Assembly: GCF_001677335.1 (NCBI RefSeq)
Contig: NZ_LZYB01000008.1
Coordinates: forward strand, 62,001 to 126,000
DNA from: Erythrobacter dokdonensis DSW-74
GTDB lineage: Bacteria > Pseudomonadota > Alphaproteobacteria > Sphingomonadales > Sphingomonadaceae
DNA length: 64,000 nt
Reading direction: 5' to 3'
Shown here: positions 1-64,000 of the stretch, one piece after another
How positions within the stretch are numbered: position 1 is the first letter of the stretch
Layout: each line of letters starts with the position of its first letter
The notes under the pieces: generated by a model
Database searches by the model: none
Told to the model about the DNA's origin: nothing
What the model saw: the letters and a program-made list of their open reading frames with translations, nothing else
Made by a program: the position numbers and the translations under genes

Positions 1-2762
1 CACCCGTGCGCGCCGAATTCATTGGCGATTGCGGTGCTGATCCTGAGCGACAATTCATGCGCCCGGGCAATCGGATTGATGAAGTCGCGCTCAATCGCGC
101 CGTAGCCTTCCTCGCCCCCGTCCGGGTAATCGCTGGGTTCCTCGAGCGGGAAATCGCGCGGCCCCGGCACCCTCACCGGGAAGGCCCGCCGCAGCTGGGC
201 GAGAGCCTCCTCTACGCGCAGGGTCAGCACCATCTCGATCACGTCGCGGCGGCTGATGTCGTTGGCTCGGCTGAACGCGGGGACTGCCACCACCTTGAGG
301 AACATATGTTGCAGCAGCGCCAGCCGCAGCGCCTGCAGCACGCCAATGCGGCGCCGCACATGCTCGCGGTTCTTGTCCGGCGCGTCTCCGGGCAGAAGGT
401 CGGTCAGCTTGTGGAACTTGAGCGCGTCGATCCTGAGACGCGAGGCGAGGCGGCGGAATACCCCCGTCCGATCGTCCCCGACGAGGTATTCCGCGAGTGC
501 CGCACACGAATCGGCGAGGTGATCTTCCGTGCCGCGATAGGTGCGGCTGGCCCAATAGGCCGAATTGAACAGCTCGCCGAAGGCCGCGACTGTCTTGATG
601 CTCGCAAGCGCATTGGAGGCCAGCGCCAGCCGCATGATCTGCCGTCCGCGAGGGCTCTCGGTCAGCAGGGCCGCGATTTCCTCGCGGTTGGCTTCCGCCG
701 CGCTGCCGATCCCGGCGATCACATTGACCGGATAGCCCAGTTGCTGGAGGATCGCATTGTGCGGGATCGCTCGGATCTGACGCAGGCTCATCTCGCGGTC
801 GGCGTTGATATCCGATTGGCGGCGCGAGACGCGGCTGCCGGTGGGATTGAGCAGGCCGAGCCCGAAGGCGGTCACCGCGCGGGCATAGGTGCGGCTGGCG
901 AGATGATCGCTCTGGTGCTCCTTGATCGCGCGGTAGAAATCGAGGCTCAGGTCGGTGCGGTGATAGAAGGGGTCGGCCGGGGCGGCCAGATCCGTTTCGG
1001 CAGGGCGCAGCTCGGCAATGCGGGTGAGGGTCGCCAGCGCCAGTTCGGGCGTCGCGAAGAACAGGTAGCCATCGCCGCCCTGAAAGCTGACCTCTGGCTC
1101 CAGGCGGATGCCCGCCCGGGCAAAGCGTCGCCGCGCCCAGGGCGAAAGCGGCCATTCGAGCCGGTCGCGGAACGAGGCTGGATGCGCGCCGCGGCCCATG
1201 CTTTCGCCGTGGGTGTTGAACACCAGCGCCGCCACATCGGTGAGGCCGTTGGCCGCCATCGCCTCGGCCAGCCGTCCCTGAAGGCGCTCGATCGCGAGGC
1301 TGGCGGGGATCTGCCCGACAAAGCGCCCGGCATCGGAAAAGCCGGTCTGCACCGCCACCCGGCCCCGCAGGCGTGCGTAATCGCGATAGGCCGGTTCAGC
1401 CAGCAGCGCGTCGAGAAAGCGCCCGCCGTGCTCCAGTGCGGTCTCGGTCTCGAACAGAGGCGAGACGTCGACCTTGTCCTCGACCCCGAACAGCTTGGCA
1501 AAATACAGCGCAGCGAGGACGGTGGCGGGCTGTTCGCACTCGGCCACCAGCATCCGGACCGGCGCGTCGGCATCGATATGCTTGAGGATCTGCGCCATGG
1601 CGATGAACTGGCGGATCGCGGTCGAGCTTTCGGTGGCGAGCGCGGCGAAATTGGTGCGCAGCGGGGCCGCTTCCTCGACCATGCGGCGCAAGGTGGCGAG
1701 TGCGCCCTTGCTGGCAAGGTCGATCACCTCCCCTTCGGGCAGACGGCGGCGGATCGCGTTGTGAAGCTGCTTGGCGTTTACCCGGAAGTGGATCCAGCCC
1801 ATCCCCAGACCATCGGCGCGCATCGCTGCGGCGAGGGTGAGCAGGCGGGCGGCGCGCGGCGCTTCGGCTGTCTCGGCCTCTTCCTCCAGCGCGGCGATCA
1901 GCGGGGCGAGGGTGAGCAGGTTGTCCGCACTGTGCGCGGTCAGCCGGTTGGCGGCCGTCGCCAGCGCTTCGGCAGAGGACAGATCGCCAGCAAAATCCTC
2001 CGCGCGCTCCTTGGCGAATATGGTCGCAGGGCGCAGGGTGCCGAGCAGCGGATGCTCGGCATCGATGGCTTCAAGGCTCGCGGTGTAACGCGCGAGCCGC
2101 TCGGCCTTTTCCGAAAGGCGGAATGCGATCGAGGTGTGCCAGCCGATATCGGTGCGCCCGTCCATGTCATAGCCGACCCAGCTGGCAAACCGGAACGGTA
2201 GGGGACGAAAGGCTTGCCAGCTATCGGGCCAACGGTTGCGGGCTTCATCCAGCAGCCGGACCACGATGGCGTCGCGTGCGTCCTGAGCCCGTGCCATTGC
2301 CGCCATTGCCTCGCCATGCTCGAAGGCGAGCGTCACGGGTTTCCGCCCGGTGGGGGCGGCGCACAGGCTTTCATCGATCCCGTCTGCCGCAGATGCGGCC
2401 TCGGCCACTGCCGCGGCCTGTGCGGGGGCGAGCAGGAAGGTCGGATGGGCGGTGAACACGGCATTGAGTTGGGGGCGTTCCCAGCGGGCGCAGAACGTTT
2501 CGAAATCCTCCTCCGCATCGGCCAGCGCAGGCGTGTCGGCCGGCGGGACGAGCAGTCGGCGCAGCTTGCCCGCGCGGGCCTTCAACCCTTCGCATTCGAG
2601 CGCGGCGACAAGGCCGGTTACCTCATCAAGGCTGATCTCGCCGCTCTCCAGCGCGCGCGACAGGTCGAGCGACAACTGGAACACCGGATTGAACAGCGGC
2701 GTCTCGCGCGTGCGCACGTGAAGATCGCCGAGCCGCGCCTCGAGTTCGGCGATGGTCTTCAT
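1..2762 (-). CDS. ppc: Phosphoenolpyruvate carboxylase family protein, divergent, C-terminus cut by window
   Basis: The frame is open from an ATG at 2762 to the window edge, giving about 920 residues, close to the usual PEPC length of 880-970, so only the extreme C-terminus should be missing. PEPC makes oxaloacetate from PEP and bicarbonate. PEPC-like stretches appear in the expected order: TAHPT around His106, an FRFASWVGYDMDG segment, LFETETALE, a TGFSDAGR segment, and FNTHGESMGRG at 515-525. Two signatures are unusual. TAHPT is followed by Phe where the family has Glu, and the FHGRGG loop reads FNTHGE, so the positions of E. coli His579 and Arg581 are Asn and His while the following Arg is kept. 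The ATG overlaps the glucokinase TGA (ATGA), so the two genes are probably coupled. The family call is good; activity as a true PEPC is less sure. Confidence 0.72.
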   Translation of the reverse strand, partial: MKTIAELEARLGDLHVRTRETPLFNPVFQLSLDLSRALESGEISLDEVTGLVAALECEGLKARAGKLRRLLVPPADTPALADAEEDFETFCARWERPQLNAVFTAHPTFLLAPAQAAAVAEAASAADGIDESLCAAPTGRKPVTLAFEHGEAMAAMARAQDARDAIVVRLLDEARNRWPDSWQAFRPLPFRFASWVGYDMDGRTDIGWHTSIAFRLSEKAERLARYTASLEAIDAEHPLLGTLRPATIFAKERAEDFAGDLSSAEALATAANRLTAHSADNLLTLAPLIAALEEEAETAEAPRAARLLTLAAAMRADGLGMGWIHFRVNAKQLHNAIRRRLPEGEVIDLASKGALATLRRMVEEAAPLRTNFAALATESSTAIRQFIAMAQILKHIDADAPVRMLVAECEQPATVLAALYFAKLFGVEDKVDVSPLFETETALEHGGRFLDALLAEPAYRDYARLRGRVAVQTGFSDAGRFVGQIPASLAIERLQGRLAEAMAANGLTDVAALVFNTHGESMGRGAHPASFRDRLEWPLSPWARRRFARAGIRLEPEVSFQGGDGYLFFATPELALATLTRIAELRPAETDLAAPADPFYHRTDLSLDFYRAIKEHQSDHLASRTYARAVTAFGLGLLNPTGSRVSRRQSDINADREMSLRQIRAIPHNAILQQLGYPVNVIAGIGSAAEANREEIAALLTESPRGRQIMRLALASNALASIKTVAAFGELFNSAYWASRTYRGTEDHLADSCAALAEYLVGDDRTGVFRRLASRLRIDALKFHKLTDLLPGDAPDKNREHVRRRIGVLQALRLALLQHMFLKVVAVPAFSRANDISRRDVIEMVLTLRVEEALAQLRRAFPVRVPGPRDFPLEEPSDYPDGGEEGYGAIERDFINPIARAHELSLRISTAIANEFGAHG

Positions 2763-3754
2763 GCCGCCTCGCCATGCTGTGCGAAGAAAGCCGCCGCCGC
2801 GCCGAACAGGCCGGGCTGGGGGTGGACGATGAGCTTGACCGGGATGCCCGCCATCAGGCTTTCGAAGCGTCCCTTGGCACGGAACCTCTCGGCAAAGCCC
2901 GAGGCGAGCAAGGTCTCGCGGATGCGGTAACCCAGCCCGCCGGCGATCACCACCCCGGCAAAGCCCCCTTGGGCCAGAGCGATATCGCCCGCGACCGAGC
3001 CCAGCGAGAGGCAGAACCGGTCGACTGCGGCGGCAGCAAGGCTGTCTTGCCCGCTGGTGCCAAGGTTCCAGATCTCGATCGCGTCACGCTCGGGCACGCT
3101 GCGCTGTTCGAGCGCGGCCAGTGCCTGGTAGATGTCGACGATACCGGGTCCGGCTACCACCCGTTCCACCGAGACGCGGTTGTGGCGGCGGCGCAGGCGG
3201 GCAAGGATGGCATCCTCGATGCTGTCGAGCGGCGCGAAGTCGATATGCCCGCCCTCGGTCGCCTGCACGCGGTATTGTGCGCCCGACCGCCACAGATGTG
3301 CGACACCAAGACCGGTGCCGGGGCCGAGCACACTGATCGTGCCCTCGCTCCCCAGAGGCTTGTCCGGCCCGGCAAGGTGCAGGAACTGGCTGTCATCTGC
3401 GCGCGCCACGGCATGGGCAACGGCGGCGAAATCATTGACGAGGGTGAAGCGTTCCACGCCCAGCTTCTCGGTGATGAGCGCGGGGCGTATGATCCACGGA
3501 TTGTTGGTGAAACGGATGACGGGATTGGGGTTCCCCGGGTTTCCGACTGGTCCAGCAATCGCCATGCTGACGGCAGGCGGCAGGGTGCCGCCCTTGCGCG
3601 CGCGGAAGGCTTCCCACGCGGTCTGGAAGCTCGCGTGATCGGCAGTGTGGAGCGTTTCCGGCTCATCCAGGCTGATCGCCCCGTCCGCCCCCGCCCGGGC
3701 GACGGCAAAGCGCGCATGGGTGCCGCCGATATCGACAACCACAGTCTCGCGCAT
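2759..3754 (-). CDS. glk: Glucokinase
   Basis: A 331-residue ROK-independent (E. coli Glk-type) glucokinase that phosphorylates glucose with ATP in the cytoplasm. The N-terminus holds the phosphate-binding DIGGTHARFAVA segment. Further on are MAIAGPVGNP, LVNDFAAVAHAV with the catalytic Asp, and GPGTGLGVA. The length matches the family (about 320). The ATG at 3754 was chosen over the upstream in-frame ATGs because it sits just after GGGGGA and directly before the MRETVVVDIGGT start typical of the family. The gene shares four bases with the downstream PEPC-like gene, suggesting an operon that feeds glucose carbon into glycolysis or the Entner-Doudoroff route and then anaplerosis. Confidence 0.93.
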   Translation of the reverse strand: MRETVVVDIGGTHARFAVARAGADGAISLDEPETLHTADHASFQTAWEAFRARKGGTLPPAVSMAIAGPVGNPGNPNPVIRFTNNPWIIRPALITEKLGVERFTLVNDFAAVAHAVARADDSQFLHLAGPDKPLGSEGTISVLGPGTGLGVAHLWRSGAQYRVQATEGGHIDFAPLDSIEDAILARLRRRHNRVSVERVVAGPGIVDIYQALAALEQRSVPERDAIEIWNLGTSGQDSLAAAAVDRFCLSLGSVAGDIALAQGGFAGVVIAGGLGYRIRETLLASGFAERFRAKGRFESLMAGIPVKLIVHPQPGLFGAAAAFFAQHGEAA

Positions 3755-3797
3755 GGCTTTTCCCCCTTTCGCTCGCATCGCTGAGGGGGTGTAGCAG

Positions 3798-3824
3798 GCG
3801 GCGCGCGGGATTCCCACGCGCCGC
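3798..3824 (-). terminator. GC-rich hairpin after the S46 peptidase gene
   Basis: A near-perfect inverted repeat with 13-base arms and one G-T wobble lies 23 bases beyond the S46 peptidase stop on the minus strand, before glk. No T-run follows it, so it may be a weak or factor-dependent terminator or an mRNA-stabilising stem. Confidence 0.4.
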
Positions 3825-3846
3825 ATACTTATTCAAACCGGGCGGC

Positions 3847-5979
3847 TTACTCGACGCCCATTTCCTTGAGCAGGCGCTGCGCGCCGTCGACCTTGTCCAT
3901 GGTCCACAGCATGAAGCGGCTGTCGACATGGATGGTGCGGTTGATCTTGGGATCATACATCCAGTCCGACACCACGCCTTCGATCGTGCCGTCGAAGGCA
4001 AGGCCGACAAACTCGCCGCGGGCGTTCAGCGTCGAGGAGCCGGAGTTGCCGTTGGTGATGTCGACAGTCGAAAGGTAATCGACCGGCAGCGTGCCCAGTT
4101 CGGGCGCGACGTAGCGGCCATAGTCCTTCGCCTTGATAAGCTCGATCATCTTGTCGGGCGCATCGAATTCGCCCCGGCCGGTGTGCTTGGCGACGATGCC
4201 TTCCGCCGTGGTGAAGGGGGTCCAGACCTGCCCGTCCACCGCCTTGCCGGTCACCTTGCCATAGGTGAAGCGCAGCGAGCCGTTGGCGTCGGGATACATC
4301 GTCTTGCCCTGCGAAGCGGCATAGGCGAGGCGTGCTTCCATGATCTTGGAGCGTGCCTTCTGCAGATCGCCCGAGCGTGCCTTTTCCTCGGCCTCATTGG
4401 CAAGCCCCTCGTCATACATGGCGACGGCGAGCTGGATGAAGGGATCGTCCGAGGCCTTGAAGTCTGCCGGGCTCTTGTCCAGCCATGCAAGCCGCGTCGC
4501 GGTGTCGCCGAGTTCGGTTGCCGCATAGAGCGCGGCGATCTCGCGGCCTTCCATGTAGGCATCGAAGCTCTTGTTGCGATCATCGGCACCGAGCTGACGG
4601 TATTCCTCCAGCGCGTCGGCCCAGATCGCCTGCTCGATTTCGGGCACATAGCGGCGCTCGATGCGCTGGAGCGACTGGACGAGGAAGGCCTTGTCGCGGG
4701 CCTGATAGCCCGGCTCGCGTGTCCCGTCGGGCTTGGCCTGTTCGTTGGCCCAGCGATAGAGGCGGCTTGCCGCGCCGAGCAGCTGGCTGCGTCCGATCAT
4801 CGCGCGCCGCGCATCGGCCAGCGCCTCGGCGTTGTTCTCGGCAATCATCCGGTCAAGTTCGGCCAGCGCCGCGCCATACTTCGCCTCGCGGGCCGGATCG
4901 GCCTTGATCCACGCACGGAATGCCGCTTCCTCGGCCTGCTTCTTTTCGACCAGCGATATGGCATCGGCCCCCGCCAGCTGCCCGGCGATCTTCTTCTCGT
5001 AATTCTCGACTCCCTGCAGGGTCGCGGCATAGGCGATCTTGGCCGCCTGGTTGCCCTCCGTCAGGGCATCGATCAGATCGCCATATTCGGTCAGCATCCG
5101 CTGCTGGTAGGGGTAGAGTTCCTCGTAATAGAAGCGCGCTTCCTCGGCGGTGCGCAGGCGTTCGGTGGTGCCGGGGAAACCGGCGACCATGATGAAGTCG
5201 CCCTCCTTCACGCCGGTCTTGGCGATGGGGAGGAAGGCCTTGGGCTTGAACGGCACGTTGTCCTTGCTGAAGGGCGCGGAGGAACCGTCAGGCGCGACAT
5301 AGGCGCGGTAGAAGGCGAAGTCGCCGGTGTGGCGCGGCCACATCCAGTTGTCCTTTTCGCCGCCGAAATTGCCCACGCCCGCAGCCGGGGCATAGGCAAG
5401 GCGCACGTCCTTGATTTCAAGCTGCTGCTGGAGCCAGTATTGCGCGCCGCCGAAATAGGCGCGCACGTCGCAGCGGCGGTTGGCTTGGCGTTCGCACGCC
5501 TCGATGAGCGCTGTGCGGTTGGCCTGAAGCCGGTCATAGCGCGCCCGGCCTTCGAGCTTGGCGGCGCCCTTCATCATCGCTGCCGTGACATCGCGCAGGT
5601 CCTCGATCACATAGACCCGGCTGCCCGGCGCGGCGGGGAGCTCGTCGGCGAGGGTCTTGGCGAGGAAGCCGTTGGTCAGGTAGTCATTCTCGGGGCTCGA
5701 GTTGTACTGGAGCGAGCCGGCCACACAGTGGTGGTTGGTCGCCACCAGACCTTCAGGCGAAAGGAACGCGGCCGAACACCCGCCGAGCGAGGCAATCGCC
5801 GTTAGCGGCGGACGGTTGAGGTCGCCGAGAGTCTTCGCGTCGAGTTCCAGCCCTGCGTTCTTCATTTCCTCGGCAATCGCGCCGGTCTGGCTGGGAAGCC
5901 ACATGCCCTCTTCGGCCATGAGGGCGCCGGGAGTGAAAACCGTCAGGGCGCTGGCCCCGGCAAGCAGGAATTTCTTCAT
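3847..5979 (-). CDS. S46 family dipeptidyl peptidase, exported
   Basis: A 710-residue serine peptidase of the S46 (DPP7/DPP11) family, which releases dipeptides from peptide N-termini in the periplasm or at the cell surface. A signal peptide runs from MKKFLLAGAS to about Ala22. The chymotrypsin-like His is in TNHHC (83-84), and the nucleophile Ser646 is in NGNSGSST near the C-terminus. Family members usually read GNSGSP, so the two residues after the motif differ. The residue after AFD in the C-terminal lobe is Gly. If the alignment holds, that is the DPP7-like state (hydrophobic P1) rather than the Arg of DPP11. The ATG at 5979 was chosen because it opens the signal peptide; the in-frame upstream extension has none. 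It is probably a single-gene unit used for peptide scavenging. Confidence 0.9.
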   Translation of the reverse strand: MKKFLLAGASALTVFTPGALMAEEGMWLPSQTGAIAEEMKNAGLELDAKTLGDLNRPPLTAIASLGGCSAAFLSPEGLVATNHHCVAGSLQYNSSPENDYLTNGFLAKTLADELPAAPGSRVYVIEDLRDVTAAMMKGAAKLEGRARYDRLQANRTALIEACERQANRRCDVRAYFGGAQYWLQQQLEIKDVRLAYAPAAGVGNFGGEKDNWMWPRHTGDFAFYRAYVAPDGSSAPFSKDNVPFKPKAFLPIAKTGVKEGDFIMVAGFPGTTERLRTAEEARFYYEELYPYQQRMLTEYGDLIDALTEGNQAAKIAYAATLQGVENYEKKIAGQLAGADAISLVEKKQAEEAAFRAWIKADPAREAKYGAALAELDRMIAENNAEALADARRAMIGRSQLLGAASRLYRWANEQAKPDGTREPGYQARDKAFLVQSLQRIERRYVPEIEQAIWADALEEYRQLGADDRNKSFDAYMEGREIAALYAATELGDTATRLAWLDKSPADFKASDDPFIQLAVAMYDEGLANEAEEKARSGDLQKARSKIMEARLAYAASQGKTMYPDANGSLRFTYGKVTGKAVDGQVWTPFTTAEGIVAKHTGRGEFDAPDKMIELIKAKDYGRYVAPELGTLPVDYLSTVDITNGNSGSSTLNARGEFVGLAFDGTIEGVVSDWMYDPKINRTIHVDSRFMLWTMDKVDGAQRLLKEMGVE

Positions 5980-6086
5980 GGGAAATCTGACCTCGTGATT
6001 GCGGCAGGCCGTACCCCCTCGCACGGCAGACTGCCCGTTGTTCGCCCGCAGCGGGCATGGGGCGCCTGTTAGAACACAAAGGCGCG

Positions 6087-6722
6087 TCAGGAAACGGGTG
6101 ATTGACCGCTATCGACGAACTGCTTTTGCGCGGGGTTGAGCACCATCAGCAGGCGCGCCGCACCGGTCCCGGCAATCGGGGGCGAGCGATGGATCGCGGG
6201 ATGATCGCTTGCGAGCTTGCCCTTGAACAGGCCCACATCGAATGGGTGCATGCGGTTGATGCGCTGCGGCTCTTCGCCCGCAGCCACCCGCGCCGCATCG
6301 GCGCCGTCGAGCCAATCGGTGCCTTCGCCGACATAGGTGGTGATCAGCCGGGCGCTGACGTAGTCGGCGTGGAACTTGCGGCAGGAATCGGTGCGCACGA
6401 CCTCAAGCCGCAGTTCGAACCGTTCCAGGCCAAGCGCCTTGCAGAACAGCGTCGCCAGCAGGGTTGCGTCGGTGACCAACTCTTCGTGCAAGCTGTTCCC
6501 GCCGCCAAAGCCGTGATCCACAAGACCGGACCGTAGCAAACCGGGCAGCCCGGCCAGACCGCAATCGAAGCGCAGATCGTCCGGTGTTCCGGCCACCAGC
6601 GGCGCAAGGTCGGCGAAAGCGGGGCGCTGCCAGATTGCCAGATTGCATTCGTCCTCGCCGATGCGGCCGAGGACGTCGGGCGAGGGGGCAATACGGGCGG
6701 CAGGGCGGAGCAGCGTGGACAT
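6087..6722 (-). CDS. DUF1826 domain-containing protein
   Basis: A 211-residue cytoplasmic protein of the DUF1826 family, with no signal peptide. The recognisable core is SCRKFHADYVSARLITTYVG followed by GTDWL, and the C-terminal part has LFKGKLA and HRSPPI, both family hallmarks. The His and Cys residues in CRKFHADY could bind metal or act in a 2-oxoglutarate-oxygenase-like fold, but no function is established. DUF1826 genes are often reported beside zinc-linked COG0523 GTPases and under Zur control. That fits the palindrome 30-41 bases upstream of this ATG. The ATG at 6722 was preferred to the upstream in-frame start because the longer form would run through that palindrome. The neighbouring lipoprotein gene diverges from it. 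Confidence 0.8.
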   Translation of the reverse strand: MSTLLRPAARIAPSPDVLGRIGEDECNLAIWQRPAFADLAPLVAGTPDDLRFDCGLAGLPGLLRSGLVDHGFGGGNSLHEELVTDATLLATLFCKALGLERFELRLEVVRTDSCRKFHADYVSARLITTYVGEGTDWLDGADAARVAAGEEPQRINRMHPFDVGLFKGKLASDHPAIHRSPPIAGTGAARLLMVLNPAQKQFVDSGQSPVS

Positions 6723-6751
6723 GGTGACGATCAGGGTTCCGTCTCTAAGAT

Positions 6752-6763
6752 ATGTTGTAACAT
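6752..6763. promoter_or_regulatory. Zur-like palindrome ATGTTGTAACAT
   Basis: The inverted repeat ATGTT-N2-AACAT lies in the divergent promoter region between the DUF1826 gene (start 6722) and the lipoprotein gene (start 6889). Its half-sites match those of proteobacterial Zur operators (ATGTTATANNATAACAT-like). The centre has fewer bases than the longest consensus, so this is a candidate only. Confidence 0.42.
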
Positions 6764-6888
6764 TCCTAGCGGGGAGGCAGTCCGCTTGCAAGGCGGCTTT
6801 GCGCCGATGCGAAAGTTACTTGCGAGCGATTATCAATTCCGCCATGACCCGCGGCCTGTTCCACGACTCACGCAAAGGATCACGCCCA

Positions 6889-7755
6889 ATGACGAGCAAG
6901 CTCAAGCTCTGGACCCAACTCGGTCTCGGTACCGCGCTCGCGGGGGGAATGCTGGCTGCGTGTAGCGGCGAGGGCGGGGGCGAAGGCGGCGAGGGCGGCG
7001 AAGGGGCTGCGACCGAAGCTGTCGCACCTGGCGAAGTCGGGGAAGGCGAAGGCGGCGAGGGCGGCGAAGGGTCGGGCGGCGAAGGTGCCGGCGGTGAAGG
7101 CGAAGGCGGCGTTGCTGTCGGGCGGGCAGATAGTGATCCTGTCGCCTACGGGATCGCGCTCGCGGTCACCGAGGCTCACGTCATCGCCGCGCGCGACGCC
7201 TTTTCTGCCGGCAAGACCGATGCGGCTGCCGAGATGTTCGCCCACCCGGCGGCCGAAGTGCTGGTCGAGATGGATCCGGTTTTCGCCAAGCTCGGCGTGA
7301 AGGATTTCAAATCCCTGCTGACCGACGCCTCGATGGCGGTGGTCGATGGCAAGGGCGCAGCCGAAGTCGGAAAGCGCTACGATGCCATCATCGCTGCGCT
7401 GCGAGCAGCCGCTGAAAAGGCGCCTGCCAGCGATGCCGGAAAGGCTGCTGTCGCCAGCGGCATCATTGCCGACCAGATCGAGCGCGCGAGCGCGATGTAT
7501 CGCACCATTGCCGCGGATGACCGCTACGAGCCCTATCTCGACGGTTACGGCTTCTACAAGGTCGCTGAGACTGCCTTTGCGCGCGAGGGTGCGGCGATCA
7601 AGGCTGCCAATCCCGAAGCCCATTCGCGTATCACCGACGCACTTGCGGTGTTGGCGAGGGCCTATCCTGCCGCCACGCGGCCGGCCGCCCTGGCGGTGCA
7701 GCAGGGTGAAGTCTCGGCCGTCTCGTCGCGGGTGATGCTCGCCGTCGGGGCCTGA
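6889..7755 (+). CDS. Lipoprotein with Glu/Gly-rich low-complexity linker, function unknown
   Basis: A 288-residue predicted lipoprotein. The signal sequence ends in the lipobox LAAC with Cys25 as the lipidated residue. Residues 27-75 are almost entirely Gly, Glu and Ala (repeats of GGEG). The remaining 210 residues are helical and Ala-rich, including AVTEAHVIAARDAF, MFAHPAAEVL and YRTIAADDRYEPY, and I do not recognise a named family. The His residues after the acidic linker, together with the Zur-like site upstream, raise the possibility of a periplasmic metal-related role; that is inference. The start at 6889 follows AAAGGA at a suitable distance; another in-frame ATG lies at 6844. Not obviously in an operon with the secretion genes that follow 360 bases downstream. 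Confidence 0.78.
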   Translation: MTSKLKLWTQLGLGTALAGGMLAACSGEGGGEGGEGGEGAATEAVAPGEVGEGEGGEGGEGSGGEGAGGEGEGGVAVGRADSDPVAYGIALAVTEAHVIAARDAFSAGKTDAAAEMFAHPAAEVLVEMDPVFAKLGVKDFKSLLTDASMAVVDGKGAAEVGKRYDAIIAALRAAAEKAPASDAGKAAVASGIIADQIERASAMYRTIAADDRYEPYLDGYGFYKVAETAFAREGAAIKAANPEAHSRITDALAVLARAYPAATRPAALAVQQGEVSAVSSRVMLAVGA

Positions 7756-8114
7756 TATTTTTTGACCTGCCTGCGCGGGTCTGCGCACGACTATTTGTGC
7801 AAATGCGACAAACTGACCGATCCTGCGCGTGAAACGTCGCCGGCCGCTTGTTTTTGCCGTGCGCCCCTGTAGTTTTGCGCCCGTCCGGGCCGGGGAGGTG
7901 ACGGACCAACGGAAAAGCCGGGCAAGAGCGAGGGTATCGCCATAGCCTCCGAATTGGCCGGCATTCTTTGTTTGCCGCAGATTGCGTCCAGAAAGCGCTG
8001 CTGCGGACGAACGGTCTGGGGGGAAACTTGTCGATCGCTCAGCCTATCTTGCGATCCGTGGGCAATGCCTTGTCGGACACGCGTGTCCCCGTCCCGCGTC
8101 AGCGGTCCAGCTCG
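7756..8114. other. Intergenic leader of the two-partner secretion operon
   Basis: About 360 bases between the lipoprotein stop and the ATG chosen for the secretion transporter. No RNA gene or convincing terminator is seen. The transporter frame is already open here. A TTG at 8028 is preceded by GGGGGG four bases upstream, so translation may begin inside this stretch. Confidence 0.5.
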
Positions 8115-9896
8115 ATGGTGTTCAAGGGCACCCTTGCGCTCGGGCTGGCGCTGTTCGGCGCGTGCAGGCCGGATGTCGCGGTTGCCCAGCAGATCCGCAT
8201 AGCGCCGCCGACCCGTAGCGACCTGGTGCCGCCCGATTTGCGCCGTGACGAGCGGCAGATGACCCTGATGGTTGACGGCGATCTCGAGCGTGCGCCTTGC
8301 GCGCTCGACCGGCCCGACTTTGCCGATATCCGCTTTACGGTCAACGGCGCCCAGTTCAACGGACTCGAGCGGGTGCCGGGCCTGTCCCTTGAGGATGCCT
8401 GGCGCTCCTATCAGGGGCGCGAACTTCCGGTTTCGGCTCTGTGCGACATTCGCGCCGAGGCCAATGCGATCCTGCGCCGCAAAGGCTATCTTGCCACGGT
8501 CGAGATCCCCGAGCAGAGCCTGTCCGATGGCATTCCCGATTTCGTGGTGGTGTTTGGCCGGCTGACTTCGGTGCGTGTGCGCGGCGATGCGGGACCATCC
8601 GAGAAGCTGGTGGCCGGCTATCTCGAAAAGCTCACCCAGCAGGACGTGTTCAACACCAACACCGCCGAGCGCTACCTGCTGCTGGCCGACGATCTGCCGG
8701 GGCTCGACGTGCGCCTGTCGCTTCGGCCCGCCGCGGGCGGCGCGCCCGGAGATCTGGTGGGCGAGATTGCCGTCCTGCGTCAGCGCGGGATACTCGATCT
8801 CAACATCCAGAACTTCGGGTCCGATGCGATCGGGCGCTTTGGCGGCGTTCTGCGCGGCGAACTCTATGACCTGACCGGCCTGGGCGACCGTACGACGGTT
8901 TCGGTGTTCTCGACGCTCGAGTTCTCCGAGCAGCAGACAGTGCAGATCGGCCATGATTTCCGTGTCGGCAGCGAAGGGCTCCGGTTTGGCGGACAGTTGA
9001 CGTGGAGCACCACCGATCCCTCGCTCGGCATTCCCGGGTTCAATGTCGAATCCGAAACCGTCTTCGCCAGCGTCTTTGCAAGCTACCCGCTGATGCGCAC
9101 CCGGGCGCACACCCTGTTTGCCGATGTCGGCTTCGACATTGTCGATCAGGAGGTGATGGTCAATGATATAGCCCTTACCGAGGACAAGGTGCGGATGCTC
9201 TATGCCCGGCTCGACGGGACATGGACGGATCGGGACTCGATCCAGCGTCTGGGCGGTTACACGCCATTCGAGCCGAAGTTGCGGTTGCGCTACGGAATCG
9301 AGGCAAGGCAGGGCCTGGATGTCTTCTCGGCCAGCCCCGATTGCCGCCCGAACCTGCTGTCCTGCATTGTCGGGGGCATCGCGCCTCCGAGCCGGATCGA
9401 GGCCGATCCGATCCCGCTTCTGGCGCGCGTCAACGCAGGACTTGAATACCGTCCCGATCCGCTTTTCACCTTCGCGCTTGACACTGTAGGCCAGATCAGC
9501 GGCGATCCCCTGCCGGCTTTCGAAGAAGTGGCGGGGGGCAGCTTCACCATCGGGCGCGGCTATGATCCGGGCGCGGTGCTGGGCGACAGCGGGATCATGG
9601 CCAGTTTCGAGATGCGCTATGGCTCGCTGGTTCCCAAGGGGGCCGATGCCTTTGCCCTTCAGCCCTATGTGTTCACCGATGTTGCCCGAGTCTGGAACGA
9701 GGATCCCAGCCGGCGGCCGACCAATCCCGATGGCCTGTGGTCGGCGGGCGGGGGCTTGCGGGTGGCCTGGGGTCGAGGGATGCAGACCGACATGCTTGTC
9801 GCCGTTCCGCTCGAACGGCCCGATCTGGCGACCCGTCGGGGCGATGTGCGCTTCATGATCTCGCTGACCGCCCGACTCCTGCCGTGGAGATATTGA
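8115..9896 (+). CDS. ShlB/FhaC/HecB family two-partner secretion transporter (TpsB)
   Basis: A 593-residue outer-membrane protein of the Omp85/TpsB superfamily, which exports one large partner protein. After a signal peptide ending around AVAQQ, residues about 60-210 hold POTRA-type segments (for example RFTVNGAQFNGLERV and FVVVFGRLTSVRVRGD). The rest alternates like a 16-strand barrel: FSTLEFSEQQTVQIGHDFRV, then FTIGRGYDPGAVLGDSG near the conserved barrel motif, and a C-terminal aromatic residue. The ATG at 8115 gives a normal signal peptide and family length but has no clear ribosome site. A TTG at 8028 with a GGGGGG site would add 29 residues in front of it. The partner gene starts one base after this stop, so the pair is a classical tpsB-tpsA unit. 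Confidence 0.9.
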   Translation: MVFKGTLALGLALFGACRPDVAVAQQIRIAPPTRSDLVPPDLRRDERQMTLMVDGDLERAPCALDRPDFADIRFTVNGAQFNGLERVPGLSLEDAWRSYQGRELPVSALCDIRAEANAILRRKGYLATVEIPEQSLSDGIPDFVVVFGRLTSVRVRGDAGPSEKLVAGYLEKLTQQDVFNTNTAERYLLLADDLPGLDVRLSLRPAAGGAPGDLVGEIAVLRQRGILDLNIQNFGSDAIGRFGGVLRGELYDLTGLGDRTTVSVFSTLEFSEQQTVQIGHDFRVGSEGLRFGGQLTWSTTDPSLGIPGFNVESETVFASVFASYPLMRTRAHTLFADVGFDIVDQEVMVNDIALTEDKVRMLYARLDGTWTDRDSIQRLGGYTPFEPKLRLRYGIEARQGLDVFSASPDCRPNLLSCIVGGIAPPSRIEADPIPLLARVNAGLEYRPDPLFTFALDTVGQISGDPLPAFEEVAGGSFTIGRGYDPGAVLGDSGIMASFEMRYGSLVPKGADAFALQPYVFTDVARVWNEDPSRRPTNPDGLWSAGGGLRVAWGRGMQTDMLVAVPLERPDLATRRGDVRFMISLTARLLPWRY

Positions 9897-9897
9897 A

Positions 9898-12800
9898 ATG
9901 ACCAGCCCCAAGACCAACCGTTCGCGTCTCCTGCTCGGCTGCGGCAGCGCGGCCATGGCTCTGGCGCTGACCCTGGCCCCCCAGAGCGCCGCAGCGCAGG
10001 CGATCAATGCAACGGGCACGGTGGTCGATGGAGCTGCGAGCATCGACGACAATTTCCCCGGCCAGACCAACGTCTCCGTGTTTTCCAGCACCGCGGTGAT
10101 CGACTGGACTCCGGCTGAAGACAATAGCGGGAACGCGCTCGATTTCCTCCCGGCCGGCACGACGGCAAGCTTCATCGCCGGTGACAGCAACCCCGATTTC
10201 GCGGTTCTCAACCGCATCCTGCCCTCGACCAACGGTAATGTGGTGGTGATCGACGGCACCGTGCTTTCGCGCGTGTTCGATCAGGCAGGCAATCTCGTGC
10301 CCGGCGGGTTCGTGGCGTTCTATTCTCCGACCGGCATCCTTGTCGGCAGCACGGCGACCTTCGATGTCGGCAGCCTGCTACTGACCACGCTCGATCCGAC
10401 GGCCGACAGTTTTCCCGCCTTTGCTGCTGGTACTGGTCCGCTCGAACTGGTCGGCGCTCAGGGCTCGACGGCGCGTATCCAGATCAACCAGGGTGCGCAG
10501 ATCACTGCCTCGGCGGAAAACTCTTTCTTCGCGGTGGTCGCGGCCGATGTCCAGATGGCGGGCACGGCGCTCGTCAACGGCAGCCACGCCTATGTCGCGG
10601 GCGAAGTGGTCAACCTGACCTTCTCGAACGGGCTGTTCGATATCGAGATCCCGGTCGGCACCGCAGCCGGGGGGACGGTGCTCGATCTCGGCGGCACGAT
10701 CGGCGGGCCGTCGAGCACCGGCGCGGGCGACAATCACATGATCTACGGGGTCGCCGCCGCCGGGGCCGATCCGATCAGCCTGCTGCTGCGCGGCAATCTC
10801 GGGTTCGAGCCCGCGCAACAGGCCGGGATCGTCAACGGCGAGATCATCATTTCGGCCAATTACAACGTGTTCGGCCGGACCGTGAACGGCGGGTCGATTT
10901 CGGACGGCATCGGCGCCGTCTTCTCCGAGAATTCCGCGACCAGCGATATCCGCGCCGATATCCTGATCGACGACATTGTTTCCACCAGCAGCCTGCTGGC
11001 CATCGGCACCCATGCGACGCGGATGCGCGCATTCGACGTCAGCAGCTCGGTGGACGGCAACCTGCTGCTGGTCGGTCGCGAGATCGCCGAGCTCGATGTC
11101 ACCGCGGGGCTGGACATCACCGGCGACCTGCTGGTGTCGGCCGATGCCTACGGGTTGGTCAGCGGCGACCTTTCCGATCCGGCGGATGCCGATGCGGCTG
11201 CCGGGACGGCGCTGGTGTCCGCGCGCCTCGGCGGCGTGCTGAACATCGGCGGCGAGGCGCGGATCAGCGCCGATGCCTTTGCCGGGGCCGATCTCCAGAC
11301 CCTGACCGCCGGAACCGCGCTGGGGGGCACCGCCCGCTTTGTGTCCGACGGCGGCACCATTTCGGTCAACGGCCCGACCACCATCAGCGCGCGCGCGCTC
11401 GGGGCCGATTTCAGCGGTGTGTCCACCGACGCCGATGTGCGCGCGGGGCTGGCTGAATTGCTGGTTTCCGAACAGGGCGACGTGACGCTGAACGGCCAAC
11501 TGCTGGTGACCGCAGAGGCGTTCGGCCGCACGCTCGGGCCGACGATTGCCGGAAATGCCTTCGGCGGCACGGCCCGCGTGCGCAATGTCGGAAGCACGCT
11601 GTCGGTCAACGCCGATGTGCTGATCAATGCCTCGGCCGCCGGGGCCGAGGCCTTTGCCACCGGCGACGGCGCACTGGCTGATGCGGGCGTCGCGGTGCTG
11701 GAGGTCGAGGAAGGCGGACAGACCACAGTTGCGGGCCTGCTGTCGCTGTCGGCCAATGCTCTGGGCGGCAACAATCTTTCCGGCCGGGGCGGGAATGCGC
11801 TGGGCGGCGTGGCGCTGGCATCGACCCGCAGCGGCGGCGCTCTGGTTGTCGAGGGCGATTTCTTTGCCAATGCCGAAGCCTTCGGCGGCAACGGCATTTC
11901 CGGCGGCGATGCCTTTGGCGGCGTGGCGGGCGCGGTCGCCTTCACCGGGTCGATCGATCTGCGCGCCGATGCCCAGGCGGTTGCCACCGGGGAGGGCGGT
12001 ACGGCCGAATTCGGGTTTGGCGGCGATGGCGGCAATGGGACGGGCGGAACCGCGCTGCTGCGGGCCGACGGTTCCTTGAACGAGACCGCAACGCTGGCGG
12101 TTGCCGGGAATGCGTTTGTCAATGCGAGCGGCACGGGCGGCGACGGTGGTCTCACCGACGGCACGAACCGCGGCGGGACCGGCGGGATCGGTCAGGGTGG
12201 GAGCGCCGCCATCGCCAATCAGGCCGATGATCGGTTCAACGGCGGGGCCTATCTGCTCGCGGGCGGCGACAACGGCACCTTGTCGATCGCCGGTTTCGTG
12301 CAGGCCGATGCCAGCGGCTTCGGCGGCTCCGGCGGCAATTTCAACATCGACATAACCGACCATGACGCAAACGACGCGGGCGACGGCGGCGACGGGATCG
12401 GCGGTTGGGTGCAGCTTGGTACGGATCTGCTCGGCGGCGATGGGTCGCTCGGGCTGGGCAGTGCGACCTTCGGCAATCTGATTGCAACGGCGGTCGGGGA
12501 TGGCGGATCGGGCGGCTTCGATCAGTCCGATGTCGGCACGGGGCCGGGTAACGGCATTGCCGGCAACGGGGTCGGCGGCAGCGCCCTGCTGACGGCGGGC
12601 GCGGGCAGTGTCACCGCCGATGCGGCAGACCTGATCGCGGATGGTGCGGGCGGGGATTCCACCAATGGCGGCACCGGCACCGGCGGGCGCGCGGGCATTC
12701 TGGGCGAGGCGGGGGGAAGCATCACGCTCGGGCAGCTTTTCGCCATTGCGCAAGGCGCGGGCGGTTTCGCCGCTAGCGGCGTTGGCGGAACCGGACAGGG

Positions 12801-15800
12801 GGGCGAGGCCTTCATCCAGTTGCAGGGCATCGACGTGACCATCAATGGCGATGCGTTTGTCGATGCGAGCGGCTTTGGCGGCTTCAGTGAGGGCGGAGAC
12901 GGCGGGGACGGCACCGGCGGCACCGCCTTTGTCGGTCTGACCGCCAATACTCCCGGCAGCGGGACGATCACCGGAAATGCCTCGATCGAGGCCAATGGCT
13001 TCGGCGGGGGTTCGGGTGAGGGCGCTACCGGCGGCACCGGACGCGGCGGGCTGGCCTATGCCCAGGCGCTCGCGGGAAGCACTGTACGCTTCGGTACGGC
13101 CCAGATCACCGCGACCGGGGTCGGCGGCCAGAACGAGGGGTTCAACCCGCCTGCAACGGGCGGAGACGGGTTCGGCGGGATAGCCGAACTGCGCAGCCTT
13201 GGTTCGGGCAGCCAATTGATTATCGAGCGTAATTTCACGTCCGACTTCTTCAGCCAGCAGACCAATCGCGGGGCGATTGTCGCAGCGCTCGGTATCGGGG
13301 AGCGGACCACGGGTGGCAGCGGCATCGGTGGTTCGGGAACCGGGGGCAGCATCGCGCTGCGCGCCAATCTGGGCGGCAGCATCGCCTTGCCGGCCGATCC
13401 GCTCAACGATCCGGGCAGCATCGGTTTCATCAGCCTGCTGGCGCGCGGCTTCGGTGGGGCGTCGACAGTCGATGGCGGCACAGGCGGCACCGGCACCGGC
13501 GGCAATGCGATCTTCGAGATCGATGGCGGATCACTGAGCATGGGCCGGACCAATTTCTCGGTCTTCGGGGTGGGCGGCAACGGGTTCAATGCGCAGGCCA
13601 ACATCACGGGGGGCGACGGCTTCGGCGGCACGCGCCTGATCCGGATCGTCAATGGCGGGACGCTGACGGCTGAACTGTTTGCCGGCGGCAGCGGCGCTAC
13701 CGGTGGCAATGGCACGGGCACCGGCAACGGCGGCGATGCGACCGGCGGCAGCAACCGGGTCGAGCTCAATAACGGAACCCTCAATGCCGTCGGGCGGATG
13801 TTCGTGGTCGATCAGGCCTTTGGCGGCAGCGGCAATGCCGGCGGCAATGCCGTGGCCGGGACAGTCCAGTTCGACGCGTTCAATTCCACCATCAATTTCG
13901 CGCCCGATGGCCAGGGCAATTTCGGGCTGGTCCTTGGCGGCCAGACCGTTGGCGGCAATGGCGTGGTATCGGGCGGCAACGCAACTGGCGAAGCTGTGAC
14001 CCTCGAGCTTGAGGAAACCACGGTTACGGGCGGCAATTTCCAGATCACCCCGCTGACCATAGGCGGCAATGCCAGCGGGCCGGGCGGGATCGGCGGCAAC
14101 GCGACCGCGATCAGTGCGACTTTCGTCGCGGCCGGATCGAATATCGGTCTGATCGGAAGCAACATCATTTCGGCCGATGCCCGGGGCGGCAATGGCGGGC
14201 CGCAAGGGACCGACGGCGTCGGTGGCAATGCCGAGAGCGGCGCGGTCACGGTGAACTTCACCAATTCGCAGGTCACGGTTGCACAGGCTGGTTCGGACCT
14301 CGGCGTGCTGCTGCTAAGCTCGCAAGCTACCGGCGGGTTTGGCGACCAGACCGGCAGCGCATTGAGCGACATTGCGCAGTTGCAACTGTCCAGCGGCAAT
14401 CTGGCAGCCGATGAAATCAGGGTTGAGGCTCAGGCCTTTGCCGCGGCTGACGCATCAGGCCAGATCGGCGGGGCTGCCGATGGCGGGGTGGCCGATATTT
14501 CCATGCAAGGCGGTGCAGTGCTCGATGCTGGCCTGATCGCGCTCGCCAGCAATGCCCTGACATCGACCGGAGGCTTCTCCCAGGCCGGGCAGGCCGTGGT
14601 TCAGGCGTTGAACGGCGGAGGCCAGCTTGCCGCTGAAAATCTCACCCTGTTTGCCGATGCGGAAGGGTCCGATACGAGCAATATTGCCGGCCGGTTCGAG
14701 CTCAACGTCCTTGCAGGCAATCTCAGCCTCACAAATCTCACCGCCTCGGCTCTGGGCGATACGCTTGCCACCAGCGCAGTCGCTTCCCAGCTTGTCGCGG
14801 ATGGCGGCAGTATTGCTGTGACCGGCAATCTCGATGCCATCGCGCTGGGCGATATCGAGGTTCGTACCGGACAGGGCGGTTTGATCGGCGCTCTGCCGGG
14901 GGCCTCTACCGACACCGCGATCTCTCTGACGTCGCAAGGACTGATCACGATCCTCGGCGACAATGAAGCCGCAGTCGGCCTCGGCGGGCAGACGATTTCG
15001 CTGACCTCGTTTGACCTCGATATCCTTGCCGGTTCGCGGATCGGTGCGGAAGTCATTTCGGTCACCTCGCTCGAAACTGCAGCCACGGCAATTTTGGGAG
15101 GGACCGCATCGGGTGACGGGTTCACTTTGACTGCCGACGAGCTGGCGCGGCTCGATGGTTTCGCACTGGATTTCTTCCTGCCCGAAGTTGACGCCCCGAA
15201 CGATCCGAACCTGCCCGATCTGCTGATCCGTGATCTCGTGTTCAATGGTTCCCGCATCGGGTCTGTCCAGATTTTGACGGGCGCCGACGTAAGCGGGATT
15301 GTCCGTGTGGAAGGCACGGCCCGTTTCGAAAATGCCAATGTGGAAACTTCACTGAGCATTCGCGCGGCCGAGCGTATCGAGGTGGTGACGCCAGGCGGCA
15401 TCCGCATAACCGACGCCAACGGCGCTCCGAGCGGCTTGCTGGCGCTTAATGCCGGAACCATCTGGGCCGCCGATTCCGATACCATCGCACAGCTCCAGGC
15501 CGATCCGACGTTTGCCGGGCGCGATGACGTGCTGGCTGTTGCCGCGCAAGGCAGCGACGATCCGCTCGGCTATCTTCGTGCCCGCCTGATTTCGCTTGGC
15601 GCAGGGGGACAGCTGCTGATCCGCAACACTGGCACCACGACCGAACAGGGCGGTGTTTTGGTGGGTGCGGGCGGCCTGTCGATATTTGCCGATCCCCAGT
15701 ACAATCAGGGCACACCGCTTGATGTCTTCGCCTATGGCCGTCGCCAGCGCGACGACGGGACCTTCGTGACCGGGGAGGAATTCTTCAACGAGGTGAACTT

Positions 15801-16137
15801 CAACCGCGCCGTGCCGAACGCGACGACCTATCTTGATGCGGCGGCCTTCAACGATTGCATCATCAATACCGGCGTATGTCCGACTCCGCCGCCACCAACG
15901 CCTCCGCCTTCGCGCGACACGGAGCTGCCGCCGCTCAACAATCCGACGGTGATTGTTGATCCGGTCAATGCCGGCGATCCCGTCGGCCCCTCGCCGGTCG
16001 AGCAGGACGAGAAGTTCGGCATGGATTTCCCCGAACGGCCCGAAGCGCCGTTGATCTCGGAGGAGCCGTTGCTGGATGATCCGGTGGCCAGCGGTAGCGA
16101 TGCCTCGGTCTATGCGCCGCCAGAGGAGGAGAAGTAG
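9898..16137 (+). CDS. Giant Gly-rich filamentous-haemagglutinin-like secreted protein (TpsA partner)
   Basis: A 2,079-residue exported protein. A long signal peptide ends near SAAAQA (about 36). Residues about 37-170 resemble the TPS secretion domain: FAVLNRIL, NGNVVVIDGTV and FVAFYSPTGILVGSTA match the carboxy half of filamentous haemagglutinin N-terminal domains. Residues about 460-1,450 carry many imperfect Gly-rich units (GGxGxGGxA alternating with short hydrophobic strands), expected to form a long beta-helix. A more ordinary beta-helix follows. The tail is Pro-rich, then acidic (PPPPTPPPSR to EEEK), and lacks cysteines apart from one pair near 1,980. Its function could be adhesion, matrix or a scaffold; no toxin domain is visible. 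Transcribed with the transporter one base upstream and the CHAT gene one base downstream. Confidence 0.85.
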   Translation: MTSPKTNRSRLLLGCGSAAMALALTLAPQSAAAQAINATGTVVDGAASIDDNFPGQTNVSVFSSTAVIDWTPAEDNSGNALDFLPAGTTASFIAGDSNPDFAVLNRILPSTNGNVVVIDGTVLSRVFDQAGNLVPGGFVAFYSPTGILVGSTATFDVGSLLLTTLDPTADSFPAFAAGTGPLELVGAQGSTARIQINQGAQITASAENSFFAVVAADVQMAGTALVNGSHAYVAGEVVNLTFSNGLFDIEIPVGTAAGGTVLDLGGTIGGPSSTGAGDNHMIYGVAAAGADPISLLLRGNLGFEPAQQAGIVNGEIIISANYNVFGRTVNGGSISDGIGAVFSENSATSDIRADILIDDIVSTSSLLAIGTHATRMRAFDVSSSVDGNLLLVGREIAELDVTAGLDITGDLLVSADAYGLVSGDLSDPADADAAAGTALVSARLGGVLNIGGEARISADAFAGADLQTLTAGTALGGTARFVSDGGTISVNGPTTISARALGADFSGVSTDADVRAGLAELLVSEQGDVTLNGQLLVTAEAFGRTLGPTIAGNAFGGTARVRNVGSTLSVNADVLINASAAGAEAFATGDGALADAGVAVLEVEEGGQTTVAGLLSLSANALGGNNLSGRGGNALGGVALASTRSGGALVVEGDFFANAEAFGGNGISGGDAFGGVAGAVAFTGSIDLRADAQAVATGEGGTAEFGFGGDGGNGTGGTALLRADGSLNETATLAVAGNAFVNASGTGGDGGLTDGTNRGGTGGIGQGGSAAIANQADDRFNGGAYLLAGGDNGTLSIAGFVQADASGFGGSGGNFNIDITDHDANDAGDGGDGIGGWVQLGTDLLGGDGSLGLGSATFGNLIATAVGDGGSGGFDQSDVGTGPGNGIAGNGVGGSALLTAGAGSVTADAADLIADGAGGDSTNGGTGTGGRAGILGEAGGSITLGQLFAIAQGAGGFAASGVGGTGQGGEAFIQLQGIDVTINGDAFVDASGFGGFSEGGDGGDGTGGTAFVGLTANTPGSGTITGNASIEANGFGGGSGEGATGGTGRGGLAYAQALAGSTVRFGTAQITATGVGGQNEGFNPPATGGDGFGGIAELRSLGSGSQLIIERNFTSDFFSQQTNRGAIVAALGIGERTTGGSGIGGSGTGGSIALRANLGGSIALPADPLNDPGSIGFISLLARGFGGASTVDGGTGGTGTGGNAIFEIDGGSLSMGRTNFSVFGVGGNGFNAQANITGGDGFGGTRLIRIVNGGTLTAELFAGGSGATGGNGTGTGNGGDATGGSNRVELNNGTLNAVGRMFVVDQAFGGSGNAGGNAVAGTVQFDAFNSTINFAPDGQGNFGLVLGGQTVGGNGVVSGGNATGEAVTLELEETTVTGGNFQITPLTIGGNASGPGGIGGNATAISATFVAAGSNIGLIGSNIISADARGGNGGPQGTDGVGGNAESGAVTVNFTNSQVTVAQAGSDLGVLLLSSQATGGFGDQTGSALSDIAQLQLSSGNLAADEIRVEAQAFAAADASGQIGGAADGGVADISMQGGAVLDAGLIALASNALTSTGGFSQAGQAVVQALNGGGQLAAENLTLFADAEGSDTSNIAGRFELNVLAGNLSLTNLTASALGDTLATSAVASQLVADGGSIAVTGNLDAIALGDIEVRTGQGGLIGALPGASTDTAISLTSQGLITILGDNEAAVGLGGQTISLTSFDLDILAGSRIGAEVISVTSLETAATAILGGTASGDGFTLTADELARLDGFALDFFLPEVDAPNDPNLPDLLIRDLVFNGSRIGSVQILTGADVSGIVRVEGTARFENANVETSLSIRAAERIEVVTPGGIRITDANGAPSGLLALNAGTIWAADSDTIAQLQADPTFAGRDDVLAVAAQGSDDPLGYLRARLISLGAGGQLLIRNTGTTTEQGGVLVGAGGLSIFADPQYNQGTPLDVFAYGRRQRDDGTFVTGEEFFNEVNFNRAVPNATTYLDAAAFNDCIINTGVCPTPPPPTPPPSRDTELPPLNNPTVIVDPVNAGDPVGPSPVEQDEKFGMDFPERPEAPLISEEPLLDDPVASGSDASVYAPPEEEK
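11280..14250 (+). repeat. Imperfect Gly-rich coding repeats in the TpsA-like gene
   Basis: The translated stretch repeats a pattern of GGxGxGGxA, a short strand, then A-x-G-F/V-GG, with a quasi-period of roughly 40-70 residues. The copies have diverged at DNA level (GGCGGCAATG/GGCGGCACC cores), which fits repeat expansion of a beta-helical fibre rather than recent tandem duplication. Confidence 0.7.
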
Positions 16138-16138
16138 T

Positions 16139-19100
16139 ATGGCTCTTCGCTTCTTCGCCGCCGTTGGGGGTGCTGTGGGCGCGCTCGTTTTCGGACTGCT
16201 ACCAGCAGCTCCGGGAGCGGCGCAGGCGGTCGCAGTCGGGGAGCGGACCAGCCTGAGCCTGCGCGATACCTTCCCGATCGGTTCGAACGGATTGTGCGAG
16301 GCCCAGATCCTTGCGCCCGAACCGGGCGCAGCTCTCTTCGACCGGCGCTATTCGGTGATATGCCGCGATGCTGCCGCGCCGGTCGGGACACTTTGGGTGG
16401 TCCGCGGTCCGGCTCAGGAGATGTCCGCGGCCCGTTTCGCCGGAGAAGGAACGCGTTGCGAGGCCGCCGACCGCGGCGCCAGTGGCGCAACGGACTTGCC
16501 CGGCACCGAGCGGTTGGTGTGTGCCGCCAGTGGCAGCATGATCCGGACCGATCTGCTGCTCGCCCGCGAGGGACAGCGCACTTATGCCGCAAGCGGGCTT
16601 TCGGCCTATGCCACAGCGCTGGAACTGGGCCTTGCATCGCTGATGCAGGACAAGATCGTGGAAGGCACGGTGGAAATTCCGCTCACCAGCGCCACCGACG
16701 ATATCGCCTTCGCCCGTCAGCAGGCCGAGGCAATCGCGGCCGATCAGGCTCTGATTGAGGCCTATCGCCGCAGCAACGCCGGTAATTTCGCTGAAGCGGC
16801 GGAGTTTTTCGAAGTGTCCTCGGCGGCACTTGCCGGACCCGGCGCGGTCGAGGCGCGGCTTAATCAGGGGCTCCAGCAATCCAATCTGGGCAATTTCGCA
16901 GAGGCGCGGCGCCTGTTCGCCAGCAGCCGCAGCGAGAGCGCCGCGAGCCCGGTGCTCGCCCGGCTGCTGCGCAATTACGAGGCAATGGATGCACTCAACC
17001 AGCGCAAGCCCGAGGCGGCGCTGAGCCTGCTTGAAGCGCCTCTGGTTTCCGATTTCGGCGAACTTGAGAATCTCCGGGCGTTGCGGATCGGCCCGGCACT
17101 GGCGGGCCAGTTGGCAAGCGAGAATGATCGCGTCACAGGGGCCTATTCGCTGAGCCTTACACCGCTCGAGCGGGCACAGTTGCTCGACGGCCAGCATGCC
17201 TATCTGAAGGCCACGTCTCTGCGTCTGCTGGGCCGGACGGCGGAGTCGACCGCCCTCCTAGAACAAGCCGAAGCGACGCTTGCGAGCGTGCGTGACGGAC
17301 GCGTCGTCTCGATCGTCTGGCTGCGCGCACAGGTGCTCGGAGAACTGGCGGAAGTGGCAGAGCGTAGCGGGCGTCCCGGCGATGCGGAAAGCCTTCACCT
17401 GCGCGCGGTGGCTCTGCTCGATGCGACCTATCCGGATTCGCCTGCCTTTGACAGCGCCCGGGCACTGCTGGCCGGTTTCTATTCCCGCACCGGTCGCCGG
17501 GCGGAGGCACTGGGCCTCTATCGTGACATCATCACCGATGCCGAGGGCCGTCCGCTGCCTTCGCTGCGCGGATTGCTGGCGCCCTATTTCATCCTTGTTA
17601 TGGAAGATGGTGCAAGTGGCCCTGATGCGGCAGCAGAGCTGTTCGCCGCCAGCCAGTTGCTCCAGCGTCCCGGCCTTGCCCAGACCCAGGCGGTGCTTGC
17701 CCGCGAGCTTTCGGGCGGTAGCGACGAGGCGGCACAGCTGTTCCGCACCACCACCAACCTTTCTCGCGGGATCGAACAGTTGCGGCTGGCGCTGATCGAA
17801 TTGCGTTCGGCTGAACAATATGGCGTCAATCGCGCCGCTGCGATCGCGGAGCGCGAGCAGCGGCTCGCGCAATTGCAACAACAGCAGGCCGAGGTGTTGC
17901 AGAAGCTGGCAACCTATCCGCGCTACCGTGCGGTTAGCGGTGGCGGGCTGGCGCTTGCCGACCTGCAGGCGATCCTTCGCGAGGGTGAAGCCTATGTTAA
18001 GCTCGTGACCCTCGATCAGGAGGCCTATCTGCTCTATGTCACGGCAGATGATGCTCGGGCTTGGCGTGCTGATGCGACCCCGGCCGAGCTTGAAAAACTG
18101 GTCGGCCAGATCCGCGAGAGCATCGCTGTGGTCGAGGGTGGGCAGGTGCTGACCTATCCCTTCGAAATCGAGCGTGCACGGGAGCTCTATGTTCGTCTGT
18201 TCGCGCCGGTGGCCGATCGCCTGCCGCAGCTCGAGCATATCGTCTTCGAACCCGATGGCCCGCTGCTCAAGCTGCCCATCAACCTCCTGGTCACCGACGA
18301 TGCCAGTGTCGCAGCTTACAAGGCGCGGCTCGCGGGTCGCGACGCCGACGAATATGACTTTCGCGGCACAGCCTGGTTGGGGCGGTCGACGCAGATCAGT
18401 ACATCGGTCGGGGCCGCGGCGTTCCGTGACGTGCGCGCGGCGCGGCCCTCGGACGGCAAGCGCGCCTATCTGGGCCTTGGCGAGAATGAGCCGATCGGGG
18501 CCGGAAGCGGTGTCTCCGGACGCACGCGTTCGGCGCTTGAGGGTGCGGACAATTGTCAGTGGTCGCCCAATATCTGGGCCAATCCGATCAAGGCGGACGA
18601 GTTGCGCGAGGCAGCATCGCGCTTCGGCGCGGCGTCACGCGTGCTGACGCGGGAGGAGTTCACCGACAGCGCCATCCTCGGCCTCGACGATCTCGGCGAA
18701 TATCGCATCCTGCATTTTGCTACCCATGGCCTGGTGACCGCGCCGCAGCCGCAGTGCCCGCCTCGCCCGGCGCTTCTCACCAGCTTTGACAAGAATGAGG
18801 ACTCGGACGGCCTGCTGAGCTTTGCGGAGATCTTCGGCCTGAGGATCGATGCCGATCTGGTGATCCTGTCGGCCTGCGATACTGCCGGCAGCGCGACGGT
18901 GGGGGCCACCCGCGAGGCGGGCGTGACCAGCGGAGGCGAATTCGCGCTCGACGGTCTTGTGCGCGCTTTTGTCGGTGCGGGCGGACGCACGGTGCTGGCC
19001 AGTCACTGGCCGGTACCGGACGATTTCGACGCCACCGGCCGGCTTATTTCTGGCCTGTTCGCCGGTGATGGCCGTCCCACTGCCGGCGCGCTGCGCCAGT

Positions 19101-19198
19101 CGCAGCTGGCGCTGATGGATGATGCCGACACATCGCATCCGTTCTACTGGTCGGCTTTTGCTGTGGTGGGTGACGGCGCGATCCGCCTCGCCCGCTGA
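16139..19198 (+). CDS. Exported TPR/CHAT-domain caspase-like protein
   Basis: A 1,019-residue protein with a signal peptide (MALRFFAAVGGAVG to about AAQA). Its middle is helical and TPR-like (for example residues about 190-330, with NAGNFAEAAEFFEVSS and NLGNFAEARRLFASS), and a CHAT domain fills the C-terminal 300 residues. CHAT proteins are caspase/separase-fold cysteine peptidases. The catalytic pair is intact: His863 in HFATHG and Cys913 in LSACDTAG. The downstream GAGGRTVLASHWPVPD segment is also typical. A strong AGGAGGAG site sits just before the ATG at 16139. A signal peptide on a CHAT protein puts the peptidase in the periplasm, where its likely neighbour in action is the large secreted protein encoded immediately upstream. 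Processing of that protein is inference. Confidence 0.88.
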   Translation: MALRFFAAVGGAVGALVFGLLPAAPGAAQAVAVGERTSLSLRDTFPIGSNGLCEAQILAPEPGAALFDRRYSVICRDAAAPVGTLWVVRGPAQEMSAARFAGEGTRCEAADRGASGATDLPGTERLVCAASGSMIRTDLLLAREGQRTYAASGLSAYATALELGLASLMQDKIVEGTVEIPLTSATDDIAFARQQAEAIAADQALIEAYRRSNAGNFAEAAEFFEVSSAALAGPGAVEARLNQGLQQSNLGNFAEARRLFASSRSESAASPVLARLLRNYEAMDALNQRKPEAALSLLEAPLVSDFGELENLRALRIGPALAGQLASENDRVTGAYSLSLTPLERAQLLDGQHAYLKATSLRLLGRTAESTALLEQAEATLASVRDGRVVSIVWLRAQVLGELAEVAERSGRPGDAESLHLRAVALLDATYPDSPAFDSARALLAGFYSRTGRRAEALGLYRDIITDAEGRPLPSLRGLLAPYFILVMEDGASGPDAAAELFAASQLLQRPGLAQTQAVLARELSGGSDEAAQLFRTTTNLSRGIEQLRLALIELRSAEQYGVNRAAAIAEREQRLAQLQQQQAEVLQKLATYPRYRAVSGGGLALADLQAILREGEAYVKLVTLDQEAYLLYVTADDARAWRADATPAELEKLVGQIRESIAVVEGGQVLTYPFEIERARELYVRLFAPVADRLPQLEHIVFEPDGPLLKLPINLLVTDDASVAAYKARLAGRDADEYDFRGTAWLGRSTQISTSVGAAAFRDVRAARPSDGKRAYLGLGENEPIGAGSGVSGRTRSALEGADNCQWSPNIWANPIKADELREAASRFGAASRVLTREEFTDSAILGLDDLGEYRILHFATHGLVTAPQPQCPPRPALLTSFDKNEDSDGLLSFAEIFGLRIDADLVILSACDTAGSATVGATREAGVTSGGEFALDGLVRAFVGAGGRTVLASHWPVPDDFDATGRLISGLFAGDGRPTAGALRQSQLALMDDADTSHPFYWSAFAVVGDGAIRLAR

Positions 19199-19218
19199 CC
19201 GAGGCGGGGGCGCGGCTG

Positions 19219-21276
19219 ATGGGAGACCCGGGGCAGCGCGGCGTTCCGGCCTTCGGCTGGATCAGGCGCGGCTGGCGCAATGTCCGCGAGGCGGGCGGTG
19301 TGCAGCTGGTCGCGACTTTCGTGGTACTATGCGCTGCTCTTTTCATTGCCCGCTTCAGCTGGGTGCTGCCCGACGGCGAGGAGCCGACCCCGCTCACCAG
19401 CGAGGCCGAGCGCGCGCTCTATGATCTGCGCGCCTACTACGCCGCCGATCTGGTGGAGCAGGACAGCCGCATCGTGCTGGTGGTCTACACCGACCAGACC
19501 CTGATCAATGCGCGCAAGCGCTCCCCGCTCGATCGCGGGATGCTGGCTCGCACGCTGCGCAATCTCGACGGCATGGGGGCAAAGGCGATCGGCATCGATA
19601 TCCTGTTCGACCAGCCGCAGGACGAGGATGATGATCTGGTCGCTGCGTTAAGGGAGATGGAAACGCCGGTTGCCGTCGCTTACGCCAACCTTGCCACCAA
19701 CAAGGATGATATTGTCTACGAGCAGCAGCAATATCTCGAGGCTTTCCAGGCGCGGCTGGCAGACAGCAATGCGCGCCCCGCCAGCATCCGGCTCGACAAT
19801 ACTTTCGGCGCCACGCGGGTTTGGCCGGAAATCGTTCCCGATCTGCCGCCTTTGCTCGGGCGGGCCATGCTGGATGATGCAGGCGAGGCGGATGCAGCCT
19901 TCGACCGCTATGAGGGCGCGATCGATTATCGCCGGCCCAAGTTCGTCGATGCACCTCTGTTTGCCGCCTTGCAGATTGATCTCTTTGCCGACGCTGACCC
20001 GGAGGTGTTGCCCTTCCTCGCCGAACAGATCGCAGGGAAATATATCCTGATCGGCGGCGATATAGTCGATTATGACCGGGTCGAGACGACCTTCACCTCG
20101 ATCAACGGCGAGGTTCCTGCCGGGATTGCAGTCCATGCCGAGATCATCGCGCAGATGCTGGATAACCGCTACCTTGCGCCCATCCCGGTCTGGGTGCTGT
20201 GGGTGATGGCAATACTCGTCGTGCTGAGCGCCGCTTTAACCGCCCTGCTGGAATGGCCGGCGCGAAGGCTCGCGCCCTTCCTGCTGGTCCTGATCCTTGC
20301 CTTCATCGGCATTCCGGCGTTCCTGCAAGTGCGCAATGTCGATACCTACGGCCTGCCTGCGGTTGGCTGGCTGGTAGGATGGATCATGGCCTTCGCCGCC
20401 GTCACCGCTGCCGCCCGCGCATCCGGCGCGGTACAGCGCAATTTTGCCACCGGAGCGCTGGGCAAGTACATCCCGCGCGACATTGCCCAGGCGATTATCG
20501 ACAGGCCCGAGCTGCTCTCGCTGGGCGGGGAAAAGCGCGAAATCTTCGTGCTGTTCAGCGACCTCGAGGGCTTCACCAAGATGAGCCATGCGATTCCGCC
20601 GGAAATGGTCGCGAAACTGCTGAACCGCTATCTCGACATGCTCAGCCAGGTAGTGCTCGATCATGGCGGCGTGATCGATAAATTCGTCGGCGATGCGGTG
20701 GTGGCTTTCTGGGGCGCGCCGATTTCCCGGCCGGATGATGGGGAACGGGCTGCCCGGGCGGGATATGCACTGTGGCAGGCCGGCGAGTCGTTCCGGCGCG
20801 AGGTGGCGGCAATGGATGCGGACTTGCCAAGGATCGGCAAGACCCGTGTCGGGCTCCACTACGGCGAGGCGGTGATCGGCAATTTCGGCGGCGCGACCCG
20901 TATCCAGTATACTGCTCTGGGCGATTCGATGAACACCGCCGCGCGGTTGGAGGCGGCCAACAAGGCGCTCGATTCGAGCGTGATGGCGAGCCGGGAGTTT
21001 GCCGAGGCCTCGGGCCTTGGCTGGTGGCGCCAGATGGGGCGCGTGCGATTGCGCGGGCGGGCGCGGCCGGTCGATCTGTTTGAGCCCGCGCCGGATTTTC
21101 CGGACAACGACCGTGCGCTTTTGGCCGACGCTTGCGCTCTTGCGGCGACCGACACGGCCGCGGCCCTCGCGCTGGTGCAGGATGTCGCCGGTCGTCATCC
21201 GGATGATTCAGCGCTACGTAATCTGGTAAAGCGGATACAGGAACTGGACGAGGGAGGAACCTATGTTCTCGGCTAG
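19219..21276 (+). CDS. CHASE2-domain adenylyl cyclase, membrane-bound
   Basis: A 685-residue class III nucleotidyl cyclase. One membrane helix (about 30-52) is followed by a periplasmic CHASE2 sensor (about 60-315; YDLRAYYAADL, IVLVVYTDQTL, GAKAIGIDILFDQP), then three helices (about 320-342, 353-373, 380-400) and a cytoplasmic cyclase domain from 445. Both metal Asp residues are present (Asp448 in FSDLEGFT, Asp492 in KFVGDAVVAFWG). The purine-selecting Lys (DKFVGD) and Thr (QYTALGDS) favour ATP, and the NTAARLE segment supplies the Asn and Arg used in catalysis, so the enzyme should be active and make cAMP. It starts 20 bases after the CHAT stop and overlaps the next gene by 14. The CHASE2 domain faces the compartment where the CHAT and TpsA-like products are found or transit, so it may sense them. 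Confidence 0.92.
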   Translation: MGDPGQRGVPAFGWIRRGWRNVREAGGVQLVATFVVLCAALFIARFSWVLPDGEEPTPLTSEAERALYDLRAYYAADLVEQDSRIVLVVYTDQTLINARKRSPLDRGMLARTLRNLDGMGAKAIGIDILFDQPQDEDDDLVAALREMETPVAVAYANLATNKDDIVYEQQQYLEAFQARLADSNARPASIRLDNTFGATRVWPEIVPDLPPLLGRAMLDDAGEADAAFDRYEGAIDYRRPKFVDAPLFAALQIDLFADADPEVLPFLAEQIAGKYILIGGDIVDYDRVETTFTSINGEVPAGIAVHAEIIAQMLDNRYLAPIPVWVLWVMAILVVLSAALTALLEWPARRLAPFLLVLILAFIGIPAFLQVRNVDTYGLPAVGWLVGWIMAFAAVTAAARASGAVQRNFATGALGKYIPRDIAQAIIDRPELLSLGGEKREIFVLFSDLEGFTKMSHAIPPEMVAKLLNRYLDMLSQVVLDHGGVIDKFVGDAVVAFWGAPISRPDDGERAARAGYALWQAGESFRREVAAMDADLPRIGKTRVGLHYGEAVIGNFGGATRIQYTALGDSMNTAARLEAANKALDSSVMASREFAEASGLGWWRQMGRVRLRGRARPVDLFEPAPDFPDNDRALLADACALAATDTAAALALVQDVAGRHPDDSALRNLVKRIQELDEGGTYVLG

Positions 21277-22021
21277 AATGAAACGGACCTTTGCGGCACT
21301 GGCTCTGGGCGGCGCGGCGATGGCGCTGCCGGTGGCGGCGATGGCGGGCGTCGTGGTAAAATCAACCGGGCCTTCTTCAGGCAAGTACCCTGTGGGCACC
21401 AAGCTTGATGACACCGCCACCATCACTCTCAAGACGGGTGACGTGGTGACTGTGCTGACATCGGACGGCACGCGGGTGATCAAGGGCGCGGGCACCTTCC
21501 GCGTTGGCGACCGGCCACAGGTGGCATCGGACCGCTTTGCGTCGCTGACCCGAAAGCGCGCCGCCACGCGTGTGCGCACCGGGGCGGTGCGCGCTCCCGA
21601 CGACGAGGCGGTCACCAATCCGAGCCTGTGGTATGTCGACATCACCCGTTCAGGCACCATCTGCCTTTACGATTTCGCCACGGTCCGGTTGTGGCGTCCC
21701 GGCACTGAAGGCACCGCGACATACAGCATCACCGCCCATGGCGAGAGCCACAGCGAGACCGGCGCACGGGCTGAAGTCACATTTGACGATACGGTCACGG
21801 TCGCCGCGCTTGATCCTGTACGCCTGCCTGTGACCGAGGGCGGCCATTACATGATTATCGCACCCGACGGATCGACCAGCGCGGAACTGAATTTCGTGCT
21901 GCTTGCCGGTGATTATGAGGCCCCCGACGCCTTGGCCGAGGCGCTCATTTCCAAGGGATGCTCGGTCCAGCTCGAGGCGCTCGCCAACACGCTTGAGGCA
22001 GGCGCCGAAACCGCCGGCTGA
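21263..22021 (+). CDS. Secreted protein of unknown function, last gene of the CHAT/cyclase operon
   Basis: A 252-residue exported protein with a signal peptide ending in AAMA (about residue 28). The first third reads like a small beta domain (KTGDVVTVLTSDGTRVIKGA), with a weak likeness to FecR-type ligand-sensing domains. The rest is a second beta-rich domain with two separated cysteines (SGTICLYDF and SKGCSVQLE) that could form a disulphide in the periplasm. The ATG at 21263 lies inside the end of the cyclase gene behind GGGAGGAA, so its translation is coupled to the cyclase. FecR-like, CHASE2, CHAT and ShlB genes are seen together in other bacteria, so it is a plausible partner of the sensor. 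I do not recognise a firm family. Confidence 0.75.
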   Translation: MFSARMKRTFAALALGGAAMALPVAAMAGVVVKSTGPSSGKYPVGTKLDDTATITLKTGDVVTVLTSDGTRVIKGAGTFRVGDRPQVASDRFASLTRKRAATRVRTGAVRAPDDEAVTNPSLWYVDITRSGTICLYDFATVRLWRPGTEGTATYSITAHGESHSETGARAEVTFDDTVTVAALDPVRLPVTEGGHYMIIAPDGSTSAELNFVLLAGDYEAPDALAEALISKGCSVQLEALANTLEAGAETAG

Positions 22022-22252
22022 CCTCTGGAGGGCATTGCCCCGTTGTTGCTGGCGGCCACTGCGATCTGAAAAGCGCGGATTGCCTGTTGCATCGTGATGG
22101 CAAGCTTGGGAGAAAGGCAGGGGATCTGGTTTTGAGGGAGTCGGCAGCGGGAAAGATTTCCTGGCGCGGCTCTACAAACTCTGACGCAACTGGCCTGCTA
22201 GTCTCGACAGACACGGCAGACTGATGGCATGGTGCATCTCGGGGGGGATGAG

Positions 22253-23638
22253 ATGACGAGAGTTCTGGCGAAACTGGTCGCTGGCCTCGCAAGCAGGCCG
22301 CAGATCCTGCGCGTGTTCGCAGTGGCGGGTCTTGCTGCGCTCTATCCGGCGGCTAGCGCGATCGGCAATCCGACTTTTGAAGGTGTCGCCAGCTGTGCCG
22401 GCTCCACCTGCCACGGGCGCGCGGAAGGGAACGGCGCCGTCGTGCGGCAGGACGAGATTGCCACCTGGCAGGAGCCGTCATCGCCTTCCGGCGCTCACAG
22501 CCGCGCCTATGCCGTTCTCGCTGGCAGGCGAGGACAGCAGATTGCTGCCAGCCTCGGGCTCGGCAATGCCACGCAGGCCCCCGCATGCCTTGGCTGCCAT
22601 TCCACCAATGCCCCCGCAGCGCGGCGCGGCGCCAAGTTCACTGTCACCGACGGGGTCGGATGCGAGAGCTGTCACGGCCCCTCGGGCGGAAGCTGGCTGG
22701 CCGAGCATTATGCGCTGCCCGCGACCCATGCATCCAATGTCGCGGCGGGGCTGACCCCGCTTGATAATCCCAAGGCGCGCGCGAATGTCTGCCTTGATTG
22801 CCATTACGGATCGGACAAGCCGGGGCAGTTCGTCACCCATGCCATGATGGCGGCGGGCCATCCGCGCGTTTCCTTCGAGCTCGACCTGTTCAGCGCACTG
22901 CAGCAGCATCACAATCTCGATGCCGATTACACTGCGAGAAAGGGAGCGCCCAATTCGGTGCGCTTCTGGGCGGTCGGACAGGCCGAAGCGGTGCGCCGCG
23001 CAACCAGCCTCTATGCCCAGCCGAAATTCGCCTACGAGGGCGCTTTCCCGCAGTTCTATTTCTATGACTGCCATTCGTGCCACCGCACGATTACCGACGG
23101 GCCGAGCCGCAAGCTGACCTTCGAGACCAATCCCGCAAGGCCGATCCCCTTTGGCAACCCACCCTTTAACGACGAGAATATCATCATGCTCTCGGCGGTG
23201 GCCGGCGCGCTGGTGCCAGGCGAGGCTGAGGCATTCCGCACCGCTTCGCGCGACTTCCACAAGGCAATGGGTGCAGGCCCCGCCGAGGCGCGCGCGGCAG
23301 CGCAGACGCTGGCATCGCGCGCCGGGCGGCTGTCGGATGCGCTGTCGGGGCGGGCCTATGCCAATGCCGATGCCTTCCGGGTGATAGCCACGATCGCAGG
23401 GGAGGCTACCGCTCCGCGCTTCACCGATTACGCCGGGTCGGTTCAGGCGGTGATGGCCGTGGACACGCTGCTCAATGCGCTGGTGCGCGAGGGCAGGGTG
23501 ACGCGCGGTGCCGCGGCAGGCATCCGCGCCGATATCGCCCGCGCCTACAAGGCGGTCGAGGAGCCCAATGCCTATCGTCCGGCCGATTTCCGTAGCGCCT
23601 TGAAAGCCGCGGCGAACGCGATCGGCAGGCTGGCCTGA
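22253..23638 (+). CDS. Pentaheme c-type cytochrome, exported
   Basis: A 461-residue periplasmic multihaem cytochrome. After an N-terminal export sequence there are five haem attachment sites. The first is the unusual CAGSTCH (four residues between the cysteines); then come CLGCH, CESCH, CLDCH and CHSCH. The first half resembles the cytochrome c554-type fold. Several free His residues (for example in GHPRVSFELD and the QQHHN segment) could be distal ligands. The C-terminal 160 residues are helical and haem-free. The ATG at 22253 follows a GGGGGGG stretch and is preferred to an in-frame ATG at 22229. It heads an operon with 1-2 base gaps to the lipoprotein, barrel and decaheme genes. It is likely an electron-transfer subunit; its substrate is unknown. 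Confidence 0.88.
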   Translation: MTRVLAKLVAGLASRPQILRVFAVAGLAALYPAASAIGNPTFEGVASCAGSTCHGRAEGNGAVVRQDEIATWQEPSSPSGAHSRAYAVLAGRRGQQIAASLGLGNATQAPACLGCHSTNAPAARRGAKFTVTDGVGCESCHGPSGGSWLAEHYALPATHASNVAAGLTPLDNPKARANVCLDCHYGSDKPGQFVTHAMMAAGHPRVSFELDLFSALQQHHNLDADYTARKGAPNSVRFWAVGQAEAVRRATSLYAQPKFAYEGAFPQFYFYDCHSCHRTITDGPSRKLTFETNPARPIPFGNPPFNDENIIMLSAVAGALVPGEAEAFRTASRDFHKAMGAGPAEARAAAQTLASRAGRLSDALSGRAYANADAFRVIATIAGEATAPRFTDYAGSVQAVMAVDTLLNALVREGRVTRGAAAGIRADIARAYKAVEEPNAYRPADFRSALKAAANAIGRLA

Positions 23639-23640
23639 CG

Positions 23641-25590
23641 ATGCGCGGGGGGAGGACAATCTGCCTTTTTGCCGGAGCGTTGCTGCTCGCCTCCTGCGGG
23701 GGCGGGGACAGCCCATCCAGCAATGGCGGCGCGACCGGCGGTGGCCCCCCGCCTCCGCCGCCTCCGCCGCCGAGCGGGAGTGTCTATTCGATCCCCCCTG
23801 CCGAAAGCCTCGGCGCCGCCGATGTCGGTACGGTGATCGCACAGGCTGCCGCCGAGGCCCGCAGCCGCGGCGCCGCAGCCACCATCGCGGTGACAGACAG
23901 GGTCGGCAATGTCCTTGCCGTCTTCGCCATGCCCGGCGCAGCGCCGACCGCGAACATTCCCGGCGCGCCCAATGGCGATAACATCGACGTACAGGGTCTG
24001 ACTATCCCCAGCGCCGGAGCAGCCATCGCCAAGGCCATCACCGGTGCCTACCTCTCGAGCGGCGGCAACGCCTTTTCCACCCGCACCGCGAGCATGATCG
24101 TGCAGGAGCATTTCCCCCCTGCGCCGACCACCGCGGGGCTGGAAAGCGGGCCTTTGTTCGGCGTGCAGTTCAGCCAATTGCCGTGCTCCGACCTCTCGGC
24201 GCGCGCGAGCGACGGGCTGATCGGGCCGAAGCGCTCGCCGCTCGGCCTTGCGGCGGACCCGGGAGGCTTTCCGCTTTATCGAAATGGCGTGGTCGTGGGC
24301 GGTGTCGGCGTCATCGCCGATGGGGTCTACGGGCTCGACACCAATGTGCTCGACCGCGACACCGATCTTGACGAGGCGATCGCGCTGGCAGGCACGGTGG
24401 GCTTCGAGGCGCCGGTTGCGATCCGCGCCGACCGCATTACTGCCGATGGCACGTCGCTCCGCTACACCGATATCGAATATCCGCAGATCGGCAGCGTGGC
24501 GGGGGCGAGCTTTGCCGGAACCGATGGCGCGCTGGTTCCGGTAACGGGTTACTATAGCGGCGCGGGGCTACTGGCGGGGAGCGCCTACGGGACCGAGGCT
24601 TCGGGCATCCGTCCCTCGACACTCGCTGATTTCTCGATCCGCGATGCCTTCGTCCTGTCCGATGGCACGGGTGCCAACCGCTTCCCAGTGCGTGGCGGCA
24701 CGGATGGTGCTGACCTCTCCGCTCCGATCACCGAGGCCGAAGCGCGCGCGATCCTCGAGGAAGCCTTTACCATCATGAGCCGTGCGCGGGCGCAGATCCG
24801 CCAGCCACTGGATAGCCGCGCACAGGTCACGATCAGTCTGGTCGATACCCGCGGGCGGGTGCTGGGCATCGTGCGCTCGCCCGATGCGCCGATCTTCGGC
24901 ATCGATGTGAGCCTGCAGAAGGCGCGCACCGCGAATTTCTTCTCTGGCAGCTTTGCCGCGAGCGAGTTGCTTGCCGCTCCCGGCGAGGTGCCGCAATTCG
25001 TCAGCCGCTTGCGCACTTTCCTTGGCGACCCTCAGGCGCTGACCGGCGCTTTCGCCTTTGCCGATCGTTCGGGCGGGAACCTGTCGCGCCCCTATTTCCC
25101 CGATGGCGAGGTGGGCCAGCCGCACGGGCCCCTGTCGCGCCCGATCGCGCAGTTCAACCCCTTCTCCACAGGCCTCCAGAGCGCGCTTGTGCTGGGCAAT
25201 CTGGCGCAGCATCTGGGCTTTGTTACCGGAGCAAGCGGCACCGACACACCGCGCAATTGCACCGGTTTGCCGGGCGTGGACGGAGGCAATACCCGCCTTG
25301 CCAACGGTATCCAGATCTTCCCCGGCTCGGTCCCGGTCTATCGCGGCGGGCAACTGGTTGGCGGTATCGGGGTGTCGGGCGACGGGATCGATCAGGACGA
25401 CATGATCAGCTTCCTCGGCCTGCATAATGCCGGCCAGCGCGTCGGCGGGATCGGCAATGCGCCCAGGGACATTCGCGCTGATCGCATCGTGGTGCAGGTC
25501 GGCAGCCGCCAGGTGCGGCTGCGTTACGTCAATTGCCCTTTCGCGCCGTTCCTCGATAGCGCGGCGCAGAACGTGTGCGAGGGGCTGTAG
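23641..25590 (+). CDS. Lipoprotein with two HbpS/GlcG-like (DUF336) domains
   Basis: A 649-residue predicted lipoprotein: the lipobox LASC puts the lipid on Cys19, and a Pro-rich spacer (nine prolines) follows. Two copies of a haem-degrading/HbpS-like fold can be traced. Copy one has AITVTDRVGNVLAVF-type strands, GGNAFSTRTASM and PLYRNGVVVGGVGV. Copy two has TISLVDTRGRVLGIV, RTANFFSGSFA and VYRGGQLVGGIGVSGDG followed by IDQDD. HbpS/GlcG proteins bind haem or small organic acids. Set between two multihaem cytochrome genes with 1-2 base gaps, a haem-handling or docking role in the outer-membrane electron conduit is plausible but unproven. About four cysteines occur in the mature protein, two of them near the C-terminus, but there is no CXXCH. 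Confidence 0.82.
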   Translation: MRGGRTICLFAGALLLASCGGGDSPSSNGGATGGGPPPPPPPPPSGSVYSIPPAESLGAADVGTVIAQAAAEARSRGAAATIAVTDRVGNVLAVFAMPGAAPTANIPGAPNGDNIDVQGLTIPSAGAAIAKAITGAYLSSGGNAFSTRTASMIVQEHFPPAPTTAGLESGPLFGVQFSQLPCSDLSARASDGLIGPKRSPLGLAADPGGFPLYRNGVVVGGVGVIADGVYGLDTNVLDRDTDLDEAIALAGTVGFEAPVAIRADRITADGTSLRYTDIEYPQIGSVAGASFAGTDGALVPVTGYYSGAGLLAGSAYGTEASGIRPSTLADFSIRDAFVLSDGTGANRFPVRGGTDGADLSAPITEAEARAILEEAFTIMSRARAQIRQPLDSRAQVTISLVDTRGRVLGIVRSPDAPIFGIDVSLQKARTANFFSGSFAASELLAAPGEVPQFVSRLRTFLGDPQALTGAFAFADRSGGNLSRPYFPDGEVGQPHGPLSRPIAQFNPFSTGLQSALVLGNLAQHLGFVTGASGTDTPRNCTGLPGVDGGNTRLANGIQIFPGSVPVYRGGQLVGGIGVSGDGIDQDDMISFLGLHNAGQRVGGIGNAPRDIRADRIVVQVGSRQVRLRYVNCPFAPFLDSAAQNVCEGL

Positions 25591-25591
25591 G

Positions 25592-27448
25592 ATGGCGCTG
25601 CTCCTCCCCGCGATGCTGCTGATGCAGGCCGCGCCGCCGCCGCCCGAAGAGATGGCGCCGCCGCTTGCGCCCCCGGGCGAGCAAGCCGCGACCGACTGGG
25701 AGCATGATATCCCGCCGGTCGACCCCGAGATCATCGAAGGGCGCGAGCGGCCGGGCTATAATGCCCCGCTGCCCGAGCGGATCGAGCAGGAGAACGAAGG
25801 CGCGGTCCGCGCTCCGCCGCCACAGGCCTTCCCGACCGACCAGCTGCCGATCCCCGATCGCTGGCGCCTGATCGAGAGCCTCGGCCTCGTGCGCGAGAGC
25901 CTGCTCGATCCCTATAACCAGAACACCTACAAGGGCGACCGTCCGATCAACCCGGACAAGGTGCCGTGGCTGCCGATCAAGGGCGACGACTGGTTCTTCG
26001 TCGCCAACCTCATTTCAGATTCGGTCTACGAGCCGCGCACCTTCCCCATTCCCGTCGGCGTGCAGACTACTGAGGACCCCGACCGGATCGACGTGTTCGG
26101 CGACGATTTCAGCCAGGTCTTCAGCCAGACCTTCATCGCCGGTTTCGCGCTGCTGAAAGGTTCGACCACCTTCAAGCCGCCGACCATCGAATACCGCCTG
26201 ACGCTGGCCTACAACGTCAACTATGTCGACGTGCCGGAACGCCGCGTGCTGTTTGTCGAACCCTCGCGCCCCTCGCACCGGCTCGACCAGTTCCTCGGGG
26301 TGCAGGAAGCCTTCGTCGATTACCACTTCAGCGAGTTCGACAACGACCGCTTCGATTTCATCTCGATCCGCGCCGGTATCCAGCCGTTCCAGTCGGACTT
26401 CCGCGGGTTCCTGTTCAACGACCAGCAATTGGGCGTGCGCCTGTTCGGATCGCGCGACAACAACCGCTTTCAGTTCAACCTCGGGGCGTTCTGGCGGCTG
26501 GAGAAGGACACCAATTCGGGCCTCAACGCGATTCTGCGCAGCCCCCGCGACGATTTCGTGTTCGTCGCCAATGCCTATCGCCAGGACTTCCTGATCCCGG
26601 CGCTGACCAGCCAGTTCACCGTGGTCTACAACAGGAACCGCGAGGCGGATGACATCCAGATCGACACCAACGGCTTTCCGGTGCGCCCGGCCTTGCTCGG
26701 CACGCTCAGAGGCCGCGAATATGACGTGTTCTATCTCGGCTACAACGTCGATGGGCGGGTGGGCCGGGTGAACCTCACGGGTTCTTTCTACTGGGCGCTG
26801 GGGGAGGACCGGAACTCCTTCTTCACCGACCGCCCGGCCGATATCAACGCCCAGTTCGCCGCGCTTGAGGCGAGCTATGACAAGGACTGGATGCGCTTCC
26901 GCTTGTCGGGTGCCTATGCCAGCGGCGACAGCGATCCCTATGACGACACCGAGGGCGGGTTTGACGCGATCTTCGAGAACCCTGTCTTTGCGGGCGCCGA
27001 CACGTCCTACTGGATCCGCCAGACCATCCCCTTTGCAGGCGGCGGGCGCGCGGTGGCGGTGAACGGGCGCAACGGCATCCTCAATTCGCTGCGCAGCTCG
27101 AAGGAGCAGGGGCAGAGCAATTTCAACAATCCCGGCCTGATGCTGCTGGGCGCGGGCGCGGATTTCGACCTGACGCCGCAGTTCCGCCTCTCCGCCAATG
27201 CCAACCACCTGTGGTTCGAGAACACATCGACCTTGCAGGTGCTAAGAAACGAAGGTTCGATCCCGAAGGACATCGGCTTCGACCTCTCTGCAGCAGCGAT
27301 CTGGCGGCCCAAGGCGACCCAGAACATCGTCATGCGCCTGTCTGCCGCCACGCTGGTTGCGGGCGACGGCTTTCGCGACCTGTTCGACAATCTCGGAGGA
27401 CAAAGGGAGTTCTACTCCATCCTCGCCAACGTGGTGCTGACCTACTGA
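25592..27448 (+). CDS. Predicted outer-membrane beta-barrel protein of the cytochrome operon
   Basis: A 618-residue protein with a short signal peptide, a Pro-rich region (residues about 14-30, PPPPEEMAPPLAPPG), and then alternating amphipathic strands rich in Tyr, Phe, Asn and Asp to the end (for example FQFNLGAFWRLEKDTNSG, VNLTGSFYWALGEDRNSF and the terminal REFYSILANVVLTY, ending in Tyr as barrels do). I do not recognise it as MtrB or PioB; it lacks a CXXC near the N-terminus. Its stop overlaps the decaheme start (TGATG), and it lies one base after the lipoprotein gene. By position it could act as the porin sheath for the decaheme cytochrome, as in porin-cytochrome conduits; that is inference. 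The ATG at 25592 directly follows the previous TAG. Confidence 0.78.
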   Translation: MALLLPAMLLMQAAPPPPEEMAPPLAPPGEQAATDWEHDIPPVDPEIIEGRERPGYNAPLPERIEQENEGAVRAPPPQAFPTDQLPIPDRWRLIESLGLVRESLLDPYNQNTYKGDRPINPDKVPWLPIKGDDWFFVANLISDSVYEPRTFPIPVGVQTTEDPDRIDVFGDDFSQVFSQTFIAGFALLKGSTTFKPPTIEYRLTLAYNVNYVDVPERRVLFVEPSRPSHRLDQFLGVQEAFVDYHFSEFDNDRFDFISIRAGIQPFQSDFRGFLFNDQQLGVRLFGSRDNNRFQFNLGAFWRLEKDTNSGLNAILRSPRDDFVFVANAYRQDFLIPALTSQFTVVYNRNREADDIQIDTNGFPVRPALLGTLRGREYDVFYLGYNVDGRVGRVNLTGSFYWALGEDRNSFFTDRPADINAQFAALEASYDKDWMRFRLSGAYASGDSDPYDDTEGGFDAIFENPVFAGADTSYWIRQTIPFAGGGRAVAVNGRNGILNSLRSSKEQGQSNFNNPGLMLLGAGADFDLTPQFRLSANANHLWFENTSTLQVLRNEGSIPKDIGFDLSAAAIWRPKATQNIVMRLSAATLVAGDGFRDLFDNLGGQREFYSILANVVLTY

Positions 27449-30400
27449 TGCTTGAGCGTGGCCAATTCTTTATCCGCCATCTCGCGCTGCTGGTTGCGGC
27501 AGCCTTCCTCGCGCTCGCAGTGTTCGCGGGCGACACGATGGCGGCGGACAAGGAAAAGCCGGTCAAGCGCGATTATTCGCGCGTCATCGCCCCGCCTGCG
27601 CCGCAGCGGCAGTCGGTCGCGGAGATGGAGGCCAAGTCCGAAGGCTGCAACACCTGCCATGTGAAGTCCGACGCGCCGACCATGCACCTCTCGCCCGCCG
27701 TGCGGCTTGGCTGCACCGATTGCCATGGCGGCGATGCGACCATTCGCGGGAACAGCGAACTGCCGCACAATCACCCCGATTACGTCGCCGCGCGCGACCG
27801 GGCACATGTGCTGCCGAAATATCCCGACAGCTGGCACTTCCCGTCCTCGGCCAATCCCAAGCGCTCCTACGCGCTGCTCAACAAGGAAGCGCCGGAATTC
27901 GTCAAGTTCGTGAACCCCTCCGACTACCGCGTCGCGCGCGAGGCCTGCGGGTCGTGCCACATCCAGGCGATTGAGGCTGCGGAACGTTCGATCATGGCGA
28001 CCGGCGCGATGCTGTGGGGCGGGGCGAGCTACAATAACGGCATCCTGCCGTTCAAGAACTACCTGCTGGGCGAGGCCTATACGCGGAAGGGCGAGCCTGC
28101 GAAGATTACCACGCCCGGCGCCGGGCCGGGGGGCAAGCTGAGCGAGGACCAGGTCGCGCGCGGGGTGCTGGCCGAGATGTATCCGCTCCCCACCTGGCAC
28201 GTGATCCCGCCGGGCGATGTGTTCCGCGTGTTCGAGCGCGGCGGCCGTACCATCAACTCGCAATTCCCCGAAATCGGCCTGCCCAACCCCACGGGGCAGA
28301 TCCAGCGGCTGGAGGAACCCGGGCGGCCCGATCTGAAGCAATCGAACCGCGGCCCAGGCACGGGGCTTCGGGTGGCGATCCCGGCGCTCAACATCCACAA
28401 GACCCGCCTCAACGATCCCTTCACCTGGTTCATGGGCACCAACGACCAGCCGGGCGACTATCGTCATTCGGGCTGCGCATCCTGCCACGTGGTCTATGCC
28501 AATGACCGCGAGCCGCGCCATTCGCTGATCTATGCGCAATATGGCCGCGACGGGCAGACCATCACCGTCGATCCGACCATCGCGGGCAAGATCGAGCACG
28601 CGGCGGGATACGACAAGAGCAAGCCCGGCCATGGCGCGGTCAAGGAGCCGGGGCATGACGATCATGGCTCTGGCGGCGAGGCCGGGAAGCGCGATGACGA
28701 CGGCCTCACCATCGGCGGCAAGCTGAAGGAAAAGGGCCACCCGCTCCAGCACGTCTTCACCCGCGCCATCCCGACGAGCCAGTGCATGAACTGCCACATG
28801 CACCAGCCCAATATCTTCCTCAATTCCTACCTCGGCTACACCATGTGGGATTACGAGTCCGATGCGCCCGCGATGTGGCCCAAGGAGCAGAAGTACCCCA
28901 CGGCGGCCGAAGTGCGCGCCGTCACCGACCGCAACCCGGAAGGCGCGGCGCCGCGGGGCAAGTGGGCGGACCTCGATTTCCTGCGCAATGTCTATGACCT
29001 GAACCCGGATCTCAAGGACACCCAGTTCGCCGATTATCACGGCCACGGCTGGAACTTCCGCGCGATCTTCAAGCGCGACCGGGAGGGCAATCTGCTCGAT
29101 GCCGAGGGCAATATCGTCGATCCCGACGATCCGGAGAAATGGCGCAAAGAGGGCGAGGGCAAGTTTGTCCAGCCCGGCACCAACCCGGGCAAGGCGGTGC
29201 ACCTGATGAGCATCCACGCCGAAGTCGGGATGCAATGCGCCGATTGCCATTACGAACAGGACAGCCACGGCAACGGCCTCATCTATGGCGAGGTGGCGAA
29301 TGCGATCGAGATCGGCTGCAAGGATTGCCATGGCACGCCCGATGCCTATCCGACGCTGCGCACCAGCGGCCCTGCGGCACCACCTGAAGGCCACAATATG
29401 GCCCTGCTGCGCAACCCCGACGGCCAGCGCCGCTTCGAGTGGATCGAAGGCGAGGACGGGCGGCGCAAGCTGATCCAGCGTTCGATCGTCGATCCCAAGC
29501 TTTCGTGGGAGGTCAGTCTCGTCAAGGATTCGGTCGATCCGGCAACCCCGGTGTTCAACGCCAAGGCGGCGCGCGCCAAGCTGGTAAGCCGCTACGGCGC
29601 GGAGACCGGGAATTTCGAATTCGGCACCGGCATTGCGGAAGGCGACCGCGCGCACCGCGATCCAGAAATGGCCTGCTTCACCTGCCACCTGTCATGGACG
29701 ACAAGCTGCGGCGGTTGCCACCTGCCGATCGAGGCCAACTGGAAGACCAAGTCCCACCGCTATGAAGGCGGCGAGACGAGGAATTTCGCGACCTACAACC
29801 CGCAGGTGGCCCGCGACCAGATGTTCCAGTTGGGCAAGCACCAGACCACCAAGGGCAGCCAGGTTGCCCCGGTGCGTTCGTCCTCGGCGCTGGTGCTGTC
29901 CTCGACCAACATCAACCGCGAACGCATCTATGTGCAGCAGCCGCCGATTTCGGCCATCGGCTTCTCGTCACAGGCCTTCGCGCCGCATTTCCCGCATACG
30001 GTGAGGAAGACCGAGACCAAGACCTGTTCGGACTGCCACCTCTCGGCCAAGGACGACAACAATGCGATCATGGCGCAGCTGCTGCTGCTCGGCACCAATT
30101 ACGTCAACTTCGTCGGGCTCAACGCCTGGACCGGTCTGGAGGGCGGCTTCCAAGCCACCCGCGTGACCGAATATGACGAGCCGCAGGCGGTGATCGGCTC
30201 CTACCTCCACCGCTACGCCTATCCCGATTACTGGCGCATGCATGTCGAGGACAATGGCCGCGAGCTGAAGAACTGGGTGCGGGGCAAGACCTTCGACAAG
30301 AACCTGTCGGGCGAGACCCATCCGTTCGAGGAATTCGTCAATGTCCACGAAGGCACCTCCGACAAGGTCGGCTGCCTGCAATTGCGCGGCGAATACATGT

Positions 30401-31566
30401 TCGTCGCCGAAGGCAAGGGCGGGTTCACCGCCTATGACGTGGCGAGCATCGCCAACAAGGGCACCTCGGAACGCATCCTCAAGGGACCGTTCTCCGCGCT
30501 CGGCCACGATACCAACGTGAAGACGACGAACGCCACCTGCATGGCGCTCGCCACCAACCAGCCGATCGCGCCCGACCGCAACACGCCCGAAATGCGCAAC
30601 ATGAACCAGGAGCAGCCGTTCCTGCCCGTCTACAATTACGCGGTGGTCACCGATAGCGTGGAGGGCCTGATCCTCGTCAACGTCAACACGCTGGCGGACG
30701 GCGAATTCCGCAACAACAAGCTCAAGCGGAAGGTCTATGCCGATGGCTCCGATGCCTGGAACCCCGGCGGGGTGCTGAACGGTGCGCGGCATGTGCATCT
30801 GGCGGGCGAGGTGGCCTATATCACGGCCGACAAGGGGCTCGTGGTGGTCGATCTCGCCGATCCCGACGCGCCCAAACTCGCCGCCGTGCGGCCCCTTCGC
30901 GATGCCCGCGCTTCCGCCATCCAGTTCCGCTACCTATGGGTGTCGGACGCGGACGGGGTGAAGCTGTTCGACGTCACCTCCCTGCGCAATCCGGTCGCGG
31001 TGCCCGAGGCGACCGTGCCGCTGGCTGACGCGCGGCGCATCTATGTCGCGCGTACCTATGCCTATGTCGCGGCCAAGGGCGAGGGTCTGGTGATCCTCGA
31101 TGTCGAGAACCCGCTGAGGCCCCGCATCCACAGCAAGGTGACGCTGGGCGGCAGCCTCAACGATGCCGAGGACGTGATTGTGGGCACCACCAATGCCTCG
31201 CTGATCGCCTATGTCGCCGACGGGCGGAACGGGATGAAGGTGCTGCAGCTCACCAGCCCCGATAGCCAGCGCAATTTCTACGGCTTCAGCCCCGCGCCGG
31301 TGCCCGAACTGATCGCCTGGGCCAAAACCCCGAGCCCCGCGATTGCGCTCAGCAAGGGGCTCGACCGCGACCGCGCGGTGGACGAGACCGGCGGGCAGAT
31401 GGCGGTGTTCGGCAGGCTCGGCTCGCGGCCCTTCACCCGGCCCGAGATGGAGCGGCTGTTCATGACCCGCAGCGGCGTGCCGTGGAAGGTTTCGGACGAG
31501 GTCGATATGAACCGCTGGGTGGGGGTCGCGCCCCAAGGTGTGCTGCGGGCCGAGGTGCGGCGCTGA
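27448..31566 (+). CDS. Decaheme c-type cytochrome fused to C-terminal LVIVD repeats
   Basis: A 1,372-residue exported protein. A signal peptide ends near TMAA (about 32). Ten CXXCH sites follow, in order: CNTCH (67), CTDCH, CGSCH, CASCH, CMNCH, CADCH, CKDCH, CFTCH, CGGCH and CSDCH (860). The C-terminal 400 residues are LVIVD-type repeats that should form a beta-propeller (AYITADKGLVVVDLADPDAP, LWVSDADGVKLFDVTSLRNP, AYVAAKGEGLVILDVENPLR). LVIVD repeats are found in cell-surface proteins, so this end may face outward or contact a partner. A His-rich insert near 400 (GHDDHGSGGEAG) may bind metal. The start codon overlaps the barrel-gene stop by one base. The gene ends four bases before the stop of the converging phosphodiesterase gene. 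Confidence 0.9.
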   Translation: MLERGQFFIRHLALLVAAAFLALAVFAGDTMAADKEKPVKRDYSRVIAPPAPQRQSVAEMEAKSEGCNTCHVKSDAPTMHLSPAVRLGCTDCHGGDATIRGNSELPHNHPDYVAARDRAHVLPKYPDSWHFPSSANPKRSYALLNKEAPEFVKFVNPSDYRVAREACGSCHIQAIEAAERSIMATGAMLWGGASYNNGILPFKNYLLGEAYTRKGEPAKITTPGAGPGGKLSEDQVARGVLAEMYPLPTWHVIPPGDVFRVFERGGRTINSQFPEIGLPNPTGQIQRLEEPGRPDLKQSNRGPGTGLRVAIPALNIHKTRLNDPFTWFMGTNDQPGDYRHSGCASCHVVYANDREPRHSLIYAQYGRDGQTITVDPTIAGKIEHAAGYDKSKPGHGAVKEPGHDDHGSGGEAGKRDDDGLTIGGKLKEKGHPLQHVFTRAIPTSQCMNCHMHQPNIFLNSYLGYTMWDYESDAPAMWPKEQKYPTAAEVRAVTDRNPEGAAPRGKWADLDFLRNVYDLNPDLKDTQFADYHGHGWNFRAIFKRDREGNLLDAEGNIVDPDDPEKWRKEGEGKFVQPGTNPGKAVHLMSIHAEVGMQCADCHYEQDSHGNGLIYGEVANAIEIGCKDCHGTPDAYPTLRTSGPAAPPEGHNMALLRNPDGQRRFEWIEGEDGRRKLIQRSIVDPKLSWEVSLVKDSVDPATPVFNAKAARAKLVSRYGAETGNFEFGTGIAEGDRAHRDPEMACFTCHLSWTTSCGGCHLPIEANWKTKSHRYEGGETRNFATYNPQVARDQMFQLGKHQTTKGSQVAPVRSSSALVLSSTNINRERIYVQQPPISAIGFSSQAFAPHFPHTVRKTETKTCSDCHLSAKDDNNAIMAQLLLLGTNYVNFVGLNAWTGLEGGFQATRVTEYDEPQAVIGSYLHRYAYPDYWRMHVEDNGRELKNWVRGKTFDKNLSGETHPFEEFVNVHEGTSDKVGCLQLRGEYMFVAEGKGGFTAYDVASIANKGTSERILKGPFSALGHDTNVKTTNATCMALATNQPIAPDRNTPEMRNMNQEQPFLPVYNYAVVTDSVEGLILVNVNTLADGEFRNNKLKRKVYADGSDAWNPGGVLNGARHVHLAGEVAYITADKGLVVVDLADPDAPKLAAVRPLRDARASAIQFRYLWVSDADGVKLFDVTSLRNPVAVPEATVPLADARRIYVARTYAYVAAKGEGLVILDVENPLRPRIHSKVTLGGSLNDAEDVIVGTTNASLIAYVADGRNGMKVLQLTSPDSQRNFYGFSPAPVPELIAWAKTPSPAIALSKGLDRDRAVDETGGQMAVFGRLGSRPFTRPEMERLFMTRSGVPWKVSDEVDMNRWVGVAPQGVLRAEVRR

Positions 31567-31570
31567 CGCG

Positions 31571-32458
31571 CTATTCGCGCTCGGCGAACATGCCTTCGAT
31601 CATCGGTTGCAGCCCGGCGTGGAAGCGGGCCAGCACCTGCCAGTCACCGACACGCTCGTAATGCGATACCAGCCGCTCCCCGTCCCAGCGGTGGAGCGCA
31701 TAGGTCGGCGGCTCGGTGGTGATGAGCTCGCGATCATCCGGCACGTCCTTGTCGATCGGCGTCAGGTCCATCGCCACCAGCGGCGCGACCGAGGGCGTCA
31801 CGCCGAGCGGGATGCCGGCGAACTGCGTCACGATCTGGCGGTGAAGGTGCCCGCAATGGATCGCCTGCACCTGTGATTGCCCGGTCAGCACCTCGCGCAG
31901 GCGCTCCATCCATGGCTCGCCCGGCGCGGGGTCCATCCAGTCAATCCCCGCGACCACCGGGGGATGGTGCATGAAGATCAGCGTCGGCGTATCGGGCGCT
32001 TCGGCCAGCCGGTCGGCCAGCCAGAGCGAACGCGTTTCGCAAAAGGCGCCGCCGTGGCGACCGTCCTCCAGTGTGTCGAGACAGATGACCCGCAATCCCA
32101 GAGGCGCTTCGATGACGTAATGCAGGAAGCCGCCTTCGGCGGGCACGACCTGCGGGAACGCGCCCAGAAGTCCCTCGCGGCTGTCGTGATTGCCGACCAA
32201 CGGGACAATCGGGAAGGGAACATCGCGCAGCAGATCGGCAGTCTTGGCGAAGCTTTCCGCATCCCCATGATCGGTTATGTCACCCGAAAGCACCAGCATG
32301 TCAGGGTGATTGGGGCCGGCCAGCAGCCGGGCGAGGGTCGCGCGGAAGCGGGTGAGGTTCAGTTCCTCGGGCCTTTCGTCTGGCGCGAAGCCGACGTGAA
32401 TATCCGTCATTTGCGCGATCAGCGCAGCGTGACCGGTTGAGGGAGCGACCCGATCCAT
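31571..32458 (-). CDS. CpdA-like metallophosphoesterase (predicted 3',5'-cAMP phosphodiesterase)
   Basis: A 295-residue cytoplasmic calcineurin-like phosphoesterase. All metal-binding motifs are present in order: DIHVG near the N-terminus (D-x-H), GDITDHGD, GNHDSR, HHPP and GHLHRQ. The family includes CpdA, which hydrolyses cAMP; other members cleave other phosphodiesters, so the substrate is inferred. It is the last gene of the leftward operon with the FHA-decaheme, b-type membrane and CNB-flavoprotein genes. Its ATG at 32458 comes two bases after the FHA-decaheme TAG. Because the first gene of that operon carries two cyclic-nucleotide-binding domains and a cyclase lies about 10 kb away, a cAMP substrate is the simplest reading. 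It could lower the ligand level of its own operon partner. Confidence 0.85.
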   Translation of the reverse strand: MDRVAPSTGHAALIAQMTDIHVGFAPDERPEELNLTRFRATLARLLAGPNHPDMLVLSGDITDHGDAESFAKTADLLRDVPFPIVPLVGNHDSREGLLGAFPQVVPAEGGFLHYVIEAPLGLRVICLDTLEDGRHGGAFCETRSLWLADRLAEAPDTPTLIFMHHPPVVAGIDWMDPAPGEPWMERLREVLTGQSQVQAIHCGHLHRQIVTQFAGIPLGVTPSVAPLVAMDLTPIDKDVPDDRELITTEPPTYALHRWDGERLVSHYERVGDWQVLARFHAGLQPMIEGMFAERE

Positions 32459-32460
32459 CG

Positions 32461-34260
32461 CTAGGGCTTAGCCCGCGAAAGTTTTGCCGCAACCTTCGTT
32501 TCGCCAGCTACGGGCAGGGGGCGGTAGTGCGGATCGTCCTTTGCAGCCTCGGGTGACCACTGGCCGGCAGGGACGTGATAGGCATGGCACATGGCGCAGG
32601 ACGAGGGGACGATTTTCTTCGTCTTCACCGCACTCGCACCCAAGTGGCAATCGCGGCAGCTCTTGAGGTCCGGGATCAAGAGGTCGGTGGCTGCCTTGGA
32701 GGTGTCCGCAGCGTGGCAATCGGTGCATTCTTCCTTCTTGTGCGCCTCGTGGCTGAAGAAGCCCGTCGTCAGGAAGCGATCGGGCAGGTTGACGGCCATC
32801 AGGTCGCGCCGGCCGTCCCTGGTGGCGGGCAGGTGGCATTCGGTGCAGATGCCGCCCGGCGCAAGCGCGTTGGAGAGGTCGATAAAGCTGCGCACCGGAC
32901 GACCGAAATCGGCGGCATAGGCCCCGCCGCGCGCGAACTGGCCGGGACGGGTGCGGTTCGAAGCAGGCGTGGCGCGCGGGCCGGAACCGATCCTTGCAAG
33001 GTCTTCTGCCAGATCCTTCACATCGCCGTGGCGCAGCTTGCTGAACCCGCCCGCTGCGGTGCGCCCCGAAACGAGGCTGTGGCAGCTCTCGCAGGCGTCT
33101 TCCATCTTCACTTCCGTGAACGAGATTTTGTCAGGCGTGAGGCTGTGGCAGTCCTTGCATTCGAGCGGCGAGCCATAATCAGGCAGGCTCACCGCCATGC
33201 GCGCCGCGCCGCCTTTCGCATCCATATGCACATCATGCGGGAACTTGAGGCCGCTTTTCTCCACCGGCGTGCTGCCGGGCGCAGCGCGCACCGGCTTTGC
33301 TGCACCGAAGCTGGCGTAATAGGCCGGGCGGAATTGCGGGTGCGCCTTGCCGAAATCATGCGCATCGGCAAGCCTCGTGTCGGTCAGGCGTGTGTCGAGA
33401 TCGCTATGGCAATCCGAACAGAAAGCCTCGCTCGCCGGTTGCTGGCGCACTTCGCCTTCGTGCTCGGTGTGGCACGAAACACAGCCCAGCGGGCCTTCCT
33501 TGCCGAGGCTTTGCGCGATCCGCCATTGCAGCGCATCGCCGGTGGAGAGCGACGGCATCCCTGCGGCGAGGCGGCCCGCCCTGGCGTGATCGCCGGTGCC
33601 TTCGTGGCAGCTGATGCAGGTTTCATCCTGCACGCTTTCGAATGCGGCGACATGGCAGCTTTCGCAATTATCCTCGAGACTGTGGTGCCTGAGCGACAGA
33701 TCGCCAGTCGACCAGGCCGCATCCATCACCACCTGCCCGGGTGTTTCGCCCTTTGGATCGTTTTTGACCGGCGTGCGCAGCAGGTGGCTGGCCACGGGAA
33801 CCATCAGCAGAAGCAGCATGATCGCGCCCGCGAAGATCCAGCTCACGGAACGCTTTGACGGCAGCTTTGATGCAAGCGAGAAGCCGCGCAGCACGTCGCC
33901 CTTGCCCTCATCCGCCACCACCTGGCGGATGGTGACCGAGATGGTCCCGTCGCTCTCGCGCGCGACTGCCAGACGCGCCGCCCCGAGCGCGATTTCGCCG
34001 CCGGTTCGCGGCTCGATCGTCCCCTCGGTGACAGTGCGTCCGTCGAGCCCGAATCCCAGCGTCCCTACGGCCGAGACCGCCAGTGTGCCGTCGGGCCGGG
34101 TGTCGATGCGCACATGGCGCTGCTCGACTGCAAGATCGGGCAGGTGGATATCATTTTCCGCCGCGCGGCCGATGGTCAGGCCGGCCTGCTCCACCACCCG
34201 GTCGCGGATGATTTCGCGTCCGGCTGCAGTGAAATCGATGGTGCGGATCAGGAACGCCAT
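32461..34260 (-). CDS. FHA-domain / transmembrane / decaheme cytochrome fusion
   Basis: A 599-residue protein with an unusual order. Residues about 20-95 form an FHA domain (GLTIGRAAENDIHLPD), one membrane helix lies at 141-160 (VSWIFAGAIMLLLLMVPVAS), and ten CXXCH sites run from 199 to 559: CESCH, CISCH, CVSCH, CSDCH, CKDCH, CESCH, CTECH, CTDCH, CRDCH, CAMCH. There is no signal peptide, so the FHA domain should stay in the cytoplasm and the haems in the periplasm. FHA domains bind phosphothreonine, but the usual S-R-x-H here reads VEQRH. The Ser that contacts phosphate is Glu, so binding may be altered or lost. Ten bases separate it from the b-type membrane gene upstream, two from the phosphodiesterase downstream. 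It probably takes electrons from the membrane subunit. Confidence 0.88.
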   Translation of the reverse strand: MAFLIRTIDFTAAGREIIRDRVVEQAGLTIGRAAENDIHLPDLAVEQRHVRIDTRPDGTLAVSAVGTLGFGLDGRTVTEGTIEPRTGGEIALGAARLAVARESDGTISVTIRQVVADEGKGDVLRGFSLASKLPSKRSVSWIFAGAIMLLLLMVPVASHLLRTPVKNDPKGETPGQVVMDAAWSTGDLSLRHHSLEDNCESCHVAAFESVQDETCISCHEGTGDHARAGRLAAGMPSLSTGDALQWRIAQSLGKEGPLGCVSCHTEHEGEVRQQPASEAFCSDCHSDLDTRLTDTRLADAHDFGKAHPQFRPAYYASFGAAKPVRAAPGSTPVEKSGLKFPHDVHMDAKGGAARMAVSLPDYGSPLECKDCHSLTPDKISFTEVKMEDACESCHSLVSGRTAAGGFSKLRHGDVKDLAEDLARIGSGPRATPASNRTRPGQFARGGAYAADFGRPVRSFIDLSNALAPGGICTECHLPATRDGRRDLMAVNLPDRFLTTGFFSHEAHKKEECTDCHAADTSKAATDLLIPDLKSCRDCHLGASAVKTKKIVPSSCAMCHAYHVPAGQWSPEAAKDDPHYRPLPVAGETKVAAKLSRAKP

Positions 34261-34270
34261 TGCCTGCGCC

Positions 34271-35140
34271 TTACCAGTAGAAGAACACGCTGATCACGTG
34301 GGCGACAAGCGCGGCGATCAAGGCGATGGTGAGCGGAATGTGGATGAACAGCCAGATCTCGAGCAGTGCGCGGATACGCAGCTGCTGCCGGATCTGGGCG
34401 AGCTGTTCGCGGCGCTTCTCCAGCAGGGCGACGACCCGTTGTTCGGCTTCGGATTGCCGGCCCATGCCGCCGAGCGCGCACGCCGTGGCGCAGCCGGGAT
34501 AGCGTCCGGTCAGCCGGGCCAGCGCGCCGCCGGAAAACACGTCCTGCCCCAGTGCATTGATCACCAGGTCGGCCTCGGTGCGCTCGAGCGGCTGGGCCGC
34601 GCTTTCCAGCTGGCGGTCGATTGCGGTCAACGCCTCGATCATCTGCGCGCGGGTCATCTCCTTGCGATTGGCGCTGAGGCTCGCGGGCAGGGTGGCGTAG
34701 GCGATCACGCCATAAATGCCGGTAATGATCACCAGCAGCATCAGCACATAGGCTAGCGTGTGGACGTTCCAGCCGATCTGGAAGCCGGTGTGGAGCGTGC
34801 CGATCACGATCAGCGAAAGGCCGAGATAGACATGGGCCGAAGTCCAGGCCTTGAGGCTCCATTGTCCCGTGGTGATCCGGCGTTTCCTGACGCCCAGCAG
34901 CGAGAGCCAGACGATCAGCCCAAAACCGATGGTTCCAAGCGTGTAGCCGTACCACGAGCCGCCATTGGGGCGTGGCTGCTGGTCGATCATCAGGTAGCCG
35001 AGAATTGCAGTGCCGCACAGGGCAAGGGCGACCCAGAGCCAGCGGAAGCCGCGGTGCTTCAGAAAGCTGACGTGGTCGGAATCCCGCCGCTTCTCGTCCT
35101 GCGTGAACCGCCCCGTGCCCCCTGCTTTCGTCGCCATCAT
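34271..35140 (-). CDS. Five-helix membrane protein with bis-His diheme b-type pattern
   Basis: A 289-residue integral membrane protein with helices at about 31-51, 63-84, 100-120, 126-148 and 260-287. His103 and His117 in helix three and His267 and His281 in helix five are each spaced by 14 residues, the arrangement that holds two stacked b haems in cytochrome b-type proteins. The soluble segment 155-255 is helical and charged, with two cysteines (GCATACALG). It could therefore pass electrons across the membrane between the cytoplasmic Fe-S module encoded upstream and the periplasmic decaheme encoded downstream. Two consecutive ATGs occur at the start. The first (35140), behind GAGG, is used here, and it overlaps the flavoprotein TGA. 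I do not know a named family. Confidence 0.8.
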   Translation of the reverse strand: MMATKAGGTGRFTQDEKRRDSDHVSFLKHRGFRWLWVALALCGTAILGYLMIDQQPRPNGGSWYGYTLGTIGFGLIVWLSLLGVRKRRITTGQWSLKAWTSAHVYLGLSLIVIGTLHTGFQIGWNVHTLAYVLMLLVIITGIYGVIAYATLPASLSANRKEMTRAQMIEALTAIDRQLESAAQPLERTEADLVINALGQDVFSGGALARLTGRYPGCATACALGGMGRQSEAEQRVVALLEKRREQLAQIRQQLRIRALLEIWLFIHIPLTIALIAALVAHVISVFFYW

Positions 35141-37581
35141 TCGGCGTCCTCGGTGAGCTTGGTGAAGGTCAGGAACTTGTCCGGGCTGACACGGATTGCT
35201 GCACCCGTCGGGCAGGCGCGCACGCAGGCCGGACCGCCGTCGATCCCCGCGCACATGTCGCACTTGATCGCCAGCTTGGCCTTGGCCACCCCTTCTTCCT
35301 CGGCCTTCTTCTTGCGCCAGCTATAGGGCGCCTCGCCCGGTCCGGGACCCGAGCCGAACAGCATCCATTGCAGCAGGCTCGGCTTTTTCGGGGGCTTCGC
35401 ATCCATGCGGATCACGCCATAGGGGCAGTTCCTCTGGCAATTGCCGCAGCCGATGCAGGTTTCATCGATGAACACCTCGCCGTCCGGCCCGCGCTTGATC
35501 GCGTTGGGCGGGCAGTCGGCCATGCAATGCGGGTGCTCGCAGTGGCGGCATGACGTCGGCACGTGCAGGTGGGCATAGGTGCGTCCGGCCTCGCGGTCGA
35601 GGCGCGAAAGGCCATCATGGCTGTCGGCACAGGCCTTCTCGCAATTGTCGCAGCCGATACACAGCTTTTCGTCGATCAGCAGCACGTCGGTCGCCTCGCC
35701 GATGCCGTTGTCGACGAGGAAGGCGGCAGTCTGCGAATAGAGATCGACCGCGCCGGAGAATTCGTCCTTGCGGCTTTCGATGAAGGCATTGGTGGCGCGG
35801 CGCCCGGCCATGTCCTTCATGGCGCGCTCGCGCAGGGCAGGGTTCGCGTCGAGCAGGTCGAGAAAGCCCTGGCCGGGGAGGCGGATGACCTCCGACTTGA
35901 TCGCCGCCTTGACCGTCGCCGTGCGGGTCGAGCCGTCGATCACGGCCATCTCGCCGAAATAGGAGCCGGCGGGCAGGTAGGACAGGAACACCGGACGATC
36001 GCCGATCTGCTTCTCCACGATCATCGACCCGCGGCGGACGATGAACACGTCCTTGTCATCCGCGCCTTCGGTGACGATCACTTGGCCCGCGCGCGCCTGC
36101 ACCACTTCGGCGCTTGCGACGAGCGGGGCGACATCCTCGCGGGTGAGGCCGGAGCCGAACATCTGCAGCAATTGCCGCTCGATCGAGATGGCATTGACGG
36201 CTCGCGCCGCGCCGGGCGACGTTGCAAGAAGTTTCAGCGCCGCGGTGCGCGACAGTTCCAGAGCGACCACCGGTTCGGCAGCACGCACTGTCGCGCCGCG
36301 GCGGCGTCCCGAAATCAGGCCCACTTCGCCAAAGATCGAGCCCTGTTCGATAGGCACCGTTACCGAGGGATCGGCGGGATTGACCTCGACCGCGACCGAG
36401 CCCTCGGCAATCGCGAACATCGATGAACCCGGCTCGTTGCGGCGGAAGATAACCTCGCCCGGCTCATAGGCATGGCAGGTCGAATCCAGCAGCAATTCGC
36501 GCAGCTGCAGGGTCGAGAGGTCATTAAGGATCAGGACGTTCCTGCCGAACACTTCCAGCCATTCCTCGACGCTGCGATTGCCGGGGAGCCGGGCGAACTT
36601 CTCGGCCAGAATCGGCTCGTCGGCGGGCTTGAGGTCGTGGTTCCCGTTCAGGAACTCGATCACGTCATAGCCCTGGTTCATGCAGTGCTTGATCAGCGGA
36701 TAGCCCGCCAGCGCGCCGATCACGTGGATGCCGGGCGTGGTGGTTTCGAACACCGGCGACAATTTCGGAAAGGCGCCGGGTTCGGGGCTGGAGAATTCGA
36801 TCCCCATTGCCTCGACAAATCCCCGCGGCGGCTGCGAGCCGGTGCGCGCGATAATCCGGTTGCAGCGGATCGCCTCCTGTCCGTCGCGGGTGTCGAGCAG
36901 CAGTTCGTTCTCGCGCACTTCGGCAGGCGTGGTTTCGCGCCGCACAATTACCCTGCCTTCACGCTCGGCTTCTTCGAGCAGCGCGACATTGGCTGCCTTG
37001 GCGCGGGCGAAATCGGCCGAGCGGTTGAGGATCGTCACCACGTTGCGCTGGGCCGGGTCGGCGGCAAGGCCCAGCGCGTTTTCGATGCCTGCATCGCCTG
37101 ATCCGACCACGGTGATGTGTTCATCATAATACTCGCCGGGATCGTCGAGCTGGTACTGGATGATCGGCGAATCTGCACCGGGACAGCGTAGCTTGTTGGG
37201 GTTGCCCTGCGTGCCGATCGCGAGGACCACCGCCTCGGCCTTGATCACCTCGCCATTGCGCAAGTGGATGCTAAACGCGCCCTTCTTGCCCTCGATCTTC
37301 GCGACCTCGGCATGGAGCATCACGTTGACCTTGTGGCCCGCGATCTGTTCGTCCCAGATGCCGAGGATCGTTTCGCGCTTGCCCGCCTCGAAATCGATGT
37401 CGGAACGCAGCACCAGATTGCTGGGCGTCGCCATGACATGCTTGCCCTTCTGGTATTTGAAGATCGTGTCGGAAAGGTGGTCGGTCTTTTCCAGCAGGAC
37501 GTGGCTCATGCCGAGTGCAGCGGCACGCGCGGCAGCGCTCAGGCCGGCTGGACCCGATCCGACGATGGCGACCTTGAACAT
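35137..37581 (-). CDS. FAD/NAD(P) oxidoreductase fused to two cyclic-nucleotide-binding domains and a four-cluster ferredoxin module
   Basis: An 814-residue cytoplasmic fusion. Residues 1-330 are a thioredoxin-reductase-like flavoprotein with FAD (VAIVGSGPAGLSAA) and NAD(P) (TVVGSGDAGIENALG) binding motifs but no redox CxxC. Two CNB domains follow (about 350-465 and 475-590). The second has a canonical phosphate-binding cassette, FGEMAVIDGSTRTATV; the first has FGEVGLISGRRRGATV. Residues 640-795 carry 16 cysteines in four [4Fe-4S] patterns (CIGCDNCEKAC, CRHCEHPHCMADC, CIGCGNCQRNC, and CDMC with a later CVRAC), as in DmsB/NrfC-type subunits. The enzyme should oxidise NAD(P)H or a similar donor and pass electrons on, gated by cAMP or cGMP. 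ATG 37581 opens the FAD motif; TTG 37590 is closer to GGAGG and could be the real start. It is the first gene of the operon. Confidence 0.9.
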   Translation of the reverse strand: MFKVAIVGSGPAGLSAAARAAALGMSHVLLEKTDHLSDTIFKYQKGKHVMATPSNLVLRSDIDFEAGKRETILGIWDEQIAGHKVNVMLHAEVAKIEGKKGAFSIHLRNGEVIKAEAVVLAIGTQGNPNKLRCPGADSPIIQYQLDDPGEYYDEHITVVGSGDAGIENALGLAADPAQRNVVTILNRSADFARAKAANVALLEEAEREGRVIVRRETTPAEVRENELLLDTRDGQEAIRCNRIIARTGSQPPRGFVEAMGIEFSSPEPGAFPKLSPVFETTTPGIHVIGALAGYPLIKHCMNQGYDVIEFLNGNHDLKPADEPILAEKFARLPGNRSVEEWLEVFGRNVLILNDLSTLQLRELLLDSTCHAYEPGEVIFRRNEPGSSMFAIAEGSVAVEVNPADPSVTVPIEQGSIFGEVGLISGRRRGATVRAAEPVVALELSRTAALKLLATSPGAARAVNAISIERQLLQMFGSGLTREDVAPLVASAEVVQARAGQVIVTEGADDKDVFIVRRGSMIVEKQIGDRPVFLSYLPAGSYFGEMAVIDGSTRTATVKAAIKSEVIRLPGQGFLDLLDANPALRERAMKDMAGRRATNAFIESRKDEFSGAVDLYSQTAAFLVDNGIGEATDVLLIDEKLCIGCDNCEKACADSHDGLSRLDREAGRTYAHLHVPTSCRHCEHPHCMADCPPNAIKRGPDGEVFIDETCIGCGNCQRNCPYGVIRMDAKPPKKPSLLQWMLFGSGPGPGEAPYSWRKKKAEEEGVAKAKLAIKCDMCAGIDGGPACVRACPTGAAIRVSPDKFLTFTKLTEDAE

Positions 37582-37702
37582 TCCGGCCAACTATCCTCCC
37601 CCCTTCGCGGATAGATCGAACCCTCGAAGACACCATACCCAAATGTGCCTTCGATGCCAGAGCGAATTGCCCCGATTTGCCGCCGGTGCTAGCTCCCTGA
37701 CC

Positions 37703-38653
37703 ATGGATACGAAGGAAAAGGCACCCGCCGAAGGGGCATCGAAGGCGGGTTGGATCCTGCTGGGCGCAGCACTGGTGCTGGCGGCAGGCTCGATCGGCTA
37801 CAATGTCTATGGCGGCGCAGGTGGCGGTGATGCGCCCGCGTCGGTCGATGGGGCCGCGCCCTCGATCGAGGATCTGCGCAAGGCCGCCGAGGCGGCATCG
37901 GACGATGCCGGGCCGTGGGCCGATCTTGCATTTGCCCACTTCAGGCAGGGTCAGTTTGCCGAGGCCGCGACCGCTTATGCCCGCGCTGCGGAGATCGCAC
38001 CCGAAGATGCTGTGCTGCATTCCGCGCTGGGCGAGGCACTGGTCATGGCGAGCAGCCGCGATCCTCTGCCTCCGCAGGCGCTCGCGGCCTTCGAGAAGGC
38101 GCTGGCGCTCGACCCGAGCGATCCGCGCGCGCGCTACTTCATGGGCGTCAAGAAGGATATCGACAAGGATCACGAGGGCGCGATTGCCGCCTGGCTCGAT
38201 CTGCTCGCCGATACGCCGCCGGGTGCGCCGTGGGAGGCGGACCTCGTGCGCACCATCGAACAGGTCGGCAAGATAAATGGAATCGACGTCGCCCCGCGCA
38301 TCGCCAAGGTGCAGGAAGGCCGCCAGCCGCCTCTGCTCGCGCCCGGCCCGGGCAGTCTTGCCGCCGATGCCGGCGCGCCGGATGTGCGCGGCCCGAGCGC
38401 GGCGGAAGTTGCGGCAGCAGGCGCGATGACCCCCAGCCAGCAGCGCGAAATGGCCGAAGGGATGGTCGCGCAGCTCGAAGGCCGGTTGCAGGAGAATCCG
38501 GGCAATCTCGATGGCTGGGTGATGCTGATGCGCAGCCGCATGACACTGGGCGAACCGGCCAAGGCCAAGGCCGCACTCGAGGCGGCGATCAAGGCCAATC
38601 CGGCGGAGGCGGCGGAACTCAGGCGACAGGCGCAGGCGCTGGGGATCGGCTAG
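37703..38653 (+). CDS. TPR protein resembling CcmI/CycH cytochrome c maturation factor
   Basis: A 316-residue membrane-anchored protein: an N-terminal cytoplasmic tail, one helix at about 17-37 (WILLGAALVLAAGSIGYNVY), then a periplasmic TPR region. The repeats include WADLAFAHFRQGQFAEAATA, HSALGEALVMAS and AFEKALALDPSDPRARYFMG. The segment WLDLLADTPPGAPWEADL is characteristic of the C-terminal half of CcmI/CycH, the chaperone that holds apocytochrome c during haem attachment. The two-helix N-terminal domain of full CcmI is missing. It diverges from the flavoprotein operon with a 121-base shared promoter region, so a role in maturing the 25 neighbouring c haems is reasonable. No other ccm gene is in the window. 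The ATG at 37703 is the first one that opens the membrane helix. Confidence 0.75.
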   Translation: MDTKEKAPAEGASKAGWILLGAALVLAAGSIGYNVYGGAGGGDAPASVDGAAPSIEDLRKAAEAASDDAGPWADLAFAHFRQGQFAEAATAYARAAEIAPEDAVLHSALGEALVMASSRDPLPPQALAAFEKALALDPSDPRARYFMGVKKDIDKDHEGAIAAWLDLLADTPPGAPWEADLVRTIEQVGKINGIDVAPRIAKVQEGRQPPLLAPGPGSLAADAGAPDVRGPSAAEVAAAGAMTPSQQREMAEGMVAQLEGRLQENPGNLDGWVMLMRSRMTLGEPAKAKAALEAAIKANPAEAAELRRQAQALGIG

Positions 38654-38729
38654 CGCAGGCGACAGCTTTCTGCGAACCGCGCGCGCATTGCCAAGGGGGG
38701 CTCGTGTCCTCGATCCGTGAGCGGGAGGC

Positions 38730-40184
38730 TCACGCCGCGCCTTGTCTCAAGGCTTGGCTTGTTTCCGGCGCGCGCATGAATCCGAGATCGCTCGCAGCAA
38801 AGCGGCCGATATTGGGTGCGACCGAAGGCAATTCCGACTGTGCGACACCCATCCACAAGGCGAGCGTTGACGAATACTCGTCGACCGATGTGGTGGGGAG
38901 CAGCCGCCCCCTTCCAACCTGGTCCGGCGTATCCACCGACACATGCGGCGCCCGCCCGTAGAACCGCCCGCCGTTGACGCTGCCGCCGAGCACGAAGTGG
39001 TGTCCGCCCCAACCGTGGTCCGATCCGTCGCCGTTTGAGGACAGGGTGCGTCCGAAATCGGAAGCCGTGAAGGTTGTCACCCGGTCGGCCACGCCGAGTT
39101 CCACCGTGGCGCGATAGAAGGCGTCTAGCGCGAAATCGAGCTGCGCGAGAAGTCCTTCGTGACGCCCGATCAGCCCGTCATGGTTGTCGTATCCGCCCAT
39201 CGACACCATGAACACTTGCCGGTTTACGCCCAGAGACCGGCGCGCCGCAATCATGCCGGCGACGGTTCGCAACTGCGCGGCAAGGGAGTTGCCGGTCCCG
39301 AAATCGGTGGCGATCGCGACATTGGCGAGCGCGTCGTTGACGAAGGAGCCGAAGGTGATCGAGCGGTTGTTGATCGTCGCATGGTCGGCGGCAAGAATGT
39401 TGCCCGCGCCCGACTTTACGATCGTCTCGAGTGCTTCAGCCGCCGCGCCCGAACCGAACAGTCGTCCGTTACGCAACGGCCGCATCAGCACGGCGCCCGA
39501 GGCCGAGACCTGATAAGGAACAGCCTGCTGGCCGCTGAGGAAGACCGCGTTGCCGGTGGCGTTGATCGCGGTGAACATCGCATTGGTGTTGGCGGTCTGG
39601 GCGAGGTCGCCGATCCGCCCGCCCCACCCGGTCTGCGAGCCTTCCGGCTGCGAGCTCTGCCAGGTCGATTGTTGGTCATTGTGCGAGAACAGCTTGGGCG
39701 GGCGCGGCACCGAGTTGTTGTCGTATTGCGCGCGCGTCATTGGTGCGATCAGTGGCCCGACATTGAGCAGCGGTGCCAGCCGTCCCTCGTCGAAGCGCGC
39801 CTTCATCCGCGGCATGCTGGGCGCGAGCGCATAAGTGATGCTGTCGGTAAGGGTCTGGCCCCCAGCCGGTATAAGCACCGTCCCTGCCAGCGAGGAGCGC
39901 GGCAGGGCGATGCCCCCGCCTTCCTCGTCGATGCCGCCGCGGATCGCCGCGTAGCGCGCATAATTGTCGGGATCAAAGGGGATCAAGGTGTTGCCATGAT
40001 CATTCCCGCCATAAAGGAACACGCAGACCAGCGCCTTGTAGCCGCCATCAGAGGAAAAGGCAGCCGCCTCGCCAATCCCGGCAAGACCCAGCGCATAGGA
40101 AGACGCCGCTCCCATTGCCGCAAGCTGGCTCGATCGCTGCAGGAAAGCGCGCCGCGAGATCTCGAGTTCCTTGCCGATGTGCAT
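38730..40184 (-). CDS. DUF1501 domain-containing protein, Tat-like signal
   Basis: A 484-residue exported protein of the DUF1501 family (sulfatase-like fold, often described as secreted). The N-terminus has a twin-arginine motif, SRRAFLQRSS, followed by a hydrophobic stretch, so export by Tat is likely. Family features visible are FLYGGNDHGNTLIPFD near the start, FSHNDQQSTWQ, and TASDFGRTLSSNGDGSDHGW with GGHHFVLGG toward the end. The His and Asp residues there suggest a metal site. It lies 12 bases after the DUF1800 gene; the pair is conserved in many proteobacteria and planctomycetes, but its role is unknown. A GTGAGC/GCTCAC hairpin overlaps the stop codon. Confidence 0.88.
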   Translation of the reverse strand: MHIGKELEISRRAFLQRSSQLAAMGAASSYALGLAGIGEAAAFSSDGGYKALVCVFLYGGNDHGNTLIPFDPDNYARYAAIRGGIDEEGGGIALPRSSLAGTVLIPAGGQTLTDSITYALAPSMPRMKARFDEGRLAPLLNVGPLIAPMTRAQYDNNSVPRPPKLFSHNDQQSTWQSSQPEGSQTGWGGRIGDLAQTANTNAMFTAINATGNAVFLSGQQAVPYQVSASGAVLMRPLRNGRLFGSGAAAEALETIVKSGAGNILAADHATINNRSITFGSFVNDALANVAIATDFGTGNSLAAQLRTVAGMIAARRSLGVNRQVFMVSMGGYDNHDGLIGRHEGLLAQLDFALDAFYRATVELGVADRVTTFTASDFGRTLSSNGDGSDHGWGGHHFVLGGSVNGGRFYGRAPHVSVDTPDQVGRGRLLPTTSVDEYSSTLALWMGVAQSELPSVAPNIGRFAASDLGFMRAPETSQALRQGAA

Positions 40185-40196
40185 GAGCGCGCGTCC

Positions 40197-42038
40197 CTAT
40201 TTCTGCACCAGGTAATCAGTGGAGGCCATGACCAGCAGGACCGCTGCATGGATGCGCCGCAGCTTGTCGGCATCCGGGCTAGTCTGCGCCACCGAAACGC
40301 TATCGAGCGCGCTGATGATCGTGTCCCGGATCGCCGGGCTGAGCTGGTTCGCCGTCAGCACCAGATCGAGATGCGCGACCAGGCGCGGTGCATCATGGGC
40401 AAGCGGCAGTTCGGCCGCGTATTGCACTGAAAGGTCGCGCAGATAGCCTGCGGTCATGCCCACCGCGCCTTCGAGGAAATTGATGTAGCCGGCGACCGAT
40501 GTCTCGTTGACCAGCTGAAATTCGGGCGCGAGCAGGTTGTTTGCGGCAATCTGGGTTCCGGTAGGGAAGTAGCCCGGCCGGAAGAAGTTGAAGACCGAGG
40601 GCGAGCGCAACGGTGACTGGCCGAGCCGGCTGGCCGGATCGGAAAGACTGCCCACCGCGAAATTGCCGCTCGCCGAGCCCACGCCGAAAGTTCGGGCGAT
40701 CTGCACGAAGCGGAGCATGGGTTCACGCAGCTTGCCGAAAGCGGGATTGGCCGCGTTATCCATTGCGCGCGCTTCCTCGTCGAGCAGGATCGCCTTGAAC
40801 ACCGCTCCCAGATCGCCGCGCTCTCCGCGCCCGTTGTTGGCGAAGGCTGCCGCGACCCGCCCGACATAGGCGGGCGAGGGATTGCTGGTGACAAGCCGCT
40901 GGATCATCTGCCGTGCAAAGAACGGGCCGACATTGGGATGCGCGACGAGGTGGTCAAGCGCGCGCCGCAAGGACTCCTCGGCGCTGGTTCCGGCGGGGAT
41001 AACGAGGCCGAGGAAGCGCTTCTCCTCGGGCGAGTGAAACCCTTCCGTGCGGGGGCGTGACCACTTCGAAGGATCGGCGGTCATCGGCCGCCGGGCGAAA
41101 TCCACGCCGGCGACCGTCCGGCCGGGACTCACGGGGTCGGGAAAGAATTCGGTCTGCGAATAGTCGAAATCATAGCCGGTAAAGACCTTGGCGATTCCGG
41201 TCACATCGTCATTGGTATAGGTTTCGATCAGCTGACCGCCATTGGTGCGCGGCGTGCCGTCTTGGTTCAGCTCGAACAGCCCGATCGAGAAGAGCTGCAT
41301 GATCTCGCGCCCGTAGTTCTCGTCAGGCACGCGGCCCGTGCGCGGATCGGCGCGCCGGTTACCCCTGGTGTTGAGGTAGACCCCCATCGCCGGATTGAGC
41401 GTGATGTGCTCTATCAGCGTGCGAAAACTGCCAAAGGCATTGCGGTTGAGGATGTCCCAATATTCGCCGATCGCCGGGCCGCGCCAAGAGATATTGATAT
41501 CGTTCAGAGAGACCACGAAGAACTCTGACAGCGCCAGTGCAAAGCGCTTGCGAACCGCACTGCCGCCCGAGAGCAGCTGCGACCAGATCATCCAGTCGCC
41601 GGTGGTGGCGCTGTTGTAATAGCGGTTGGCATCCACCCGGTCGAAACCGCGCGCTTCGAAATAGTCTTTCGCGCTGACATCGTTGGCCTGCCGCATTTCC
41701 CGGTCAAGCCAGGGTTCGAACCCCTCGCTGCGAACTGCGGCGATCGCGCCCGTGCTGGCCGAGAACGATGCCTGCAGCAGAAACCGTGCGGCCTCGTCAT
41801 CGGATTGCGGCCTGCGTACCTGCGCTGTTGGAGTCCCGCCGCCCGCGCTCGGCGACCCGCCCGAACCGCTTCCGCCACCGCCGCAAGCCGAAACCGCAAG
41901 CGCTGCGGCTGCGACCGCCGCGGCGGGCGCAATGCGTGCGCTGCCGCGATCGGCAACATCTGCTTCCTTATCCGGCCCTTGCGATGACAGAGCGGTCTCG
42001 GGCTCGGCATCCGCCGCGAAAATGCAATCCCTCGTCAT
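40197..42038 (-). CDS. DUF1800 domain-containing lipoprotein
   Basis: A 613-residue protein of the DUF1800 family. A 35-residue polar leader precedes a hydrophobic Ala-rich stretch and a lipobox-like VSAC (Cys52), followed by a Gly/Ser linker. The family core begins at DDEAARFLLQASFSA, and familiar segments include KRFALALSEFFVVSL, NYGREIMQLFSIGLFELN, KVFTGYDFD and FFARQMIQRLVTSNPSPAYV. The function of the family is not known. It is the first gene of a two-gene unit with DUF1501. The long leader before the lipid signal is odd, but no in-frame start codon lies closer to it. Confidence 0.87.
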   Translation of the reverse strand: MTRDCIFAADAEPETALSSQGPDKEADVADRGSARIAPAAAVAAAALAVSACGGGGSGSGGSPSAGGGTPTAQVRRPQSDDEAARFLLQASFSASTGAIAAVRSEGFEPWLDREMRQANDVSAKDYFEARGFDRVDANRYYNSATTGDWMIWSQLLSGGSAVRKRFALALSEFFVVSLNDINISWRGPAIGEYWDILNRNAFGSFRTLIEHITLNPAMGVYLNTRGNRRADPRTGRVPDENYGREIMQLFSIGLFELNQDGTPRTNGGQLIETYTNDDVTGIAKVFTGYDFDYSQTEFFPDPVSPGRTVAGVDFARRPMTADPSKWSRPRTEGFHSPEEKRFLGLVIPAGTSAEESLRRALDHLVAHPNVGPFFARQMIQRLVTSNPSPAYVGRVAAAFANNGRGERGDLGAVFKAILLDEEARAMDNAANPAFGKLREPMLRFVQIARTFGVGSASGNFAVGSLSDPASRLGQSPLRSPSVFNFFRPGYFPTGTQIAANNLLAPEFQLVNETSVAGYINFLEGAVGMTAGYLRDLSVQYAAELPLAHDAPRLVAHLDLVLTANQLSPAIRDTIISALDSVSVAQTSPDADKLRRIHAAVLLVMASTDYLVQK

Positions 42039-42359
42039 GGTTCGGATCCCGAGCAGCTCGTCTGAACTTTATGGGCAAAATTACTTTACTGATTCCTCTC
42101 CGTAAAGGTTAAGCGCGCAGCATTGACAACCGCTCCGGGGATGCTTGGGCAGGTTCCGCTTTCGGTAGCCAAACTTCCGACGCCGTCATCCTGGGCCGTG
42201 ATCGCTCAGCATAATGCTATGGTGTCACTTCGCGGAGAAATCGCTAATTTGAAAATATCTATTTGAATTGAGATTCTTTTGATTGAAAATTTATGTCTCC
42301 GACGGGTTGAAAACTGATAGCATAAGTTTACAGTTCTCAGGATTTTTTCGTGAGAGGAA
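42039..42359. other. AT-richer divergent intergenic region
   Basis: 321 bases between the DUF1800 start and the alpha/beta hydrolase start. The part from 42230 to 42355 is clearly more AT-rich than the rest of the window. It should hold the promoters of both genes, but I cannot assign -35/-10 boxes with confidence. No RNA gene or coding frame is evident. Confidence 0.5.
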
Positions 42360-43397
42360 TTGATACGAAACCCAATAATTATTGCGTTAGCTCTTTGCTT
42401 TAAGGCGCCCGCGGCGGCTGAGCAGGTTCCCCAGACTGGCAGCACCGTCCGGATCCCTGAGGGCGTCACATCCCAAGTGGTTCCGGCTGGTGAAATCGCG
42501 ATGGAGGTTTGGCGCGCGGGTGATGATGGGCTTCCGGTTGTCTGGGTCCAGGACATGCACAACTATTTCACGCCGCAGGGTGATCCGGAATATTGCGCGC
42601 GCTTCTTGGCCATGTCCGGACCACAGCGCGAGTTTCTTGCCCGATTGGGGCGAAATTATCGAGCATACGCGCCGATGCGTCGCGGCTACGGCAAGACCCA
42701 GGACGACGGTGCTTACGACATCGCCAGCAACGGGCGTGCCCTGATCGCGATGCTTGATGCCGAAGGTATCGAAAAGGCGGTCTTTCTGGGGCGGACACCG
42801 AGTCAGCTCGATCTTCTGTGGCTGGCCGAAAACCACCCCGAGCGCATCGCGGGCGTGATCTTTCTTGAAGGAACGCCGCAAGTGCTCCTCGATGCGACTG
42901 ACCCGGACATGTTCGCGCTGGGTGCAGGGTTCTGGCGCACATCGCTCGACATCAGTTCGGATATCGGGAAGCTGGATGCCATGACGGTTGGCAGGCTAGG
43001 CAGCTATATTCCCGAGTTTCTGTCCGACCCCGAGGTCCAGATCGAAGTTCCGGTCCTCTATCTCGAAGGTCCCCCGCCGACCGAGGGAAAATGGATGTGG
43101 CTCGAGATTTTCAGAGGGGTCGGCTCCCAAGTGAAATGTCAGGAAGTCACCGACGACTTCCCCTGCAATGTTCTCGGAAATCCCGAAAGGGTCGCACGTC
43201 TCGAAGCTGCCCTGACAGCGCATCCCATGAGGAAACTTGCAGCGCAATCCCGTGCATTGATGGCGGCGCGCTTCACCGATTTCCGCGTCGACCCATTCCG
43301 CATGCCGAAGGGCCCGCCAAGTCCCGATAATATGTGGGCGGAATATTATGATCGTGTTCAGCCGTTTCTGGAGAGTATACCTGCCAGCCCGGAATGA
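42360..43397 (+). CDS. Alpha/beta hydrolase fold protein with altered nucleophile motif, exported
   Basis: A 345-residue protein with a short signal peptide (about 20 residues, ending in APAAA before EQ). The alpha/beta-hydrolase order can be followed: a strand with PVVWVQD, then YRAYAPMRRGYGKTQ, IASNGRALIAMLDAEGI and AVFLGRTPSQLDLLWLA, then PVLYLEGPP. The position of the nucleophile elbow (G-x-S-x-G) reads GRTPS, so the usual Ser is Thr and the second Gly is lost. The protein may be inactive as an esterase or have another activity. Two Cys in the second half (QVKCQEV, DFPCNVL) may pair in the periplasm. The only usable start in this frame is TTG at 42360, almost touching an AGAGGA site, because a stop lies just upstream. 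It stands alone and may be a later arrival. Confidence 0.62.
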   Translation: MIRNPIIIALALCFKAPAAAEQVPQTGSTVRIPEGVTSQVVPAGEIAMEVWRAGDDGLPVVWVQDMHNYFTPQGDPEYCARFLAMSGPQREFLARLGRNYRAYAPMRRGYGKTQDDGAYDIASNGRALIAMLDAEGIEKAVFLGRTPSQLDLLWLAENHPERIAGVIFLEGTPQVLLDATDPDMFALGAGFWRTSLDISSDIGKLDAMTVGRLGSYIPEFLSDPEVQIEVPVLYLEGPPPTEGKWMWLEIFRGVGSQVKCQEVTDDFPCNVLGNPERVARLEAALTAHPMRKLAAQSRALMAARFTDFRVDPFRMPKGPPSPDNMWAEYYDRVQPFLESIPASPE

Positions 43398-43782
43398 TGT
43401 CGGCGCCCCGATGCTGAATTGACCGCCTGGGGGATCGCTAGCCGCGAGGCGGCGGGTGCGCGTTGCCGGTACGAAAGCCGCCAATCGCAACCGGTTTCCT
43501 ACGCGATCCGGCTTCTCTAGGCTGCGCCGTCGCGCTCTTTCGCATCGTCGTCATAACCGGCCCGCTGGGCCGCCTCGTTCGCAAGACAAGGCTCCGCCTA
43601 CCTGTCCGTCAAGTGCGGAAGATCAACACGAAAGAACTGATTTGTAATTGGAAAAATGGGAAGGGCTTGCTTGACAGGGTGTCAAGTTTGTCAAGCTGCC
43701 AGGGTGAAGCAATGCAAAAAAAGGCCTCCCGCGCCCGGGCGGGAGCGGAAGGCCCTTTCATTCCGGTATTGCGAGGGGTGGT
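43398..43782. other. Convergent intergenic region with TTGACA repeats
   Basis: 385 bases between two converging genes. It contains the gdhA terminator at its right end and, at 43669-43696, three copies of a TTGACA/TGTCAA element, including the inverted pair GCTTGACA and TGTCAAGC. No tRNA, other RNA gene or credible coding frame was found. Confidence 0.5.
43716..43757 (-). terminator. Rho-independent terminator of gdhA
   Basis: On the minus strand, 26 bases past the gdhA stop, CTCCCGC pairs with GCGGGAG around a six-base loop. Outer GGCC arms extend the stem with a small bulge, and a run of seven T follows. The opposite side has a shorter T tract, so some bidirectional action is possible. Confidence 0.8.
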
Positions 43783-45138
43783 CTACACGACCCCGAAAGC
43801 CAGCATCGCGTCGGCGACTTTCTTGAAGCCCGCGATGTTGGCGCCCTTCACGTAGTCGATATAGCCGCCGCCCTGGTCGCCATAGGTCAGGCAGCGCTGG
43901 TGGATGCCCGCCATGATGTCCTTGAGCATCTGCTGAAGCTCCTCCTCGCTCCACGATCGGCGCGCGGAGTTCTGGCTCATCTCGAGGCCCGAAACCGCCA
44001 CGCCACCCGCATTCGAGGCCTTGCCCGGCGCGTAGAGGATCTTGTGGTGCTTGAAAGTGTGCACGCCGTCGAGATCGGTCGGCATGTTGGCCCCCTCCGA
44101 CACCGCGCGACACCCGTTCGCCACCAGTGTTTTGGCATCCTCGCCCAGCAGTTCGTTCTGGGTGGCGCAGGGCAGGGCCACATCGCAGGGCACGCCCCAC
44201 GGGGTCTTGCCGGCGTGGAAGGTCGCGCCCGGAAAGGCATCGACATATTCTTCGATCCGGCCGCGGCGGTGGGTCTTGTGGGTCTTGACCCAGTCGATCT
44301 TCTCCTGATCGATGCCGTCGGGATCATGGATGAAGCCGCCCGAATCCGAAAGGGTCAGCACCTTGCCGCCGAGCTGGACTATCTTCTCCGCAGCATGGGT
44401 CGCCACATTGCCCGATCCGGAGATCACGGCAGTCTTGCCCTCGAGAGTGTCGCCCTTGGTCGCCAGCATGTTTTCGAGGAAATAGACTGCGCCATAGCCG
44501 GTCGCCTCGGTACGGATGAGGCTGCCGCCCCATTCAAGGCCCTTGCCGGTCAGCACGCCGGTGAAGTGGTTGGTGATGCGCTTGTACTGGCCGAACATGT
44601 AGCCGATCTCGCGTCCGCCGACGCCGATATCGCCCGCCGGAACGTCGACATCGGCACCGATGTGGCGATAGAGTTCGGTCATGAAGGACTGGCAGAAGCG
44701 CATGATCTCGCGCACGCTCTTGCCCTTGGGGTTGAAGTTGCTGCCCCCCTTGCCTCCGCCCATGGGCAGGCCGGTCAATGCGTTCTTGAAGGTCTGCTCG
44801 AAGGCGAGGAATTTCAGCACGCTTTCGGTCACCGACGGGTGGAAGCGGATGCCGCCCTTGTAGGGGCCAATCGCATTGTTGTTCTGCACCCGCCAGCCAC
44901 GCTGCACGCGGATGTTGCCGTTGTCGTCCTCCCAGCACACGCGGAAGGAAACCACGCGATCAGGCTCGGCAATGCGGCGCAGGATCTGCGCCGAGTGATA
45001 TTCTTCCTTGTCCTCGATGAATTCGAATATGTCCTCGGCGACTTCCTGGACCGCCTGAACGAATTCCGGCTGATGCGGATTGCGCTTCTTCACGCCTTCC
45101 ATGAAGCCGTTAAGGTCTACGTGATCGGTAACTGCCAT
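43783..45138 (-). CDS. gdhA: NADP-type glutamate dehydrogenase
   Basis: A 451-residue hexameric-type glutamate dehydrogenase, which makes glutamate from 2-oxoglutarate and ammonium in the cytoplasm. Substrate-binding and catalytic segments are intact: YKGGIRFHPSV, the PMGGGKGGSNFNPKG loop with the catalytic Lys region, DVPAGDIGVGGREIGYMFGQ, and the nucleotide-binding VISGSGNVATHAAEKI. The C-terminus contains ANIAGFKKVADAML, as in E. coli GdhA. Length and motifs place it with NADP-dependent anabolic enzymes. The ATG at 45138 follows GGGGGGAGAAA. It is transcribed alone; a strong terminator follows and hemN ends 120 bases upstream. Confidence 0.96.
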   Translation of the reverse strand: MAVTDHVDLNGFMEGVKKRNPHQPEFVQAVQEVAEDIFEFIEDKEEYHSAQILRRIAEPDRVVSFRVCWEDDNGNIRVQRGWRVQNNNAIGPYKGGIRFHPSVTESVLKFLAFEQTFKNALTGLPMGGGKGGSNFNPKGKSVREIMRFCQSFMTELYRHIGADVDVPAGDIGVGGREIGYMFGQYKRITNHFTGVLTGKGLEWGGSLIRTEATGYGAVYFLENMLATKGDTLEGKTAVISGSGNVATHAAEKIVQLGGKVLTLSDSGGFIHDPDGIDQEKIDWVKTHKTHRRGRIEEYVDAFPGATFHAGKTPWGVPCDVALPCATQNELLGEDAKTLVANGCRAVSEGANMPTDLDGVHTFKHHKILYAPGKASNAGGVAVSGLEMSQNSARRSWSEEELQQMLKDIMAGIHQRCLTYGDQGGGYIDYVKGANIAGFKKVADAMLAFGVV

Positions 45139-45209
45139 GATTTCTCCCCCCAGATTGATGCAATCGCGCCCGATAGAGACTCCGCGTTCTTATTGTGCGC
45201 GCGGACTAT

Positions 45210-45224
45210 CCGCGCAAAGCGCGG
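45210..45224 (-). terminator. Short GC hairpin after hemN
   Basis: CCGCGC pairs with GCGCGG around a three-base loop, 34 bases past the hemN stop and before gdhA. It has no T-run, so termination is possible but not assured. Confidence 0.3.
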
Positions 45225-45258
45225 CTCATGCAAGGCAGATAAGCTTGGGGGGAGAGGG

Positions 45259-46569
45259 TCAGATGGCCGAACTAAACTGGCGTTTTGTGACCGCGCGATA
45301 GGAATCGAACAGCGACGCGATCACCCGGGCATAGGGCAGGCCGGCTGCAAGGATGCGCAGGTTAGTGCCCGAAAGCTCGGCGAGGCCGCGCTGGGTGAAA
45401 GGAGCCAGCCGGACTTGCGTATCGGCCAGCAGGCAGGGTGAGAGCTGGGCCTCACCGCGGCACAGCAATGCCTCGATCACGCCGCCGCGAAGCCGGTCTT
45501 CGGGAGAACGCGCAATGCCGTGAGATGCCGAAAGCTGCCCCGCTGCCGATTGGGCGCGATAGCGACCATTGTGCTTTTCGTTCTGGGCATAAAGGCCAGG
45601 AAAACCGCTGATTGCGCTCGATCCCATGCCAATCAGCACCTCAGCGGGATCATCGGTGAAGCCCTGGAAATTTCGCCGGAGCTTGCCCTCGCGTGTCACC
45701 CGCGCCATCGGATCATGCGGCAGGGCGAAGTGATCGAAGCCGATCGCCTCGTAACCGTTGCCTGTCAGGAATTCGTGCGCCTGCGCGGCCATGGCAAAGC
45801 GCGCCTCTGCCCCAGGAAGCGCAGCCTCGAGGATCATTGTCTGGCGTGGCACCATGTGCGGGACATGTGCATAGCCGAACACGGCCACCCGGTCCGCGCC
45901 CAGCATCCGCGTGTGTTCGAGGCTATCGGCCAGATCGACCATGGTCTGGTGCGGCAGGCCATACATCAGGTCGAAATTGAGCGAGGTCACCCCCCCAGCG
46001 CGCAGCCAGTCGATGCTTCGGCAGATCATCGCCGTGGGCTGCTCGCGCCCGATCGCCTTCTGGCAATGCGGCGCGAAGGTCTGCACCCCCATGCTGGCGC
46101 GGGTGATGCCGACCTCGCGCACTACGTGGCCCCACTCCGCCGTAAGGCTGCGGGGATCAAGCTCGATCGACCATTCGGGAGCAAAGAGCGGGAAATGATG
46201 ATGGAGTGCGTCGACCAGCGCCAGAAACTCGCGCGGCAGAATCGCATTGGGACTGCCGCCGCCGAAAGCGATGCGCCGTACCCGGGCCGATTGTGGCAGC
46301 AGGCTCGCTACGGTAGCAAGTTCCTGATGCAGCGCCTCGAGATAGGTCTCGACCCGCGCACGCCTGCCTGCTGCACCGGTGTTGCAGCCGCAATAATAGC
46401 AGATTTTCTCGCAGAACGGGATGTGCAGGTAGAGCGAAACGTCGCCGTAAGACCCGGCGATCGCGCGCTCAATCATGCCCTCGTCGAGCTTGCCGAAATC
46501 GGCGGCCGTGGGATAGCTGGTGTAACGCGGCACCGGCGTAGCGAGCAGGTCGGGATGATAGTTCCACAT
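45259..46569 (-). CDS. hemN: Oxygen-independent coproporphyrinogen III oxidase
   Basis: A 436-residue radical-SAM enzyme that converts coproporphyrinogen III to protoporphyrinogen IX without O2, supplying haem under low oxygen. The [4Fe-4S] ligands are Cys53, Cys57 and Cys60 in CEKICYYC, followed by GCNTG as in true HemN. RYTSYPTA at the start and IAFGGGSPNA, FDLMYGLPHQT and FQGFTDD later are all family-typical, which separates it from HemW. An FNR-type site lies 35-48 bases upstream of the ATG. It follows the small Cys-rich gene and the cco assembly genes, consistent with a microaerobic regulon. Confidence 0.95.
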   Translation of the reverse strand: MWNYHPDLLATPVPRYTSYPTAADFGKLDEGMIERAIAGSYGDVSLYLHIPFCEKICYYCGCNTGAAGRRARVETYLEALHQELATVASLLPQSARVRRIAFGGGSPNAILPREFLALVDALHHHFPLFAPEWSIELDPRSLTAEWGHVVREVGITRASMGVQTFAPHCQKAIGREQPTAMICRSIDWLRAGGVTSLNFDLMYGLPHQTMVDLADSLEHTRMLGADRVAVFGYAHVPHMVPRQTMILEAALPGAEARFAMAAQAHEFLTGNGYEAIGFDHFALPHDPMARVTREGKLRRNFQGFTDDPAEVLIGMGSSAISGFPGLYAQNEKHNGRYRAQSAAGQLSASHGIARSPEDRLRGGVIEALLCRGEAQLSPCLLADTQVRLAPFTQRGLAELSGTNLRILAAGLPYARVIASLFDSYRAVTKRQFSSAI

Positions 46570-46603
46570 GCCTTGCTTAAAGCGGGCCTACCGCAAGCCG
46601 TCT

Positions 46604-46617
46604 TTGCGCGAGATCAA
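46604..46617. promoter_or_regulatory. FNR/FixK-type box upstream of hemN
   Basis: TTGCGCGAGATCAA matches TTGAT-N4-ATCAA at eight of ten positions. Its centre is about 41 bases before the hemN ATG, and it overlaps the last codon of the upstream small gene. A TTTAAG hexamer sits 22 bases on toward hemN, but that would place the start of RNA nearly at the ATG. Confidence 0.6.
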
Positions 46618-46826
46618 TTCTTGCGCTTTTCCTTTTCACGGCAGGTGCCAGCATGGCAGCCCTTGGGATGGCAGTTCTGGTCTGGTCGAGGGTTGTCATC
46701 GCCGATCGGAATTGTGATCGTGCCGCCGTTGCACAGCTTGGCGGTGATGCTTGCGCTTTCGGCGGGTGGCGGGCCTGTCAGAACCGGAGCCAGCGTCAGC
46801 AAGGCGAGGGTGAGTGACGCGTTCAA
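46614..46826 (-). CDS. Small exported Cys/His protein between ccoS and hemN
   Basis: A 70-residue protein with a signal peptide (MNASLTLALLTLAPVLTG to about AESA), leaving a mature chain of about 45 residues rich in Cys, His and Lys: one Cys in KLCNGGTI and then a CHPKGCHAGTC cluster, ending in a basic tail. The start is a TTG overlapping the ccoS TGA (TTGA) with GGGGAGG nine bases upstream, so it is translated with ccoS. The spacing of Cys and His could bind copper or haem, or form disulphides. Given its place directly after the copper-handling genes ccoI and ccoS, a role in oxidase assembly is possible. I do not recognise a named family. Confidence 0.72.
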   Translation of the reverse strand: MNASLTLALLTLAPVLTGPPPAESASITAKLCNGGTITIPIGDDNPRPDQNCHPKGCHAGTCREKEKRKN

Positions 46827-46984
46827 GCCTCGTCCTCCCCAAAGCCGTCATCGTCGATCAGGATACGGGTCGCGGCCCCGTCCATATCATCATACTGCCC
46901 GTTCTTCATCGACCAGAAGAAGGCCGCAAGGCCTAGCAGACCCATGCCCAGCGCAATCGGGATCAGGAAGGCAAGGCCTGTCAT
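46823..46984 (-). CDS. ccoS: cbb3-type cytochrome oxidase assembly protein CcoS
   Basis: A 53-residue single-helix membrane protein: MTGLAFLIPIALGMGLLGLA leads into a helix and the hallmark FFWSMKNGQYDD, followed by an acidic tail ending in DDDGFGEDEA. CcoS is needed for mature haem and copper insertion into the cbb3 oxidase. It overlaps ccoI by four bases (ATGA), and the next small gene starts on its stop codon. Confidence 0.95.
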   Translation of the reverse strand: MTGLAFLIPIALGMGLLGLAAFFWSMKNGQYDDMDGAATRILIDDDGFGEDEA

Positions 46985-49110
46985 CTGTCGGCACTCCGGG
47001 CAAGACGCAGCGAATTGGCCACTACCACCAGCGAGCTCAGTGACATGGCGATGGCGGCGATCAGCGGGGTGATGAGGCCGAACAGTGCCAGCGGCACGGC
47101 AAGCACGTTGTAGGCGATCGAAAAGGCGAAGTTCTCGCGCACGATCCGCATGGTTGCCCTGGCGACCCGGACCGCGAGCGCGACCGGCATCAGCTTCTCG
47201 CCGATGAACACCGCATCGGCGGCCTGCTGGCTCGCATCCGACGCGGTGCCGGGCGCAATCGAGGCATGGGCCGCGGCCAGCGCCGGACCGTCGTTCAATC
47301 CATCGCCCACCATCAGCGGCCGGAAGCCTTGCGCCTTGAGTGCTTCCAGAGTGGCGAGCTTTGCCTGAGGGCTGGCTTCGGCCTCGGCATCAAGACCCAG
47401 TTCACGCGCGACCGCCTCGACTGGCCCGGTACGGTCGCCCGAAAGGATGCTGGCCGCCATGCCCTCTTGCGTCAGCGCGGCGAGCGTTTCGGAGGCATCG
47501 GCGCGCAGCGGATCGGCAAAGGTGATGGTATTCGCTTCGAGGCCGATCCTCAGGCGGGTGGCGAGACCTTGTCGGGCATCATCAGGCCGCTCGAGCGCGA
47601 CCGTGAGGCCTTGCCAGCGCCCGGTGAGGCCCTGACCGCTGACCTCGCGCACATCCTCGATCATGGCCGGCTCCACATCTTCGCGCAGCAGCGCAGCAGC
47701 GAGGCCCCGGCTCAACGGATGGCGGCTCGCCTGGGCCAGCCCAAGCGCGACGGCGCGCGCCGTCGTGTCGAGCCCGCTGATATCGGCGCGCGGCTCGCCC
47801 AGGGTCAGGGTGCCGGTCTTGTCGAACAGCGCCACGTCGCATTCGGCAAGGCGTTCCAGGGCGCTGCCGTCCTTGACCAGCAACCCGCGGCGGAGCAACG
47901 CGCCGCTCGCTACCACTTGCGCCGCCGGAACCGCGAGGCCCATCGCGCAGGGGCAGGTGATGATGAGGACGGCGATGGCGATCACCAGCGACTGGTGCCA
48001 GCCCGCGCCCGCGATCATCCAGCCGACAAAGGCCAGTGCGGCTAGACTGTGGACCACCGGTGCATAGAGGCGGCTGGCACGGTCGGCGATGCGGACATAG
48101 GAACTGCGCGATTGCCCCGCCTCGTCCATCAGCCGCGCGATTTCGGCGAGGGCGGTATCCTCGGCGACATGGGTCAGGCGGATGCGCAGGGGCGCAGAAA
48201 GATTGATTGCTCCGGCATGGACGATACTGCCCGGTCCGGCTGATTCCGGCATGCTCTCGCCCGTCAACATTGCATTGTCGAGCGCGCTTGTACCGTCCTG
48301 TATCTCGCCATCAGCAGCCAAAGCTTCGCCGGCCGCCACCAGCACCAGCATCCCCGGTTCAAGCTCATGTGCTGCAACGCGCCGCGTGCTGCCATCGGGG
48401 GCAATTACGCTCGCACTTTTGCCCATTCTGCCCAGCAGGGCGCCGATCCCCGCGCGCGTTCGGTCGCGCATCACTGCATCGAGCGCGCGACCCGCAAGCA
48501 GGAAGAATAACAGCATGACTGCGCTCTCGAAATAGGCATGCCCGCCGCCATCGATAGTCTCGTAGAGGCTGAGTGCAGTCGCCAGGATCACGCCGATCGA
48601 GATCGGAACGTCCATGTTGGTGCGCCGGTGTGACAGGGCCATCCAGGCGCTGGAAAAGAACGGGCGGCCCGAATAGGCGATTACTGGCAGAGCTATCAGC
48701 GCAGACAGCCAGTGGAACAGATCGCGTGTTGCGCCTTCGGCTCCCGCCCAGACGCTGACCGACAGCAGCATCACGTTCATCATGCCGAAGCCCGCCACAC
48801 CGAGAGCGCGGGTGAGACGCTTGCGTTCTTCTGTCTCCCGCCCCAGCGGATTTTCGGCCACGGGTTCAGCCTCGAAGCCGAGTGCGCGCAGGGCCTCCAA
48901 CAACCGAGTCTCGTCAACCGACGGATCATGCTGGATCGCAACCCGCTTGGCCGAGAAGTTGGCACGCGCAGCGGTGATGCCCTGCAGTTTCGGCAATTCG
49001 CGCTCGATCTTGGCGATGCAGCCCGCGCAGCGCATCCCCGGCACGGTGAAGCGCGTCGAGATGAGCGGACGCTCGCTATCCTCGGCAGTCACAGGCGCAG
49101 GCGCGTTCAC
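46981..49110 (-). CDS. ccoI: Copper-transporting P1B-type ATPase CcoI
   Basis: A 709-residue heavy-metal P-type ATPase that moves copper for the CuB site of cbb3 oxidase. It has an N-terminal HMA metal-binding domain with GMRCAGC (about 25-31), the membrane metal site Cys386-Pro-Cys388 in ITCPCAMGL, the phosphorylated Asp430 in FDKTGTLT, and the hinge MVGDGLNDGPAL. Membrane helices flank these as usual for the family. The initiation codon is GTG and overlaps the ccoH stop (GTGA). It belongs to the ccoNOQPGHIS run and is probably translated as part of it. Confidence 0.95.
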   Translation of the reverse strand: MNAPAPVTAEDSERPLISTRFTVPGMRCAGCIAKIERELPKLQGITAARANFSAKRVAIQHDPSVDETRLLEALRALGFEAEPVAENPLGRETEERKRLTRALGVAGFGMMNVMLLSVSVWAGAEGATRDLFHWLSALIALPVIAYSGRPFFSSAWMALSHRRTNMDVPISIGVILATALSLYETIDGGGHAYFESAVMLLFFLLAGRALDAVMRDRTRAGIGALLGRMGKSASVIAPDGSTRRVAAHELEPGMLVLVAAGEALAADGEIQDGTSALDNAMLTGESMPESAGPGSIVHAGAINLSAPLRIRLTHVAEDTALAEIARLMDEAGQSRSSYVRIADRASRLYAPVVHSLAALAFVGWMIAGAGWHQSLVIAIAVLIITCPCAMGLAVPAAQVVASGALLRRGLLVKDGSALERLAECDVALFDKTGTLTLGEPRADISGLDTTARAVALGLAQASRHPLSRGLAAALLREDVEPAMIEDVREVSGQGLTGRWQGLTVALERPDDARQGLATRLRIGLEANTITFADPLRADASETLAALTQEGMAASILSGDRTGPVEAVARELGLDAEAEASPQAKLATLEALKAQGFRPLMVGDGLNDGPALAAAHASIAPGTASDASQQAADAVFIGEKLMPVALAVRVARATMRIVRENFAFSIAYNVLAVPLALFGLITPLIAAIAMSLSSLVVVANSLRLARSADR

Positions 49111-49565
49111 TTGATTTCGCTTTCTCCGGTCCAGTCCTGTCCGGCAGCCGTAATCGCAATGCGCATGGTCCAGCGACCTTCGGCAACCGCCTCGTTCGAA
49201 AGCCAGCGTGCTTGACCGATGGGAGCAAAGGTGAGGCTGGCAAAGTCTTTCGCTCCGAGCGGTCGGCGCAGTTCGGCGGTGATCTCTGCGCTTTCGGGAA
49301 CCGCGCCGGTCACCAGCAGTACGCGGCCATCAGCGCGCCGTTCGGGCCGGACTTCCCAGCCCAGCGCGCGCGATGCTTCCGCCTGGTCGAGCCACTGGTT
49401 GAAGTTCTGGCTGGCGACATAGGAATTTTCCACCACCACGCCGTGAAACCCGCCGACCGCCCGGTATGCCATGAACAGGTTCACGGCGATGACGATACCG
49501 AAACCGGCGATGAACACCGCCAGCATGTGCTTCCCGGTGAATTCCTTGCGTCTGGCAGCCATCAT
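49107..49565 (-). CDS. ccoH: FixH/CcoH family oxidase assembly protein
   Basis: A 152-residue protein with one N-terminal membrane helix (HMLAVFIAGFGIVIAVNLFM) followed by a periplasmic beta domain containing VVENSYVASQNFNQWL, the segment that marks the FixH family. CcoH is a single-span factor that stays with the cbb3 oxidase during assembly and is reported to interact with CcoN. Two ATGs lie in a row; the first overlaps the ccoG TGA. The downstream gene, ccoI, begins inside its stop codon. Confidence 0.93.
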   Translation of the reverse strand: MMAARRKEFTGKHMLAVFIAGFGIVIAVNLFMAYRAVGGFHGVVVENSYVASQNFNQWLDQAEASRALGWEVRPERRADGRVLLVTGAVPESAEITAELRRPLGAKDFASLTFAPIGQARWLSNEAVAEGRWTMRIAITAAGQDWTGESEIK

Positions 49566-51118
49566 TCGCTCTCCGGCATGGCAAAGGTTGTTTCGGCTAC
49601 GTCCTGTTCGCCCTGTTCATCGAGCGAGGTGAGGCGGAAGGCGAAGCTGTCCGCGCGTGCGCCGGGCGGCAGCATCACATAGGCGCGCACCACCTTGGTC
49701 TCGTTGGCGGGCACCGCAATCACCTGCACCGGCGCGGCGTTTTCGAGGCTGACCGCCTCGGTCCACATCACCGCGCCTTCAGGCAGGCCGGTCAGAGCCA
49801 CTTCCATTTCGCGCGGTCGGGCCTCCATATTGCGCAGGCGCAAGGTGTAGGCATTGCGGACTGATCCGTCCTTCAACAGCATGTACGGCGGGTTGCGATC
49901 GGGGGATACGGTAAGGTCCGTGTGCGTGCGGGTGCCGAGCGCGAACAGCATCGCCGCGCCGATTGCGCCCCATACGCCGAAATAGAGAAAGGTGCGCACG
50001 CGCAGCAGCGCCTTCCAGGCCGGGGTTGCCGGAGCGCCCGCTGCCTCGGCCTCGCATTGTTCGAGCGTCGCATAGTCGATCAATCCGCGCGGACGGCCGA
50101 CTTCGGCCATAACCTTGTCGCAAGCATCAATGCATAGCCCGCAGGTGATGCAGCCGATCTGCTGGCCTTCACGGATGTCGACTCCGGTGGGGCAGACTGC
50201 GACGCATTGAAGGCAGTCGATGCAGTCGCCGTAGCTCTCGGGGTTCTTGGCGGCTTTCTTGAGACTGCCGCGCTGCTCGCCGCGCCAGTCCTTGTAGGTG
50301 ACGATCAGCGATTTCTCGTCGAGCATCGCAGTCTGGATGCGCGGCCAGGGGCACATATAGATGCAGACCTGTTCGCGCATGAACCCGCCCAGCCAGAAAG
50401 TCGTGCCGGTGAGGATCGCGACCGTGGCATAGGCGACCGGGGCGGCATCAAACGTAAAGAAGTCGTGCACCAGCGTAGGTGCATCGGCGAAGTAGAGAAT
50501 CCACGCGCCTCCGGTGAGCAAGCTGATGAGGAGATAGATCGACCACTTCGCTGTCCGGCGCGTGATCTTAGCCGCGGTCCAAGGCGCCTTATCGAGCCGG
50601 ATCCGCGCATTGCGATCTCCGTCAATCAGGCGGTCGATATGCTGAAACAGGTCGGTCCACACGGTCTGCGGGCAGGCGTAGCCGCACCAAGCGCGGCCCA
50701 CGGCGGAAGTGACGAGGAACAGTCCGATGCCCGCCATGATCAGCATCCCCGCGACGAAATAGAATTCGTGCGGCCAGATTTCGATGTCGAACATGTAGAA
50801 GCGACGATGCGCGAGGTCGATCAGCACTGCCTGATCGGGGGCATAGGGCCCGCGATCCCATCGGATCCACGGAGTGACGTAGTAGATTGCAAGCGTCACG
50901 AACATCACCAGCCACTTGAAGCGCCGGAATGGGCCGTCGATCCGCTTGTTGTGGACGGTCTTGCCCTTCTCGTAGAGCGTGCTTCCCATGAAACCGTGGC
51001 CCGCATCATCTGCGGGTCCAGAGCCGATTTGCTGGACCGGCGAACCGAGCGCACCGCTCCAGTCGCGGGGCTTTGCCGCGCCGCTGCTGGTGCGCTCGAC
51101 TTCCTTTGGATCAGCCAT
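49562..51118 (-). CDS. ccoG: Cytochrome c oxidase accessory protein CcoG (FixG/RdxA)
   Basis: A 518-residue membrane-bound ferredoxin-like protein. After a polar N-terminus, several membrane helices carry WCGYACPQTVW (four-residue-spaced Cys) and VCIYMCPWPRIQ. A soluble module then has two [4Fe-4S] motifs, CIDCLQCVAVCPTG and CITCGLCIDACDKV, and the C-terminal domain is Ig-like, as in FixG. CcoG is thought to reduce copper for oxidase assembly. The ATG at 51118 (MADPKEVER) was chosen over an upstream in-frame start, because the extension is Arg-rich and covers the ccoP end. The remaining overlap with ccoP is eight bases. Confidence 0.94.
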   Translation of the reverse strand: MADPKEVERTSSGAAKPRDWSGALGSPVQQIGSGPADDAGHGFMGSTLYEKGKTVHNKRIDGPFRRFKWLVMFVTLAIYYVTPWIRWDRGPYAPDQAVLIDLAHRRFYMFDIEIWPHEFYFVAGMLIMAGIGLFLVTSAVGRAWCGYACPQTVWTDLFQHIDRLIDGDRNARIRLDKAPWTAAKITRRTAKWSIYLLISLLTGGAWILYFADAPTLVHDFFTFDAAPVAYATVAILTGTTFWLGGFMREQVCIYMCPWPRIQTAMLDEKSLIVTYKDWRGEQRGSLKKAAKNPESYGDCIDCLQCVAVCPTGVDIREGQQIGCITCGLCIDACDKVMAEVGRPRGLIDYATLEQCEAEAAGAPATPAWKALLRVRTFLYFGVWGAIGAAMLFALGTRTHTDLTVSPDRNPPYMLLKDGSVRNAYTLRLRNMEARPREMEVALTGLPEGAVMWTEAVSLENAAPVQVIAVPANETKVVRAYVMLPPGARADSFAFRLTSLDEQGEQDVAETTFAMPESE

Positions 51119-52043
51119 CGCTATCGGTCTTCGCGGCCTGTGCCACTTCGGTCTCAGCGGCCGCATCTTCCTGTGCCGGGGCCGCCTGCTGGCCGCCGCC
51201 GCGCGAGTGGACATAGGCTGCCAGCATCTTGATCGTCACCGGGTCCAGCCGCTCGTTCCACGCAGGCATCACGCCGTGCCGGGGGGCGAGGATCTGTTTC
51301 TTTACCTCGGCCTCGGTGCCGCCGAATAGCCAGATGGCATCATTGAGCGCAGGTGCACCCATTTCCGGCATTCCCGCGCCCGCAGCGCCGTGACAGGCGG
51401 CACAATTCTCGGCGAACAGCTGCGCTCCGGCGGCGCTCGACGTGCCCTTGCCCGACAGCGAGAGCACGTGGCCGGTCAGGGCATTGACCTGAGCAGTGTC
51501 GAACATTCCTTCGAAGGCGGGCATGTAGTTGACGCGGGTCGCGTCGGCACCTTCCCAGCGGATGCCGTGGGTGATCGAATATTCGATCTCGCTCAGGGTC
51601 CCGCCCCAGATCCAGTCGTCGTCATTGAGATTGGGATAGCCCGCCGAGCCTGCCGCACCCGCGCCGTGGCACTGGACGCAGTTGACCTTGAATGCCGCCG
51701 CACCCCCCGCAATCGCTTGACCCATCAGTTCGGGCGAGGCGGCGAGCTGTTCGATGTCGGTCGCTGCGATCTGTTCGAAGATCCCCTGACGAGCGGCATC
51801 GGCAGCGGTCATTTCCTTGGTGAGTTCGCCCCGGCTCGACCAGCCCAGCGTACCTGAGGTCGCCTTGTTGATCAGCGGCCAGGCCGGGTAGAGCACGACA
51901 TAGACCAACGCCCAGGCGATGGTCGCGTAGAAGGTCCAAAGCCACCAGCGCGGCAGAGGCGTGTTGAGTTCCTCGATCCCGTCCCATTCGTGGCCGACGA
52001 ATTCGGTGCCGGTGGGTTCGTCGATACGCTTATTGGCCATCAT
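51111..52043 (-). CDS. ccoP: cbb3-type cytochrome c oxidase subunit III (CcoP), diheme
   Basis: A 310-residue membrane-anchored diheme cytochrome c. The N-terminal EWDGIEELNTPLPRWW motif precedes the single helix (about 32-53). Haem sites are CVQCH at 122 and CAACH at 214, with Met ligand candidates in YMPAF and GVMPAW. The C-terminus is a low-complexity Ala/Glu tail. CcoP passes electrons from the bc1 complex or soluble cytochromes to CcoO and CcoN. Start codons ATGATG occur at 52043; the first follows AAGGA at good spacing. It overlaps the end of ccoQ by 14 bases. Confidence 0.96.
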   Translation of the reverse strand: MMANKRIDEPTGTEFVGHEWDGIEELNTPLPRWWLWTFYATIAWALVYVVLYPAWPLINKATSGTLGWSSRGELTKEMTAADAARQGIFEQIAATDIEQLAASPELMGQAIAGGAAAFKVNCVQCHGAGAAGSAGYPNLNDDDWIWGGTLSEIEYSITHGIRWEGADATRVNYMPAFEGMFDTAQVNALTGHVLSLSGKGTSSAAGAQLFAENCAACHGAAGAGMPEMGAPALNDAIWLFGGTEAEVKKQILAPRHGVMPAWNERLDPVTIKMLAAYVHSRGGGQQAAPAQEDAAAETEVAQAAKTDSDG

Positions 52044-52194
52044 GGTCATCCTTGAAGATCGAGTGCTTGGCCGTTTCCACATGGCCCCTTGCACCGGGTC
52101 GGAAGTGCCACAGGCACAACGTCAGATAGAGCGGGAAGATCACCGCAAGCCCGTAGCTGTCGGCGAAGTGGCGCAGATGTTCGTAGAGGCTCAC
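52030..52194 (-). CDS. ccoQ: cbb3-type oxidase subunit IV (CcoQ)
   Basis: A 54-residue membrane protein beginning with GTG on the ccoO stop (GTGA). One helix ([18 protein letters not shown]) is followed by a short cytoplasmic tail ([11 protein letters not shown]). These small subunits stabilise the CcoP-CcoNO interaction. The family is too short for most gene finders, but the position between ccoO and ccoP and the FRPGARGH segment after the helix make the assignment sound. Confidence 0.9.
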
Positions 52195-52955
52195 CGGCCC
52201 TTCTCCTCGGCCAGTGTTTCTTGCGCCGCAGCGCTGTTTACGTCGACCAGAGTGCCCAGCATCTGCAGGTAGGCGACCAGCGCATCCATTTCGGTGACGC
52301 GGGCGGGGTCGCCGTCAAAATCCCTTATCTGGGCCTTCGGATAGCGTTCGGCCAGATCGCCTGCATCGGCATTGGGATCGGCCTGGGCGATCAGATCGGT
52401 CGCGGCCATTTCGATGTCGATGTCGCTATACGGCACGCCCACGCGACGCAGCGCGACAAGGGTGGCCGAAGGATCGGGTACATTGAGCTTCGTGTCGGAC
52501 AGGAAGCTGTAATTGGGCATTATGCTTTCCGGCACCACCGAGCGCGGCGCCTTTAGGTGCTGGACATGCCATTCATCCGAGTAGCGCCCTCCGACACGCG
52601 CCAGATCAGGCCCCGTGCGCTTTGAGCCCCACTGGAAGGGGTGATCATACATGGATTCCGCCGCGAGGCTGTAATGCCCGTAGCGTTCGACCTCATCCCG
52701 GAAGGGCCGGATCATCTGGCTGTGGCAGGTATAGCAACCCTCGCGGATGTAGATGTCGCGGCCCGCCTGTTCGAGCGGGGTATAGGGACGCATGCCCTCC
52801 ACCTTCTCGATCGTGTTGTCGATCCAGAACAGCGGAGCGATCTCCACCACGCCTCCGATCGCAACCGTGACGAAAGTCGCCGCGGCCAGCAGGGTGACGT
52901 TCTTCTCAAGCCGCTTGTGGCCTTCGAAGGGTTCCTTGCGCTTTTGCTCAGTCAT
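52191..52955 (-). CDS. ccoO: cbb3-type cytochrome c oxidase subunit II (CcoO), monoheme
   Basis: A 254-residue monoheme cytochrome c anchored by an N-terminal helix ([20 protein letters not shown]). The haem site CYTCH lies at 74 in [22 protein letters not shown], a signature of CcoO, and an axial Met is available in [19 protein letters not shown] and [19 protein letters not shown] complete the pattern. It carries electrons from CcoP to the CcoN active site. The gene follows ccoN after 25 bases and precedes ccoQ with an overlap. Confidence 0.96.
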
Positions 52956-52980
52956 TGTTCGCGTTCCTTCTCGCCGGCGC

Positions 52981-54648
52981 TCATTCGGCCGGCTGCGCGG
53001 CGGGTTCGTGGAGGATCGGGCGGTCAGCTGCCTCGTCGTGGGCGGTGTCGCCCATCGGCGCCTCGGCGCGCTGCTTGCCCGCGATGGTCATCCAGATGTT
53101 GTAGGCCATGATGACCGCACCGGTGAGATAGAGGATCCCGCCGAAGGCCCGCGCGACATACATCAGGTGCAGCGCCGATACGGTGTCGACAAAGCTGTTC
53201 ACCAGATAGCCGTCCGAGCCGTATTCACGCCACATCAGGCCTTGGGTGATCCCCGCCACCCACATGCTCGCGGCGTAGAACACGATGCCGAGCGTCGCGA
53301 GCCAGAAGTGCCAGTTGATCATCCGCAGCGAATAGAGACGCTCCTTCTGCCACAGGCGCGGCACGAGGTAGTAGACGCAGGCAAAGGTGATCATCCCGTT
53401 CCATCCGAGCGCGCCGGAGTGGACGTGACCGATGGTCCAGTCAGTATAGTGCGACAGGCTGTTGACCGCCTTGATCGACAGCATGGGACCTTCGAAGGTG
53501 CTCATGCCGTAGAAGGCGAGCGCGAGGACCATCATGCGGATGATGGGATCGGTACGCACCTTGTCCCAAGCGCCGTTCAGGGTCATCAGACCATTGATCA
53601 TCCCGCCCCAGCTGGGCATCCACAGCATGATCGAGAACACCATGCCCAGCGTCTGGGCCCAATCGGGAAGCGCCGTGTAGTGGAGGTGGTGCGGACCTGC
53701 CCAGATGTACAGGAAGATCAGCGACCAGAAGTGGATGATCGACAGGCGATAGGAATAGACCGGCCGCCCTGCCTGCTTGGGAACGAAGTAATACATCATC
53801 GCCAGAAAACCGGCGGTCAGGAAGAAACCCACGGCGTTATGGCCGTACCACCACTGGGTCAGGGCATCTTGCACACCCGCGAATGCCGAGTAGCTGCGGC
53901 TGCCCAGGAAGCTCACCGGCACTGCAAGATTGTTTACGACGTGCAGCATCGCGATGGTCACGATGAAGGCAAGGTAGAACCAGTTCGCCACGTAGATATG
54001 CGGTTCATGGCGGCGCAGGATGGTGCCGACGAAGACTGCGAGATAGGCCAGCCAAACAATCGTCAGCCACAGGTCGACATACCATTCGGGTTCGGCATAT
54101 TCCTTGGACTGGGTGATTCCGAGCAGGTAGCCGGTCGCGGCCAGCACAATGAACAGCTGGTAGCCCCAGAACACGAAGCGGGCCATCCCGGGAAAGGCCA
54201 GGGTGGTCCGGCAGGTGCGCTGCACCACATAGAAGCTTGTTGCCAGCAGTGCGTTACCACCGAAGGCGAAGATCACGGCCGAGGTGTGCAGCGGGCGTAC
54301 GCGTCCGAAATTGAGATAGGGTTCGAGATTGAGGTCTGGAAAGGCGAGCTGTGCGGCGATGAACACGCCCGCCAGCAGCCCGGAAAGGCCCCAGAACATG
54401 GTCGCAATCACGCCCCAGCGCACAACGTCATCATCATAGCGCGAAGGTCCGGGAGGCATCTTGAAGATGCTCTGGGCCTTGGCCAGCGGGTCGTAGGTGC
54501 CCAGCGTGGCGATAATGAGGATTACCGCCACCAGCGCGACGATCCCCATGTGAATGGCAAACCCGCTGTCCGGGGTAAGCGCAATGGCACTAATGGCCGC
54601 GAGCAGGACAAGCGCCCATACCCCCAGCCGTCTGACGACTGCTTCCAT
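52981..54648 (-). CDS. ccoN: cbb3-type cytochrome c oxidase subunit I (CcoN)
   Basis: A 555-residue polytopic membrane protein, the catalytic subunit of high-affinity cbb3 oxidase, which reduces O2 at a haem b3-CuB site. His-containing helices match the family: [40 protein letters not shown] (the CuB/active-site Tyr-His region), [19 protein letters not shown], and [16 protein letters not shown]. The N-terminus has extra helices before the core, as in other alphaproteobacterial CcoN. A perfect FNR box lies 55-68 bases upstream of the ATG, so the ccoNOQP-GHIS run should be induced when oxygen is low. Confidence 0.97.
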
Positions 54649-54702
54649 AATATTCTTCCCTTCCGTCGGCCGCTTCTTAGCGTGCCCCCGTGATCCCTGT
54701 TG

Positions 54703-54716
54703 TTGATCTAAATCAA
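54703..54716. promoter_or_regulatory. FNR/FixK box upstream of ccoN
   Basis: TTGATCTAAATCAA is a perfect TTGAT-N4-ATCAA site between ccoN and the regulator gene. On the minus strand a TAAGAA hexamer follows 23 bases on, suitable for a class II activated promoter of ccoN. Confidence 0.88.
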
Positions 54717-54723
54717 AAATGTG

Positions 54724-55464
54724 TCAGATTTTGGGTGTCAGGCTGGATGGACTTACTGGCCGTCCGGCCAGTTTCGCCAAGGCTTTCACATCCGACAATG
54801 CGACTTTGGAACGACCTTCGGTCGCCAGCAGCCCAGCCTCCCGCAGTTCGGTGAGCTGTCGGCTCACTGTCTCGATGGTCAGCCCGAGACTGTCACCGAT
54901 ATCGCGCCGGCTCATCGGCAAAGCGAAGGCGCAGGCGCCATCGGTGCAACCGGCAAGCCGCTCTGCCATCGACACGAGGAAATCGGCAATCCGCTGCTGT
55001 GCCGACTTGTGACCCATCTGCATCATCCGCGTGCGGCTGCGATGAAGCGCCTGCAGGCTCCGCGCTAGCACCGAGCGCAGCACCGCAGGATCGCTTTGGG
55101 CGATGTCGAGGAAGCGCTCAGCGGGAAACACCACGATGTCGCAATCGGTAAGCGCCACGAGACGAAAATCGCCGTCGCTCTGGCGTAGCACCGAAATCAT
55201 GTCCCCGCCGAAATGGAAGGCAAGAACCTGCCCCGTCGGCGCGTCGGCTACCGGCTGTGCAGCAAGCTTGGCCGAACCATGCGCGATGTAGACAAGTCGA
55301 TCCTCGAAGCGGTCTGGCGCCAGTTCTTCGCCCTTTGCAAGATGCAGGCAATAACCGATTGCGCACAACCGGTCGGCAGTGGGCTGGGCACCGGTGCCGA
55401 CCGGTAACGCATCACGGAAAGCTTCCATGCATTCTTGCCCGAATGATGTGCTGATCGTTGCCAT
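54724..55464 (-). CDS. Crp/Fnr-family transcriptional regulator
   Basis: A 246-residue dimeric DNA-binding regulator with a cNMP-type beta-roll (about 30-130), a long dimer helix and a C-terminal helix-turn-helix. The recognition helix ETVSRQLTELREAGLL has the Glu-x-x-Ser-Arg set that reads TTGAT half-sites, which agrees with the boxes nearby. FNR proteins sense O2 with a [4Fe-4S] cluster bound by Cys-x2-Cys-x5-Cys and a fourth Cys. Here the N-terminal cysteines are Cys12, Cys34 and Cys39 with another at about 107, so the spacing is not classical and the sensing mode is uncertain. The gene lies upstream of and in line with ccoN. An FNR box sits 38 bases before its ATG, so it may regulate itself. 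Confidence 0.9.
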   Translation of the reverse strand: MATISTSFGQECMEAFRDALPVGTGAQPTADRLCAIGYCLHLAKGEELAPDRFEDRLVYIAHGSAKLAAQPVADAPTGQVLAFHFGGDMISVLRQSDGDFRLVALTDCDIVVFPAERFLDIAQSDPAVLRSVLARSLQALHRSRTRMMQMGHKSAQQRIADFLVSMAERLAGCTDGACAFALPMSRRDIGDSLGLTIETVSRQLTELREAGLLATEGRSKVALSDVKALAKLAGRPVSPSSLTPKI

Positions 55465-55501
55465 GATGATGCGTCAATGAACGTGTCATGCGCAAACGTC
55501 T

Positions 55502-55515
55502 TTGATCCTGATCAA
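55502..55515. promoter_or_regulatory. FNR/FixK box between the regulator gene and ompW
   Basis: TTGATCCTGATCAA is a perfect TTGAT-N4-ATCAA site 38 bases from the regulator ATG and 99 bases before the ompW-like ATG. A CTAACG hexamer lies 22 bases downstream toward ompW, so it could drive ompW, the regulator, or both. Confidence 0.85.
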
Positions 55516-55613
55516 TGAGCCCGCCTCCTGCCTGCGGCTAACGGGCGGTCACAGGCAGCAAGCATCCTGGGTCGCGGAGGGCGGCCACTGCTGCCGTTGA
55601 AGGACGCGATAAT

Positions 55614-56291
55614 ATGAAGACTCTTCTGATGCTTGGCGGTGCAGCTCTGGCGCTGGCCGCGACCCCGGCAATGGCTCAGGACGACACCGATCGGGCCGGC
55701 AGTGTGCAGTTCAAGGTGCTCGGCACCGCCGTTCTGCCCGACGGAGCCATCACCGATGTGAATGTCGACCTCGTCGGCCTTCCGGCGAATACCCAGACCG
55801 AGGCCAACAACAATTTCGTTCCGACCATCGCGATCGAATATTTCCTGACCGACAATGTCTCGATCGAGACGATTGCCGGAACTACCCAGCATGATGTCGA
55901 TGCGGTTTCGGGGCTTCCGGGAGCTGAGCTGGTCTCCGATGCGCTGCTGCTGCCTGCGACGGTCACGGCCAAGTATCATTTCGACCTTGGCGGAGTGAAA
56001 CCCTATGTCGGCGGTGGGGTCGCCTATTTCATGTGGTTGAGCGACAAGCCGGGCGCTGCAACTATTCCGCTCGGCGTGACCGATACCGATCTGTCGGATG
56101 AGTTTGGTTTCGCGCTGCAGGCGGGTTTCGACGTGCCGCTGGGCGACAATGGCTTTGGCCTCACATTCGATGCCAAGCGCTATTTTATCGATACGACGGC
56201 GCGCTGGTTCGCGGGCAATACGCTGGCGATCGAAACCGAGCACAAGCTCGATCCCTGGGTGCTGAGCGCGGGTGTTGCCTACCGCTTCTGA
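55614..56291 (+). CDS. ompW: OmpW family outer-membrane protein
   Basis: A 225-residue outer-membrane beta-barrel with a cleavable signal peptide ([16 protein letters not shown] to PAMA). The fold matches Omp[17 protein letters not shown] at the N-terminus, [55 protein letters not shown], and a final LSAGVAYRF with C-terminal Phe. OmpW forms an eight-strand channel for small hydrophobic compounds. In E. coli its gene has been reported to respond to FNR, which fits the FNR box upstream here. A strong terminator follows. Confidence 0.9.
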
Positions 56292-56317
56292 GTCTGCTCT
56301 GTTCCTGCACAATAGCC

Positions 56318-56351
56318 AGCCCTGCCGGACCCGTTCCGGCAGGGCTTTTTT
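56318..56351 (+). terminator. Rho-independent terminator of ompW
   Basis: A perfect 12-base stem (AGCCCTGCCGGA with its complement) around a five-base loop is followed by six T, 27 bases past the ompW stop. Confidence 0.92.
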
Positions 56352-56442
56352 CTGCCGTGTCCGTCGCGGTGTTAGACCTTTGTCTCACAGCGCGGGGGCG
56401 TGTAGCATCCTATGCAAGAGGGGCAAAAAAGGGAGAGTCGTA

Positions 56443-58374
<1,932 letters not shown>

Positions 58375-58402
58375 GCAGATGCAGGAGGCCGGCGGGCGCG
58401 GG

Positions 58403-60178
58403 TCAGTGGACCTGCGCTTCGCCCGCACCGCGCGGAACGCGGATCGAATCCACCAGACGCGCGATCTCGCTCGGCGGTGCGGCGGTGATGCCTGATACGG
58501 CCGTAGCGACAGCGAAGTTGATCGCCATGCCAATGACGCCGATGCCCTCGGGCGAGATCCCGAACAGCCAGTTGGCAGCCGTGCTCGTATCGGGACTTAC
58601 CAGCTTGAACCAGACAATGTAGCCGAAGGTGAACGCAAGACCCGATACCATCCCGGCGATCGCGCCTTCTCGGTTCATGCGTTTGGAAAAGATGCCCATC
58701 AGGATCGCCGGGAACAGGCTTGCCGCCGCCAGCCCGAAGGCAAAGGCGACCACCTGCGCGACCCAGCCCGGCGGGTTGATGCCGAGATAGCCGGCCACCC
58801 CGATCGCTGCCGTCGCTGCCAGTCTTGCGGCCAGCAACTCGCCTTTTTCCGAGATCGCGGGCCGGAAGGTCTGCTTGAGCAGGTCGTGGCTGACCGCGGC
58901 CGAGATCACCAGCAACAGCCCCGCCGCCGTCGAAAGCGCCGCCGCCAGCCCGCCCGCTGCCACCAATGCGATGACCCAGCCCGGGAGCTTGCCGATTTCA
59001 GGGTTGGCGAGCACCATGATGTCCTGATCGACATAGACCTCGTTGGCATTGTCGGTGACGGGCGGATTGACGACCAGCCGCTCGCCCGAGGCGCCGGTCT
59101 CGCCGGTGAATTCGGGCTTGCCGGTAAAGGCATCCCCCTTGCGATACTGCATCACACCGTCGCCGTTCTTGTCGGCAAAGGCGATCAGATCGTTGCCCTC
59201 CCAGTTGGTGAACCATGCCGGTGCCTGTGCGTAGGCTTGCTCGTTGACGCTCTCGATGAAATTGAGCCGGGCAAAGGCGCCAACGGCGGGCGCGGTGGTA
59301 TAGAGCAGAGCGATGAAGATGAGCGCCCATCCCGCTGACAGCCGCGCGTCGGAGGCCTTGGGAACGGTGAAGAAGCGCACGATCACATGCGGCAGTCCGG
59401 CGGTCCCCACCATCAGCGCAAGCGTGATGCAGAACACGTCGATCATGCTTTTCTGCCCCGCCGTATAGGCGGCAAAGCCGAGACCGGTCAGCACCAGATC
59501 GAGCTTCTGCAACACGTAAAGCCCCGAAGCGTCACCGACCTTCGAGCCGAGACCGAATTGCGGCACTGGATTGCCCGTGATCATGAAGCTGAGGAAAAAG
59601 GCGGGCACCATATAGGCGAAGATCAGCACGCAGAACTGCGCGACCTGCGTATACGTGATGCCCTTCATGCCCCCCAGCACCGAATAGACGAAGACGATGC
59701 CCATGCCGATGACCACGCCAGTCGTGATGTCGACATCGAGAAAGCGCGAGAACACGATCCCCACCCCGCGCATCTGTCCGGCGATATAGGTGAAGCTGAC
59801 TAGGATCAGGCAGATTACCGCGACTACCCGGGCGGCCTTGCTGTAATAGCGCGTGCCGATGAAGTCCGGGACGGTAAACTGGCCGAACTTGCGCAGGTAA
59901 GGGGCCAGCAGCAACGCCAGCAGCACATAGCCCCCGGTCCATCCCATCAGGTAGACGGACGCATCGTAGCCTGTGAAGGCGATGATCCCGGCCATCGAGA
60001 TGAAGCTTGCCGCGCTCATCCAGTCCGCAGCGGTGGCCATGCCGTTGACCACCGGGTTGACCCCGCCGCCTGCTACATAGAACTCGCTGGTCGACCCGGC
60101 CCGGCTCCATATGGCGATGCCGATATAGAGCGCGAAGCTGGCACCGACGAAGAGATAGATCAGGCTCTGCGTGTCCAT
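58403..60178 (-). CDS. Sodium/solute symporter large subunit (VC_2705/ActP-like)
   Basis: A 591-residue SSS-family symporter with about 13 predicted helices. Visible landmarks are the N-terminal VVNGMATAADWMSAASFISM, FTVPDFIGTRYYSKAARVVAV, PHVIVRFFTV, and AGGLAAALSTAAGLLLVISAAVSHD, all of the ActP/PutP group. A hydrophilic loop of about 75 residues in the middle is longer than in E. coli ActP and, together with the partner gene of DUF4212 type 12 bases upstream, points to the two-component VC_2705 subfamily. Acetate or a similar short-chain acid is the likely substrate because acs lies next door. Confidence 0.88.
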   Translation of the reverse strand: MDTQSLIYLFVGASFALYIGIAIWSRAGSTSEFYVAGGGVNPVVNGMATAADWMSAASFISMAGIIAFTGYDASVYLMGWTGGYVLLALLLAPYLRKFGQFTVPDFIGTRYYSKAARVVAVICLILVSFTYIAGQMRGVGIVFSRFLDVDITTGVVIGMGIVFVYSVLGGMKGITYTQVAQFCVLIFAYMVPAFFLSFMITGNPVPQFGLGSKVGDASGLYVLQKLDLVLTGLGFAAYTAGQKSMIDVFCITLALMVGTAGLPHVIVRFFTVPKASDARLSAGWALIFIALLYTTAPAVGAFARLNFIESVNEQAYAQAPAWFTNWEGNDLIAFADKNGDGVMQYRKGDAFTGKPEFTGETGASGERLVVNPPVTDNANEVYVDQDIMVLANPEIGKLPGWVIALVAAGGLAAALSTAAGLLLVISAAVSHDLLKQTFRPAISEKGELLAARLAATAAIGVAGYLGINPPGWVAQVVAFAFGLAAASLFPAILMGIFSKRMNREGAIAGMVSGLAFTFGYIVWFKLVSPDTSTAANWLFGISPEGIGVIGMAINFAVATAVSGITAAPPSEIARLVDSIRVPRGAGEAQVH

Positions 60179-60190
60179 CGCGCTGCGCCC

Positions 60191-60526
60191 TCAGTCGTCC
60201 AGATCGTATCTGTGCTCGATCGCCCGCATCCGCACGACATAGATAAAGATCAGGATGATAAAGATGTATATCGAACCCTGCTGGGCGAACCAGAAACCCA
60301 GCGGATATCCGCCGATGCTGAACCGGTCGAGCACGTCGCGCAGCAGGATGCCTGCCCCGAAGGAACAGGCGAACCAGATCGTCATCAGCCAGGCCAGCAG
60401 TCGCAGGTTTGCGTGCCAGTAGGCGTCCTCGCGTTCATTGGTCGCCACGCCGGGCGACAGCTTCGCCGGACCCGACGCATCGCTCGGGTTCTCTTCGGAG
60501 CCGGGTGGCACAGGTTCATCCACCAT
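60191..60526 (-). CDS. DUF4212 small subunit of sodium/solute symporter
   Basis: A 111-residue membrane protein with two helices (LRLLAWLMTIWFACSFGAGI and FWFAQQGSIYIFIILIFIYV) separated by the PLGFWFAQQ motif characteristic of DUF4212. It ends in RMRAIEHRYDLDD. It is encoded 12 bases upstream of the large symporter, its usual partner, and is probably co-translated. Its N-terminal 35 residues are disordered and Pro/Ser-rich. Confidence 0.9.
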   Translation of the reverse strand: MVDEPVPPGSEENPSDASGPAKLSPGVATNEREDAYWHANLRLLAWLMTIWFACSFGAGILLRDVLDRFSIGGYPLGFWFAQQGSIYIFIILIFIYVVRMRAIEHRYDLDD

Positions 60527-60559
60527 GACTGCGCCTTGCGTCCATAATCATGCTTGCGA

Positions 60560-60997
60560 CTATTCCGCTGCCGTTGCGAAAGTGAAGCGAAGCGCCCCCG
60601 TCTCGATCACCAGCTCGCGCCTGTCTGCCGACAGGACGTAGCTTTTCGCGTCGGACAGGCTGCTCGCCATCTGGTCACCAAAGCTCGGATCGCGGCAAAG
60701 CGCACGCGTGCTGGCCACGGGGCCGATGTTGATCCGACCGGCCCCGTTTCGCGGCTTGCCTGCCGCCCACGATGCCCGCCCGCGGTTGCAATCGAGCTGA
60801 AGGGCAAGCAGGCCCTGCTCGCCGAAAGACAGGCGATGGTTTGCCTGCAACGCCCGGGTCAGGGTTGTGGTGCTGCCCGAAGTGTCGATCGCGACAAGCA
60901 GCCACTCGCTCCCCGTCAGCTGATGCGGGCTGGAACTGGTTGCGCAGGCCGTCAGCCCCAGAAGGGCGCCGCCCGCCACTAATGCCTTGCTGAGCAT
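60560..60997 (-). CDS. META-domain lipoprotein (HslJ-like)
   Basis: A 145-residue lipoprotein: the signal ends in LTAC with Cys18. The body follows META/HslJ order: LTGSEWLLVAID, HRLSFGEQGLLALQLDCNRGRASWAA, and INIGPVASTRALCRDPSFGD near the end, with the QLDCN segment replacing the usual GCN. META-domain proteins sit in the envelope, and HslJ relates to heat or novobiocin resistance in E. coli; the role here is unknown. It lies three bases after the next lipoprotein gene and is probably in the same transcript. Confidence 0.8.
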   Translation of the reverse strand: MLSKALVAGGALLGLTACATSSSPHQLTGSEWLLVAIDTSGSTTTLTRALQANHRLSFGEQGLLALQLDCNRGRASWAAGKPRNGAGRINIGPVASTRALCRDPSFGDQMASSLSDAKSYVLSADRRELVIETGALRFTFATAAE

Positions 60998-61000
60998 GGT

Positions 61001-61402
61001 CTATTCCCCTGCTGCCTCCATCATCGGCGGGGCCATGGTATCACCTTGCGGAATGGAGACCAGCGTGATCCCTTCAATGGTATCGATGATATTGCCACCC
61101 AGCGCTTCGGCAGATGCGCTATCCGGACAGCCGACGAGAATTGCACTGTCATCGAGATAATTCGAAGTCGCTGCGGCTTCGCCAAGATTGCGGCACGGAT
61201 CGCCCGCAGCTGGATAGCCATCGCCGAAGGCTCCCAGGCTATCGGGAAAGGCCGTGGCCACAGGCAAGGGGGACTCTACAACCGTGCCGCTTGCGGCGGC
61301 TTGTTCGGCGGCGGCCTCCTCGGCATTGCTACCTGCGGTATTGCCGCTGCATGCCGCCAGCGCCATGACACCAATCCCAACGGCGATCGCCTGAAATTTC
61401 AT
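61001..61402 (-). CDS. Small lipoprotein of unknown function
   Basis: A 133-residue predicted lipoprotein with lipobox LAAC (Cys18), then a Glu/Ala-rich linker ([13 protein letters not shown]) and a compact domain with two Cys ([16 protein letters not shown]) and [18 protein letters not shown]. The C-terminus is Met/Pro/Ala-rich. I do not recognise the family. The ATG at 61402 follows GGGAGGGAAGGA; the upstream in-frame extension has no signal peptide. It sits just upstream of the META lipoprotein. Confidence 0.8.
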
Positions 61403-61485
61403 CGTCCTTCCCTCCCTTTTGTCGACAGCGCCGGAAGGTAACTTAGACAAGGACGGGCTGGCAATCGCTCGGCCCAACTCCATGC

Positions 61486-61520
61486 AAAAAGGCCGCCGGG
61501 CATGAAACCCGGCGGCCTTT
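61486..61520 (-). terminator. Rho-independent terminator, bidirectional form
   Basis: A perfect GGCCGCCGGG stem with a seven-base loop, extended by A-T pairs, is followed by five T on the minus strand, 25 bases beyond the 100-residue protein's stop. The other side has only three T. Confidence 0.88.
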
Positions 61521-61544
61521 CGATAATCCGCGAGGGAAGGGCTA

Positions 61545-61847
61545 TCAGCCTTCGCGATGACCGGCCAGCGGCATCGCGCCGAACGCGCCCGCATTGACGG
61601 TGCCTGTCAGCTGGTCGCCGTTGACGGTCGCTTCGCAGTCGAGCGTCATCGGCATGGGCACGGTCATGTTCATCTTCCAGGTCAGGGTGTCGCCGTCGAT
61701 CTTGCCATCGACCACGTCCATGGAGCCCAGGCTGCCGACCAGCGAACCGGTGAAGCTGTCACCATCACCCGGAACCACGGTGAAGGTGCCATTCTGATCG
61801 CCCATCGGGCTCTTGACCACGGCCTTGTAGGTACCTGCAACAGACAT
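61545..61847 (-). CDS. Small conserved-looking protein of unknown function
   Basis: A 100-residue protein without signal peptide or membrane helix. Its sequence is a run of short beta strands with Gly/Asp turns: [51 protein letters not shown]. That resembles small antiparallel beta-barrel or lipocalin-like cytoplasmic proteins. One Cys and several Met residues are present. The ATG is preceded by AAGGAG at good spacing, and a strong terminator follows, so it is a single-gene unit with good expression signals. I cannot name a family. Confidence 0.78.
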
Positions 61848-62000
61848 AATTCAACTCCTTGTCATTCTTCCCGGCGAGTGTCGCCCGGAAAAGGGAAACC
61901 CGTGTGACAGGACCCTCCCGTCCACCCGAATAGGTTGTGTTATTTACACTTATGTCAGCGCGCTTCAACCGGATTCCGGCTGTGGCGCGCTGATCCAGGC

Positions 62001-64000
62001 CTATTCCCCGGCTTCCATCTCGCGCTGCTCGATCGGCAGGCCGAGACCTTCGAGTTGCGGCCTCACCTTTTCACCATCGCCGACCACGACCCACACGAAA
62101 TCATCGACATCGAGCGCTGCACGCGCAACGGCATCGAGCGATTCGCGGGTTTGTGTCCGGTACATGCCGGCCAGCTTTTCCTGATAGTCGTCCGGGCGAC
62201 CGAAAAGAGCATTGCTCTGCATTGCATTGAGCACAGCTGGCGAGGTTTCAAATCGGCCCGGGAGAGCGCCGACCTCTGAGGCGATGGTGCGTTCGAGTTC
62301 CTCGGGGGTGACCCCCTTGGTGGTGAGGAACTCGGTGGTCTCGCGAATCATCTCGGCCAGCGAGTCGCCGGTTCGGTCGGCCTGCACGCCGCCCGAAATG
62401 CCGTAGATTACCGCATTCTCGCGGGCCTGGGTGCCCCCCCGCACACCGTAGGACCAGCCCTTGGTCTCCCGCAGGTTCATGTTCAGACGCGCGAGGAAGT
62501 TGCCGCCCAGCGAATTGTTTGCGCTGTTGAAGGCGACGAATTCAGGTTCTCCCGCATCGAGCGGCGTGATCTGCGCGCCGAAGATGATGCTTTGCGGCGA
62601 GTTGGGACGGTTGACCAGAATAATGCGCTGACCCTTGGCCGCAGCGGCCGTATCGAATCGCTTGCTGCCCTTTGCAGTCTGGGGCGCGCGCCAGTCTCCG
62701 AAGGCGCCATTGAGTGCCTCGACGATTTCGGACAGCGGCCTGTCGGAGATAACAAAGACCTCGCCATTGTCGGGCCGGATCCAGGTGTCCTTGAAGGCAA
62801 CGAGGTCATCGCGCGTAATCGCGCTTACGCTCGCAACCGTGCTGACTTCGCCATAGGGGCTCTGCGGGCCGAACAGTTCTGCGGTAAGCGTGCGCTGCGC
62901 GATGCCTTGCGGCGACTTCATGGTCTGGCGAATGCGGGTCACCGCCTGGGTCCGCACGCGCTCCAGATCTTCGGGCTTGAATGCCGGCTCGCGCATGATC
63001 TGGCGCATCAGCTCGAGTGAGGGCGCAAGGTTCGCACTCAGCGCAGACATGGTGAAGGTCGAGCGGTCATCATCGCCATTGGCATTGATGCTCACGCCCA
63101 GACGTTCGCTTGCTTCGGCGATTTGCTGGCCGGTCAGCGATGCCGTACCCTCGGTAAACAGATCCATGGTCAGGCTTTCAAGCCCGGCTTTGCCGCTCGG
63201 ATCAGCGGCGCTGCCGGCGTTGAAGCTCATTGCCACATAAGTCGCCGGGACAGCTGTCCGCCCGGCGTAGGTCACCTTCATGCCATTCACCAGCGTGGCG
63301 CGTTCGATGTCCGGAAAATCGAGCTCGGCAATCGTGCTAATCGGAGGCTTCGGCCTTTCCAGCGTCACGGTGAGCGTTTCGGCGCTGCGGTCGCGTTCGC
63401 TGGCGTTGGCACTGGCCGCGCCGACAGAGGCCGCTTCCTCGTAATTGGCATCGCGTTCGCCCGGCTCGAGGACCAGCGTGAAGGCCGGTCGATTCATCCA
63501 GCGGGCCATTGCCTGCCTGACATCTGCCGGTGTGACCTTGGCCAGCCGGTCGAGCTGGGTGGCATAGAACGAGGCATCACCCGCGAGCACTTCGCCATTG
63601 GCCAGCGTCACCGCCTTGCCGCCGAAACCGCCAACCTGCTCCAGCCCGCGAATAGTCCGCGCGAGACCGCTGGTGGCGGCGCGACGGACCTCGTCCTCGG
63701 TCGGGCCTTCGGCAATGAACTTGGTAACAAGAGCGTTGAGCCGCTCCTCAAGGACTGCGATATCGACACCCGGCTTGGCCGTAGCGCTCACTGAAAGCAG
63801 GCCGACGCGCTGGAAATTGCTGCTGTTGGCCGACACGCTAACCGCCAGTTGCTCGTCACGCACCAGGACTTCATCGAGGCGGCTGGAAGCGAGCCCGCCG
63901 AGGATCGCCGCTCCGACATTGAGCGCGGTAAGCTCGGCATCGGTGATGCCGGGGGCCGGCCAGTAGCGGGTGATGGTCGTGGCGGCGACTTGATCGCGCA
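62001..64000 (-). CDS. M16 family metallopeptidase, N-terminus beyond window
   Basis: An open frame enters from the right edge and ends at 62001, giving 665 visible residues. It shows the second half of one M16 lobe (FIAEGPTEDEVRRAATSGLA), the linker, and a full second lobe (TLVNGMKVTYAG, YVAMSFNAGSAADPSGKAGLESLTMDLFTEGT, GDPRALIFGAQ-like strands, LNMNLRETKGWSYGVRGG). M16 pitrilysin-type enzymes bind zinc with HxxEH in the first lobe, which lies outside the window. The second lobe has SAADPSGKAGLESL in that place and should be the inactive half, as usual. There are no neighbours to the right to judge context; the product is likely periplasmic. Confidence 0.85.
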   Translation of the reverse strand, partial: RDQVAATTITRYWPAPGITDAELTALNVGAAILGGLASSRLDEVLVRDEQLAVSVSANSSNFQRVGLLSVSATAKPGVDIAVLEERLNALVTKFIAEGPTEDEVRRAATSGLARTIRGLEQVGGFGGKAVTLANGEVLAGDASFYATQLDRLAKVTPADVRQAMARWMNRPAFTLVLEPGERDANYEEAASVGAASANASERDRSAETLTVTLERPKPPISTIAELDFPDIERATLVNGMKVTYAGRTAVPATYVAMSFNAGSAADPSGKAGLESLTMDLFTEGTASLTGQQIAEASERLGVSINANGDDDRSTFTMSALSANLAPSLELMRQIMREPAFKPEDLERVRTQAVTRIRQTMKSPQGIAQRTLTAELFGPQSPYGEVSTVASVSAITRDDLVAFKDTWIRPDNGEVFVISDRPLSEIVEALNGAFGDWRAPQTAKGSKRFDTAAAAKGQRIILVNRPNSPQSIIFGAQITPLDAGEPEFVAFNSANNSLGGNFLARLNMNLRETKGWSYGVRGGTQARENAVIYGISGGVQADRTGDSLAEMIRETTEFLTTKGVTPEELERTIASEVGALPGRFETSPAVLNAMQSNALFGRPDDYQEKLAGMYRTQTRESLDAVARAALDVDDFVWVVVGDGEKVRPQLEGLGLPIEQREMEAGE

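Follow-up and report, generated by a model that had tools for sequence, protein, structure and literature searches.

We analysed a 64,000-nucleotide stretch of Erythrobacter dokdonensis DSW-74 (contig NZ_LZYB01000008.1, positions 62,001 to 126,000; henceforth the window), in which a nine-gene redox block occupies positions 22229-38653 and is adjoined by the gene of a CHASE2-adenylyl cyclase. Every part named in an initial annotation of this DNA was found as an open gene. Throughout, FLAV denotes the flavoprotein with two cyclic-nucleotide-binding (CNB) domains and four [4Fe-4S] clusters, FHA10 the FHA-decahaem protein and MPE the phosphodiesterase-type metallophosphoesterase. The block runs from the c554-type to the CcmI-like gene in the following list, which also gives its surroundings:

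7968..9896, + strand: two-partner-secretion transporter of the outer membrane, ShlB/FhaC type, in the flanking system; Pfam ShlB 49.3 bits (cut-off 22.7)
9898..16137, + strand: large, putative TpsA-like protein, flanking system; 2079 aa
16139..19198, + strand: TPR-CHAT protein with signal-like start, flanking system; Pfam CHAT 166.5 bits
19219..21276, + strand: CHASE2-adenylyl cyclase, class III, Lys at substrate site; Pfam CHASE2 and Guanylate_cyc over cut-off, catalytic motifs
21263..22021, + strand: FecR-like periplasmic protein; FecR likeness by eye only
22229..23638, + strand: pentahaem cytochrome, c554 family; Pfam Cytochrome_C554 47.2 bits
23641..25590, + strand: lipoprotein (by eye) with HbpS-like domains; Pfam HbpS-like 76.4 bits, 3 stretches
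25589..27448, + strand: putative outer-membrane barrel protein; 619 aa, look of sequence only
27445..31566, + strand: LVIVD-repeat decahaem cytochrome with signal-like start (N-terminal hydrophobic stretch); Pfam LVIVD 50 bits
31571..32458, - strand: MPE, class III phosphodiesterase type; Pfam Metallophos, metal ligands
32461..34260, - strand: FHA10, with FHA-like domain, one transmembrane helix (hydrophobic, residues 139-157) and decahaem domain
34271..35140, - strand: cytochrome b561-like membrane protein, two His-x13-His pairs; Pfam Ni_hydr_CYTB 29.8 bits, just below cut-off 30.1
35137..37581, - strand: FLAV, with YpdA-type FAD/NAD(P)H reductase domain, two CNB domains and four [4Fe-4S]; Pfam Pyr_redox, CNB, Fer4
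37703..38653, + strand: TPR protein related to CcmH/CycH (CcmI-like), divergent from FLAV; Pfam TPR_CcmH_CycH 60.4 bits, on a scan of 37160-38650, which includes this gene
43783..45138, - strand: glutamate dehydrogenase, recurrent extra neighbour; Pfam ELFV_dehydrog

Three of the annotated genes needed their boundaries revised: the CcmI-like factor is present but probably starts at 37703, the putative barrel gene lies at 25589-27448, and the bis-His membrane protein, itself confirmed, spans 34271-35140 (34248 being the end of another frame).

FLAV is the redox flavoprotein that the initial annotation had described, with a Pyr_redox match, two CNB stretches, Fer4 and 16 Fe-S cysteines, all of which are kept in 97/97 FLAVs. 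The phosphate cassettes of the CNB domains (G418/E419/R428 and G543/E544/R553) are likewise kept in 97/97, so that the ligand-binding pair is retained in both domains, and the profile matches include PKG and PKA regulatory chains. By the cassette Glu and Arg in each domain FLAV belongs with CNB proteins, and it is predicted to bind a ligand. The residue that follows the cassette Arg bears on the preference for cAMP or cGMP; in the second CNB domain it is Thr in 71/97 FLAVs, and the ligand may thus be either. A thioredoxin reductase was ruled out, as the window's FLAV has no redox-active CXXC in residues 1-600, i.e., ahead of the Fe-S domain, and its cysteines 133, 240, 300 and 369 vary among homologues. 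ATII-TrxR from the Red Sea is described, in the part of its report cited here, as a fusion of a CNB domain with a thioredoxin reductase; like such fusions, FLAV joins CNB to a class II pyridine-nucleotide/FAD reductase domain (PMC6544261). Unlike them, it carries its CNB domains, two in number, behind the reductase part, has a ferredoxin domain with four clusters and lacks a CXXC, and its gene sits with cytochrome b and multihaem genes.

In the membrane protein, histidines 103/117 and 267/281 are kept in 111/112 sequences (with one gap), and these two pairs, placed in two membrane helices, suggest a di-haem cytochrome b561-like protein. FHA10 keeps the first cysteines of its ten haem sites in 108-109/109 sequences, the remainder being gaps. 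Its FHA domain scored just below the Pfam cut-off (20.1 vs 20.7). FHA domains bind phosphothreonine through a Gly-Arg and a Ser-x-x-His motif; FHA10 has Arg32 in 109/109 and His49 in 107/109 sequences, while the usual Ser position is Glu in 70/109 and Ser in 3/109. With the Ser before the His missing, we rejected FHA10 as a phosphothreonine reader.

The initial annotation had counted 5, 10 and 10 haem sites in three multihaem proteins, and motif counts show these numbers to be correct: the LVIVD protein and FHA10 have 10 CXXCH sites each, and the c554-type protein 4 CXXCH and 1 CX4CH. The haem-binding lipoprotein domains are also upheld, as three HbpS-like stretches in Pfam (the lipoprotein call was made by eye). 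The barrel label reflects the appearance of the sequence; sequence-level scans gave this protein no Pfam or NCBIfam match, and its gene is conserved in position between the HbpS-type and LVIVD genes. Porin-cytochrome conduits of the MtrCAB/Pcc type encode an MtrA-type decahaem protein and an MtrB/PioB-type barrel in one cluster. The block similarly groups decahaem proteins with a putative barrel, and FHA10 has a weak match to Mtrc-MtrF_II-IV_dom (24.5 bits, under the cut-off of 30). By contrast with these conduits, the putative barrel here has no family match and the proposed input is a pyridine-nucleotide flavoprotein rather than a quinol oxidase.

MPE had been annotated as a CpdA-like phosphodiesterase. 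It is of the phosphodiesterase-type metallophosphoesterases, but stands nearer to SpdA (126.1 bits, cut-off 400) than to CpdA (73 bits, cut-off 225), with both NCBIfam scores below their cut-offs. D19, H21, D60, N90, H91, H164 and H165 are kept in 93/93 sequences, and H204 and H206 in 92/93 (one gap), which make up the complete binuclear metal-ligand set of class III cyclic nucleotide phosphodiesterases (CpdA/SpdA). Its best solved relatives are Rv0805 and 2dxl (named Phosphohydrolase), the latter of which we take to be GpdQ. SpdA, its best named relative, is labelled a 2',3'-cyclic nucleotide phosphodiesterase; MPE may nonetheless act on a 3',5'-cyclic nucleotide.

The annotation had treated the redox genes as one unit, and they do form a conserved module. 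FLAV and FHA10 share the same 23/37 genomes of the genus, and FHA10 is followed by the MPE gene in 19/20 fetched genus neighbourhoods. Among 80 named loci, the MPE gene is found in 71 and the CcmI-like gene in 76. Of 14 distant loci, 13 have FHA10 next after FLAV, with FLAV identity down to 44%; in 7 of the 14 no LVIVD group was seen in the vicinity of FLAV, and plasmid pMC4 carries this group without a FLAV match on it. No MPE gene was detected near the block in G022, G433, G425, G213, G212, G094 and G061; outside the family, this holds for all five genomes examined from other classes and for one alphaproteobacterium.

It is a serious possibility, if somewhat short of an even one, that the outer part works as a reductase dedicated to some soluble compound (e.g., an oxyanion or nitrogen oxide) in the periplasm or outer membrane, somewhat Ext-like, rather than carrying electrons on to external acceptors that are solid or distant. 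The Geobacter Ext cluster extHIJKLMNOPQS, as described in the cited part of its report, has a resembling parts list, with an outer-membrane porin-like protein, 5-, 10- and 12-haem cytochromes and a b-type cytochrome, and a mutant of the porin has a selenite/tellurite phenotype (PMC5877670). Ext as described there also has a Rieske/b-type inner-membrane pair, and that part makes no mention of an NAD(P)H flavoprotein, CNB domain or phosphodiesterase such as the block has (PMC5877670). The LVIVD protein gave a partial ExtM match; at 53.8 bits against a cut-off of 800, with a best stretch of 51 residues, it was rejected as an ExtM equivalog. An ammonium product would fit the most frequent extra neighbour, glutamate dehydrogenase, which is present in 32-33/99 loci and in G433 lies between the c554-type and HbpS-type genes. 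Against a dedicated reductase stand this low ExtM score, the lack of a Rieske protein among the scanned block genes and the lack of a CXXCK haem site in the three multihaem proteins. Such a reductase would be compatible with cyclic-nucleotide control of the entry enzyme.

The CHASE2-adenylyl cyclase is intact, as had been annotated. Both domains exceed the Pfam cut-off (48.8 bits against 21.9 for the cyclase), and the residue set of class III adenylyl cyclases is complete: FSDLEGF, DKFVGD and QYTALGDSMNTAAR supply two Asp taken to be metal ligands, a Lys taken to be the substrate-site residue, and the Asn and Arg of the catalytic domain. The linked cyclase of G061 has Glu at the substrate site. 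Around the window's cyclase (7968-22021), the region also holds the CHAT/TPR protein, the FecR-like protein and the two-partner-secretion pair, which the initial annotation had not listed. The TpsA role of 9898..16137 is proposed from its appearance and from the ShlB gene next to it; neither this protein nor the FecR-like one matched a Pfam or NCBIfam family.

This particular cyclase is not a fixed member of the block. A match (73-88% identity) lies downstream of FLAV, at up to about 21 kb, in 10/20 fetched genus neighbourhoods, whereas in other genomes the orthologue is detached, lying 200-221 kb from the block in G020 and G021 and on another contig in G024, or its place is taken by a 28-30% identical relative (G002 and G016).

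Class III cyclases in general are present in nearly all genomes with FLAV. They occur in 22/23 genus genomes with FLAV vs 0/14 without, where G032 was counted as lacking both; at one contig end this genome has a FLAV fragment of 44 codons that runs into ABC-transporter-like sequence, and recounting it as a carrier gives 22/24 and 0/13. Across the family (249 genomes) the figures are 92/93 vs 22/156, and the one FLAV genome without a cyclase is 73% complete. Widespread occurrence of the redox genes without a cyclase, which the annotation had named as refuting its reading, was thus not seen for FLAV. In 18 mixed genera a class III cyclase is present in 35/36 genomes with FLAV vs 3/32 without (16 genera concordant, 0 reversed, 2 tied). 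All 7 distant FLAV genomes have one as well, a figure that stands without a base rate. At least 32/93 family FLAV genomes contain a cyclase no further than 40 kb away, where chance predicts about 3.4. The block almost never occurs without an enzyme making a cyclic nucleotide, which suggests direct action of this signal molecule on electron transfer.

Alternatively, the cyclase, FecR-like, CHAT and two-partner-secretion genes may be a separate sensory/adhesin system co-inherited with the redox block as an island, with the CNB domains of FLAV being structural or binding something else and the co-occurrence stemming from shared ancestry or habitat. The FecR-like gene travels with the cyclase, and the cluster retains its own neighbours when detached (CHAT, cyclase and FecR-like in G020 and G021; cyclase and FecR-like in G024). 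The whole block can reside on a conjugative plasmid, and sensory operons of FecR and CHASE2 are already known, with a CHASE2 kinase and, in the cited part of the source, no mention of a cytochrome (PMC5192318). CHASE2 domains of any kind are also commoner with FLAV (92/93 vs 79/156; 35/36 vs 20/32 within genera), and a photosynthesis control differed slightly across the family (24/93 vs 21/156, p = 0.017), so the raw association may partly reflect kinship or a wider repertoire. Within the 18 mixed genera, however, the same control was flat (8/36 vs 8/32) where the cyclase contrast is strong. Moreover, 21 of the 46 FLAV genomes with complete cyclase lists have none within 40 kb, yet have a cyclase elsewhere; the Glu/Arg pair is invariant in both CNB domains down to 44% identity; and the MPE gene sits with FLAV rather than with the sensory cluster. 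We therefore regard a merely co-inherited system as unlikely.

We consider it probable that the block is a transmembrane unit for electron exchange, linking the NAD(P)H pool to multihaem proteins located in the periplasm and outer envelope, with its cytoplasmic entry enzyme under cyclic-nucleotide control. Electrons would pass from NAD(P)H to the FAD of FLAV, through its four [4Fe-4S] clusters to the membrane protein with its two b haems, and on to the ten haems of FHA10, which would be anchored by its single helix with the haems on the periplasmic side. From there they could reach the LVIVD-decahaem and c554-type pentahaem proteins, acting with the lipoprotein and the putative barrel. The ligand would be made by a class III cyclase, often a nearby CHASE2-adenylyl cyclase, bound by the tandem CNB domains and removed by MPE, which is encoded on the same strand as FLAV. 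Sitting between the reductase and Fe-S domains, the CNB domains could switch electron flow at that point.

The chain might also run backwards, from a periplasmic or external donor through the multihaem proteins to NAD(P)+ reduction at FLAV (a kind of lithotrophy or reverse electron flow), and be turned on by the cyclic nucleotide. All its redox centres are in principle reversible carriers, photosynthetic reaction-centre genes are present in the window's genome, and glutamate dehydrogenase, which might consume NADPH, is a recurrent neighbour of the block. Since photosynthesis genes are unassociated with FLAV within genera and the scans recognised no donor-oxidising enzyme in the block, we find this direction improbable, more so than simple co-inheritance.

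A stronger form of the preferred, cyclic-nucleotide-controlled exchange is that cAMP binds the NAD(P)H-oxidising enzyme itself and so directly switches a respiratory-type chain for electron export, that Sphingomonadaceae keep class III cyclases mainly for the sake of this chain, and that the nearby CHASE2 cyclase, CHAT and secreted proteins are its outside sensor and surface partner; this we put forward tentatively, with more doubt than confidence. Searches of open-licence literature brought up no description of the block, nor of a cyclic nucleotide controlling an electron-transfer chain directly, other than through transcription. The multihaem system, seemingly unstudied, occurs in common bacteria (e.g., Erythrobacter, Novosphingobium, Sphingobium and Sphingomonas), its strong link to cyclases (92/93 family genomes) suggests that CHASE2 cyclases have a role here, and its control can be tested directly on one purifiable protein, FLAV. 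The working principle, a second-messenger sensor on an NADPH/FAD enzyme that feeds membrane b haems, is that of NOX5, the calcium-gated eukaryotic NADPH oxidase, which has EF-hands and no Fe-S or c-type haems; the block differs in having CNB domains in place of EF-hands, together with Fe-S clusters and c-type haems, and no sequence relation is expected.

Genes in the window were called by coding bias and then subjected to domain scans, which delineated two adjoining groups: a redox block and, to its left, a second group on the + strand. Their members, in gene order, and one nearby gene are as follows:

7968-22021, + strand: left group (ShlB-type transporter, large TpsA-like protein, TPR-CHAT protein, CHASE2-adenylyl cyclase, FecR-like protein)
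22229-38653: redox block, consisting of the next three entries
from 22229, + strand: c554-type pentahaem protein, HbpS-type lipoprotein, putative outer-membrane barrel protein, decahaem cytochrome with LVIVD repeats (LVIVD)
following these, minus strand: phosphodiesterase-type metallophosphoesterase (MPE), FHA-like decahaem protein (FHA10), cytochrome b, flavoprotein with cyclic-nucleotide-binding (CNB) domains (FLAV)
end of block, to 38653, divergent from FLAV: TPR/CcmI-like gene
43783-45138: glutamate dehydrogenase, 6 kb from FLAV

The host genome (3.0 Mb) falls in the Erythrobacter/Porphyrobacter group, as judged by its nearest named relatives. A motif count in the three multihaem proteins reproduced the 5, 10 and 10 haem sites claimed by the initial annotation.

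FLAV combines a YpdA/Bdr-type domain for FAD and NAD(P)H, two CNB domains in tandem whose matches include PKG and PKA regulatory chains, and a HycB-type Fe-S domain whose 16 cysteines serve four [4Fe-4S] clusters. These 16 cysteines, as well as the Gly-Glu...Arg of both CNB phosphate cassettes, were invariant in 97 sequences (the window, 16 others from alignment A2 and 80 named loci). We ruled out that the window FLAV is a thioredoxin reductase because it has no CXXC ahead of the Fe-S domain. In the neighbouring cytochrome b, four histidines spread over two helices are conserved in 111 of 112 sequences, and in FHA10 a single hydrophobic helix (residues 139-157) separates the FHA-like domain from the ten haem sites. 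Phosphothreonine-binding motifs of FHA domains usually carry a Ser; this residue is mostly absent from FHA10, whose FHA domain thus probably does not read phosphothreonine. Some FLAVs (L067, L068, L069, also L078 and L079; alignment A1, columns 128-155) have in common an insertion of 28 residues within the FAD domain; they come from the genus and two other genera, and their CNB and Fe-S parts resemble those of their own relatives, with a patch of gene exchange being a possible origin of the insertion.

In the proposed working of this module, an NAD(P)H-linked chain would span the inner membrane; its entry enzyme FLAV would itself contain the cyclic-nucleotide sensor, a phosphodiesterase-type enzyme is encoded beside it, and nearly every FLAV carrier keeps a cyclase. 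We infer the gating, direction and acceptor of the chain. The initial annotation had named a wide occurrence of the redox genes without any cyclase as refuting such a scheme. This was looked for with FLAV, using PF00211 to detect class III cyclases, and no such occurrence was found in the genus, the family or the distant genomes tested: in 249 family genomes, 92 of the 93 FLAV carriers had a cyclase, as did 22 of the 156 others (Fisher p = 1.6e-45, a figure which ignores kinship), the sole FLAV genome without a match (G683) being 73% complete. Within the genus the figures were 22/23 vs 0/14, and the exception, G023, is 72% complete. They become 22/24 vs 0/13 if G032 is counted as a carrier; this genome, which we scored as lacking FLAV, holds a scrap of 44 FLAV codons at a contig end and has neither an FHA10 nor a cyclase match. 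The scrap (L198) continues in frame into ABC-transporter-like sequence and is probably an assembly or binning mix. Among distant FLAV genomes, 7 of 7 tested had a cyclase, a figure that stands without a phylum base rate.

One explanation of this link is kinship alone. To control for it, we compared genomes inside the 18 genera that hold both FLAV and FLAV-less members, where a cyclase was found in 35 of 36 genomes with FLAV vs 3 of 32 without (one of these three, G614, being 70% complete). In 200,000 shuffles made within genera the observed link was never reached, and by direction 16 genera agreed, 2 were tied and 0 reversed. The photosynthetic reaction centre, taken as a control accessory trait, was found inside the mixed genera in 8/36 genomes with FLAV vs 8/32 without. 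Together, these two comparisons led us to set kinship alone aside. Across the whole family the same control differed (24/93 vs 21/156, p = 0.017), meaning that the raw family-wide tests are somewhat inflated. Another candidate for FLAV's partner, CHASE2 itself, was rejected for its weaker link. CHASE2 domains of any kind are also enriched in FLAV genomes, which counts against the proposed reading; their link is weaker than that of the cyclase, both in the family (92/93 vs 79/156) and inside the mixed genera (35/36 vs 20/32, with 366 of 200,000 shuffles as high).

FLAV and cyclases are also linked in position. A cyclase lies no more than 40 kb from FLAV in at least 32 of the 93 carriers, where random placement would give about 3.4; this is a lower bound based on 141 of 199 cyclase matches, with the places in G000 and G019 taken from the genus-level search as they were absent from the family-level listing. 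Of the 46 genomes for which every cyclase was listed, 25 had one at 40 kb or less and 21 had none that near, hence a single co-inherited island does not explain everything. Six named loci (Sphingomonas, Sphingorhabdus, Novosphingobium and a Sphingomonadales member) have a cyclase like that of the window at a distance of 0.8-5.1 kb from FLAV, and a different class III cyclase lies 1.7 kb from FLAV in G061. Downstream of FLAV, at up to about 21 kb, 10 of 20 genus neighbourhoods have a 73-88% identical match to the window CHASE2 cyclase; in the others it is far away, replaced or beyond the stretch compared. Three further points count against the proposed reading. First, the window cyclase has Lys as its substrate residue, and in the 8 of 13 neighbour-set cyclases where this residue was read it is Lys in 7 and Glu in 1 (G061), so the nucleotide may, judging by this residue, differ between carriers. 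Second, on the degradation side, a search for phosphodiesterase genes around the block found none in one genome of the genus, in an alphaproteobacterium from a different family and in the five genomes from other classes. Third, SpdA, the nearest named relative of MPE, is annotated for 2',3'-cyclic nucleotides.

We surveyed conservation of the redox genes in 61 genomes (that of the window, 36 more of its genus and 24 of the same order but other families). A full or nearly full FLAV turned up in 23 of them, every one in the genus, and FHA10 was confined to the same 23. Neighbourhoods were compared in 20 of the other 22 genus carriers (leaving out G013 and G015): FLAV was followed by FHA10, with the cytochrome b place between them, in 20/20, MPE came next in 19/20, and the LVIVD, barrel, HbpS-type and c554-type genes came next in all 18 with long enough contigs. 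FLAV was also found in 15 of 398 genomes of a phylum sample. Outside the genus, FHA10 follows FLAV in 13 of 14 loci (13 genomes; the exception is the second FLAV locus of G061), and LVIVD-group genes lie nearby in 7 (G410, G186, G360, G318, G433, G425 and partly G213), with none seen within the stretches compared around the other 7. The 80 named loci, which are the best 80 of 548 relatives and were viewed with flanks of at most 10 kb on contigs several of which end early, contained cytochrome b (78), FHA10 (77), TPR (76), MPE (71), LVIVD (51) and barrel (48) genes. The conjugative plasmid pMSHV of Sphingobium herbicidovorans bears the complete block. On plasmid pMC4 of Sphingopyxis indica, the c554/HbpS/barrel/LVIVD group is accompanied by a TPR gene and gdhA, and no FLAV match was found. 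Given that the LVIVD group was not seen near some FLAVs and occurs on this plasmid, there are two sub-modules, FLAV-cytb-FHA10 and c554-HbpS-barrel-LVIVD, which occur together often, not always. For the second, no solved structure matched the LVIVD protein by sequence at E 0.01 and domain scans of the barrel protein gave no family match; the route to the 'outer surface' proposed by the initial annotation is a putative one.

By function, the nearest idea to the module is NOX5, a calcium-gated, hence second-messenger-gated, transmembrane NAD(P)H oxidoreductase, of which we found no bacterial example. Features of Mtr conduits were also used for comparison; single ones are held in common with the module, and the defining ones failed or were left open. 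The same applies to CNB-reductase fusions (PMC6544261) and the Ext cluster (PMC5877670; PMC11976967). Operons with FecR and CHASE2 are known, there with kinases (PMC5192318). No description of this gene combination was found in the open-licence literature searched, to which this statement is limited.

Several neighbours of the block were also considered. A DUF1501/DUF1800 gene pair (38730-42038) lies between the redox block and the glutamate dehydrogenase gene; it was rejected as a block member, having no match in other loci examined at the thresholds used. Beside the block, 46981-55515 encodes a cbb3 oxidase (COX1, FixO, FixP), FixG, a heavy-metal ATPase and a radical-SAM gene (HemN-like by eye). 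A palindrome search found perfect FNR-type sites at 54703 and 55502 only, both beside the cbb3 oxidase genes, and none at the redox block itself; CRP-type matches were at chance level, and FNR or CRP boxes were thus rejected as controlling the block.

Glutamate dehydrogenase recurs beside the redox genes more often than any other extra gene, in 32-33 of 99 loci (three of them cyclase loci without FLAV and one the pMC4 plasmid). One copy (L197:11073-12428) is annotated as NADP-specific, and in G433 (L100) the gene sits between the c554-type and HbpS-type genes. As a lead only, the enzyme could be a source or a consumer of NADPH, or could capture ammonium that the outer part produces. Genes for two-partner secretion (ShlB and/or TpsA-like), in some cases with CHAT, lie near the block on one side or the other in several genera (window 7968-22021; L122, L131, L136, L141, L142, L160, L181, L183, L185, L188 and L196), which suggests a secreted partner. 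On pMSHV, a second metallophosphoesterase gene (L196:17047-17790) sits next to ShlB, upstream of the TPR gene.
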